Source: Scenedesmus sp. ARA3
Lineage: Eukaryota > Chlorophyta > Chlorophyceae > Sphaeropleales > Scenedesmaceae
DNA: 54,153 bases
Direction: 5' to 3'
Assembly (NCBI GenBank): GCA_004335835.1
Contig: RWJK01000199.1
Coordinates: 1-54,153, forward strand
The notes below the pieces were generated by a model. It ran no database searches and had not been told where the DNA came from. It saw nothing but the letters and a program-made list of their open reading frames with translations. This document shows, piece by piece, positions 1 through 54,153 of this stretch. Both the position numbers and the translations under genes were made by a program. Each line of letters begins with the position of its first letter. The first letter of the stretch is position 1.

Positions 1-64
1 CAACCTGTTGTGGCTCATACCATCCAAGATGGTGCCAGGACCCACACGTAACTATCCTCTCTCT
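1..64 (-). repeat. Dispersed repeat copy 1 (GAGAGGATAG... family)
   Basis: Read on the minus strand, this contains the consensus gagaggatagttac(a/g)tgtgggtcc, then tggcaccatctt, then a segment ending in gagccacaacagg. The same ordered blocks recur at 27014-27076. The core recurs at 11444-11488 and 33969-34010. Confidence 0.7.
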
Positions 65-290
65 AAAATTAAGCTTCTCCTGCTCTGCTACTGTTAACAG
101 CATGTGACAGAACATGCACAAGTACATACATATCGCGGTGTGCATGCATGTCTACAAGGACACGCGTCCTGACACCAACAGCATGCACCTGACTGCTAGC
201 AGGTTGCGGCGCTGCGGCAGCAGCAGCAGGTGCGCAGCTATGCATTTACCACAGTCGTTCGGCATCCCGGAGCCACATATATTTGTCCTT

Positions 291-295
291 TTACA
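291..295 (-). terminator. Candidate poly(A) signal TGTAA for the transporter
   Basis: Minus-strand TGTAA about 440 nt after the transporter stop codon at 736. TGTAA is the usual green-algal poly(A) signal. The distance is long for a 3' UTR but acceptable. No cleavage-site evidence is visible. Confidence 0.35.
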
Positions 296-735
296 GCAGG
301 GCACATCCGGAGACGTGCTGACAATCAGCAGCAGAACAAGACGGCTACCTCGGCAGAAGAGAGAGCCGCAGCCCACTGACACAATGACAGCGGGGCGGCT
401 CAGCAGCACACACATCTGCACACCCATGCTGTAGCCTGCGCTGGTGCATGTAGCCACAGGTCAGCAGCTGTTCGTACACAGCAATCCGTCGCCACAACAC
501 CTCCAAGTCACGCAAGCCAGCACAGCACACTGACCTTGATGATCTTTGTTTGGATCAAGACCTATAGAAACAACCGGCTTGCTCACACGAAACCGCTCCC
601 TGCCCTACCCCAACTGCTGCTCCCCGCGTCCAGCACCAGCACAACAGCACCAAAGCCTGCCACACATGCTGTCTGTCCGGCCGATGCATTAGTGACAGAT
701 GCCTATACAACACAACAAAACCTTGGACACGCATG

Positions 736-3173
736 CTATCTGTTTGGTCGATGCATTGCTGGCATGAATGCAGACGCCGCAGGCTTGTAATATAACGCAG
801 CTGCCGCCTTGTCTGCAGTTGTTATTGTGCGTGGCTTGGCAGTGCCGCCGCTGGGAGTCATCAGGTTGGCAGAGGCCTTCACCCCAGTGTCTGTCCCATC
901 GCTGCTGCTGTGGAACTTGGTGCCATTGCCGCTACTGCTGCTGCCGTTGCTGCTGTCCGACACGACTTGCTGCAGCGGATCTGCTGCTTTGGCTGCTAGC
1001 TTTGCTGGCGTCGAGCCACTGATTTTAAGCTGAGTGTACCTGCAAAATCAGCCGCAAAGCAGGCAGGCAGACAGGCAGGCAGGCGATTGGTGAGTGGCAG
1101 CAATGCAGCTTCAGATGCTGTGGTAGGTACATGTTGCAACAGCTGAGCTGCAAGTCACACAGCTGACTAAAGGCTGCTTGTTGCAAGGGCAGCAAGCACA
1201 CACGCTATCATCCAGGCGCACGCACTGCTGCCTATAGTTCATACGAAGCCCTCATCACCCAGCCCTGCATCACTTACCAGATGATGCCTGCCATTGCCGC
1301 GCTCACTCCCAGCAGTCTTAGGCGGCATCTCGCCACCCCACTCCATCACATTCTATAACTTTGAAAGAGGTCTTGCAGGCATCACATATGCTCAAAGGTC
1401 GACGAAGACATGGACAAGTAAACACAGACGCAGCAGATGACACACACATGCTGCTGCACATAACCCACCACACCTGAAAACCACACAGAATCACTCACCA
1501 AATGATGCCTGCCATCGCCACGCTCACTCCCAGAAGCTTCTTAGGCGGCATCTCATCCCCAAAGAACAGGCAGCCGCCAGTTAGGATGATAACCGTCTTC
1601 AAATGGCCCACCACATTGTAAGTCAAGCTGCTGGTGCAGCCGATCACCAGAAAGGTGCTCAGGCTCACTAGCAGGCCCAGCAGCGCACTGACAACGATTG
1701 CAGCTACTGCTGCAGGCGTGTAGTGGTAACTAAAGATGGTCTTGCCTGAATCTGCTGCTGCTGCGCTGCCAGTCAAGCTCGCCCAGCCGACAGGCTCCAT
1801 AAGAGGGATGAGGCAGCCGAGGATGATTGCTGCTTGGGGCGTATACTGGTGCAGCAGTTGCATGCTGCTTGCCTGTAGCTCCTTCTGCTTGCTGCCTGCC
1901 CACATCTGATACAGCGCTGTTACCAGGGTTGCTGCTAAACCCACGAAGAGCCCGGAGAGGTTGCTGATGAGCTTGCTGTCTGTTACGGTGGCGATTCCGA
2001 TGCCTAGGCACACCAGCACAACTGAGGCGACAACCTAAGCAGCAAAGAAGATGGAGAAACATGGACAATTGAGCCTTTGACCATGTTTGACCGGAAGCAG
2101 CACATAAGATGACATGCCGCAGGATCACTGACAGGGCAACAGCAGTGACAGTGACTCACAACTGCGCTGAGAGGCGTGAGGACAAGTGCAGTTCGAAATC
2201 TGGCAGCAGCTCCTGCTGTGCTTGCAGCGGTGCTTCTTGAGCACACACAGGCTTTCAAATCTTTGCAGCTGCTGGTTGTTGGCGAGACATAAGTGGGGGC
2301 CACACTGAAACACCTAACTTCATTGAAAGTGTGCATGTGCAACTGCAAGGACCTTACCTTGGGTGCTGGCACGTTGCCAAAGAAAATGAGGTCCAGCAGC
2401 ATGACAGTTGGCGCCACCGCAATCTTCATCACCTGGGGTAACACAGACAGCAATGCACACACTGCATTGTCACATATGTTGGCGCAAACAGCTGCAGCAG
2501 CTGCAACATCCCGCAAGCTGCGCTCCTGGCAGCTGTGTCTTGCAACAAACACGCAAATTGCATCGTGCATATTGAGGCACACTACAGCTGCTTGCAGCTC
2601 CTGGCTGCAGGAGAGTGACGACGCAAGGGTGCCTAGCACGGCACCGAGCAGCACGTATGCTGCAGCAGCTGCTGCTGTCAGCTGCTCACCTGGTAGAAGC
2701 CCACAGTGTTGACCTTCAGTGACAGGTTACACAGCACGATGTAGCCCACGTAAGCAAACGCCAGCGGCGCCACTTGCCGTGCTCGTAGCGACTTGTGGCT
2801 GAACATCCCAGCCATCAAAAACAAACGCATGCCCACCTGCAGTGCGACACATTGGCAAAAGATCGTCAGCATGCCGCGACATTGAAGCGGAAAGTACGTT
2901 TAGTGCATCATAAGGGATGCTGTCAGCTGCAGTAGTAAGGCAAAAGCCACAGTACGCTGCCAGACACAGCTGGGCATTCAGCAGCTGCTAGATCATCATC
3001 CTAAATGGCAACTACTGCAGTAGTGGTGCTGCAACCAGTGCGCTGGATGCGCGTTGACCTGAACAAGCAGAACCAGCATTGCTGCTGCTGCTGCTGCTGC
3101 TGCTGCTATGCTGGACACAGCAATGCTGCTGCCAAAAACACAATGCTGCCTGCTGCAGCTACGCTTGCCGGGT

Positions 3174-3206
<33 letters not shown>

Positions 3207-3346
3207 GCTGCTGCCGCTGCTGCTGTGCGCACCAGCGTGAACAGCGTGTGGATCCATGTGAGGGTGCATGTGAAGCCAAAGCCATAATTGCTCATCACAA
3301 GCTTGTTGGCAAACACTATGCCACTGGCAGATGCTATGTTGAGCGC
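736..3346 (-). CDS. SLC35E3-like nucleotide-sugar / TPT-family transporter (5' end incomplete)
   Basis: Multi-pass membrane transporter of the drug/metabolite superfamily (TPT domain), expected in Golgi, ER or plastid envelope membranes, where relatives exchange nucleotide sugars or sugar phosphates. Exons in coding order: 3233-3346, 2690-2836, 2358-2432, 1499-2034, 736-1039. All junctions are GT-AG and the phases agree, giving 391 codons plus stop from this point. Diagnostic segments are ALNIASASGIVFANK in the first helix, NLSLKVNTVGFYQ, then ALYQMWAGSKQKELQ followed by SMQLLHQYTPQAA, and TYNVVGHLKTVIILTGG near the last helices. The ALYQMW...KQKELQ...SMQLL block fits the SLC35E3 / plant UXT-like branch better than plastid phosphate translocators. 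The tail is a Ser/Ala-rich cytosolic extension. The initiating exon is not established: a short Met exon at about 3587-3611 exists, but it joins in phase only by skipping ALNIA. A degenerate copy of the fourth exon's 3' end lies at 1274-1335. Substrate cannot be inferred. Confidence 0.8.
1274..1335 (-). repeat. Decayed tandem copy of transporter exon 4 3' end
   Basis: This stretch repeats about 60 bp of 1499-1560, including the end of the coding exon and a functional-looking donor (gtaagt). Relative to the true exon it carries a 1-nt deletion that destroys the GDEMPPKKLLGV reading frame, so it lies in the intron as a relic or decoy donor. Confidence 0.75.
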
Positions 3347-4876
3347 CTGGCGACAGCGTAGACAGCGGCAGCAGCAATGGCAGCAGTCGCAGCAGCAGCA
3401 GGACAGTTGGGTTTGCGAGCGCAGAGGCTTGCATCATTACATCAGGCCCGGTGCGTGTCACACTGCAATGCTATCAATACGTGTCTCCAGATTTGAGTGC
3501 AGCTGGCTCATAGCTTATGCCAGACATGACTGAACAGCAGTGCTATGCATGTCCCAGACAGCAGTTGTTGCCTCAGCTGCACTCACTCCGTAGGCTAATG
3601 GCTTGATCCATGAAGCCCTCAGGCCTAGGATCCTGCCTCGGCTAGATTCTCCGGCGCTAGCGTATCCCATGGCTGCTTATACGCCTTGGAGAAGCCACTA
3701 CAGGACACCCTCTGCTGCTTCCGGCTTCATGTCCGGCGTAGCTTAGGCGTACTGCACTTCGCACGCCCAAGAGCCTAACAGCAAGATCACTCAATCAGTA
3801 CTCAGGGCCTTGGACGTATTCGAAATGAAGGTGACAGCAGAAGACCAGGCGTGCTGTCACGCAAACTATTGCACGGGGTGTCTGGATCAACTTTGGACGA
3901 TATCATCAACGACGACACAACCAGATCCAACAGTTCAGCTGTACTGTGACGCTGGAGCCTCAGCCGTGAAGTGAAGAGCAAGTGATGCCGTGGGACCTGT
4001 GACCTCGGGTCTACGAAGTGTTTGGTTGCCTTGGCCATACGAAGTGAATGGAAGTGGGGATATTCCTGCTTCAATCAACACAAATATACGTACGCCTGCA
4101 GATTGCAGGCCCTGCCTCTTATCCTGCTGCTCCTGCTGCTGCTCCTGCTGGGTGGTGCCACCTCCCCAACCAGGTAGGCAGGCCTTGGTGCTGCAGCCGA
4201 TGTCACTACTTACCGCCAACTGTGCGTCGTCTCTGTGCGTCATAATTTCCTTTCACTTGAGCAAAGATTGTGACGGTACTCCTCAAGCTTGTGGCGGTTG
4301 TGCACTGCTAAATCGACTGTTAGTCGCTGGCATGCGCAGGCCCTAGGGCAGCCTCGCCTGGCACTGGAAGTGCGTAGTGAACTAGCTGCAGCCCTGAGAA
4401 GCCTGCGCCTGAAACAGACCAGCTCCTGCGAGAACTTGCATGCCACTATGGGCTATACCAAAGCCGCATCAAGGCAAGCCTGCCTGCGGGCCAGCTTGCC
4501 AGACTGGCCAATGGGCTGTTGCTCTTGCTGTGTTCGGCGGGGAAGCCCCCTACGTGCAGAAAACTCGTCACAAAAGGTCTTATTGACGTACCAAAATGCT
4601 CTGGGGTTCGACGTTTCACGAGACAAACAACACTGTTCATCTTGTCTTATGACAGCATTTTCAAATGCTGACAACACCCAATAACAGCACGGACAATCAG
4701 CAGCACTTTTAGAATTATAGTTTTTTTCGTCTCATTTCTCTAGGATAGCTTTTCAGGAGGGCTTGCTGTTACAGCAGGCTTACACTTCAGGCTGCCGATA
4801 CCTTGGTTCGCCACGAGCGTCTCGAGCACGCCGTCTATCAACTCTGTGACAGCCACTGCGACGTGCTCTAAGGATC
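3347..4876. other. Intergenic / 5' region between divergent genes, no recognisable gene
   Basis: This interval should hold the transporter's first exon and promoter on the minus strand and the promoter of the gene starting at 4877. Open frames here (for example 3802-4074 minus, 4289-4684 plus) show no recognisable domain or convincing splice pairing, so I leave them out. The sequence is lower in CAG/CTG runs than the coding blocks. Confidence 0.5.
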
Positions 4877-6844
4877 ATGCATGACACACGCGCACCTTCG
4901 CGTATCGGGATGGGCAGGCCGAGCGGCGTGAGCAGCACCCCGCCCACTGCAAGTACAGCAGCAGCTGCAGCAGCACCTGCCACAACCCCTCTGGCTGGCC
5001 CCTCCGGCACCCCCCTCACGCCATCGTCTTTCCAGACGCCCCCAACAGCCCCTGAGCAGCAGCATCAGGAGCTACCTGCCCAGAAGGGCCATCCTGCAGC
5101 CACCCCTGTCTTCAACATCAGCCCAGCCACAGCAGCAGAGCAGGCAGGCCCCATCCCCAGCGTTAGCACCACCACTGGAGCTAGCAAATGGAAGTCCAGC
5201 GCTGCATCATCGAGCACTGGCCCTGTCTTCTCCGTAGTCAGCAGGGGCAACAGGGTGGGGGCTAGCCACACACCTCCAGCGCCTCCTGCAAAGGCCAACA
5301 GCACCATCGCCCGCACCGCCAACAGGCTACAAGGCCGCAGCACCAGCAGCACCAGCCCCTCAGGCAGCAGCATCGGCCTGCGTGGTCAACGCACTACACC
5401 TTCAACACTCAGCAGCAGCAGCTCAGGTCCTGCAGGCCGTGCGTTTGGCAGTAGGATTGGCACAGGCCGCTTCGGTGACAGCAGCAGCACCGCAAGCTCC
5501 TCCCGCAGCTGCACCACACCCTTCATCACCAACACCAGCTGCAAGTCTGTGGCCAGGACCCTGAGCTTCGATGCTGCAGCAGACAGCCCCAAGAGCACCA
5601 CCCCTGGCATCAGCAACAGCAAGATCCCTGGAGCAGCATCCAAGCCCAAGGAAGGCCTTGCAGGAAAGCCTACGGCAGGTGCAGCGCAGGGCCTTGCAGC
5701 AGCAGCATCCATGGATGATGTTGACCCCACACTAGACCAGCTGGACCAGCTCACGCATGGCAACAGCAGCAGCGGTGACAGCACCACCTGGCTCAGCGGT
5801 GCCAACAACAGCGCAGATGGCGCTGCTGCTGCTTCCTGCAGCAGCTTGCCGTTTGCAGGACTTGAGCAGCCTCCTGCAGCGGACCCGCTGGGCATGCATG
5901 ATGCTGACCTGGCGTCTGTTGACGCGCTGCTGTCAAGCACACGTGATCCTGCAAGTTCGCAGGCAGCTGCAAGGGCCCTGCTGCAGCAGCTGCTGCGCAG
6001 TGCTGGCAGCTTGACCACTGCTGCAGGGCTGCAGGGTGACGCTGCTCTGGCAGCTGTGCTTGGCAACCCTGCAAGCAGTTCCACTCAAGACAGCAGCTTG
6101 CAGGACAGCTTGCAGGACACAGCTGTTGCGGACCAGCAGCATGGGGCAGCAGCAGGCGGCAGCAGCAGCAGTGGGGCCGGCGCCGGCAATAGCTTTGGTG
6201 GTGTGTTGCTTGCGCAGGCGGCGCGCATGCTGCAGGCAGGTGCCAGCGTGCAGCAGGTGCGGCAGGCGGTGATGCCTGCGCTGCTGCTGCAGCTGGCCAG
6301 CCTGGCAGCAGACTGCAGCAATAATGCAGGTGCAGGCAGCTCACTGCTACATGCTGAGGCAGCTGCGGCAGCAGCACGTGGTGCTGAGGATGAGGCCAGT
6401 GCTGTGCAGGTAGCAGAAGCAGCAAGTCTGCTGGCAGCAGGCCTGCAGGCTGGCTTGGCTGCAGCAAAGGCTGCAGTAGAGGGCACAGCAGTCTTTCCTG
6501 CAAGCACTGGGGGGGACCTGACAACCGGCCGCGCTGCTGGGCGCAAGTCATCTGCCTTGGGCAACCTGGTGCTGCTGCTGTGGAGCTCGCTGCTGCTGGT
6601 GGTGGGCTTTGTGGCTGCTGCTGTGCTGAGTGTGCTGGAAGGAGAGGCCATGCTTGGTGGGGGTGGGGGCAGTGGGACTGTTGCTGGCGGTTTCTGTGGT
6701 GTGGGGCCTGGTGGTGCATATGGGGTAGCTGCTGAGCTGTGTGGTGGGCTCGGCGTGGGTGTGGGCTGGCAGCAGCAGGCAGGAGCTGAGATGCAGGACT
6801 GGGGCGCTGCTGCGATGCAGCGTGGCAGGCGCTTTGGTGCGTGA
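4877..6844 (+). CDS. Ser/Ala/Gly-rich single-exon protein with C-terminal membrane segment
   Basis: Uninterrupted 655-codon frame with no recognised family. Residues 1 to about 280 are a Ser/Thr/Pro/Ala-rich, basic, presumably disordered region with many Gly-Arg-like and Ser-run patches. Residues about 300-540 are Ala/Leu/Gln-rich and could form helices (for example RMLQAGASVQQVRQAVMPAL). A single hydrophobic span lies at about 559-586 (LGNLVLLLWSSLLLVVGFVA), followed by a Gly-rich tail of about 65 residues containing a run of Gly. No N-terminal signal peptide is seen, so a single-pass or tail-anchored-like topology is possible, although the tail is long for that. The start chosen is the first in-frame ATG; a second Met follows at residue 12. 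Lack of introns contrasts with its neighbours. Candidate poly(A) signal at 7395-7399. It could also be the long last exon of a gene with untranslated upstream exons. Confidence 0.6.
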   Translation: MHDTRAPSRIGMGRPSGVSSTPPTASTAAAAAAPATTPLAGPSGTPLTPSSFQTPPTAPEQQHQELPAQKGHPAATPVFNISPATAAEQAGPIPSVSTTTGASKWKSSAASSSTGPVFSVVSRGNRVGASHTPPAPPAKANSTIARTANRLQGRSTSSTSPSGSSIGLRGQRTTPSTLSSSSSGPAGRAFGSRIGTGRFGDSSSTASSSRSCTTPFITNTSCKSVARTLSFDAAADSPKSTTPGISNSKIPGAASKPKEGLAGKPTAGAAQGLAAAASMDDVDPTLDQLDQLTHGNSSSGDSTTWLSGANNSADGAAAASCSSLPFAGLEQPPAADPLGMHDADLASVDALLSSTRDPASSQAAARALLQQLLRSAGSLTTAAGLQGDAALAAVLGNPASSSTQDSSLQDSLQDTAVADQQHGAAAGGSSSSGAGAGNSFGGVLLAQAARMLQAGASVQQVRQAVMPALLLQLASLAADCSNNAGAGSSLLHAEAAAAAARGAEDEASAVQVAEAASLLAAGLQAGLAAAKAAVEGTAVFPASTGGDLTTGRAAGRKSSALGNLVLLLWSSLLLVVGFVAAAVLSVLEGEAMLGGGGGSGTVAGGFCGVGPGGAYGVAAELCGGLGVGVGWQQQAGAEMQDWGAAAMQRGRRFGA

Positions 6845-6992
6845 TGTGATTGTGGCAGGATTGGTTGAGGAGAAGGACAGGGCAGCTGTTTGTTGCTGGG
6901 AGGCGTTGCCATTTTGCGCGTCAGACCATGCACGCGATTGCACATGCATGTTGGCTTTCCTCCATCCTGCACCTGCTACTGTGTCCTTTCGT

Positions 6993-7040
6993 GTTCTGCA
7001 CCTGTTCCTGCAAGCCGTTCTGCACCTGTTCCTGCAAGCC
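6993..7040 (+). repeat. 24-bp unit repeated twice in the 3' UTR
   Basis: Two perfect adjacent copies of a 24-bp unit beginning gttctgcacctgttcctg (6993-7016 and 7017-7040), just downstream of the single-exon gene. Recent short tandem duplication of the same style as elsewhere in the window. Confidence 0.85.
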
Positions 7041-7394
7041 CTTTTTGGATCTCTACACCGATTGATTGGAATTCTGGGATCGTCTGTAGATGCTGACTGG
7101 TCACAGCTGTGCCATGCACAGGCACAGGCTCTGCTGTTTTTGAGTTCTAGCTTCTGTTCAAGGCATCATTTGGCAATGGCCAAGGCAAGTCCTGGCTTTG
7201 TATTCCATTCACATTCAACTTATAGTCGTAGAACATGATTTGGTAGATTTAGATCATTAACGGCAAAGTGTCCCTGGCATTGTTGTGTCTGAGAGTGCCT
7301 CAGGTGCCTTGCCAAGGCAGCCAGCTGCAGAGTGCAGGATGGTGTCTGCCCAGCAATTGTGCGAGTGCTGTCGCTTTTACGCCTGCATTGCGAA

Positions 7395-7399
7395 TGTAA
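7395..7399 (+). terminator. Candidate poly(A) signal TGTAA
   Basis: TGTAA about 550 nt after the stop codon at 6844 and about 940 nt before the XRN start codon. It fits the green-algal poly(A) consensus. No other TGTAA is evident between the stop and this point. Confidence 0.5.
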
Positions 7400-7985
7400 C
7401 GACTACATTCCAGCACCTTAGCTTGAGCTAGTGTGGCTCCCGTGCCCAAGTTCTTTAGGCGAACCTGTGATGTACTGCTTTAGATGTACTGCTGTCATGT
7501 GTGGTGTACTGAAATCAGGTTCACAAAAGGGTTGTGTGCGCGGCAACTCCGTTCCAGGCCTAAACGCCGAGAAGATGCACTAGCAGTTTCCCGTGACTAC
7601 GTCACTCCTTTTCTAGTAAGGATGGGAGGCACCTGTGCTTGCTGGTGCTGTCCTCAAGACAGCAACTGCAACACCTGCAATTTCAGAAGCCAACCATGAT
7701 CATCCCTACCCCGGGCGCCTTTCGCTTGTAGAACTCGTCTCGAGCCATCGCTTTTCAGAAAATCGCTGCACTGCCTTCTGTGTCTGCTGTAGCCCGTGAT
7801 GTTTTGCAGTAGCACCCCGCAACAGAACACCGCCTCACCCAGCCCACGGCCTCGAATCGATTTCAAGTGCCCAATCTAACTCTGATCGGCTGCTCTCGCG
7901 CCTTCATTTGCGTCCTCTGCAATTTTTCGAATCGCCCTGGGGTTCAACGGCCAGGTCCTAAGCCAGGCTTCTGACTGACTGACTG

Positions 7986-8017
<32 letters not shown>

Positions 8018-8335
8018 ACCGTATTTCTTTCTAGTAATGGATGGATGGATGGATGAAGCCTATGCTCCTGGCTGACAGTGATGTGAATACCCGGCACGTT
8101 TGACAAGTACATCCTGTGCTGTCAACAAAAGGCCCTGAACAGGAAGATTTGCACGCTGCTGCCTCCAATGCGCTGATGGGGATGGTCAGCACGGCACGAT
8201 TCCAGGCGCAAACTCCTGTAATACTTTATAAAGTAGCACTTTGCTGGTCGTGACCGCGTCAAGAAGACCGGTGTCGGTGAAAAGGCCGAATGGGGGTGTA
8301 GCTTTGTATCCGTGCTTGGTCCGTGATCAAGCGAC
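7400..8335 (+). promoter_or_regulatory. Probable promoter and 5' UTR region of the XRN gene
   Basis: Non-coding interval between the upstream poly(A) signal and the XRN ATG. No clear TATA box was identified close to the start. It contains a (CTGA)10 microsatellite at 7971-8010 and a short (ATGG)4 run at 8037-8052. Confidence 0.4.
7971..8010 (+). repeat. (CTGA)10 microsatellite
   Basis: Forty bases of perfect CTGA tetranucleotide repeat in the presumed XRN upstream region, followed by two GGAC units and then an ATGG run at 8037-8052. Length is probably polymorphic. Confidence 0.95.
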
Positions 8336-8684
8336 ATGGGGTGCGTACGCCAGCTCAGCATGCTTCTACATCGTAATAGTTTGTCAAAATCGTCAGGAGT
8401 ATCAGGGCTGATGCAGCACGAGCAGGACCAGCCTCTGCTGTCGCTGCTGCTGCTACAGCAGCTGCTGCTAGCACTGTTGTGCTGCTCCTGTGGTGCTGCT
8501 GTTCTCTTGTGGTTGAACACTGACTTGCGCTACATACCATCATATATAATATGTTTTATGCAGGGTTCCTGGCCTGTTCAGCTTCCTGCGGAGGCGCTAC
8601 CCCCAGATATGCCGCCCCACAGAGAAGCGCAGGGAGGGGCAGCCCCGCAGCGACAGCGACACCACAGACAACCTGTACATCGGT

Positions 8685-8732
<48 letters not shown>

Positions 8733-11700
8733 GTAAAAGGTAGAACACATGGGTGACGTGCAGTTTATTACAATGATACTGCTGCAGCAGCTGCACACAC
8801 ACCACACTGTGAGTGCAATGTCAACTCGCACTTTCCATCAGCTGTTAGCAGCTGCCATTTCAAGTTCGCTGCACCTGCCATTTATTCCTTTTGCGCCCTC
8901 GCAGACATTAACCACATCATCCACTCCTGCACCCACCCCACACTGTGCATGCAACTTCCACTCACACAATCCACCAGCTATAAGCAGCTGCCACTTTAAG
9001 TCCCTTTGCACCTGCCTGTTTTCCCTGCGCCCACGCAGACATGAACCATATCATCCACTCCTGCACGCATGCTTATGTGGCCAAAGACCGCCCCGAGGGC
9101 CTCAGCAGGCAGCAGCAGCTGGGGGGCATGGCGGCCTACCTGGAGGCCCTGCTGGACCTGCTGCAGCCGAGGTAAATGCAGGGCTTTGCAGGTTGTTGAA
9201 AGGGTTTTGCAGGGTTCATTGGGGTGTGTCAGGGGTCCAGTGTTGTGTAGGGTTATGCAGCGTTCACCAGGTTGGGGTCTGGCAGGGCCTCAGCAGGCAG
9301 CAGCAGCAGGGGCATGGCGGCTTACCTGGAGGCCCTGCTGGAACTGCTGCAGCCAAGGTGTGCAGAGTTGATAAAGGGTTTAGCAAGGTTGTGCAGCGTT
9401 CTGCAGGGGCGTGGCAGGGTTTCAGAGTTCAGTGTGGCAGTCACAGCGCATGGCGGCGTACCTGGAGGGCCTGCTGGCCCTGCTGGCGCCGAGGTATGCA
9501 GGATGGCAGATTTCAGCAGGGTTGAGATGCGTTGATGGCTGGCTGATGGGAAGCTTGCAGCAGCTGCGCCTGCTGCTGGAGCATGTTCAGCTGCATCATG
9601 CTGCGGTGCAACAGTTATTTTGACAGACCTGTGTCACCACATCTGCTGACGACACAGCCCCCCTGCTGCTGCTACTGCTGCTGCCGGTGTGGCCAGGCGT
9701 GTGGTGCTGATTGCTGTTGATGGTGTGGCGCCGCGTGCCAAGATGAACCAGCAGCGCACGCGCCGCTTCCTGTCTGCCCACATCAGCGACATCACAGATG
9801 GCATTGGTGACCTCCTTGTGTGTGTGTTCGACCATCATCAGCATCACAACAGGAGGCAATGTGGCACGCAGCACTGTGTTTCAAGCAACATGAATATCGC
9901 AGTGTATGGGGTCTGAGACGCGGCGCAGCAGCAGCCACATGTGTGACGTCAAAAGGCTGCTGCTGCGCCTGCATCTTTGCTACACCCCTAATTGTTCGAT
10001 TGACAGGTGCACATTTTGAAGCCGCCCCTCACGTAACCTGACAAAGTAACACAGGTAGCTACCCTCCTCTTCTCAAGATGCCGTGTATTTTGCTGCACAT
10101 TGCTATTTGTGGCGAGGAGCGATAGGCGAGGCGTGAGGTGCTGACAGAGGCTGATGGGCGCATCGCTGTCAGACACACACCCTAAGGCGTATAGTCACAT
10201 TGCCCAGTTGTGACTTCTGGACTGTATCTCATGCAGCACTGCCACTTGTGCTTTCATGCAGAGCGGGAGGTGAAGCGAGAGATGCTGTCAGAGGCTGGTG
10301 GCGCCATTGTCATTCCAGACGTGACACGCTTTGACTCCAACATCATCACACCAGTGAGTTCTCATTGTTTGACCGGCCAGTGCATGTGCCGTTTGACCAG
10401 ACAGTAGATCTAATTTTAGCACCATTGTCATCTCAGAAGTGGCGCGGTTGCCCTCTTAACATCATCCAGCGAGTGCCTGTGTTTGACCACCGGGTCAAGC
10501 CACCAACAGCTGTCGCCATGCGCTTGCGCATGGATAAAATGGCCCCAGCAGGTCACCACTGTAGGGTCAGGTGTTCATGGTGCTTCGTGTTACACTGGCT
10601 GCTGGGCTGATTTGTGTGCAAATAATCCCTGCTGCTGCAATGCTCTGCAGGGCACCGACTTCATGACAGAGCTGGCGCAGTGGCTGCGGCAGTGGGCGGC
10701 TGACAAGGCAGCAAACGACCCCCGCTTCAAGCACACCACCTTCATCATCTCAGGTAAGCAGCAGACGGCAGCACAGCGCACCTGCATTGCTTTGTCGGTT
10801 TGTGTGCCGCCAAAAACCTGGTGCCCTGGCACGTGTCCATTGAGTGCTTGACATCAGGATTGGCACGCCGACTGCATTCCTGCAGCGCCTAGATTCCTCT
10901 CTGGATGTGCTGGATTCACACATCAAAGTCTATCATAGCCCCTGATTGCTCCTTCTGCTGCTGCAGATGCCTCAGAGCCAGGTGAAGGCGAGCACAAAGT
11001 GATGAAGTTTGTGCGGCACCTGAAGGCCCAGCCTGGCTACGACCCTGCCACGCGCCACGAGGTGTACGGCCAGGATGCCGACCTGCTGCTGCTGGCGCTG
11101 CTGTGCCATGAGCCCTACTTCAAAGTCATGCGGGAAGACATGCAGGGCGGCGAGGTGCGGCTTTTTACATGCTTTTTGAAAGTGCAATACGTTCACCAAC
11201 ATCCTGGAAAGATTAAGCTTGACAATCAAGTACCAGCACACTGCATAACTGCTGCTGCTGGTGCTGCTGTGCCTTGAGCCCTAGTCGAAGTGGTGAGGGA
11301 GGACATGCAGGGCGGCGAGGTGCGCTGGCCTTCATTGTATGCAAATCAGGTGGTGCTGCTGCAACTGCTGCAACTGCTGCTGCTGCTGCAAAGCGGCTGC
11401 AAAGCTGGGTTGCCCTTCCCTGGATGCCTGAACATGACAAATGTGAGAGGATAGTTGCATGTAGGTCCTGGCACCATCAGATGGTATGCACGTGATAGTG
11501 TCTTCTGTGGCTACGTTCGCCTGTCTTTGCAGGCAGCCAGCAGCAAAGCCGCCAAGGAGGCACAAATGGCTCAGGAGCAGCAGCAGCTGCTGCAGCTGCG
11601 ACCCCTCTCAGCCGTCGCCGCAGCCCTGCAGCAGCAGCAGCAGCCCGGCACTGCAGACCTGCCGCCGCTGCCGCTAGTACCGCAGTCGTGCGGCAGTGAC

Positions 11701-14700
11701 AGCAGCCGCAGTGCGGTTGAGCCGTGCTCGGAGCACCTGCACATGCCGTGTTTCGAGACTGTGGACATTGCTGTTTTGCGGGAGTGCCTGCAGTGGGAGT
11801 TTTCTGAGCTAGTAGGGCCTCCTGGGCCCCCTGGCATGTATGGCAGCGATGAAGAGGATGAAGTTGATGATGATATCGAAGATTCAGAAGCAGATGCAGA
11901 GCCAGAGGTAGATACTGTTGGCGCGGAAGAGGGATCGGAGGGTCGGGATGGTTTAGTGAAGGCAACAGCTGAGGCAGGTGCAGCAGCAGCAGCTGTAGCA
12001 GCAGCTTCACAGGCAGCTGCACAGGAGTCCAATGTAGCAGCAGGCGTAGATACAGCAGCAGGGGCAGATGCAGCAGCAGCCATTCACGCAGGAGCAGCTG
12101 AGGTACAACAAAGCATCCACCATGCAGCAGCTGACGCAGCTCAGGCAGATGGTGTTAAGGCAAACAGCAGGCAGCCGACACCTCTGCATCTGCAAATAGG
12201 TGCTGCTGCTGCAGCAGCAGCAGCCACCAGCAGATTGAGCCCAACTGAGTTAGATGACTTGCCAGAACCAGTTGGTGACGAGGATGCGGGTGATGATGAG
12301 TCATCGGACGAGCTAGGAGACCTGCTGGGGCTGGCCCTGCACACCAATAGCAGCAGCAGATGCAGAAGCAGGGATGGGCACACAGCAAGCCCAGCAGCAG
12401 AAGTAGCACCAGGGGTGGCGTTGGTTTCAGCAGCAGCGCTTGCAGCAGCAGCAGGAAAAGCAGAAGAACAGCAGGCAGTGACAGCTGCAGCAGCGCCTAC
12501 CACACAGCCTGCTGCTGCTGCTGCCGCCACTAGTGCAGCTGGTTTGCGGCTGCCTCCACTCCTGGGCCTGCCACCTCACCTGGCAAAGCGTATAGTGGCA
12601 GAAGCTGGCTTTGAAGCATCTGCGCCGGCAGCTGCAGATGTACAAGCAGCAGCAGCAGCAGCAGCAGCAACTGCACAGCCTGCAAAAGCACGGCAGTGCA
12701 GCACAGCAGCAGATGTAGGCACGAGTATTCATACTGGTGCTGAACCTATAGCAGACAGCACTACTGTCAACGCTGCTGAAGCAGCTGTGCTGACAGCTGC
12801 TGGTGGGACAGCAGGCACGGCTGCAGCTGCAGCTGCTGACAAGCTACCCTCTGTGGCAGGAAGCAGCTGCAGCAGCAGCAGCAGCAGCAGGGAGGGACCT
12901 TCAGAGGCTGTCCAAGATGCAGCAACTGCAAACACGGCTGCAGATGGTGACAAAGCAGCAGCCAGTCAGCAGTCAACTGACACCAGAGACACAACCAACA
13001 GCAGCAGCGGCAGCAGCAGCCGAGGCGGCGACAAACCAGCAGCTGCAGCGAAAGTCAAACAACGGTCAAATGACAGCATCACAGCAGGCAGCAGCACGCA
13101 GCGGCCACCAAAGCAGCGTGGCAAGGCAGGGCTGAGCTTTGAAAGGCTGCTGGATGACTTGGTGGTGCTCAGCTTCTTGGTGGGTGTGTCTGACCGGCGT
13201 CTGACCGGCGTTTGACCAATGTTTGACCATTGTTTGACCGGTGCTGGGAAAAGCAGCAGTGCTGATACCGCCAGTGTGTCTTCCAGCTGATATGAGACAC
13301 TGCGCTTCCACACTGTTTTGTTTGAACACCTGCTGCTGTGCTGTGGCTTTCTGGCTTTGATGCCTTCGCAGGCCGGCAACGACTTCCTGCCCAACACACC
13401 CTCTTTAGTCATCTTTGACAAGCCTTGCGGCCTGGACCTGCTGTTGTTTCGCCTATCGGAGCTCTACACTTGACTGAGGTTGACTGCTGGGCGTTGACCG
13501 TTGCTGTGCTGCCGCTGCTGCTTTGCCACTGTCTTATCCTGCAGGCCGGCAATGATTTCCTCCCAAATGTACCCTCCATAGACATCTACAGCAAGCCCTG
13601 CGGCCTTGACCTGCTGTTCACCGCCTACAAGGCGCTGCTGTTAGGCATGGGCGGGCACCTGACCAGCGGCGGAACCATCAACCGCAGCAGGCTGGTGCAG
13701 CTGCTGGTGTTCCTGGCAAGAGATGAGGAGGCAGCATACAAGCGGCGGGCGGTGAGACATTGAAGTGCTTTTAAGTGTGGTGGAGTGCAGTGGGTGTAAC
13801 TGAGATACAATGCGGTAGCAGTGCACTTGCCTGCGGGTGTAGTGCCCCGCAAGCACAGCAGCTTGTTCCCCAGCACATACCCCCATATTGCCCCTCATCA
13901 CGGCATTTACATGTTGTACACAGTGAGCGGGGCTTGTCATTGTGTATTTCATGTCATATCGTCATTCTAAACTGCTGTTCACACCAATTCTTCTTGCTTG
14001 CAGGACTACCGCCGCCGCCGCGCGCAGCAGCGGCACAACGAGCAGGCGGCAGCGCAGCAGCAGCTGTCATCCCTTCTGGATGGTGGCCTCAGCATGGGGG
14101 AGCTGCCCCCTGGCATTGACCTTGATGCTCTTCTGTCAGGGCTGGACCCTTCCGTGGCCGAAGCGCTAGGGCTTAGCGGGTGAGGCGGCTAGAGTTTTTG
14201 ATGTTTGATCATTTTGGATGGCGGCCTCAGCATGGGGGAGCTGCCGCCTGGTGTTGACCTGGACGCTCTTCTATCTGGGCTGGACCCTTCGGTGGCTGAG
14301 GCGCTAGGGCTTAGTGGGTGAGACGGCTAGGGTTTTAGGTGTTTAGCCTGAATTTGGGTGGCGGGCTCAGCATGGGAGTGCTGCCGCCTGGGGTGGATTT
14401 GGATGCGCTTCTATCTGGGCTGGACCCTTTCGTGGCTGAAGCGCTAGGGCTTACCGGGTGAGAATGGCAGAATGAATGGCCTGGTCACATATTTCAGCTG
14501 GCGCAGCCATCACTCTTCCGTAGCCATCCACATATGGCACAGACTGGTTCTGTGCGCATAGCGTAGCAGCTCAACTGCAGCTGTTTATTTGGTTTTGTTG
14601 CACCGCCACCTGCCCGCCTGCAGCATGTCTGACAAACCCCCTCCACCTGACCTCACCACTCTGTCGCCTGGTCAGCTCTGTGAGGAGCTCGCGGGGCGTT

Positions 14701-16903
14701 TGATCCTCCACAACTGCACAAAAGCAACCATCTTCGCTGCACAACATATGGCGCCCAGTGTTTTTTCCATTTGCGTAACAGCAACCGCAGCAGCCATTTT
14801 GTTCTGTTGCACTGCCGCCTGCAGCATGTCAGACAAACCCCCTCCACCTGACCTCACAACGCTATCGCCTGGTCAGTTGTGTGAGGAGCTGGCGGGGCGG
14901 GTTGCTGCACGCGTGAAGCAGCGGCTCATGGGGGGTGACCCCTGGGCACAGGACCCCATCTGCATGGACCTGCCAGGGTACAGGCAGCGCTACTACGAGG
15001 TAAGCAGCAGCTGCAACGAGCCTTTCTGCGTATCTTCAATCAGGGTCTTCTGTGCAACTCTGGTTTTGACTGTACATCTCACTGGCGTTGATGCACAATT
15101 GTTTGCGTGGTGCTGCCGTTTTTTTTAGCAAGACACGCTTGCGTATGCACTGCTTGTGTTTACCGGGTTCGATGAATTTGACCATTTGTTTGACCATGTT
15201 TGACCGCTTGTTTGACCAAATTTGACTGCTTTGACCATGCACTGCTGCTGCAGGCGCGTTTTCCTGAGCTGCTGGAGGAGTTTGAGGGTGACGTTGACCG
15301 CGTGGCAGCACGCGTGGCCTGGGACTACATGCAGGTGCGGTCAAACATGCAGTCATTGTTACTTGTTACAAACGGCATGTTATTTTCTGTTACAAACCCC
15401 ACGGGGGTGAGCTGTCTGAGGACGACTTACAGTGCCAGCTGTTACCCCCTGCTGTCTTCTGCCTGTGCCCTGGTCGTTGCCCACCTTGCGCTAGTGCACT
15501 GCGCGTGTGAACCGCACCTTTTTGTTGAGAAAATCCTGCAACCGCTTGGGCACAGCCGCGATATTCTCGTGGCTGGTTTACTCGCTGTGTTGATGCAATG
15601 TTGCCGCACTGCATGTCTTTCTTGAACACACGGGGGGTGGATTGCGCTGATTTTGACACAGCGCAGACACGCAGCACTGTTTGATCACTAGTGCCTTTGG
15701 CCATCATGCTGCAGTTGCGCTGCATCAGGTTGCTGCCTCACGCTGCTGTCGCATGCATCATGCTGCTGCAGGGCATCAGCTGGGTGCTGCGCTACTACAC
15801 GTGCGGCCCTGCAGCACTGCAGTGGCAGCAGCACGGCCAGCCGGCAGCAGCAGCAGCAGCAGCAGCAGCTGGGCAGCAGCAGCTGGTGACCTTGCGGGAA
15901 ACAACAGCAGAGGAAGAAGAAGAAGAGGAGGGACAAGAGGATGAAGCGGAGGGGGATGAAAGCAGTGAGGAGGGCTCAGCAGCAACAGAAGAAGAAGAAG
16001 AACACATGCAGGATGTGTTGAGCGGCAGCGTGCAGCAGGAGAGTGGCGGCTCATTGAAAGCAGCAGCAGCAGCTGAGGCTACGCCGGCTGCAGCAGAACT
16101 ACAAGCAGACGCTGTTGCAGGCAGTGCTGCTGTGACAGACACAGGTGCAGATGCAGGTGCAGCAGCTGCTGCTGCTGAGTCCATGGAGAGCAGCTCTGAC
16201 GGTGATGATGATCTGATGGCGCTGCTGCTGGGCAGCGAAGTTGCAACACAGCCAGAACAGCAACAGCAGCAGCAGCAGCAGCAGAATGGCGGCATCACCT
16301 CGCATGCTACAGCCAGCAACATCAGCGGCAGTGACATGATCAGCAACAGTGCCGTCAAAACAGAAGCCAGTGCTCGGCAGTGCAGCAGCAGCAGCAGCTT
16401 CCAAGACAAGCAGGTAGCTGCCAAGGATAGTAGCCCTGGAAAGGGCAAGGCTGCCAGCCCTTACTGCCAGAGCAATGCTGGAATGGCTAAAGTCAAGCGC
16501 GGCAGCAACAGCAGCAGCAGCAAGAAGAGCAAAAGTGCCAGCAGCAGCAGTAGCGAGGCAGCTGCAGGCATTGAAGGTGCCAGCTGGACGTGGTGCTACC
16601 CCCACCACTACGCACCACTGATGCAGGTGAGGCCTGCATGGCATTTAACGCCTTGTAACAGGTGAGGCCTGCATGGCATTTAACGCCTTGTAACAGGTGA
16701 GGCCTGCATGGCATTTAACGCCTTGTAACAGGTGCAGCAAGGGTGTGACTGAAACTGGTCTGAGCAAGCACACATGCGCATGCCAGCCACCTGCAAGTGG
16801 GTTGCGTATGTAGTGACCCAAACTCACATCATACCAACGTGTGTAGTGACCCAAACCCGCGTGGTAGCTACCTCTCCTCTTATGCTGCTGCCACCACTGC
16901 TGC

Positions 16904-16950
<47 letters not shown>

Positions 16951-18787
16951 CCTTGCAGGACCTAGCCAAGGCCAAGCTGTGGCAGAAGCAGCAGCGGGGC
17001 AGCAGGCAGCAGGACTTTTCTGTGCCACCTGTGCAGCTGTCCAGGTCACTCAGCAACCCACACAGCTGCACTTTGCAGCAGTGGGCACCGCCAGGCGGCC
17101 CAGTCCGACCGTTACTGCAGGTGTGTTGGTTGTTATGTAACATATACCAGTCACCTTATAAGGGATGGATGCCAAACTGCTTGCTGCAGCTGCATGTGTA
17201 TCACTTGCTGGCGACTTCTGGTGCTTGAAGCTGACACCAGCTGCTGCTGCTGCTGCCGCTGCTGATGTGCACTTCTGCTGCTGGCGCCTGCTGGTGCAGC
17301 TGATGTGTGTGCTGCCAGCCAAGTCGGCTGGTGACGCCCTGCCAGCTGTACTCGCTAACCTCATCGTGTTAGCAGAAAACATGGACGAGGATGACGGCAG
17401 CAGCAGCAGCAGCGCAAGCAAGGCACGCCAGCGGCAGCAGCAGCGGCTAGGGCAGGTGCAGGGCAGCAAAGCAGCACGCAAGGCAGCTCGCAGGCAGCGC
17501 CAGGCTGCCGCTGCTGCAAAGGTGCAGGGTCTATCTGGGCTGGATGTGCTTGCTGCTTTGGGGGAGGATGGGGAGGTGGCACTGCTGGGTTCAGGAGATG
17601 AGAAGGATGTAGCAACAGCAGCAGCAGCAGCAGATGAGGACGGAGTGGAAGACAAAGCAGCAGCTGCATGGGGTGAAGGTGATGGGGAGGCGACTGCAGG
17701 AGCAGCAGCAGGAGCAGCAGGACAATACGACACTTGGGGAGCAGCAGTCAGCAGCGCTGCTGCAGCCAACGGAGCAGCAGCAGCAGCAGCAGCAGAGTAC
17801 AGTGCACTGCTAGAGTTTGAGCTGAGTGGTGATGCTGATGTGGATGAGCTAAGGCTGGCTCAGCAGCTGGCTGCCACCTTCCCCAGCAACGTGGAGCCCC
17901 TGGTGGACCTCACAGGTATGGGCCGCTACAAGGTGTTGGGTGCTGTAGCTAGAGATGTGACAAGTCGACAACGTGTAGGGCAGTTGTCTTGCGGTGTCCG
18001 TCTTGTTTTGTGTGTGTGTTTGGCTTTTGGTTTTGTTCAGCGTGCAGGAAGTGCTGTTGGTTACAGTGCCCCCTTTCCCAGCAGTGTGGAGCCCCTGGTA
18101 GACCTCACAGGTAGGGGTCGATGCAGCCTTGGTTCCAGCGCACATGACATGTGCATTGTGAAGGTGCCAGCAGCACCTTCACAATGCACATGTCATGTGC
18201 GCTGGAACGTGTGCGTGGCCATGCGTCTCTGTCCGCATGTTGGCAGGCTTACTGGCAAAGCCAGTTTCCTTTCAACTCACTCAGCCACAGACTGCTTTGT
18301 GTCATGAGCGTACAAATTGTGGAGACACAGCAATTTCACCAGCGATGACCTGTCTGCTGCTTCACTCCGCCTGCCCTTCCCACTCATGCAGGCAAGCGCT
18401 GGCTGCACACTGGCGTGGTGCGGCTGCCCATGGCACAGCCGCAGCAAGTTTGACCATAAAATCTTTGACCGACGTGCTGTCTGCTGCAACCTGATCTGAC
18501 CTGCTCTTGCAGGAAAGCGCTGGCTGCACACTGGCGTGGTGCGGCTGCCCATGGCACAGCCGCAGCTGATTGCAGCGGTGCTGCAGGCTGCGCTGGCACT
18601 GCAGCAGAGCAGCAGAGGCCTCAGCAGTGCAAAGCTGCTGCGCAACTCCTTCAGGCCAGCAGCAGTTGTAGCAACAGCAGCAGCAGCCGCAGCAGCAGCT
18701 GCTGATGCTGGTGCATCGAGAGCCTCTTCAGCGGAGGCTGCAGCAAGCAATGATGGTGTCAGCTTGTCCCCAGCTGTTGATGCAGCC

Positions 18788-18819
<32 letters not shown>

Positions 18820-19943
18820 TGAGACAGAAGCTGCTAGCGGCTGTGGCAGCAGCAACAGTAGTGCGCCGCCACAGAACGTTTGGGCGCTGCTGCTGCGCAC
18901 GGCAGAGGAGCAGCCACAAGCTTCATCATCAGCATCAACTGCTGTTGCTGCTGCTTCTGCTGACCCTGGTGTAGCCAACTCAGCAGCAGCAGCAGCAGCA
19001 GCAGCAGCGGGGTTAGGAGCTCTGGGGCTGCTGCTGGGTCACAGGGGTGCCCTGAGCAGCATACCCAGCAGCACACTGCAGTGCCTGCCACAGCGGCAGC
19101 AGCAGCAGCAGCAGGGGCAGCCCGTGATTGATGCTGCACTGGATTTGGCTGGCTTACCTGTGCCTGAGCACAGCTGCTGCCTGCTGCCTGGTGAGTTGGG
19201 TGTGTGTTTTGCGGGTGGCGTGACTGTGGCATTGCAACTATGCTAGTGGTTGATTACAGCACTGCTCAACGCTCCACGCCCTTGGTTTTTGTCGGGCACA
19301 GCAGCTGCTGCATGATGCTGTTGTTGGCATGCTGGTGCTGTACTGTACAGCTACTGGCCCTTACTCAGACAACAGAGCCCGATGTTGCTGCTGCTGCTGC
19401 TGCTGCCGCCGCTGTTGCACAACAGGTGCCGAGCCGCCCCACCTGACAGTGACGCCGGCAGTGTGGCGGCACGTGGCAGCAGGCTTTGCCTCATCAATCA
19501 GCTATGCAGAGAAGGTGCTGGGCATACGCAGCAGCAGCAATAGTGAAGCAGCTGCTGAGGGTGGTGGCAGCAGGGGCGGGTTTAGCGGCCGGGGAGGTGG
19601 AGGAGGGTTTAGCGGCAGGGGTAGGTCAGGCAGGGCAGGAGGGGCAGGGGAGAGGGGCAGGGGAGGCAGAGATGTGCGGTATGGCGGCAGGCGCGGCAGC
19701 AGCAGCAGCAGCTACGGCGCAGGCGCTGGCAGCAGCAGAACAGGTGATGCTGGTGGTGCTGCTGGGTATGCTGCATATGGCGCGAGCCAGCAGCAGCAGC
19801 AACAGCAGCAGCCGTACTTGGATCCCGCTTGCTACTATGCAGATGACTCCCACTATGCTGCAGGGGGGTCGTCAAGTGGTGGGCGGGGCAGGGGCAGCAG
19901 GGGAGGCGGGTACGGCAGCAGGACAAGAGGCTCCAGGTACTAG
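8336..19943 (+). CDS. XRN-family 5'-3' exoribonuclease (XRN2/3/4-like), 17 exons
   Basis: Processive 5'-3' exoribonuclease degrading 5'-monophosphate RNA; nuclear members act in transcription termination and rRNA processing, cytosolic ones in mRNA decay. Exons: 8336-8340, 8564-8682, 9039-9171, 9697-9806, 10262-10353, 10651-10753, 10967-11154, 11533-13179, 13545-13751, 14004-14179, 14825-14999, 15254-15334, 15772-16626, 16959-17120, 17300-17915, 18513-19190, 19426-19943. All are GT-AG and in phase: 5865 nt, 1954 aa. Family hallmarks: MGVPGLFSFLRRRYPQI start, DGVAPRAKMNQQRTRRF, GEGEHKVMKF, YGQDADLLLL, AGNDFLP, TWCYPHHYAPLMQ, GKRWLHTGVVRLP, and an RG/RGG-rich C-terminus. It is about twice the usual length because low-complexity Ala/Gln/Ser/acidic inserts (for example about 430 aa in exon 8 and about 250 aa in exon 13) separate conserved blocks. 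The zinc knuckle often found after the GEGEHK region is absent in this model. Several introns hold decayed copies of adjacent exon ends. Nuclear versus cytosolic role is undecided. Confidence 0.93.
8688..8729 (+). repeat. (CAG)14 run directly after an XRN donor site
   Basis: Perfect CAG repeat starting five bases inside XRN intron 2, immediately after the gtgag donor. It offers many in-register AG dinucleotides and could influence splicing. Confidence 0.95.
8838..9070 (+). repeat. Tandem duplication spanning the XRN intron 2 / exon 3 acceptor
   Basis: About 100 bp at 8838-8935 resembles 8971-9070, including intron sequence, the acceptor (cgcag) and the first codons of exon 3. The upstream copy reads INHIIHSCTHP and then loses coding sense; the downstream copy continues into the conserved KDRPEG block. 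The downstream copy is therefore taken as the exon. Confidence 0.75.
9109..9495 (+). repeat. Three copies of the XRN exon 3 3' end
   Basis: The block MAAYLEALLDLLQPR followed by a gt donor (ending 9171) recurs at about 9289-9358 (MAAYLEALLELLQPR) and about 9445-9493 (MAAYLEGLLALLAPR), each with a gt dinucleotide after the final AG. The later copies lack an upstream coding continuation and are read as intronic relics or decoy donors. Confidence 0.8.
11246..11335 (+). repeat. Decayed copy of XRN exon 7 3' end
   Basis: Repeats 11088-11165 (LLLLALLCHEP... to EDMQGGE and its gtgcg donor). The copy contains an in-frame stop after the CHEP-like segment (ctgtgccttgagccctag) and so is non-coding. Confidence 0.75.
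11444..11488 (+). repeat. Dispersed repeat copy 2 (GAGAGGATAG... family), in an XRN intron
   Basis: Contains gagaggatagttgcatgtag followed by gtcctggcaccatcagatgg. It matches the core of the copies at 1-64, 27014-27076 and 33969-34010. It lies within XRN intron 7. Confidence 0.7.
13182..13245 (+). repeat. TTTGACC-type motif cluster in XRN intron 8
   Basis: Five closely spaced tgacc motifs, three of them full tttgacc, directly after the exon 8 donor. Related clusters occur in introns 5, 11 and 15 of the same gene. Confidence 0.7.
13371..13620 (+). repeat. Tandem copies of the XRN exon 9 5' end (GNDFLP exon)
   Basis: The acceptor plus AGNDFLPNTPS block at 13371-13442 is repeated at 13543-13617 as AGNDFLPNVPS. 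Only the second copy continues into FTAYKALLLGMGG, matching the family, so the second is the exon. The first retains an intact acceptor and the catalytic-motif coding sequence but loses the frame after GLDLL. Confidence 0.85.
14066..14461 (+). repeat. Three copies of the XRN exon 10 3' end
   Basis: The segment LDGGLSMGELPPG...VAEALGLSG plus donor (ending 14179) recurs at about 14213-14321 and about 14357-14461 with a period near 145 bp. Donor-like ggtgag follows each copy. There are many silent differences and few changes in the same frame, so the copies may have been coding when they arose. Confidence 0.85.
14623..14902 (+). repeat. Two copies of the XRN exon 11 5' end
   Basis: The acceptor plus MSDKPPPPDLTTLSPGQLCE block occurs at 14623-14699 and again at 14823-14902. 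The second continues into AARVKQRLMGGDPW and is the exon. The first runs out of similarity after the ELAGR codons. Confidence 0.85.
15176..15240 (+). repeat. TTTGACC-type motif cluster in XRN intron 11
   Basis: Five tttgacc motifs (four of them within about 45 bp) plus a tttgact variant, immediately upstream of the exon 12 acceptor. The copies are separated by short variable spacers, so this is not a simple tandem repeat. Confidence 0.75.
16627..16731 (+). repeat. 35-bp unit repeated three times at the XRN exon 13 donor
   Basis: Three perfect adjacent copies (16627-16661, 16662-16696, 16697-16731). Each starts gtgagg and ends aacag, so every unit has the terminal dinucleotides of an intron. 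The array begins exactly at the exon 13 / intron 13 boundary. Confidence 0.95.
16906..16947 (+). repeat. (CTG)14 run forming the XRN intron 13 3' tract
   Basis: Perfect CTG repeat placed where a polypyrimidine tract is expected, ending 11 nt before the exon 14 acceptor. It is half pyrimidine-rich and may serve that role. Confidence 0.9.
18070..18116 (+). repeat. Decayed copy of XRN exon 15 3' end
   Basis: Repeats 17877-17920 (TFPSNVEPLVDLTG plus donor) in the downstream intron, retaining the cacaggta donor context. Confidence 0.85.
18132..18208. repeat. Perfect inverted repeat, 36-bp arms and 5-nt loop, in XRN intron 15
   Basis: The arm 18132-18167 is the exact reverse complement of 18173-18208, separated by cagca. 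A transcript would form a 36-bp uninterrupted stem. It lies between the decayed copy of exon 15 and the decayed copy of exon 16, so it is intronic. No open frame, terminal-repeat structure or target-site duplication was recognised around it. Confidence 0.97.
18391..18568 (+). repeat. Two copies of the XRN exon 16 5' end
   Basis: The acceptor plus KRWLHTGVVRLPMAQPQ block occurs at 18391-18448 and again at 18511-18568. Only the second continues into the long exon (LIAAVLQAALALQQ). The first copy diverges into intron sequence with TTTGACC motifs. Confidence 0.9.
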
Positions 19944-20168
19944 CTGTCAACTGCTGCGCTGTCCACAGCGCACACAAGAGTCCGCAGCGTATGAGCACTG
20001 AGGCCTGTATCTGACTGGTAGCGGGGATACCGTGCAATGTGTGACACTACCTGCACTTTGTCAAACTTCGTGCACTGGTTCAGACCCCCACGAGAGTGAG
20101 TGAGTGAGTGACTACCCAGGCAGCTCTGCAGCTCCTGGGTAAGTTAAGGCTAAGAGGGTGTGTGTGGC

Positions 20169-20190
20169 NNNNNNNNNNNNNNNNNNNNNN
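20169..20190. other. Assembly gap (22 N) flanked by an inverted repeat
   Basis: Run of 22 N. The bases before it include agagggtgtg and the bases after it start cacaccctct, which are reverse complements, so the unresolved bases probably lie in or near a hairpin loop or a purine/pyrimidine-biased tract. Confidence 0.95.
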
Positions 20191-21506
20191 CACACCCTCT
20201 ACCCGTCCACTTGCGCCCTAGGGCACAAGCGGGGCGTATCGCTTGCGTGCGCTCATCGAAAGCGTGGCTTTTTGCGGTGGTCTGGTTCGCCGGTGCCGTG
20301 CTGTCGTTTTTTTGCAGGGTTGAGTTCGGCTGTGCTGGTCTTGTGCTAGACCCCCACGTATCATGCCTGCATACGATGTCATCATAATGATGATCAGCAC
20401 TGCTGTGCCTGCCGTGCTAGCGATACCTGCGTGGAAATCGGCACATCTGAATTCTGTTACAAAGGTACACGGCAGCCTGAATGGATTGTATGCGAAGTAA
20501 ACCCCGTGAGAGGCTCGGGTGACATTGGCTGTCAGTGTTGCAGAGCACCTGCCCGTGTACCGATGTGTCAAAGCCTTGATCATCGATCGTAATGATTACG
20601 GTCGTCCTGCCAATCACTGTTTTTGGCGCTCGCGCAGCTGCTGCAGCATTGCTCCCCCATCGAGCGGCAACGAGACTGGCTTCAGTCCATCCAGGACATA
20701 AATAGCTGGTTTTACTTGGTAAAAAGATAATACGTGCGCTGGCAAATCTCAGGTGTGTACCAAGGAACACCACTGCTGACGATGGCGATGAGCTGCGTAG
20801 GATGCACCGACAGTGCTGTGAGCTTGCAAAATATGTTTGAAGAGCAGTATGCTGGTGCTTGATGGCAGAGATGGCGCTCGTTGAGCGCATTGTGAGCAGC
20901 ACTGCTGTTGTGTACGACCACTGCTGTCCAAACATCATCCTCCGGGCATGGGGCTAAAAGAGCGCTGCTGAAGCGCCCAAAGCGCTTACTCTAGTGTGAA
21001 AGTGCAAAAATAAGCCGTCTCCCAAGCAGCTGTTAGCCCTGCATGCGCAAAAATCAGCAGCATTCAGCATTAAACTTCACAGTCACTGAGTGCTGTTGCT
21101 GCTGCTGCTCAAGCGCATGAAGCACTGCACGTTCAGGCTTCAAGTAGAGGCTCCTGGTAATACAGTGGTATATAAATGCTACACTGTGAAGCTGTTTTTG
21201 TTGTACATACAAGCAGAGAGACTGCGCTGCTTTGACTTGCGTGTGTGCAGACGACTCTGCAAGTGTGACGCGTTGCTAACTCATCCCAAAGACCTCCAAC
21301 CAGAGCAGCCGGCAGCATGGTGCTAAAGACTCCTTCAATGTCGACAGGACACACGGCTAGGCTGCTGGTGAGTGTGCATCTGTGATTCGCTGCAGCAGCC
21401 AGCAGGAGCGGCAGCAGTAGCAGCAGCAGTAGCAGCAGCAGCACAAGGAGGAGGAGTAACACAGCAGCAGCTTACAACTAGGCAACTGCAGCATTGGCAG
21501 GAGCAG

Positions 21507-21507
<1 letters not shown>

Positions 21508-21555
<48 letters not shown>
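21508..21555 (+). repeat. (AGC)16 microsatellite in the presumed 5' UTR
   Basis: Perfect AGC repeat ending about 35 nt before the start codon at 21591. Confidence 0.95.
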
Positions 21556-21559
<4 letters not shown>

Positions 21560-21590
21560 ACAACCACTCTAGTAGCACCAGCGGCACAGC

Positions 21591-24500
21591 ATGACGGATA
21601 GACTGAGCTGCTATGCTGCTGCGTGTCTGCAGGTTGTGTGTATGCTCTTCACACTCGCCGCCCTGGTAGTGCTGCCGGCTTGCGCAGCAAGCCCTGCCAC
21701 AGGAACTGGTGCACTGGCAGCAGTGCCCCAGCTGGCGAATGAATCTCCCTATGCTGCAGCAGCAGCAGCAGCAGGAGCAGCAGCAATACGCGCCAGGCAT
21801 GGTGCCAAGACGCGCAAGCCAGCCTCCATACTGGGCAGCACACCCAAGCCACCACGCAGAGGTGCAGCAGCTCCCATGCAAACCAGCGCATGTGTTCGTA
21901 TTCCCAACACGGCCAACTCCACTGAGGTCTGCAACATGGCCAATGCTACACTACCTGGATGCATGTACTCATGCTGGACCAGGGACTACAGCAAAGAGAG
22001 GTGTGCCTGCTGCTGGAAGGGCCAGCAGCTGGTGGGCAACAGCAACTGTGAGGCCTGCCCTGTGGGCACCTACGCAGGCAACGGGTGGAATGTGTGCCGG
22101 CAGTGCCGCACTGGCTACTCCACGTACTCAAACGGCAGCACCGCCTGCAATGGTGAGCTGTGAATTGAATGCTGTCAGTGTCAGCATGCTGCTGGGTCCT
22201 GTCACACAGCTATCCATGCTGCAAACTTGTGACTCAAGATGCTGCAAACTTGTGACTCAAGGATCGAGGTTATTTGTTGCATTGCTTGCACAAGCCCGGC
22301 AATGCAGCCCCTTGAGGAGGGCAGCAGCAGCAACCGCAGCAGCAGCAGCAGCAGCAGCAGCACCAGGAGCAGCCCCAGCAGCAGCGGAAACAGGAGCAGC
22401 AGTGGAAACAAGAGCAGCAGCAGAAACTTGAGCAGCAGCAGCTTCAATCAAGCATGATGCAGCTGCAGCACTATCAGCAATGTTTGAGCATTGACTGCAC
22501 AACATGCAGCAACACACCAGCAGCAGTGCACCGGCAGATGCGGGACTGTCAGCAAAGACATGAGGCGCAGCATAGATAACTGCAGTTGCTGCAGCACCAG
22601 CCGATCATCGACAGCAGCACCAATCAAATTGTTTTACACATGCATTGACTTCCACAACTGTGCTGGTTGCTGCTGCTGCAGTGTGCAGCGCAGGCTATGG
22701 CGTGCCATCCTCTGCTTTCTCTCAGCCAGTGTGGAGGTGCATCAAGTGAGTGGCTTGCAAAGCAGCAGAAGGCTGCTGCTGGATGGCTGGCAGCCTGAGT
22801 GACAGTTGCTAACCGCTGCGTTGCTGCTGTGCACTCTGCTATATGGTGCAGCACGGAGCAACAGCAGTTCTGACGGCACCCCAGCAGACAGCCTAGCAGG
22901 CGGGGGACCCCACGACACAATCAACCCATGCACACATGGCACTCTGCTGAGCCGGATAGCCGAGACAGCGTTGAACATTGTGCGTCTGATTCTGCCAAGA
23001 TTGACGTGCATGCTGTAACGCCCTTTCACGCGTATTGTCTGCAGGTGCCCTGTCGGCACGTACGGTGAAGGCAACACCACCCAGGCCTGCAGCAAGTGTG
23101 ATGACGGCTTCACAACAGCTGCTGCTGGGGCGGCTGCAGCTACAGACTGCATCCCTGCAGGTGCGTGCATGGCGCACCGGCACATGTGTTGTGTACGTGT
23201 AACATTGGGGCACATATGCTCCGGCCTGGCACACTGGCCAGGGAACAGTTGTGTACGGTGTGGCCAGGGCAGAGCATATGTGCAACAGTAGTGCAACAGA
23301 TAGAAGTCCCTCTGTGCTCCATGTGACAGTGGTATGCCTTTCACGTAGAGCAACCCTTCAGGTTGCACGCTGTTCAACTGCGTTTTTCTGTGCGCAGTCT
23401 GCACCAGCCTGCCGTCTCCTTTGCCTGGCGTGCCTGCCTGGCCCTCCCAGTGCAACGGCACCTCCTCCTGCACCGCACAGTGCTCAGGGAACTGGACAGG
23501 CACCGCCACGGTGCTCTGCGGCCCCAACAACGCCTGGCTGCCACCCCTGCAAAACTGCCAACTGCAGCAGCCAGGTGGGTGATATGTGTGCCGTCTCATC
23601 TGCCCAGCACTTGATTGGCAGGGAAGACCTACAGTACCAGCACCACTTTTGACCAGACCTCATGCTGAGCTATGGGTGCTGCCTCAATTTTTACCTCAAC
23701 CACAGCTTGAGAAAGATATAGCATTACCATGTCCCAGTCGTGCTGACCAGACAATGCCCAGTCGTGCTGACCAGACAATGCCCGCTTGCACAGCTTGGCC
23801 AGATTGGTGTGCTTGCTACGCTGCAGGCCCAGAGGACTTGACTGGCGAGCTGTCAGTAACTCCTGCGAGCATCATCGTGAAGTCTGAAGCCCAGATCAAG
23901 TTCACTGTGAAGTTAAATGCCAGCCTGTCAGCTGCAGCTGGTGCTGTGAAGCTGTACACCTGCAGTGCTGCTGGTGACCCGCTGCAGTACCTGTCAGACA
24001 TGCAGCCAACTGCAACTGGTGGCAGCACCTACTCAGCCAGCCTGGCCCTGCAGGGCCCACATCTGGGCAGCCTTAGCAGCAGGCCAGGCGTGCTGCGCTT
24101 CACTGCTGTGGTGGGCGCTGAAAACAGCAGGACAGGCGCAGTAACACGGCTGGAGCTGCTACCAGGTGCGTGTGCAATCAGCGCGGAAGATGTCACCACA
24201 GCCTGTGTATCTGCGGCTGAAGCATTGCTCGCCACAGCTGTTTCTAGCAGGCACAGACCTGAGCAGCACTGCAGCCAAACGCAGGATGGCTGCGACGCCT
24301 CGGGAACCCACCGCCTGTTGCATGTGGGTTGATCTGCGTTGTTCCGGCGTTGTTCCGGCGGACCAGCAACTGTAAGACCTGCTGCTACTGCTGCCTCTGC
24401 TGCTGCTGGTGCTGCTGTTATTACTGCTGCTGCTGCTGCTTCTGCTGTCGTGCAGGCTGTGCTGCTGGTCCTGCTGACTCTCCTCCTGAGGGAGGATGGC

Positions 24501-26434
24501 CCTGGAATGCCACTGCCTGCTCTGCATCAGCTGTTGGCCAGCAGTGCCTCACCTACTGTGACTGGCCTGCCTTCAGCGGCGGCGGCTACTACATCACTTG
24601 CCTGCCTGATGGCAGCTGGAGCGGACCAGGCGGCTTCTGCTTCCCAAGTGAGTTGGATCGATCAGCAGGTATCTGCTTCCCAACTTGGGCAGCAGTTGGC
24701 ATGCATGGTACACAGCAGCAGCCATGATATAATGCAGACCAGAACTCACGGAACTGCGCTGCCTTCACAGCCTGTGTCTGTCTCTGCTGCTGCTGCTGCT
24801 GCTGCTGCTGAGCACATCCACTGGTGTGTTATATTGCATATCTCGGCGTCTGATAGTCATGCTGCTAAGCACAAGATGAAGGTCAACCGTGCCATTTGTC
24901 ACACATCATATGTCATTTGTTCTGCTACTGCCCTGCTGCTGCAGGGTCCTGCAGCGGCAGCCCTGGCCCAGAGTGGACCAACAGCAGCTGCGCCTTCATG
25001 TCCGTGGGCTCACAGTGCACCGCAACATGTCCCAGTGGCCAGCAGGGGATTGGATATGTGGCAAGCTGCACCATTGGAGGCTGGCAGGTGACAGCCAGGG
25101 ACTGCTCGCCAATCATTGAGGTGCCAACCTGCAACTCCCTGCCTACCCCCAGTGCGCCTGCTGGCAGCAAGGGCTGGGCTGCCGACTGTGTCGGGCACCG
25201 TGATGGAGAGACCTGCCAAGCTGCATGTGACGTGTCCAATCTGAAGTACTTTGAGCCTGGCCAAAACGTAGGCTATTCTGTATTGTGCCAAGCCGGTCAG
25301 TGGGTGCTGCAGCCTGGTGGTGTGTGCAAAGGTGAGGGCGCGTGGATTTGAAGTCTAAACATGGCAAGACTGCTGACATTGCGACGCTGCTGCACAGTGC
25401 TGTGTTTGCTATGTCAGTGCCTTGCAGCACTGTGTCAAAATGGTTAGTGTCAAGTACTTTAAGTAGCAGTGCTGGCAGCGTCACCCACCGGTGGTACCAT
25501 TGAGCGCGTTACTCCTTTTGGCAATCATGCTCTTCTGGCACTCGTCAGCACTATGCCCAATCAAGACATGACCTTGCCTGTTCTTTTGTGGTGCTGTTAC
25601 CTCCGATGCATGTTCACCAACGTGCTGCTTGCAGCATGTGGCACCAGATTTGCAAGTCAGGGCTCAGGTCCAAGTGAAACCGGCTTCTACAAGTTTGGTG
25701 TGCTCCCTACAAATGACGGGTCATCAGTTTTGGTTGCTGATTATGACAAAGATAGGATTGCAGTGTATTCGGCACGTGACCTCACCTACCAAGGAGAATG
25801 GCTAGGTGTCCAGTCGCCACATGGCCTTGCTGCAGCAGGAAGCGGCAGCGTCTACGTGTCGACCTTGGGCCGCCGCAAGCTCCATGAGGTTTACTCCTCT
25901 GGTCAGGTCAGACAGGACTCGCTTTACCCCGTTTCGGTGAACAGCGGCGATTTTGGCGTGGCGGTGGCCGGCGATGGCAAGGTCGTGGTCACCTACCCCG
26001 ATGTTGGATTAATATGGCGCTTCAATTCCGACGGCACAACAGATTTCTCGTTCCTGAGCGGACCAGTGCCATTTGGCCTTGCAGGAAATATGCAGCCAGG
26101 CGGTGTTGCCATTGATCGCAATGGCCGCCTGGTAGTTGCGGATCACTCCAACGGGCGTGTGCTTTCATTCAATGCGGACGGCGGCTACCATGGGGTGCTC
26201 ATCAGTGGTCTTGCCACTTCATACCCTGCTGGTGTGGCACTTGACGCTTTTGACAATTTCTACGTTGTGGAGAACACTGCACTTGGCAAGCTCAAGAAGT
26301 ATGACAGCAGCGGCACGCTGCTACGCACATACGGTGGCCCCTTGAGCTATCCCAAAGGTGTTGCTGTTGGGGCTGATGGCGTAGTTTGGGTGACGGAGCA
26401 GTTTGGGAGCGTTTGGAAGATCACATGCATGTAA
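21591..26434 (+). CDS. Secreted cysteine-rich multidomain protein with C-terminal NHL-type beta-propeller
   Basis: Eight exons, all GT-AG and in phase: 21591-22152, 22682-22745, 23045-23160, 23398-23574, 23827-24165, 24456-24647, 24945-25331, 25635-26434, giving 878 aa. The N-terminus has a hydrophobic signal peptide or anchor at about 14-32 (VVCMLFTLAALVVLPA). Then follow Cys-rich modules: CPVGTYAGNGWNVCRQC and KCPVGTYGEGNTT are typical of GCC2/ephrin-receptor-like repeats; the following segments with paired Cys, Trp and CxxG patterns (about 300-365, 480-545 and 545-610) resemble sushi/CCP-like folds, though I do not see a canonical match. A module rich in beta-strand and Ser/Thr (about 365-480) lies between. 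The C-terminal 265 aa repeat a pattern of about 40 residues with VLVADYDKDRIAVYS, GVAIDRNGRLVVADHSNGRV and GVAVGADGVVWVTEQFG, characteristic of NHL/SMP30-like six-bladed propellers. Likely extracellular or cell-surface; ligand unknown. Unlike neighbouring genes, its introns lack copies of exon ends. Confidence 0.85.
22216..22261 (+). repeat. 23-bp unit repeated twice in intron 1 of the NHL gene
   Basis: Two perfect adjacent copies starting atgctgcaaacttgtgac (22216-22238 and 22239-22261). Confidence 0.9.
23210..23283. repeat. Imperfect inverted repeat in intron 3 of the NHL gene
   Basis: Arms gcacatatgctc (23210-23221) and gagcatatgtgc (23272-23283) are perfect reverse complements. Inner sequence continues with partial pairing around the tggcc / ggcca segments, giving a potential hairpin of about 74 nt. 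Confidence 0.75.
23733..23780 (+). repeat. 24-bp unit repeated twice in intron 4 of the NHL gene
   Basis: Two perfect adjacent copies starting cccagtcgtgctgaccag (23733-23756 and 23757-23780). Confidence 0.9.
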
Positions 26435-26967
26435 TAGGGCTGTTGCAACATGTTGCTGTACAGCAGCAGTGCAAGCAGTCAAGAACAGCAAGTACAAGCT
26501 TAAGCAGCAGCAGAGGCTGCTGCAGCAGCAGCAACAGCCGCAGCGGCTGTCCATCATGGCCCATCAGCATGAGTTGCTGCAGCTGCCGAAAGACAAGAAA
26601 CCGCATCAGGAGCCACAACAGTGGGAGCAGCCGCACTGCGGCAACAGGTGGGAAGCTCGCCGCGCCATCATCACCAGTAGCAACATGAGGACTCCTCAGT
26701 CAACGGTTGATTGACGTCAGAGTATCAGCGTGGGTTCACATTTCCAGCTGTTCGCAGCGTGCACAACGTATCACCATCGTGGGTGACGGTGCATCATGAT
26801 CCGCCCGATCCACTGGGTGAACCAAAACCACTGGTGCGCAGATGCACCTACAAGACCCAGATGCACACGCATCACTGCAGCTGCCACAGTCGCATGGCTC
26901 TAATATGCATATGCCGACATGCTTGCTCTCTTTCTCTGCGCTGACATGATTGCCATGGCTTGATTGG

Positions 26968-26970
<3 letters not shown>

Positions 26971-27012
<42 letters not shown>
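26971..27012 (+). repeat. (ATG)14 microsatellite
   Basis: Perfect trinucleotide run of 42 bases. In one frame it would read as poly-Asp, but nothing around it supports a gene. Confidence 0.95.
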
Positions 27013-27013
27013 T

Positions 27014-27076
27014 GAGAGGTCAGTTACATGTGGGTCCGAGCATCATCTTAGACGGTACGAGCCACAACAGGGTGGA
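27014..27076 (+). repeat. Dispersed repeat copy 3 (GAGAGGATAG... family)
   Basis: Begins gagaggtcagttacatgtgg, then gtccgagcatcatcttagac, and ends with gagccacaacagg. It shares all blocks, in order, with the reverse complement of 1-64, including the distal gagccacaacagg block, so the element is at least about 63 bp long. Confidence 0.7.
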
Positions 27077-27599
27077 CACATGGTCTGAGGCCAGGAAACA
27101 AGTTAGGGAACGCCATAAAATACGATGCACACTTTTTGTTTGCACACTCTTGCACGCCGCACTTACTCCACTGAAGTGGTACAGTACCAGGTATGGCAAA
27201 TCCCTAGGAGGTCCCAGGCCTGAGATGTTTTGTTTTGTATAGGTGGCACTGGACGATTCTTGCTACCAAGCCACCCAACGTCTAATAGCAACAAACATCA
27301 GGGGTTCGAACAGCAATGGTGGCTTGGGCCCCTTTCAGGCCTGTGAGTACGCATCATCTTGCATTGTGCTTTGCAAGTGTGATACCTGCGACTCTTCACA
27401 AGGTGGCACCTGATGGACAGGGCCAGAAGCCTCACCTGGAAAATCCGCGTGATGGACCCCTGAGGATTGTCTGCCTCTGCAATGAATGCCGCTGCTGTTG
27501 TTTGGCTTTGGATATGCAGTTGTGTCTGCAATATGCAGTAATACATGCCGCATTCTGCTGAATGCACATCATGCACAGGTTGATCATGGCGTTGAAATA

Positions 27600-27604
27600 T
27601 TACA
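27600..27604 (-). terminator. Candidate poly(A) signal TGTAA for the coiled-coil gene
   Basis: Minus-strand TGTAA about 204 nt after the stop codon at 27808-27810, a typical algal 3' UTR length. Confidence 0.55.
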
Positions 27605-27807
27605 ATCCTAGAGCTCAACTGTGCCGAGGACACATTTGAATATTCAAATACAGAATCAGACCGAGTGCTGCATCCGATGCTGCGTCCGCAGGCTGCGCTG
27701 CTGCCGCCGTCGCCAGTGCTGCTGCCAACACCGGAATACACATCGTCGAGCGCAATCCTCGTCAGCCCCTACTGCTGCACCCGCTTCACCGTGCACCCAA
27801 TGCTGCT

Positions 27808-30800
27808 TCAGTGTGCAGCTGCTGCTGCCAGTGCCGCATCAAGTGCTGGCAGCACATCGTCCAATGCAACAACCCTCAGCCGCTCATACAGCTGGCTGGC
27901 TAGCCGCTGGTAGCGCGGCAGCACCTGCAGCAGCAGCAGGAGGACGGGATGGCAGCTGAACAATCATAAGGCCAGAGCGTCGAAGTGAGCTAATGCACAA
28001 GCCACACGCATTTGAGAGCGCGCATTGTTGGTCAGAATATGTCGGCTGACCAAACAGAAGCACTCCGCAATGGTGTGGACCCACGATGCTCGTACAGAGC
28101 GAGTGCACTGCAGATATCAGGGCCAGATTGTGATACCATATGCAGAGGCCCAAATCAAATGCCAATCCAGCCATCCCGCTGCTCACCTCATCGAGGCGTT
28201 GTAGCCGCTGCTTCATGTCTTGATGTGCCACAGCAGCCTGCTGCACACTGCCTGCCCCCATTGCAGCCAGCAGCGCCTGCAGCGCCCTCTCAGCCTCCCT
28301 GCTGCTGCTGCTGCCGTCTGCTGCTGCTGCTGGCGCTGCTGCTGGTGAGGTGACGCCCGACGCTTGCTGCAGCTCTGCAGCAGCTTGGCGCACCTTGGAG
28401 GGAGGCCTGCAGCAGCAGCAGCAAGTTCATATGTGATTCGCCAGCATGCAGACACACAAACAGGGCAAGCAAACACGCCGGCATCAAGCCATGTGCATGC
28501 AAACCCCAAAGTATGCTGCCTTCGCCAGGGATGCTCTTGGTCGGCAGGTTGTCATTAACAATTGCCATGCCTAATTTGTAGCCAACATCAAAGCCGAATG
28601 AACAAGCAACCAGGCATATATGCATCACAGCACACGTCTCACCTGCTGGTCTGCTGCAGTAGGTTGCTGATTGCTGCCATTGCTGCGCCGGGCCCCGCAT
28701 CGCCCGGCAGGCACAGCAGGCTGGCCAGGGCGCGGAAGAAGTTGGTCAACTCGTTGTAGTGCACGTACACCTGCAGCGGGGGTGGACGTATGTGTTAGTT
28801 CAGGCCAAGTTTCGCCTGTCTACTAAAACAGCATGCAGGGTTGCGATGGCAGCACAGCAGGCTGGCCAGGGCAGGGAAGAGGTTTTTCAACTCGTTGTAG
28901 TGCACATACACCTGCAGTGTGGGTGGATTGGCGTGAATTTGAGACAGCATGTCGGTGGCGTAGTGTTGGCATTGGGTTGTGTGATGTCGTCAGAGCATGC
29001 TCTGGCATGTTGACAGCTGGGTGTCAGCAAGTGAGCCCTCACCCCTCTCTTTTCTGAAGGCTGCTGCAGCTGCCGCAGTTGCCACACGCTGCTGCAGCAT
29101 TCCCAATGCACCAACAAACAACACACATGTGTTGAAGCGAGGTTCAGCCAAGCTGTACATGAGATGCAGCATCGGCCCTCACCCTATCCACGGGTGCTGG
29201 AAACCAGCGCGCACGCTGAAGAAGCACAAACAAGGCACCAAAAACAGCACATGCGTGCCGTGCCACCCCCTTGCACCAATCACCCCTCCCCGGCAACACC
29301 CTCACCTTGTTCATGGCTGCCGGCAGCTGCTCCAGCTGCGGCACATCGAACAGGCTCTGCACCTGGCGCAGCAGCTGCTGCAGCAGGCCTTGGGGCTGGC
29401 TGGCCATGAGGCCCTTGGCTGCAGCCAACAGCTCTTCTGCTGCGATGGCCTCCGACTCAACCTGCAGCAGCGAATATAGCAGGCTTCAGTTGAAGTGGCG
29501 TCGTCATGAGGCCCGGCGGCAGCCAGCCGTTTTCACCCGACGTGCTCTCCTAGCTTATGCTGAGGCAGGAAGGAGTAGTAGGAGGGGAATGCAAAGAGCC
29601 AAAATGAGATGAGTGCAGCTGCTGCAGCAGGCCCTGGGGCTGGCTGGCCATGAGGCCCTTGGCTGCTGCTAGCAGCTCTTCTGCTGCGATGGCCTCCGAC
29701 TCAACCTACAGCAGCATAAGAATTACAGCAGCAGCAGTGACGCAGTGTCATCAGTGAAAGCAGAGGGATGTCAGTGCAAGAGAAGCAGCCAGCAAGTGCC
29801 TATACTAGGCAAAGTCAGCAAGAGTGTACAGCTCACACGACGGGAGGCATGCACATCTAACTTCACGGTGCAGTGGTGGCTATCTCAGCAGCTCATACAC
29901 GCGGCTCACCTGCAGCAGCTGACACACTTGCGCCACCACATGTGTGCATTTTGTATGCAGGCTGAGGTGCAGCTGCCACCAGCTGTGACTGCAGCAGCTC
30001 AAACACCAAGCTCACCTGCAGCAGCTGAGACACCTGAGCCACCATCTCATGCGTGACTTGCTGCAGCTGCTGCAGCTGCATCGCCTCCCCAGCAGCACCA
30101 ATGCGTGTTGTCACAGCCGCCATCGCCAGCATGCCTGCTGCTGTAGGGTCGGAGCCAAGGCTGCTGCCGCGCTGCGCGAGCAGCTGCTGCAGCTGCTCTG
30201 CCAGCTGCCGCAGCTGCTCGCCTTGCTGCAGCAGCGCCAGCCAATGCTGCAGCACCTGCAACAGCATCAAGAACAGTGCCACAATATGTTTTGGGCTGCT
30301 TGTGGGGAGTTGGGAGCTGTTGCGTGTGTGTGGCGTTTCAAGGACAGCAATTCTCTTGATGTGACGACGCTGCAGCCGCAAAGAATGCGCAACAACCACA
30401 TGATGCTGCTGCATCCAAGCATTTGACAGCGCCTGACCAAGCACATTGCACAGCAGTTGCAGTGCAATGTCCAGCACCCACCTGAGGCACTGTGCCGGGG
30501 TTTATGCTGCCCTGCTACCGGCTCTCAACTGCTCTGACAGTGCACAATGCACAGCACTTGCAGTACACGGCCCATCACCCACCTGAGGCACAGTGCCGGG
30601 GTTCATGCTGCCCTGCACGCTTGGTGGCACAAACATCAGGCCCTGCCTGAAGCACGCCTCACACACCTGCGCAGCATTACATAATCACAGTCAGCAACAT
30701 GAAAGGGACGCAAGTTTAGAATTCACTTTGTTGCGTTGAAGGCCAGCACAGGTCAGGATTCCAGCCCTGGGAACCCATGGCACATGTACACGGCACAACG

Positions 30801-33800
30801 GTTGAATCAGGTGCACGCAGGCTGAGAAGCTGCTCAGGGCCCACTGCATCCCTTGCCACAAAAGTTCTGCACCAGGCAGACACTGCACAGCCAAAATCTG
30901 CTGACCAGCAAGCCAACCAGCATATGCAACACAACCCTCAGAGTTTGCCTGACGTGCCTGTGCCACGAAGGCTTCCAGCTTGGGTATGGCTGCCAGCACC
31001 GCGGCCATCTTGCGCAAGTTGGGCACCAACCACCACCCATCACAACAAGCATGCAACCGCGCACGCCATGAGGAATTTTACTTACTCACAACTCGCAGGT
31101 GCATCATGCACCAGACAAACTATGTGCAATGAAGAAGCCTTGCGGGACTGCATCAAAGCCGCACCTGTGCCACAAAGGCTTCAAGCTTGGGTATGGCAGC
31201 CAGCACTGCAGCCATCTTGCGCAGGTTGGGCACCAGCAGTGTGGCGTCACGCAGCTCCAGCACCACACACACGTCCTGGCGGCAGCAGCAGCAGCAGCAA
31301 CATAGCAGCAGCAACATGGGTCAGGCAGCAATGCAGGCCAGCAATGTGTCAGCCCCACATGCTGCGGCTGATGATCTCAGGCTGCAGCAGCGCAGTCAGA
31401 TCACTGCAACAAGCGAGCAGCAGCCACCAACAACCTCGACTGTCTCGCTGCCTCACCTGCAGCAGGTCCACCAAAACATCTCTCGGGTACTCCTCCACCA
31501 TCCCAAATTCAAGAGGATGTACCTGAACACTTGGAGCTCCAGATAAGCCATGGGGTCATCCAAAGCCAGCACATCCTGGGCAACACACATCCAAACTGTT
31601 CATCATCGACACTTTGTGCCTCACCTGCAGCAAATCCACCAGCACATCTCTCGGGTACTCCTCGACTATGCCCAGCCCCAGGCGCGCAATGGCCCTGTCC
31701 CGCGCAACAGCAGCAGCAACACCCCTGCTGCCAGCACCACCAGCAGCAGAATGCCTCTCTCCTGGCGGCCAGGCAGAAGGCACGCCATCCTCTGCTGCAA
31801 TGAAGGCAGCCGCAAGAGCCAGCTCCTCCTCGCCTGCCGCTGCTGCGCCGCCTGCCGCTGCGGCTGCTGCGTGGCGCTTGAGGGTGGCGATCTTCCGCTG
31901 CAGCATGTCGATCTCACGCCTCAGCTGCCTGCAGATCCATAAGCAGAGGGTTGCCAAGGTGGCGGGCAAGCTGAGCAAGCAAGCAGACCAGCAGGTAAGG
32001 TGAGGTGATCTTGCGCTGCAGCATGTCAATCTCCGCTTCAGACGTCAGGAAGTATGCGGCCAAGCAAGCACCACACAGGAGGCAGGCAGGCAGGCAGGTA
32101 GACGCCACTGTGCCTGCTGTGTGCTGCGGCTCTGTAGCTCCTGCTGCAGATCTGCCGAGTCCCCTTGCAGCTGCCAGCTGCTGCTTTTGACATGAATCCA
32201 CTACAGCCTCACGCAATGTCAGTTCTAGCCGCACCTGTGCTCCTGCGTGTGGGCCGGCTTTGCAGCTCCTGCTGCAAGTCAGCCAGGCTTGCCTGCAGCC
32301 GCCAAGTACCGCCACCACCACAAAACAACTACAGCCAATGGCATTTTCAAATGCATGCGCACCTGTGCTCTTGCTGTGTGGGCCGCTGCTGCAGCTCCTG
32401 CTGCAAGTCAGCCAGGTCCCCTTGCAGCTGTCGCGCCTGCGCCTCTGACTCAGCAAGCCGCTTTGCTGCTTCACGCAGCGCAGCCGCCGCCTCCGCACGC
32501 ACGCTGCAGGTTGGCAAAGTTGAAACGCGCAGCAGCATCACATGAACAGTTTGAAGATTACCATCGTGTTGGGGTGGTGCTTGCCGAAAGCAGATAGCCG
32601 TTTTGCAGTTTTATGCAATGCAGCCACCTCATGCGCGCACATGCTGCGGGTTGGCATGACAGCAAGCACAGGTGTACACATGTAATTGCCTGGAAATGCA
32701 AACAGCTTCAAATGTGTTTGCTACAGCAAATGTTGTACAGTCTGTATAGCGGGCACCGTGTGTAGACTGCAATCGAGCTGAATGCGTGTTGGCTTTTGAA
32801 ACCATATTAAAATATTTTTGCTTTGTTGCTTGATGGTGTACACACCTGCACAGCTCCCGGGTGAGCTCTGCAGCCTTGCGCTGTGCAGCAACAGCAGCAG
32901 CAGGATCACCAAGGCCTGCTGCCACTGCTGCGCCGCCCTTGAGCCCTGCTGCTGCTGCCGCCACTGCTGCTGCGCGGTCCTTGGTGATCAGCAGGTTCTG
33001 AGCATCCCTGAGCTGCCCTGACAGCACCCGCACCTGCAGCCAGCCAGCCAGCACATGTCGCAAGCAGTAATAGTATTGTGCAAGCAGTACTATGCTATTG
33101 CTCGGTGCGCTGGCGCACCCATTTATGTAACGTCGTGACTGCCCCCGCAGCTGTAGGCACACGGCTTGTGGCGCAGCAATGTCAGTGATCATTGAACAGC
33201 TGCATATAGGAGACCCCGAGTTCAGATCATGTGAGGGATTTGCTGTTGAAGTCCTGCTCCCTCCCGTAGTTGTGCGTGTTCGGCATATGTGTCCCTTCAC
33301 AGTGCCTCTGACCAGCCAGCTGTTGTGGCATCACGCACCACACACTGACTAGCTCGCACCCCCGCCTTAGCAGCTGCCAGCTCCCGCTCAACCGCCTCTC
33401 TTTGGCTCTCATACAGCCCCACCAGCTCAACCGGCCGCAGCTCTAAAAGACAATCACATACGCTTCACGCCCTGTGCCAACCCTCCTCACCTCCGCCTCA
33501 GCTGCTGCTAGCTCCCACTCTCCACTGCCACCGCTACAAACTGACCACCACAGATGCCGCAAAAGCACAGCGCATGAGGCATCCAGGCTGGATGATCCAG
33601 GGCTATTTGTGTCTGATCTTACCTCTGCCTTTGCCGCTGCCAGCTCCCGCTCAACTGCCTCCCTCTGGCTCTCATACAGCCCCACCAACTCAACAGGCCG
33701 CAGCTCAAAATGACCGCCACGTATGCTTCACGCCCTTGGCCAGCCCTCCTCACCTCCGCCTCAGCTGCTGCTAGCTCCCTGTCCACTGCCTCCTCCTACT

Positions 33801-36800
33801 AACTGACCACCACGGAGACAAGGACGCATGAAAGCACAGCCCATGCGGCATCCAGCGCTATGTGTTTCTGATCGCACCTCTGCCTTTGCAGCTGCAAGCT
33901 CCCGCTCCACCGCCTCTCGTTGATTCTCACACAGCCCCACCAGCTCAACCGGCGGCAGTTCATTTTTTGAGAGAGGATAGCTACATGTGGGTCCTGGCAC
34001 CATCTTAGATGAAAAATGACCGCCACATAGGCATCACGCCCTTGGCCAACCCTCCTCACCTCCGCCTCAGCTGCGGCTAGCTCCCTGTCCACTGCCTCCT
34101 ACTACAAACTGACCACCACGGATACAAGGACGCGTGAAAAGCACAGCCCATGCGGCATCCAGCGCAATCTGTGTCTGATCGCACCTCTGCCTTTGCTGCC
34201 GCCAGCTCCCGCTCCACAGCCTCTCTTTGGCTCTCATACAGCCCCACCAGCTCAACAGGCCGCAGCTCCCGCGCAGCAGCAGCAACAGCACCCGCTGCAG
34301 CACGCCGCTCCAGCTGGCTGCCGCCAAACCCTAGGCCAGCAGGCCCCCCTGCTGCTGCTGCTGCTGTTAATGTGCCTGAGGGGCGCTTGGCGGTGGATGC
34401 GTAGGCCTGGCGGATGCGGGCGTATGCTGCCTTGTCGCGCGCGAGGCGGCGCTCCTCCTTGATGACCTGGCACGTTATAACAACACAACAGTTTGATATG
34501 TAACAAGGGCGTCAGAAGAGCGTCACAGGGTTGTTGGCAGTGGGTGAACGACGTAGTAATACGGGAGGATGTAGGCCTGGCGGATGCGTGCGTATGCTGC
34601 CTTGTCATGTGCGAGCCGCCGCTCCTCCTTGATGACCTGGTGGGCACGTTATAACATCAGAACATGTGAAATGTGACAACGGCGTCAAAAGAGCATCACT
34701 AGGTTGTTGACGGAAGAATATTCAGGTGGCTATAGGGGACGATATCGATGCAGCTTCAGTGGTAGAAAACAGCTGCGCACAGCAGCACACGTGTGCGCTG
34801 GTGCAGCAGCGCGCCGCCGCTGTAAAGCGAGAAGCTTCTCCCAAACAGCTGCAAGTGACACGGTAACAGCGAGCCCAACTTGAAAGAGTCAGCAAGCCTC
34901 ACCTTGTCACCTAGGCGTTCCCTCAACGTCTCTATTTCCTTCTCCTTTCTAGCCGCGGCAGCGGCCCACCAGTACTACCTGTTCTAGACACAAGGTGACA
35001 GCCATTCAGCAGGCCTCATCTTGTCACCCAAGCGTTCCCTCAACGCCTCTACTTCCTTCTCGTTCCTTGCGCCAGCAGCCTCCAGCGTCAGCATGCGATA
35101 CCTGAGCGCCCCAGCGCTGACTCAGCCATCCACACTAACAACCAGATGCCGACAACTCGTACCTTGTCGCCGGGCCGGCCTCTCAGAGAATCCAGCACAT
35201 TGCCGAGCAGGCCACTCTGTACTTGCCAGATCAGCTACATGATCATGTGTCAGCAGGCCTCACCTTGTCACCCAGGCGCTCCCTCAGAGCATCCAGCTCC
35301 TTCTCCTTCCTTGCACCGGCAGCCTCCAGCGTCAGCATCTTGTAGCGCAGCGCCACCAGCGCTGACTCAGCCTCAGCAGCAGCAGCCTCAGCACGCACAG
35401 CACGCCCAAGCGCAGCCGCCAGGTCAGCGTCACTTGCTGCTGCTGCTGCTGTCGCTGCTGGCGCCGCAGACGCTTCTTTTGCAGAAGGAGTGTTGTTGTT
35501 GCGCTGGGCGGCAGCAGATGGTGCATTCTCCTTGTCCATGCTGCCAGTTGGCGAGCTAGCCACAGCAGCAGCAGCAGCAGCAGAGCCTGGTGCAAGGGTG
35601 ATCTCCATCCAGGCGCCTTCACCTCCAGCCTGCTGCTGCTGCTGCTGCTGCTGTGAGGAAGAAGCAAGGCCAGGCTGCACCACCACGCCCCCTGACAAAG
35701 GCTTGATGCTGAACCCTGGTGGTCCACCAGTGACACTGCCGCTGTTTCCACCAGCTCCTGCCTCGCAAATTGCACCAGCAGCAGCAGCAGCAGCAGCAGT
35801 GCTGCCGGCTGCATCTGCGCCTGTCAAGCCTGCTGCTGCTCGCAGCCGCCGCAGCTCCCCTTGGCAGCTGGCCAGCTGCTGCTGCGCCTCTGCTGCTGCC
35901 TTCTTTGCTGCTGCCAGCTGCTCCCCTAGCAGCTGCTGCTGCTGCCGGGCCCCTGCCTTAGCTCTCTCTACCTCCTGCCCCGCCCCGGCAGCGCGTGCAG
36001 CCTCATCTGCTGCTGCAGCCGCCGCCTTTGCAGCAGCTGCCGCATGCTCTGCTGCAGCCGCCTCAGCTTGCTGCAATCTGGCACTCACAAGCTGACTCGC
36101 CTCGCGAGCTGCTTTGAGCTCAGCAGTGAGCCTCGCCACTTCTGCAGCATGCGCCTTGTCCTGCTGTGCGAGCTGCTTGCTGCTAAACACAGCAGCGCTG
36201 CTATCAGACTTTGCGGAAGCCTCAGCTTTGGCTGCGGCCTGCTGCAGCGCCAGCAGCTGCTGCCGCAGGCGCTGCAGCTCTGATCCGAGGTGGGCTGCCT
36301 GCTCCTCGTGCTGTGCACGCTGTGCTGCCAGCTGGCGCTGCAGCTCTGTGCTGTCGTCGCTGCGGGACGCGGCATCTGCTTTCAGGGACGCCAGCTGCTG
36401 CTCTGCCTCCCTGCAGGTGCACAACAAGGCACGCCATGCACGAAAGGTTACGATTCAGCATAAGTGGCGCTAACTAATGCAAAGCACAGGAGGCCGCAGA
36501 GGGCGAGACACAGCCCGTCACCCTCTCCACTCTCAGCCACAAATGCTTCAGCAATGTGGCCCTGCACTGCGAGCGCTGGGAGAATTATGCCCCAGGCTTA
36601 ACACGACACACAAACACGACACATCAACCTACCTGACGGTGTGCCGTGCTTTCAGCTCAGCCGCCAACCCCTCCACCTCCTGCTGCTGCGCCACCCTTGC
36701 TCGACAGACAAACCAACAATCAAACAACGCCAAAACATACACCCACCTGACAGTGTGTCGAGCTTTGTTCAGCTCAGCCGCCAACGCCTCCACCTCCTGC

Positions 36801-39800
36801 TGCTGCGCCTGCCGCATCTGCCCCAGCTGCCGCTGCAGCAGCGCTGCTGCTTCATCAGACTGGCGCTGCGCGGTGCGTGCCGCTGCTGCTGCGCGCTCCA
36901 GATCGCGGATGTACGGCTTCTGGCGGGCCACCTCGGAGGCAAGGCGCTCACACTCCAGGCTGAACCTGCAGTGTGTGGTAGAGCACGTGTGTGTGGATAG
37001 ACTTCAAGAGGAGCGAGAGAAGGACGTAAATACATATATCTGAGATGTGCCTGCTCCTTTTAGGGTCAAGCAGGGCCCAAAGGGCAACAGCAAGGCAGGC
37101 AGATGTTGGGCGCCAACAACAGGTCGCGGATGCATGCGGATGTATGGCTTCTGGCGTGAAACCTCGGAGGCGAGGCGCTCACGTTCCAGGCTGAACCTGC
37201 GCATGTGAGGAGAGCAGCTGTTGAAAGTTTGGCATCTGGAGAAAACACAAAGCAAAGTTAGCTGTACTACCCAGGTGCATCACCGTGTACATCGCACCGT
37301 TGCCAGCGCGGCACAAACCAACATTGCAAAACGGACGCTCAGCAGTACACCCTTGTCACTCCCTCTCTGTCCTCTCTGCCACAAACACACCTCTCCTGAT
37401 CCTTCAGTGCCTCCTGCAGCTGCTGCTGCAGCCCCTCCCGGCCCGCAACAGTAACAACATCTTGGCAAAAAGAGACCACCTCGCCATCCCAATTGTTTCG
37501 TTAGGCAAGCCCTGTCTGCCTCTCTGTTGCTGCAAACATGCGCACCTCTCCCGCTCTTTCAATGCCTCCTGCAGCTGCTGCTGCAGCCCTTCCTGGCCGG
37601 CTGCTGCAGCAGCCTGCTGCGCTGCTGCGGCTGCCTGCTCTGCTTCCTTCAGCGCATGCTTGAGCCTGGCAACTTCACTGGCTGTGCGCGTTTGCGCCTC
37701 CTTGTGCCTTGCCTCCAAGGCAGGGATCTCCAGTGCCCGCACATCCGCAAGCTCGGCCTGCATGTAGTTCAAAATGTTGATGCGCAGCAAAGTGCAGATG
37801 GTTGTGTGAGATGAAGCAGAAAGAATATGCCTGCTCGGCTTCCTGCAGCGCATGCTTGAGCCTCGCAACTTCACTGGCTGTGCGCGTTTGTGCCTCCTTG
37901 TGCCTTGCCTCCAACGCAGGGATCTCCAGCGCACGCACACCTGCTAACTCAGCCTGTGTGCAATGCAACATTTAATGTTGATGAAGCAGCGCCAATTAGG
38001 CTGTGTTTATGTTAGAAGAGAAACAGCTGCTGCATTGTTGCACTGTCAAGATACGGCACATAGTGTGGCGCTGCTTTGCCGTCAACGTGCAGGACATGCT
38101 GCATTCCTTGCACACCTCAGCAGCCCGGCCCACTTCAGAACACCCCAACAACTGCACTGCACAAACACACGCACCTTCACACGTGCAACCACCCGCTGCG
38201 CGTCTGCTGCCTGCTTCTCAGCTCGCGCCGCATCGCCTGCGCTGCGGCCAGCCTCCCTCCTCAACTGATCCCGCTCAGCCAGCAGCTGCGCCATGAGGCT
38301 GTCCCTGCGCTGGTACTCGCGCAGCACCTGCAGGGTTGCATAAACAGGGTTCAGCGCAGGGCAGGAATCAGAAAGTCCATTAAGTGATCCCGCTCAGCCA
38401 AAAGCTGCGCCATGAGGCCATCCCTGCGCTGATACTCGCGCAGCACCTGCATGCGGCGAAAAGATGTGCGGTTGTTTATCAGGGTCCAGCAAGCAGTGTG
38501 CAGGCAGGTTTTGCATGCGGTATGCAGACACGAGGCCATCCCTGCGCTGATACTCGCGCAGGACCTGCAAGGATTGAGGATTGGGGTACAGCACAGGGCA
38601 GGAGGATTCAGCTCGGTTGTTGATGTGCTCCCGCTCAACCAGCAGCTTCGCCATGAGCCCGTCATGGCGCTGATACTCGCTCAGCACCTGGGGCCAGTTT
38701 GATATGTTGTGGTTCAGCACATGGCAGGGTTCACGGTGGGGTTTCAGGGACACACTGCTGCAGCATGGCAATGCTGCTGCCTGCGCAACTGCAGATCATG
38801 CATCCCATGCAGTCCAGCCAACTCGGTTGGTTACCGTGCTGCCACCACACGCTCACCTGAGACAGGGTGTCATGCAGGGGCCCGAGCTCAGGCAGCAGCA
38901 CACTGCCGACACCATCACCCACTGCTGCTGCTGCTGCCGCTGCTGGCGCCTGCAAGCTGAGTGGCTCAAAGCCTGCCATACTCAGCTGGCTGCTCAACTG
39001 CTGCCAGTCAACCGCAGGTGCAGCAGCAGCAGCAGTACCACCACCACCACCAGCAGCAGCAGCAGCAGCAGCGCCTGCTGCTGGAATCCCTGCTGCCGCT
39101 TCCTCTTGCTGCTGCTGCTCTGTAGCCACCACCTCCTGCTCTGCTACTGCTGCTGCACTGCTGCCAGTCACAGCCGGCCCAGCAGCAGCAGCAGCAGCAG
39201 CAGCAGCTGGATAGCTATATTTTGCAGCTTCATGCACCTCCAGGGCACTGCCGCCTGCACTGCCCCACTCACCACCACCTAGAGCACCACCACCTACAGC
39301 ACCCTGCAGCAGCACACCAGCCGCAGCAGCAGCAGCAGGCAGCCCAACACCCTCCCATGCCTCGGTGGCACCTCTCGGTGCTGCTGCTGCTGCTGCTGCT
39401 GCTTCAGCTGCTGCTGAATATTGCACTGCAGCTGCATCACCATCACCACCTGCAACAGGCTGTGCTGCTGCACCGCCTTCATTCCAGCCAAGGCCCCACT
39501 GCTGCTGCTGCTCCTTCTCTTCTCCCTCCTCCTCACTGTAAATAGGGTTTGTAAAAGCACCCGGCCTTGGGCTGACTGGACCTGAGGCTCTGCCGCTGCT
39601 GCTGCCGCCGGCCAGCAGCGCTGCCACCGACGTGCTGCTGCTCTGCTGCTCCAGCTGCTGCCGCACCTCCTGCAGCTTCTGCAGCGCCTCCTGCAAGGCA
39701 GGAGAGCGGGGAGACATAGCCTGCTGCTGCTGCTGCTGCTGCTGCTGCTCGGCAGCGTATTGCTCTGGTCGCAGGGTGAGCTCAACAGTCTCCTCCTGCT

Positions 39801-41608
39801 CCTCATCTTCTTCCTGCTGTTGCTGCTGCTGCTGCAGCTGCAGGCTGGCCTGCTTCAGCACTCCCCGTGTGGGTGAGCTGGCCTCTCTGTGCCAAATCCT
39901 GCCTGGCGACGCCTGCTGCTGCTGCTGCTGCTGCTCCAGCTCTACGCTCAACTGCTGCTGCTGCTGCTGCTGCTGCTCTTGCGGGCTGCCTGGCAGCTCC
40001 ACAACAACATCCTGGCTGATGAACAGCACGCTGCGCTTGCTGCTGCGGCCGTTGCCACGAGGCGTGTTTCTGCCTGAAGAAGCGGCAGAGGCGGAAGCAC
40101 TTGCTGCTGCTGCTGCTGAGTGCTCCAGTGCACCATGTGGCTGCAATTGCAGCGGCGGAACACGTGTTGCTGCTCGTGAACCTGCTGCACCTGCTGCTGC
40201 TGCTGCCATGAATGCCCCATACAGAGGCTTCTTCACACTCGGGCTGTCAAAGTCGCTGCTGCTGCTGCCAGCGCCGCCTGCTGCTGCTGCTGCTGCTGCT
40301 GCCAGCTGAGCATCATCTGCCTGGGGCTGTGATGTGTGGTCTGGTGACACACCTGCTGAAACAGGCAGCGGGCTCTGCAGTGCTTGCAGGAGCTGCTCTG
40401 ACTGCACAATAAGCAGTACACTATCACCACCTGCAGCCTCACCCACTGCTGCACCTGCCGACTCACCCTCACGTGCTTGTGGCTGCACAGGGAAGTTTGC
40501 AGGAGGCGGGCTGACTGGCGAGTCCAGCAGCTCCTGCAAGCGCTGCTGCTGCTGCTGTTGCTGCTGCTGGGCCCAAGTGCCCCGCATTGCTGCTGTTGTG
40601 CGGGGCGAGCCTGCTGCTGCCACGGCCCCTGCAGCTCCTCCTCCACCAGCAGCAGCAGTAAGCATGTCTGTAGGCGTGCTGCTGCTGCCATAGCCGCCAC
40701 CGAAGCTGAATCCCGCTCCGCCTGCTGTTGCCAGCTGGCTGGCGGTCTGCTGGTGTAGCTGGGTTGGCTTTCGTGGGCTGGCGCAGGAGCCAGACTCAGA
40801 CCCTGCTACTGCACCTTCTGCTGCTGCTGCTGCCTCTCTTGGTGAGCTTGTTTGTGGCCAGATGTTTGTTGCTGCCCCTGCATCGCCGCCACGCGGAGAC
40901 TGGGAAGGGGACCTCGACCTTGCAGCTGCCCGTGCAGCTGCGCGCGCCTTTGCAGCAGCAAAGTGTGCTGCAGCTGCAGCAGCGTCGCCCGGCGGGCTGC
41001 GAGGCTGCTGCAGGAACGCTCCTGCAGGCAGTGCGGCAGCAGGCCCTGCAGCTGTGCTGCTGCCTCCAGGGGATGAGGCAGGCGAGAGGGCATCCAGTCC
41101 TGCAGCAAAGGTAAGTCTGCTGCTATCTGCTGCTTCTGCTGCGCGTGCAGCCAACCCTGCTGCTCCAAGGGTAGCTTCTGCGGCCTCGGGTGTGCTGCTG
41201 CGTGAAGCTAGGTTTGCAGGACTTGCTGGGATGCTGCCTGGGTTCAAGAATTCAGGCTGTCCTCCGAAGATGTTGCCTTCTGTGCTGAGCCCTAGCCGGG
41301 ACAGTGGGGTAGCTGCTGGCATGGGGCTGGTCCCATCCTCTGTGAGGTTGTAGCGCTGCCTGAGGCCTGCATCAGTGAAAATGACTTGTATATGTTTGAT
41401 GCATGGAGCTGGAACAGACTTTTAGGATACAGACTTCCAGGAAGTGCTGCTGTCAGCAGTTCTGGTTGTACATGGTGGTTGCTGGTAGCCGTCTGATGTC
41501 ATGCAGGCACGGCACAGGAAGCAGAAACTATAACTGATAATCACCTGCCAGGAAGCCGGCCAAGTCATCGTCAGAATCAGCAACACTCTTGCCCCCTGGT
41601 GTGTCCAT
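27808..41608 (-). CDS. Large coiled-coil protein, centrosome/basal-body type, CEP70-like C-terminal half
   Basis: Seventeen exons in coding order: 41545-41608, 38857-41366, 38175-38327, 37546-37757, 36747-36965, 35264-36410, 34185-34464, 32846-33033, 32363-32503, 31625-31928, 31165-31275, 30583-30666, 30016-30255, 29306-29461, 28643-28770, 28187-28406, 27808-27924. All sites are GT-AG and all phases agree except exon 7, where the conserved frame needs 2 nt more (see findings); allowing for that the protein is about 2091 aa. The first 860 residues are Ala/Gln/Ser low complexity with poly-Gln runs. Residues about 860-1700 are coiled coil (VLREYQRRDSLMAQLLAERD, LERAAAAARTAQRQSDEAAA, heptad-rich exon 6). 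The remaining region is helical and less repetitive: VLVDLLQDVCVVLELRD, VPNLRKMAAVLAAIPKLEAF, VYVHYNELTNFFRALASLL, and a terminal VLPRYQRLASQLYERLRVV followed by LDDVLPAL. The last features recall CEP70-type proteins, which bind gamma-tubulin and microtubules at centrosomes; this is resemblance from memory, not a search. Alternative: another ciliary or centriolar coiled-coil family. Confidence 0.75.
28855..28925 (-). repeat. Copy of coiled-coil gene exon 15 5' end
   Basis: Repeats the acceptor and VYVHYNELTNFF-coding start of exon 15 (28770 downward) one unit upstream. It retains the tgcag acceptor but the coding sequence decays within about 60 bp. Confidence 0.8.
29621..29706 (-). repeat. 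Copy of coiled-coil gene exon 14 5' end
   Basis: Near-identical to 29376-29461 (VESEAIAAEELLAAAKGLMA), upstream in the intron. Only the downstream copy continues to a donor. Confidence 0.85.
30480..31040 (-). repeat. Copies of exon 12 and exon 11 3' ends of the coiled-coil gene
   Basis: 30480-30512 repeats the exon 12 end (MNPGTVPQ plus donor). About 30950-31028 repeats the exon 11 end (VPNLRKMAAVLAAIPKLEAF). Both lie downstream of their source exons in the introns. A similar copy of the exon 13 end is at about 29908-29945. Confidence 0.75.
31455..32045 (-). repeat. Copies of both ends of coiled-coil gene exon 10
   Basis: About 32005-32042 repeats the EIDMLQRKI start of exon 10 (31928 downward) on its upstream side. 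About 31456-31502 repeats its VEEYPRDVLVDLLQ end plus gtgag donor on its downstream side. Confidence 0.75.
32100..32440 (-). repeat. Three copies of coiled-coil gene exon 9 3' end
   Basis: The block encoding LQGDLADLQQELQ with its following residues and gtgcg donor (32361-32432) recurs at about 32233-32300 and about 32112-32172 with a period near 130 bp and increasing divergence. Confidence 0.75.
33360..34300 (-). repeat. Tandem array of copies of coiled-coil gene exon 7 3' end
   Basis: The exon 7 end (LRPVELVGLYESQREAVERE to the AAAKAE codons and donor) recurs at about 33880-33965, 33635-33705 and 33360-33440. Shorter copies with AVDRELAAAEAE and a gtgagg donor occur at about 34067-34100, 33760-33790 and 33490-33515. 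The higher-order period is 250-310 bp. Differences between copies fall mostly at third codon positions of the VELVGL frame. Confidence 0.8.
33969..34010 (+). repeat. Dispersed repeat copy 4 (GAGAGGATAG... family)
   Basis: Contains gagaggatagctacatgtgg followed by gtcctggcaccatcttagat, inserted next to one unit of the exon 7 array in an intron of the coiled-coil gene. Confidence 0.75.
34569..34640 (-). repeat. Copy of coiled-coil gene exon 7 5' end
   Basis: Repeats the start of exon 7 (34464 downward): same acceptor context gttataacgtgcc...ccag and VIKEERRLA...DKAAYARIRQAY coding. This copy has two more bases at the GCGCG site than the exon itself and so preserves the frame that the exon breaks. 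Confidence 0.85.
34899..35370 (-). repeat. Three copies of coiled-coil gene exon 6 3' end
   Basis: The segment encoding LTLEAAGARKEKELDALRER and its donor (35261-35345) recurs at about 35024-35098 and 34901-34965, downstream in the intron, with donor-like sequence kept in at least one copy. Confidence 0.8.
36640..37205 (-). repeat. Copies of both ends of coiled-coil gene exon 5
   Basis: About 37135-37200 repeats the exon 5 start (FSLERERLASEVSRQKPYIR versus FSLECERLASEVARQKPYIR). About 36646-36698 repeats its end (QQQEVEGLAAELKARHTV) with acceptor-like and donor-like flanks. Confidence 0.8.
37390..37955 (-). repeat. Copies of both ends of coiled-coil gene exon 4
   Basis: 37845-37955 is a copy of more than 100 bp of the exon 4 start (AELAGVRALEIPALEARHKE) with its own acceptor. 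About 37392-37440 repeats its end (EGLQQQLQEALK) with a gtgtgt donor. Confidence 0.85.
38270..38695 (-). repeat. Four copies of coiled-coil gene exon 3 5' end
   Basis: The block VLREYQRRDSLMAQLLAERD at the exon start (38327 downward) recurs upstream at about 38395-38448, 38530-38568 and 38638-38690 with period near 120 bp, each preceded by an AG acceptor. Confidence 0.85.
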
Positions 41609-43172
41609 GCTGCTGTGTTTGCTGTGTGTCAGCTCTCCGTCAACAGAACGGCCATTTCTGCAAGATCTATATCCTTATTGGTTGGATACCGTATTGGAGC
41701 CCTGGTTGAGCCTGTTCGAGAAAGAATTCGGTGTTGTTGCCGCTGGCTGGTGGTTCCGTTGCTTGCCCGGCACTCGACTGAAGTTGTTCGATTTGACTGT
41801 TACTTTGAATTTCACAAACAATATGCTCTTTGAGTGGCCCCTGTTTCTCACTCTGCCCTCCTGGTGCCAACGCTCACCGGTTTGAAGGCATGTTACTGAC
41901 AGTCGGTGTTTCGTACGGTTCCTGCCAGCAGAAGGTGCCTTTATCGTTACCTGCCATGGATGAGCAGGCCAGCACAAGCTTTTGAAACCTGCCCAAGAAC
42001 ACTTTTGAGCATCAGGCACAGCAATTGGTGGTACACGTGTTGGGGAAAATGGTGGTACAATGAATGACGATGATTGTCATACAATCAGTGCACAGTGACT
42101 GTGCAGTGCCACAGGCAGGGCAGGCCATTCTCGTAGGGACACGACACAGGCCATTTCAGCTGTAGTTGTTACCGAAAAGCTAACAGATGGCATGCCTCTT
42201 TAGATGGAGACAGCACATGCGCTTCCACCATAAACACCTCAGCCAAGCAATCCTACATCCATCAGCCAGACTGATGGTTCATATGCGATTGCAACACGCC
42301 ATGTATGGTACAGCATACACCATGTCAGCTGAAGCGCACTAACTGCTGCTCTTATCAAACATGGTGACAGGCAGCAATAGTACAAGCCCGCAGCTGCTGC
42401 CCTTAACAAGCCCGGTGTCGTGGCCAATCTGTATCCTGCATGCAACATACTTGATTGTGCTAAATGTGTCAAGAATGGGGATACAAGGAGGCATGAATAA
42501 GCTAGCTATGCCCAAACATGCATTGCAAGTGCCAGGATCACACGACTGCAGCCCTCGGTCCAACTGTCACTTCACTCGAAACAACAGACACAAGAGAGCA
42601 ACAAGCGTGCTAGCCACGCTGCGCAGCTGCTGCTGCTCAATGAAAACAGCCAAAGCAGACGTTGCCTGCTGCGGCCGCTGCCACAAGGTGCAGCCAGCTG
42701 CAGCAGCAGTAGCGATGGTACCAGGTGACTCACCAGCAAATTTTTACGTACTGTCCCTGCTGACAACGGCATGTGCTGGCACACCGACCTACAAACTGTC
42801 ATAGGTCAGAAGCATCCAGGGCCACACGTAACAGCCACGTAAATGTGTTAGTCTCAACTCCATTTGCTGCGTAACGTGTGCAAAGCCGCCACACAAGGTG
42901 ACACACACGCTCACTACTCCTTACACAGCAGCAGCCAGCAGCTGGACACTGCTGAGGCCACAAGATACAACACTGCACTCCCACCTCTGCAGACACCGAG
43001 ACACATGCCTCGGACATTAGTAAGCTTGCACACTGCATACGTATGCTTGCCTCCCGCCACACCCCTCGCCCTCACAAGCCAAACTGGTGCCACCAGTAGC
43101 AAGCTGGCCAGCTCTGTTGGTATACATACATCCATCGTACAGCTGCGCCAAAGCAAACCTGGCAAAAAAACA
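41609..43172. other. Intergenic region, no recognised gene
   Basis: Lies upstream of the coiled-coil gene (minus) and downstream of the plastid protein gene (minus). Open frames at 41589-41885 and 42361-42804 (plus) have no recognisable features. A minus-strand TGTAA at 42921-42925 suits the 3' end of the plastid gene. Confidence 0.5.
42921..42925 (-). terminator. Candidate poly(A) signal TGTAA for the 93-aa protein gene
   Basis: Minus-strand TGTAA about 250 nt after the stop codon at 43173. Confidence 0.5.
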
Positions 43173-43784
43173 TCACTTGGCCTTTGCAGCGCCCTTCATC
43201 TTGAGCTTGCCTGCGGCAGCATCCTCTGCTGCCTTCTTCACATATTTGCCCACGGCTGCGTTGTAGTGCCACACACGCATGGTTGAAAGCTGCGCTGCTG
43301 CCTCCTTGATGCGCTTGCCAATCTGCTTGTTCATCTCCTCCATGCCACCATCAGTGGCAAAGGCCTGTCGCAGCAAAACACAGCAGCAGGAGCAGTAAAA
43401 GCAGCAGGAGCAGAAGCAGTGCATGAGCAAGGTAGGGCAGTTGAGGTGCGGGCCGGTTCTGAGGTCATAAACGTGACACCCATGTATACGAGTAAGTTAA
43501 TGCTTTGTTTCCGCAGTGGCAAGGCCTGAGTGCTTGACCAGGCACGTAACGCTGCTTGGACGCTGACTGATCTTGAAGTAGGTGGTGCCCAGCAAGTGAC
43601 ACACAACTGTCATGAGTTCTGTAGCATAAAAGGCATATGAACTCGGGCACAGCAGCCCAGTGCAGTGCAGCATCAGGTGTCGAGGCGCCCTTACCCTGAC
43701 GACCAGGCGAGGTGAGCGCTGCACGCGTCCCACGAAAGCTGTGCGCGAGGCAAAAGCAGTCCTGGTGCTGAGTGTAGAGGCCAT
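43173..43784 (-). CDS. Small putative plastid-targeted protein, unknown function
   Basis: Two exons, 43695-43784 and 43173-43364, phase 0 junction, giving 93 aa. Exon 1 alone encodes a 30-residue segment rich in Ser, Thr, Arg and Ala without acidic residues (MASTLSTRTAFASRTAFVGR, then VQRSPRLVVR), typical of a chloroplast transit peptide; a mitochondrial presequence is also possible. The presumed mature part (about 63 aa) is strongly basic and helical: MEEMNKQIGKRIKEAAAQLS, a single Trp in MRVWHYNAAVGKYV, and a Lys/Ala-rich C-terminus. The exon boundary falls just before the predicted mature sequence, as often seen when a transit peptide is added by exon joining. I do not recognise the family. 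It is divergently arranged with PrimPol, 433 bp apart. Confidence 0.7.
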
Positions 43785-44217
43785 GATGTGCTGCTGTTGG
43801 AGATCGGACGATCACGCGGTGTGGCAGGTGCGAACCAAGACTGAAGGCTGCGGTGAAAACACTTGAGCTAGAAAATAGAGCTCAAAAGTACAACAGACGA
43901 AAGGGGATGTGGGCGGAACCAGGGAAACAACCCTTGCTTGCGAAAACTCGGATGGCTCACAGAAACGGTTGAAGGGCGTCAGTGTCCTCCTTAAAAAACC
44001 ATGTGTTGCACAGTGCAGCAAAACAACGTCAAGCACCACGCGCAAAGCAACCCTCCGCTCAACAGGGTTTGGTCACTTGTCAGTGTTTGAACCGACCTTG
44101 ATCTGCGTCGTCTTTCGCTGGGCCCCAGGCTTACTTGGTTTAAATCGAACGATAGCACATCTGTTGTCTGGCACGTGCGAGTGACAGCTTCAACCTGTTA
44201 GAGCTAGTAGCAAAAAG
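43785..44217. promoter_or_regulatory. Shared upstream region of two divergent genes
   Basis: Only 433 bp separate the start codons of the 93-aa protein gene (minus) and PrimPol (plus), so both promoters must lie here or overlap transcribed sequence. No clear TATA element was pinned down. The interval is less CAG-rich than the rest of the window. Confidence 0.55.
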
Positions 44218-47200
44218 ATGCCTGGCGACAAGCGGCCTGTGAAGGTGTGGATGGATCAGAAGGCTGGTGCATGTGTTGATCAATATTAATGACACAAAAC
44301 ATGCAACATACCAGCAAAGCCCCTGACTGGCATCAGTGCATTTCATGCTGCTGCTGTCACTGCCCACTCACTGTTTCACAATGACTCTGCCTCTGCCATC
44401 TGCAGGTGGTGACTGCTTCAAGTTTCCACAATCTGGAAAGGCTGAAAAGGCACAAAGTAGTGGAACATGTTGCCGCAGAAGCAGCAGGCAGCAGGCCAGG
44501 CGGCCAGCACCAGTGCAGGCCTGCCTTCAACCCCCTCAAAGCACCGTTCAAAACCTTCAAAGCACAAAAGGAGGCGTTTGATTTCCTAGACAAGCAGCCG
44601 TGTGCAGTCATACTCAGGTAGTGCACATAGACCCCAGCAGAAATACAGTGGCATGCAGATGTTGAGGCTGTGCTGTCAACGTATGTTTGGGACAAAGATG
44701 CTGCCACACAGACCATGCTCAGCTATAGATGCAAATCTTCCCCCGTCACCTCTCAGCTGTCGGATATTACGCCATTCAAGGCTTTTTTTCCTGGATGCAG
44801 CGGTTTATTTGCATGTACCACTGCTGCTGCCATGCACCCACCCATCCACCTGTATGTCTCCTCCTGCCTCCTATGCTTGCAGGACTTTTGCATGCGAGGT
44901 GTCAACCAGCGGGCAGCGTGTGTTCATTGTCAGCAGCGCAGAGCTGTTCTGGCAGCACTACAAGGCCCTGCCGCCTGCAGAGCGCCACCTCTATGAGATC
45001 ATTCGGCAAGCGTCACCTTGCCACCTCTATTTTGGTGAGCCTGGTGCAACTAGTGTCGAAGAACAGGCTTCCATTGCATACAACTATGATTGATGCATAT
45101 GCCGAGAATACCAAGGCAAACAGCAGTATGCAGCAAGCCCATGCAGCCTGCACTGTCCAAGCAACCAATTTTGCAAGAAGACTGGACATCTGCAGCGCCT
45201 GCCAACTCAAAGCCCTCCAGCAGTTGCTGCTCCCATCAACTACTGGTAGAGTCCATGGCCAGCTGCCAGCCTGCTTTACAGTGCAAATCCTTTGCCCTCT
45301 TCAAACACAACATAACATAACAAAATCTACCATCTCCTGCTCTGCCATCACTCCTGCAGACCTCGAGTTCTGCCCAGTCAGCAACCCTGGCCTCGATGGT
45401 GCCGCGCTAGTAGTGCCTGGTTCGTACTGCAAGCATTGTGCCCTGTTAAACCTTGAAGTTTGCCATCTCTGTCTGCTCTGCCATCACTTGCAGACCTGGA
45501 GTTTTGCCCAGCCAGCAACCCTGGCCTCAATGGTGCCGCACTCGTTGTGCTGCTGCTGGCCGGCGTTGCGCAGCAGCTGCAGCAGCTTTTCAACATCCCC
45601 TGGCACGACAGCTATGCTCTGGAGCTTGACTCCAGCACACCCAGCAAGTTCAGCAGGCACCTGGTGGTCCGGCTGCCTGGGATGGCCTTTGCTGATGCAT
45701 GCCACGCGGGCAGGTGAGCACATGCCTGTGTTGGTGATGGCTAGGGGTGCAGATGATGACGACAGCAGAGCACAGCGAATATGCGCTGTGAATTCAGATG
45801 CCAGCACACCCAGCAAGTTTAGCAGGCACGTGGTGGTGCGGCTACCTGGGATGGCCTTTGCTGACGCATGCCATGCAGGCAGGTGAGTGCGCGTGTGTAA
45901 ATGTTGTTGGCTGGTGCTAGGGGTGCATATGATTGCCACAGCAGCGTGCAGTCATGCCTATGGTCGGGGTGGTGAAATGGTGGCTTACTCAAGCCTACAA
46001 AGGCATGCTTTTCAGTGGCACAACCGTGCAAAACATGCAAGCACCCTCATTGCACCAGCAGGACAGTTTGTGACAGCGACTGAGCAGCGCATACACATCG
46101 CCACATCTACGGCCGCACGCTGCCTCCAATGCCTCCTGCTGTACCAGCTGCTGCGCACCATTATATGTCTGCTGCTGCACATCACCATGTGTCGTGCTGT
46201 AGGTTTGCTCGCCTGGTGCTGCTGCGGCTGTTGCAAAGGGGCAGCTCGCAGGCGGCTGGCCTGCTGGTGCGCAACAAGGATGGTGATGACTTCAGCACGT
46301 TTGTGGATATGGGCGTGTACACGCGCAACAGGTGGGTGCAGCAGGTGCAACCAACACAGTTACAGGGGTTCATGTAGAGCACGGCGTGGTGCCTGTGTGC
46401 AGCAGCGCATTGTGCAACAGGCTGGGGCGTGGGTGTGTGGGTGCTGTGCAACAAGCTGATGCTGCAGCGTGCAATGCAGCTGTTTGGGAAGAGGTAGCAG
46501 CAGCTCGCAGGCAGCTGGCCTGCTGGTGCGCAACAAGGACGGTGATGGCTTCAGCACGTTTGTGGATATGGGTGTGTACACGCGCAACAGGTGGGTGCAG
46601 CAGGTAGAGCACATTTGCAGGTGTTCATGCAGAGCTCCGCATGGTGCGTGCGCAGCATGCAACAAGCCGATGCAACAGCGTGCAATGCAGCTGTGTGGGA
46701 AGGGGCAGCAGCAGCTCGCAGGCGGCTGGCCTGCTGGTGCGCAACAAGGACGGTGATCGCTTCAGCACGTTTGTTGACATGGGCGTGTACACGCGCAACA
46801 GGCGGGTGCAGCAGGCGCATGTGTGACGGGCAGGGTGCAAGAGCACGGTGCAAGCGCAGCAGAACGCAATGCAGTGCTTGTAGATTATATTGCTGCGGTG
46901 TGCTTCACGTGTGCATGCAGGGCGTTTCGGCTGTATCTGTCAAGCAAGTTTGGCAAGACCGCCTGCCTGCGGCTGACCAACAGATTTGCTGGTGCAACCT
47001 TGGACCCTCAGGCTGCTTTCCACCAGCTGCTTATCTCTGTCTTGCACCACAGCAGCAGCAGCAGCAGCAGCAGCGCCCTGGGGCCACTGGCAGCAGCAGC
47101 AGCAGATCCAGCCGAGCTTGCGCTGCGGCGGCAGCAGCAGTGGCGCAGGACAGCAGCAGCAGCAGCAGCAGTCCCAGGCGGGACGCGCCGGCCTGTGTCG

Positions 47201-49729
47201 CTGCTGCACGTGCCTGAGCCCAAGTGGCAGCAGCTGCTGCAGCAGCTGCCGCTGATGTGGCAGACGGTGCCCATGCTGCTGCTGAACCCTACACCGCACA
47301 ACAGCTGCAGCAGCAGCCAGCAGCTGCAGGACGGCGAACACGGGCCGATGCAGGAGCAGCAGCAGCAGCCTGGGGGATGCAACGGAGGCTGGGGATCAGC
47401 AGGCCGGCAGCTGGGGAACAGAGGTCTGCACACAGCAGCAGCAGCTGGTGCTGTGGTATGTTACGGCCCCAGCCCATATCCGCTGCTGGAGCAGTTCATA
47501 ACCTCCATCTGCGTGCAGGTGCGGTTTGGTGGCAGCACAGCACATTTTCCATATCCATTGAACACTTCGCATCACCCGCATCAAAGCAAACGTGGCAGCT
47601 ATGCAAGTTCACATGTTGGACTCTGCGCGTGCCACGCGCTAGCACATGGCCTGCTGGGCATGCCACACACCCCTTTCACATCCACTCCCTGGCCGCCCTT
47701 GCAAGGTTGGCTGCTTACAGCATTGGCTGCTGACAGCGTGTGTGCTGAACTGAATGCAGGGGCTGTTAGCTATGTTGTGTGCTGCTGCAGGGTCGCGTGC
47801 AGGGGTCAGTGCGCAGCTGGCTGCGGTTGCCTGATGCTGCTGACCTTATCACTTTATTGCTGCTGCCTGTGGTGCTGCTGCAGGGTGGCGTGCAGGGCCA
47901 GGTGCGCAGCTGGTAACGGCTGCCTAATGCTGCTCAATTTATCACAATATGCTGCTGCCTGTGGTGCTGCCTGCAGGGTGGCGTGCAGGGCCAGGTGCGC
48001 AGCTGGCTACGGCTGCCTAATGCTGCTCAATTTATCACTNTATGCTGCTGCCTGTGGTGCTGCCTGCAGGGTGGCGTGCAGGGCCAGGTGCGCAGCTGGC
48101 TACGGCTGCCTAATGCTGCTCAATTTATCACTATATGCTGCTGCCTGTGGTGCTGCCTGCAGGGTGGCGTGCAGGGCCAGGTGCGCAGCTGGCTGCGGCT
48201 GCCTAATGCTGCTCAATTCATCACTATATGCTGCTGCCTGTGGTGCTGCTGCAGGGTGGCGTGCAGGGCCAGGTGCGCAGCTGGCTACGGCTGCCTAATG
48301 CTGCTCAACTTATCACTATATGCTGCTGCCTGTGGTGCTGCCTGCAGGGTGGTGTGCAGGGGGCAGTGCGCAGCTGGCTGCGGCTGCCGGGCAGTGTGGT
48401 GCTTAACATGAGGGGCAACCGCTGGTGCGGCAACGTGGAGCGGCAACACAAGTCCAACGGCGTCTACTACGTTGGTGAGTACCGTGTGTGCATTTGCAAG
48501 TGCGGCAGTTGTTGACAGAGAGTTTGCAACCAGTTGCATGCACTGCTACAGTTGTGGCGTGTGTTGGTGAACTTGGCGGTCTTGTCGTGTGTGTGCAAGC
48601 GCGGACACGGGTGATGCTGTGTGCGCTGTGTAACATGCGCAGCTGCAGCTGCATCGGCGTGTGGCTGGCTGCGGCTGCCTGGCAGTGCAGCGTGGTGCTC
48701 AACATGAGGGGCAACCGCTGGTGTGGCAACGTGGAGCGGCAGCACAAGGCCAACGGCATCTACTACGTTGGTGGGTGCAGCGTGTGGGCATGTGTGGTGC
48801 GTGTTTGTCAGTGCGTCACTCGTGCTGTATGCTCGCAATCCTGCCTTCTCAATGTTCCTAGTCCATACGCAGTGGACCTGTGGGAAGGCGTCTTCTACCA
48901 TGAGTGCTACGACCCGGAAAGCAGGAGCTACAGTTTACTCAGATGGGCTCACCCTGCTGCTGCCTCCGCGTCCTTGCTTGAAACCCCTCCCCTGTCCCCA
49001 ACACGCTGCGGACTCACCTTGCTCTGCTGAACCCGGCTGGCCCCTGCATACGCAGTGGACCTTCGGGAAGGAGTGTTCTACCAAAAGTGTTACGACCCGG
49101 AATGCAGGAGCTACCGCTCCGCCTGCATGCCGCTGCCTGCGGCTGTGTGGGAGAGGTACCGCCAGCATGCAGCAGCAGACAATGCTCACGTTCAAGTTGC
49201 AGCAGCAGCAGCGGCTACAGCTCGGCTAGCTGGGGCAGCTCCAAAGCCCACAGCGGCAGCGGCAGCAGTGCAGGGAGCTGGCACACATTTACAGCAGCAG
49301 CAGCAGCATCAGGCCGGCATGCAGGAAGCAACACTGGGAGCCGGCGCACACTTGCAGCAGCAGCAGCAGGCTGGCATGCAGGAAACAGTACTAGGAGCCG
49401 GCGCACACTTGCAGCAGCAGCAGCAGCAGTGCCAGGCGCAGGTGCCGGAAGGGGGTGCGGAGGAATGGGAGGATCAGCAGTGCCTGCAGCTGCTGCTGCA
49501 GTTTGAGGAGAAGCAGTGTACTGCTGTACAGCATGTTGAGGGTGATGCAGCAGCAGGAGGAGGGGCAGCAGCGGCAGGGGTGCGGCGCAGCTATTTGCTG
49601 CAGGAGGAGCAGGTTATGGCTGATGGTGCAGATGCAGCTGATGAAAATGATGAGCTTGATGAATACGAGCAGTGCCTGCAGCTGCTGCAGGAGGTGGAGG
49701 GCAGTGGCTGGGCCGGTGACACAGGCTGA
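44218..49729 (+). CDS. PRIMPOL: PrimPol primase-polymerase (CCDC111 / AEP superfamily)
   Basis: DNA primase-polymerase that reprimes synthesis past lesions in the nucleus or organelles. Eight exons: 44218-44244, 44406-44617, 44883-45034, 45494-45713, 46203-46331, 46921-47518, 48348-48474, 49056-49729; all GT-AG and in phase, 712 aa. Catalytic core: DLEF at 131-134 (two metal-binding acidic residues), SKFSRHLVVRL, and FVDMGVYTRNR with the third acidic residue at about D239. Zinc finger: C473, H480, C500 and C505, with the same CX6HX19CX4C spacing as human PrimPol. An Ala/Gln-rich insert interrupts the part before the zinc finger. The C-terminal tail holds two acidic segments with QCLQLL (about 620-640 and 685-705), candidates for RPA-binding motifs. 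Exon choice among duplicated copies was made by frame and family residues; for exon 8 the upstream copy lacks the last zinc cysteine. TGTAA poly(A) signal at 49839. Confidence 0.92.
45358..45420 (+). repeat. Upstream copy of PrimPol exon 4 5' end (DLEF exon)
   Basis: Acceptor plus DLEFCPVSNPGLDGAALVV coding, repeated at 45491-45550 in the true exon (DLEFCPASNPGLNGAALVV). It lacks the continuation into the polymerase core, so use of this acceptor would break the protein. Confidence 0.85.
45796..45886 (+). repeat. Downstream copy of PrimPol exon 4 3' end
   Basis: Repeats 45629-45720 (STPSKFSRHLVVRLPGMAFA, with the following codons and gtgag donor). The copy keeps the frame (STPSKFSRHVVVRLPGMAFA) and a good donor. 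Confidence 0.85.
46235..46808 (+). repeat. Three copies of PrimPol exon 5 3' end (third catalytic motif)
   Basis: The segment SSQAAGLLVRNKDGD through FSTFVDMGVYTRNR and donor (46241-46340) recurs at about 46497-46604 and 46708-46806. Copy 2 keeps a gtgggt donor; copy 3 has lost it (aacaggcggg). All three still encode the catalytic VDMGVYTRNR. Confidence 0.9.
47791..48440 (+). repeat. Seven-copy array of about 93 bp ending in PrimPol exon 7
   Basis: Units start at 47791, 47884, 47977, 48070, 48163, 48255 and 48348. Each starts with the exon-like GGVQGQVRSWLRLP coding and ends with a ctgc(c)tgcag acceptor. Five units are 93 bp and one (48163) is 92 bp. The last unit continues as the real exon 7. 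Unit 2 carries a TAA where Trp-Leu is expected. The single N at 48040 lies in unit 3. Confidence 0.95.
48040..48040. other. Single unresolved base inside the 93-bp array
   Basis: One N in repeat unit 3, showing that the assembler had difficulty here. Copy number of the array should be treated as provisional. Confidence 0.95.
48655..48775 (+). repeat. Downstream copy of PrimPol exon 7 3' end
   Basis: Repeats the VVLNMRGNRWCGNVERQHK segment and YYV donor region of exon 7 (ending 48474), including zinc ligands C and H, in the following intron with a gtgggt donor. Confidence 0.85.
48868..48945 (+). repeat. Upstream copy of PrimPol exon 8 5' end
   Basis: Acceptor plus VDLWEGVFYHECYDPESRSY coding, versus VDLREGVFYQKCYDPECRSY in the true exon. 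The copy has Ser where the fourth zinc ligand is required and lacks the long downstream frame. Confidence 0.85.
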
Positions 49730-49838
49730 TTGGCAGTGGCTGCCTTGTCTCTGGGAGCATTTATTTGAGTGTAGCACTGCAAGTAAAGGTAGTGCCAGTT
49801 ATACTTTGGCCGTAATGATGGTAGTAGCATTGCGCTGT

Positions 49839-49843
49839 TGTAA
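49839..49843 (+). terminator. Poly(A) signal TGTAA for PrimPol
   Basis: TGTAA about 110 nt after the PrimPol stop codon at 49729, the best-placed poly(A) signal in the window. Confidence 0.65.
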
Positions 49844-52800
49844 CTGCCTGCAAACCTGGGGGCTTGCATGTGTTCGTAAAGCTGCGTATGCTATGTTGTC
49901 AAGTTTGAGCATCGCCGTCCCAACCGACCGTCACTGGTCGTCCACAGAGTGTCAATCCCACCGATTAAATTCGAAGCTCACCGTTATTACCACATCATAA
50001 CCAGCTAGTGACAGAGGCATATTTGGCAGTGTGCTAGTCGTACCAGTAACCTTCTGCTACGACAGATCGAACAGATCCTGAAAACAGCCGCATGCCAGGA
50101 ATGCACATGATGCCACGTCTTGTGACGTCACAAGACAACACAGTCGGGGATGCACCATGCATGACTAGCATAGTCTATCATAGTTGCAACGCAATGCAAC
50201 GCAACGCAATTGCGCATGATACGCAACATGTCAAACCGGCAAGCATACCTCCCACAGCCACCTGTACTACACGGCGGCGGCCGTCAGGACAGCACAGCGC
50301 TGCATGCAGGCCATTGATGGAAAGATGGTCCTGTTTCGGGGCTGTTCTGATAGGGAAAGCCCTCCAACAGGCCAGCACCAAGCCACAAGTAAGTCGCATG
50401 AACACTATGCTATATACACTGCAGCCTGGCTACTGCTAACACCACAATCCAAGCATTACTGTTTCTAGGCGTGCGCATCGTGCATGCAGGCCACTGACCT
50501 TGGTGATCTGCAGCTGAAGGAGCAGCACTGATCAGGCTTATGTCACTGCCAGTGATCGGATCAGGTTCGTGTTATAACTACCTGAGATGGCATGTCATGC
50601 ATACAGTGCGGTGCCCAGCACTAACGGCATGCCGCGGGCACCACAAACGGCTGCAACACCTGTACGGTTAACACAGTGCCACTATAGACACATTTTTACT
50701 GTAGACACCTTGATGCTATACATAGTGCCTTCAGCAGTGCATGCTGAAACTGATCCGGCCAGAGAAGGCTACCGCTGCTGCTAAGTGCTGCGGCCAAGCA
50801 TGCATCAGATAAGCAACTGATGCTACTAGCAAAGTGAAGTTGATGCTGCAGCCAAGCATGCCATTAGGATCAGCTACTGCTGGTGGGCTGTTCTGCTGCG
50901 CGATTCACAGGGCGAGCTGAATGCAATCAGTAGAAACAGCAGCTTCATGCAGCAGCCGCTGGCTGCAGGTGCAAACACACATACATGCGCAGAAGTGGCT
51001 TTGGCAGGCTCAACACACTGTCTGAAGGCACGTCTGCGCTTGATGTTCTGCATGAATATGCAGGTTCAATGTTGCATATTGGTGGTGGAAGGCAACTCAC
51101 AAGAACCAGCCCAGAATGATGAGCAGCAAGCTGCACCAACACGCATTGACCATGCAACTGCCGCAGCCGGCGGATGGCAAGAGAGCCAGCACCATGCAAC
51201 GAGGTAGCACAAGGATACCTGACAATATGTATTGCGGTCAACGCATTGCATGCAGGCATCATACATGCTGAGTATCAGCGCAAGGGCTCATGTCAGGTGA
51301 GGGTCAGGTCAACTGTTAGCAGTTGTGCAACCGGCAAACAGTTGACCATCACGTGGTAGTGCCAACCCACTCCACAAAGCATATTTGAGGGAAGCAGCAG
51401 TCATGCCAGCGCATCCTTTGGCCACCACATGTGTGCCCGAAACTGGGCAGCAGGTGGGTGTCTGTGAATGGCAGCTTCTGTGCCGCATCTTATTCTGCAT
51501 TCTGACCCTTCATCCAACATGCTAATCCGCATCTATGTATCTAGACATGCGTATCTGGGTTGGATATCTGCTGCTGTAGTCTGGAAAACGCGCTGCACAT
51601 TGCCAGTGTCAGTGTCGCACCAGCCTGATAATCAGCACCAGGATGATGACGTAGATGACACACATGACAAGCCATGGCCAGCATGCAGGGAAGTCAAGGT
51701 GCACCACAACATGCCGCCCAGCATACAGCGGCCACCAGCCATTCAAATGCACATCACAAAAAGGCAAAGGCCAGAACTCAGCCCAGCAGCTGCAAGATCC
51801 TGCAGCTGCCTGTGCAGCTGCCTGCATGCCAGAGGTGCACAGTTTGTATACCTAAAAGGGACTTCTACACCATCAGGAAGTGCAGCAGCTGCTGCTGCCT
51901 GCGCTTGGGCTGCGTCAGCACCTGCTGAAAAACATGGTGGCCATTGATGCAATGCCCCTCTGCGGGGCATAAGAATGACATGGAAGCATGACGGCACAGC
52001 AGCTTCACTCAAGCACCCGAGGAAAAAATGTGTCATAGCGCTTACACCCGCCATGCTGTGTGCTGCAGCTGCTAATCATGAGACACCATGGCACGTGCAA
52101 CAACCAGCAAAACATGCGACGGGTCGGCTAAAACACTAAGCACCGTGCCAGCGGCACTTTTGTGAATGTATTGAAGAGCAGCACATGCATTTGTTGAGAA
52201 AGACAACATAAACAGGAGTGGTAACGGACTGTGTCGTACACAAGATAAATCGATTCACACTGGGCAGGCAGTGAACAGGGGCAGCATCACGCAACATGCT
52301 TTTCCTGTGCTGCCAGAAGCGCCTGCAGCCATCAACTGACTCCTTATGACGCACTTTCAAGGAACTCAGAGGCACACATGCAGTCAGGTGTTTACCAACT
52401 GCACAGGGCAGCGGCTTATTAGGGCTTGTCGCCAACTGAAAAGGGTGCTGACCACCTGCTGCTGCTGCCGCTGTTGTCACTCTGCTCAGCAACGTGTGGG
52501 CCAGCATATTGAGTGTGATGATTTGGGGCCACGACAGCACAGACACAAACCACAATGCACATGCATGGCCGCTGCGTCGTGGTGTGTTATTCCAAGCAAG
52601 TCTGCAGGTGCACTGCATCCACTGCGTCACTTGAACTTGCACGATGGTGTGCAGCAAGTGGCCCATGAAAATCACACAGCATCTGCAGCAGCAGCCTGAT
52701 GAACATCTGCTGGAGTCAGCAGCAACAACCAGCGCACACTGACAAATGATGGGATGAAGAAACCCAGCAAGTAGCGCCTGCTTTCACACAGAATGCAGAT

Positions 52801-54153
52801 TACTGCTGATAACCCAGCCTGTTGTAACACTCAATATTGCTTGTGACAACCGTGCACATGCATATGCCACCTTGCGAGCTTTGCAAAGTGGGTCATAACA
52901 GTCATATGCCATCCTCCCAACCAACACCCTTGCTGCAGCAGGCAGCACAACTGCCGGCGCAAAACCCATGGCGTCTGCAGCCGGAATTCAAAGCTACGGC
53001 ACAGCCCTGCTTTACCCTGCAATTTCACTGCTGCGGGGACTCACATGGACAAAAGCTCCTCCTACATGCCAGGAGTAAAAGCAGCGCCCAGGTTTTGAGT
53101 GTGAAACTGAAATAAACATAGTCACCTCGCAACACATGGCTTTCAGTGAGAATAGTAGCCAGCTCAAGACCGCCACTGTGTCAACTGCCGCCTGTTATGC
53201 AGCACCTGCAGCATCGAGCAGCGTGCTCCTGCCGAGCGCTGCTCACAGCAGTTATGAACCATGCTGGGTTGTTCCCAGCTTCAGTGGTGGATGTGAGACG
53301 CAGCACAACCAAATAACTCTTATTCAATGCCCCGCCCTGCAAGACAACGCGCTATGAAATGCTGTACAATGCAAGTGCAATATGCCCATTATGAGGCCGC
53401 TTTCAAAGCCATCGCAGCTGTGCTGCACCACAGCAGCACCAATAAGCAACGGCAGTACGCTGTTGCATTTGGCGGTGTACTGCAGTGGCCAATGTGAACC
53501 TGACCTTGACCTTATCGAATGCCCAGCACACAGAACTCCACAACTTCAAATTCACACATTCTTTGGCTGCAGGAGTCAAAGGTGGTCGGCTCCCATGTTG
53601 GAGGCAAGATGGTTCCAAGTTGCATGTGCCATGTTGTTGCTCAGCATGCATCGTGGCTGGTGGGAGGCTGCATTTTCATTGCCTGGGAGTACAGCGCAAA
53701 TGACATGGTGTGCTCTGCCGTACTGCTGCTGACAGCCCCACAACCAAATGGCATCTCACAGCTGTCACCCGACAACAGAGGCGCCTCTGACACCACAATG
53801 GACATGATGCTGCCACTGAAGCGAATGACACTCAGCCGCAGCGCTGCAGAACCAACAGCAGCGCGCAACTGGCTCGATGCAAGCCCCGCTGGCCATCAGC
53901 AGTGGTAGGGACGGCAGCAGCAGCAAACCATGAGTGCTGCTGCTGCTGCTGCCGCTGCTGCTGCCGCTGCTGCTGCTGCTGCTGCAGCTGTCCTCCTTGC
54001 CCAATGTCTGCTCCCGCAGTTAAAAGGCGCATCTTCCGTTTTTCAGTCATCAGAAACAGCAGTGGCAGCAGCAGCAGCAGCAGCAGCAGCGTACCACTAC
54101 TACTGCTGCTGTTGCTGCTGTCCTCCTTGCAGTAAGCCCTGCAGCATATCGGC
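49844..54153 (-). other. Mostly unresolved; possible exons of a minus-strand membrane-protein gene
   Basis: No gene can be assembled with confidence. Weak minus-strand candidates with plausible splice sites are: 53247-53336 (30 codons, NKSYLVVLRLTSTTEAGNNP); 52450-52600 (hydrophobic HACALWFVSVLSWPQIITLN); 51621-51789 (WPWLVMCVIYVIILVLIIRL, a clear membrane segment before a gtgcg donor); and about 51103-51217 (LLLIILGWFL before a gtgag donor). They would belong to a multi-pass protein entering from beyond the right edge. Exon phases were not reconciled, and these may be chance open frames. From about 49850 to 50900 I see nothing. Confidence 0.25.
53942..54090. repeat. CTG/CAG-rich stretches at the right edge
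   Basis: Interrupted CTG/CCG runs at about 53937-53984 and CAG/CTG runs at 54064-54120, of the same kind found inside coding low-complexity inserts elsewhere. Coding status here is not supported. Confidence 0.6.

Follow-up and report, generated by a model that had tools for sequence, protein, structure and literature searches.

How does the end of an exon, splice site included, come to lie a second time within the adjoining intron, and what becomes of it there? The question is raised by several genes in a stretch of DNA of 54,153 nt (the window) from Scenedesmus sp. ARA3, a green alga close to Tetradesmus obliquus. In three genes whose models were curated, encoding XRN2-like, PrimPol and CEP70-like proteins, the end of a flanking exon is found again inside 23 of the 39 introns. 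A total of 29 exon ends are copied, and masking each match and then repeating the search brings the number of copies to 42. The score threshold was placed at the level not exceeded by 99% of 522 non-adjacent exon-intron pairs from the same three genes, and 29 of the 78 adjacent pairs surpass it. Both sides of the intron contribute, upstream 3' ends in 15 cases out of 39 and downstream 5' starts in 14 out of 39. Every one of the 42 copies touches a splice site within 0-4 nt, those of 3' ends lying downstream and those of 5' ends upstream. The original prediction of duplicated junctions, arranged in just this way, is thus borne out as an observation.

The XRN2-like 5'-3' exoribonuclease gene (8336..19943, + strand, 17 curated exons) has copies in 6 of its 16 introns. 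Exon 3 is copied at its 5' end (8905..8935, upstream of source 9039-9069) and twice at its 3' end (9284..9357, downstream of source 9096-9171 and with the donor GT intact, and again at 9448..9493). Copies of 3' ends also derive from exon 7 (11249..11319, source 11083-11154), exon 10 (14212..14317, source 14074-14179, in a 138-bp unit, with a second copy at 14355..14457) and exon 15 (18067..18110, source 17872-17915), and copies of 5' ends from exon 9 (13372..13445, source 13545-13618), exon 11 (14624..14698, source 14825-14899) and exon 16 (18394..18445, source 18515-18566, 52 bp identical). A perfect 35-bp x 3.2 array, with CAG|GTGAG in each unit, begins in the last three bases of exon 13 (16624..16734, + strand). 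When the copies are left out of the model, the first 1403 amino acids are 96% identical to T. obliquus P0001 over 100% of the query, and the whole protein is 98% identical across 1947 aligned positions.

In the PrimPol gene (44218..49729, + strand, 8 curated exons), whose copy-free model is 98% identical to T. obliquus P0121 over 100%, copies occupy 5 of 7 introns. They represent the 5' end of exon 4 (45360..45416, source 45494-45550), its 3' end (45801..45882, source 45632-45713), the 3' end of exon 5 twice (46500..46590, source 46241-46331, and 46711..46801, where the donor is GC), the 3' end of exon 7 (48664..48770, source 48373-48474) and the 5' end of exon 8 (48873..48931, source 49056-49114), the last with Ser in place of a Cys found in all four orthologs compared. 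The intron 6 array, 93 bp x 6.6 (47779..48388, + strand), consists of upstream copies of the 5' end of exon 7 (48348-48388), acceptor included; five are scored as copies, counted among the 42 and omitted from the codon-position totals given below.

The CEP70-like or basal-body coiled-coil gene (27808..41608, - strand, 17 curated exons), which is 34-49% identical to its homologs (P0207-P0220) over residues 1440-2091, has copies in 12 of 16 introns. Those of 5' ends, all on the - strand, come from exon 3 (38382..38446, source 38263-38327, with additional copies at 38529..38564 and 38626..38687), exon 4 (37828..37953, source 37632-37757), exon 5 (37136..37196, source 36905-36965), exon 7 (34564..34636, source 34392-34466), exon 10 (32004..32041, source 31886-31924), exon 14 (29615..29705, source 29371-29461) and exon 15 (28848..28911, source 28706-28770). 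Those of 3' ends, on the same strand, come from exon 4 (37391..37446, source 37546-37601), exon 5 (36633..36692, source 36747-36809), exon 6 (35020..35127, source 35264-35372, without a donor GT, and 34903..34962), exon 7 (33878..33961, source 34185-34268, then 33623..33706 and 33364..33443), exon 9 (32235..32287, source 32363-32416, and 32108..32173), exon 10 (31457..31505, source 31625-31674), exon 11 (30958..31028, source 31165-31235, donor GC) and exon 12 (30482..30515, source 30583-30616). One further copy, in a transporter gene, is of the 3' end of a long exon and lies in the next intron (1269..1331, - strand, source 1490-1554); all the others listed come from the copy search in curated gene models. 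In the exon numbering of the curated models, these results recover every exon originally named in the XRN gene (3, 7, 9, 10, 11, 15 and 16) and in PrimPol (4, 5, 7 and 8), bear out the involvement of the transporter, and agree with the list for the coiled-coil gene at exons 3-7, 9-12, 14 and 15 but not at exon 13, which falls below the threshold. A gene for an NHL protein indeed has no copies, though the automatic model gives it 12 introns rather than the seven claimed.

The same pattern is seen in three genes located on two other contigs, DHX8, HslU and FBPase, which were picked for having copies. The DHX8 model aligns with human DHX8 across 700 residues on each side with zero offset. The other two I take to be HslU and FBPase from open reading and family recognition rather than from a homology search, and the first exon of HslU is an automatic prediction. 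With these added to the three genes of the window, 40 of 79 introns contain copies, 78 in number, of which 77 lie within 4 nt of a junction. They form 52 clusters, one for each copied exon end: 26 represent 3' ends and lie downstream, the other 26 represent 5' ends and lie upstream. Occurrence is uneven between genes, many of which have no copies at all: three genes on one contig, with 89 predicted introns, hold a single internal cluster, and two more pairs extend past their predicted ends. Neither base composition (p 0.08) nor intron length (p 0.30) clearly predicts which genes are affected, and the automatic coding score does so weakly (p 0.016). A wider sample consisted of 250 kb of the 87 Mb genome, in five 50-kb blocks from large contigs that came from a WD40 search and were not randomly drawn. 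Five stretches of protein repeats or long arrays were excluded from its counts unless otherwise stated (C953 3600-5900; C903 15200-16000 and 39100-39600; C1435 23500-25000 and 43400-47000).

The copies are mostly tandem duplication units that cross one junction. In a self-BLAST of the window, from which matches with trinucleotide entropy under 0.8 were removed as low-complexity, local pairs (<1.5 kb) are direct in 38 cases and inverted in 2, and local direct duplications cover 13.4% of bases. The nearest units in the window are 101-307 bp long. That they are tandem units is supported by their intron parts, which for 22 of the 28 nearest units agree in register better than unrelated intron pairs do at their 90th percentile; in the other 6 the homology is indistinguishable from that of unrelated introns, and similarity averaged on the intron side reaches background about 45 nt into the intron. 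Duplication of whole exons is not seen in the 29 window matches or the 20 DHX8 copies, all of which omit the side of the exon distal to the junction (HslU and FBPase were not itemised by exon in this check). Origin from introners or other dispersed elements can be set aside, with only 5 of 1108 non-adjacent exon-intron controls positive across the six genes. Nor do the copied exon ends recur elsewhere among the genome matches listed for three stretches searched; those matches are triplet repeats, a TTTGACC array and a dispersed 55-bp stretch at 33957-34011 that lies between copies. A preference of breakpoints for CAG/CTG was also considered and rejected (39/51, where exon positions in general give 69%; p=0.29).

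Perhaps no more is needed than tandem duplication at random positions, retained when the spare copy is intronic and followed by neutral decay. Junctions would then dominate since duplicates of 100-300 bp often span one and the conserved exon half stays recognisable longest. In simulations of random placement, 17% of units land wholly inside one exon; with exon-internal and whole-exon duplicates not counted, geometry alone gives junctions 36-49% of the events that could be detected. Since the copy search covered introns only, exon-internal pairs were sought separately by self-BLAST in the six curated genes. None of 46 independent pairs lies wholly within one exon, and omitting the low-complexity filter yields one of 53, an in-frame 57-bp array in PrimPol exon 8; such rarity is what selection predicts. 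The share of pairs with coding sequence exceeds the simulated range, at 23 of 26 independent pairs in the window and 43 of 48 in the sample after exclusions, so the lack of enrichment at junctions that was named as refuting the original prediction is not observed. It may be partly a matter of detection, because exon parts outlast intron parts. Each of the three window pairs left over either matches one copy to another or belongs to the array at the close of XRN exon 13. Purely non-coding pairs in the sample number only 5 of 48, or 8 of 55 when nothing is excluded (43 being coding and 4 exon-internal), which counts against random duplication and decay. One of the 8 is a copy-copy pair in HslU.

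Neutral decay is harder to reconcile with the way the copies have diverged. With the nearest copy taken from each of 51 clusters in the six genes, 0.649 (0.60-0.69) of the differences between exon and copy are at third codon positions, against 0.453 (0.40-0.51) for simulated neutral copies, and N/S is 0.53 against a neutral 1.40, both outside the simulated neutral range. In the 16 of 51 units that can be dated by clearly homologous intron parts, 15.1% diverged, first and second positions differ 26 times where 62 are expected. The copies have one stop in 1593 codons. Mutation bias towards third positions was rejected as a cause: composition-weighted intronic mutability is lowest there. Comparisons of copy with copy, whose paths may pass through the exon lineage, give a third-position share of 0.60 (0.53-0.66; 19 pairs, 11 families, four genes). 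Third-position divergence is homogeneous among the 51 clusters (0.18, p=0.18), as would not be expected had the ages ranged from zero up to twice the mean, a spread that 42 clusters would reveal with a power near 1 (only 0.53 for a spread from half to one and a half).

There is decay nonetheless. Donor GT is retained in 33 of 41 downstream copies and acceptor AG in 29 of 32. Net frameshifts are present in 16 of 73 copies. The loss of GT in 8 of 41 tells against the notion that introns serve as maintained stores of decoy splice sites. The FBPase copies look neutral (third-position share 0.44, 25 differences), and 40 pairs from automatic models on other contigs, heterogeneous in third-position divergence (p=0.02), come closer to neutral at 0.50 (0.45-0.56). 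FBPase and the automatic models fit neutral decay better. The expectation for neutral pseudo-exons fails overall, though it is not rejected in FBPase, nor clearly in the automatic sample. Decay of random duplicates is hard to uphold in five of the six curated genes, and as a general account I consider it unlikely. Neutral remnants would not be expected to look like these copies, which appear to diverge as working protein-coding sequence does, not by simple decay. This point is absent from the original prediction, whose interpretation is upheld in part: junctions have indeed been duplicated locally and in tandem, the spare copy falling in the intron, but duplication plus tolerance does not predict divergence of the coding type.

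I propose, with a probability of about 0.4, that the copies are junction-crossing tandem duplications whose units come from, or have been exchanged with, diverged coding alleles, the best explanation overall. Short tandem duplications arise across exon-intron junctions, fill-in and end-joining of staggered breaks being a plausible general route for the first of them. The spare copy, consisting of the exon end, its splice site and some intron, sits in the intron and is missing from the annotated proteins compared. This much is shown; the copy still joined to the remainder of its exon would be the one that continues in splicing. Spare copies would then act like units of a small tandem array in which a single unit is coding. 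Divergence is mostly synonymous and was therefore mostly gained while both sequences were under protein-level selection. This suggests that the copies were joined from, or repeatedly exchanged with, coding versions of that exon end which had themselves diverged, perhaps by unequal recombination between alleles or array units, and afterwards decayed in the intron for a shorter time. XRN and PrimPol have three sites of difference between exon and copy at which the closest T. obliquus protein agrees with one copy but departs from the window exon, and there the copy has the T. obliquus state. Counts of changes unique to one of three sequences are no part of the proof, as the branching order is not fixed. 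The exchange step is my inference, and signals of gene conversion are weak: third-position differences cluster slightly (p=0.037), and identical tracts are no longer than chance (p=0.90).

Protein-level selection could act more directly if the copies were translated in place, as small alternative or added exons reached through a cryptic second splice site. The codon-level constraint and scarcity of stops are as one would expect, a gene finder trained on the Scenedesmus sp. ARA3 genome calls several copies in-frame mini-exons, and there is a precedent in the potato RdRp gene, where a junction-crossing duplication is described as giving rise to a new intron and exon (PMC4974935). The annotated T. 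obliquus proteins, themselves predictions, lack the copies, however, in 3 of 3 annotations for XRN and 1 of 1 for PrimPol. Copies also carry changes at residues common to all homologs compared (H235L and D812V in XRN, C505S in PrimPol), besides the frameshifts and lost donors already noted. In-frame read-through from exon into copy was rejected as well, since, by a count made by eye, 11 of the 28 nearest units in the window have an intron part whose length is divisible by three, no clear excess. I think translation in place quite improbable.

An assembly that concatenated diverged haplotypes or strains, so that the copy is the other allele, would account for both the allele-like divergence and its homogeneity. 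Such errors could stay within introns, where haplotypes differ most, and the contig is interrupted by a gap of 22 Ns and by a single N within the 93-bp array. It is very unlikely on indirect evidence, namely up to four mutually distinct versions of one exon end (CEP70 exon 7 and its three copies), the frameshifts and changes at shared residues, the lack among the matches listed of a second locus for PrimPol, XRN 13360-15340 or CEP70 28100-34500, the single cluster in 89 predicted introns on another contig and the absence of exon-internal pairs where random placement gives 17%. Copying targeted to junctions, for example by break repair templated by nearby pre-mRNA or gene, would fit the early loss of intron-side similarity, the few non-coding pairs in the sample and a window free of intron-only or intergenic duplicates (discounting copy-copy pairs and the XRN exon 13 array), but I give it little credence, as equally old duplicates confined to introns may just escape detection and the direct order of copies already follows from untargeted tandem duplication.

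Junction-crossing duplication with exchange has relatives among known systems. Gao and Lynch, in 2009, reportedly found internal gene duplication to be ubiquitous, short and frequent, with partial exons and introns included, much like the duplications seen here; as that work is cited in PMC4974935 and PMC3443670, neither copies confined to junctions and present in roughly every second intron of a gene nor coding-type divergence of a non-coding copy is described. Small tandem duplications arise in mammalian cells from CST-Pol alpha fill-in and end joining at breaks (PMC8355091). They too are short and direct and need no mobile element; in the alga such a mechanism would be hypothetical. In the AGGT model of intron gain by tandem genomic duplication (Rogers; Hellsten et al.), as summarised in a review whose table gives 188 unambiguously identified events (PMC3443670), an exonic AGGT is duplicated and the sequence between becomes an intron. 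There, as here, a local tandem duplication sets a second splice site nearby, but in the alga existing introns lengthen and exon structure stays the same. The resemblance to intron gain that had been suggested does not extend to its outcome: adjacent exons are alike in 2 of 79 pairs and non-adjacent ones in 15 of 554, so similarity across introns is not beyond the control and there is no sign of intron gain. The duplication in potato RdRp (PMC4974935) likewise crosses one intron-exon boundary and carries the splice signals along, with ten nucleotides differing between copies. That case concerns one gene and a new intron backed by RNA-seq; the alga has 52 exon ends in six genes, with copies outside the annotated proteins compared and no excess of exon-exon similarity.

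If this view of the alga is right, duplication across junctions, usually in single events, has affected roughly every second intron in some housekeeping genes, and these provide dozens of natural replicates of two things: how splicing tells a true site from its duplicate, and how introns grow longer and become cluttered with splice sites. Gene predictors call for caution, since a model trained on Scenedesmus sp. ARA3 reads many of the copies as genuine exons. A more doubtful extension is that introns are standing reservoirs, in which the coding copy and its non-coding counterparts swap place or sequence, or the latter are at times translated, so that intronic sequence would come under protein-level purifying selection and exon ends would be replaceable from intron stock. 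The coding-type divergence of non-coding copies, if true, would be evidence for recurrent exchange between exon and intron, testable in a culturable alga by strain genomes and RNA-seq.

The original prediction was that exon ends, together with their splice sites, have been copied into the adjoining introns, 3' ends downstream and 5' ends upstream. It stands up in six curated genes: 26 3' ends and 26 5' ends have a total of 78 copies, spread over 40 of 79 introns, and 77 of these lie within 4 nt of the junction (the remaining one is 24 nt away). Non-adjacent exon-intron controls in the same genes gave 5 of 1,108. The three genes within the window contribute 42 copies, each no more than 4 nt from the splice site, with at least one copy in 23 of 39 introns, and there 29 of 78 adjacent comparisons score above the 99% level set by 522 non-adjacent ones. 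The secreted NHL gene was said to lack copies, and its automatic model likewise has no clusters.

The window is an entire contig (C121, 54,153 bases) of an 87.3-Mb assembly in 1,567 contigs. Its XRN2-like protein is 96% identical to P0001 of Tetradesmus obliquus over residues 1-1,403 (100% of the query) and, taken whole, 98% identical to T. obliquus across 1,947 aligned positions. PrimPol is 98% identical to T. obliquus P0121 at 100% coverage, so the genome is that of a T. obliquus-like green alga. The product of the coiled-coil gene is CEP70-like, a basal-body protein type for which 14 homologs at 34-49% identity span 74-100% of residues 1440-2091. Models came from a small gene finder trained on 304 kb of the same genome and were curated by deleting predicted exons that duplicate their neighbours. 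The resulting copy-free models of XRN, PrimPol, and CEP70 are open to a single terminal stop, and no copied segment was read as a repeat in three annotated T. obliquus XRN proteins (two of them shorter models) or one PrimPol protein. DHX8/PRP22 on contig C953, curated likewise, has 1,200 amino acids, with residues 498-1197 matching 516-1215 of human DHX8. Two genes on contig C903, which I take from recognition to be HslU and plastid FBPase, were also curated in this way. Very long Ala/Gln/Ser-rich stretches, encoded by CAG/GCA-type repeats, sit in conserved genes such as XRN2 (window 11533-13179, 38857-41366, and 15772-16626); the T. obliquus annotations P0002 and P0003 are without much of those in XRN, perhaps through differences in annotation or between strains. 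A 22-N gap (20169-20190) lies directly past the XRN gene.

The duplicated units extend across the junction. Intron parts beside copies match in register, with identity 0.90 over the first 6 nt (0.82 for other units of the same type, high because splice sites resemble each other), 0.81 vs 0.59 at 6-12 nt, and 0.71-0.76 vs 0.65-0.66 at 12-45 nt, falling near background beyond that (0.65-0.67 vs 0.63-0.64). Intron homology reaches 100-250 bp in some units and is not visible in others; the nearest units in the window are 101-307 bp. The search for copies covered introns only. When the six genes were compared with themselves by BLAST with the low-complexity filter on, none of 46 independent pairs fell wholly within one exon, against 17% of random unit placements. 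Without the filter there is one of 53, an in-frame array in PrimPol exon 8 (window 49273-49428; 57 bp, about 2.6 copies), the sole exon-internal tandem duplication seen in the curated genes. A lone N, at 48040, falls within a 93-bp array. Tandem duplication across junctions, leaving the spare half inside the intron, is well supported. Searches of open-access literature brought up no description of exon-end arrays in introns, nor of this pattern in Scenedesmaceae, which is not proof of absence.

Such duplications are unevenly spread. In the window, C953, and C903, local direct duplications make up about 13% of the sequence (protein repeats included in the latter two); the figures for C1435 and C1548 are 4.4% and 1.9%. 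Counts per intron are overdispersed (p=8e-5; 40 predicted genes, 432 introns): automatic models of CEP70, DHX8, XRN, and HslU have 0.35-0.41 per intron, and three adjacent large intron-rich genes (C1548:200001-250000, L019-L023) have one cluster within 89 predicted introns. Coding sequence is included in 23 of 26 pairs in the window (the others being two copy-copy pairs and a 35-bp array where XRN exon 13 ends) and in 43 of 48 pairs in the 250-kb sample after exclusions; before exclusions the sample's 55 pairs were 43 coding, 8 non-coding, and 4 exon-internal. Simulated random tandem duplications, counting detectable events that do not disrupt exons, predict a junction share of 0.36-0.49. Detection may account for part of the excess, because old intron-only duplicates are hard to see.

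The window has other repeated sequences. The heptamer TTTGACC (at 2076-2092, 10368-10488, 13211-13239, 15177-15236, and 18449-18470, among other places) occurs 18 times where shuffles predict 3.2 (the largest of 100 giving 7), 17 times in predicted introns and in the XRN gene often in short tandem runs. It is likewise raised on C903 (16, 13 in introns), with no rise on the remaining four blocks. CEP70 intron 7 contains, between two copies, a dispersed sequence some 55 bp long (33957-34011), possibly a small mobile element, found at 90-98% identity or so in at least 34 other genomic places, with further matches at 21-68, at 11445-11478 (XRN intron 7), and once on C903. Among the inverted repeats listed by BLAST, the clearest that is not a triplet repeat (18132-18208; 77 bp, 93.5%) is within XRN intron 15.

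What are the copies now? A donor GT is found in 33 of 41 downstream copies (four of the rest have GC), an acceptor AG in 29 of 32 upstream copies, and a net frameshift in 16 of 73. Amino acid differences are mostly on the copy side, the exon agreeing with the closest homolog in 23 of 24 cases in XRN, 14 of 17 in PrimPol, and 22 of 41 in CEP70, and some copies alter residues constant in all homologs compared. Many copies are therefore not working alternatives at present, nor are their splice sites preserved; this gives no support to the suggestion that introns serve as stores of decoy sites. A proposed likeness to intron gain fares no better: in the curated genes exon-exon similarity across introns is not above control, and so gives no pointer to it.

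The differences between exon and copy look like those between coding sequences. At codon positions 1/2/3 they number 63/35/184 in the window (third share 0.65, cluster bootstrap 0.59-0.70), 17/19/82 in DHX8 (0.69), and 94/82/332 over 73 copies of the six genes, leaving out the PrimPol array; codon differences in those 73 are synonymous in 299 cases and nonsynonymous in 156, and a single stop occurs in 1,593 codons. Mutation bias is no explanation, since third positions come out as least mutable when substitution rates from the intron parts are weighted by composition. Neutral decay after duplication, which would be the simplest account, fails in five of the six genes. With a constrained exon and a neutral copy, simulation gives a third share of 0.453 (0.40-0.51) and N/S of 1.40 (1.10-1.68); the observed values are 0.649 (0.60-0.69; nearest copy in each of 51 clusters) and 0.53, bracketed by simulated copy omegas of 0.5 and 0.2. 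Of the 51 units, 16 have intron parts that are clearly homologous (divergence 0.151 over 1,349 bp); in these, first and second positions differ 26 times where a neutral copy predicts 62 (p=2e-7). By gene the third share is 0.63 in XRN, 0.70 in PrimPol, 0.66 in CEP70, 0.69 in DHX8, and 0.64 in HslU; FBPase, at 0.44, is near neutral. Counting against the signature, automatic models on other contigs give 0.50 (0.45-0.56; 40 coding pairs). The automatic procedure gives 0.63 in the window vs 0.67 with curated models, so annotation error covers only part of the gap. Every curated gene but FBPase thus bears a strong coding-type signature, and no claim is made for its genome-wide extent.

What remains is that a copy was coding during much of the time since it split from its exon. 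Coding use in place is awkward, because a 3' end copied downstream has no way of being joined to the rest of its exon. Nor are two haplotypes sufficient, since in multi-copy families copies are about as far from each other as from the exon (0.24 at third positions). Third-position divergence does not vary beyond sampling: p=0.33 for the 28 clusters of the window, p=0.39 for 42 from four genes, and p=0.18 for all 51. On the 42, the test has power near 1 if ages are spread evenly between zero and twice the mean, but 0.53 if they run from half to one and a half times it. In the automatic sample the divergence is heterogeneous (p=0.02), with 8 of 40 at 0.05 or less. I propose that recombination between diverged alleles or array units would carry exon ends from coding into intronic positions or the reverse. 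Such exchange would fit the homogeneous, mostly synonymous divergence, the presence of several mutually different copies, and their later decay.
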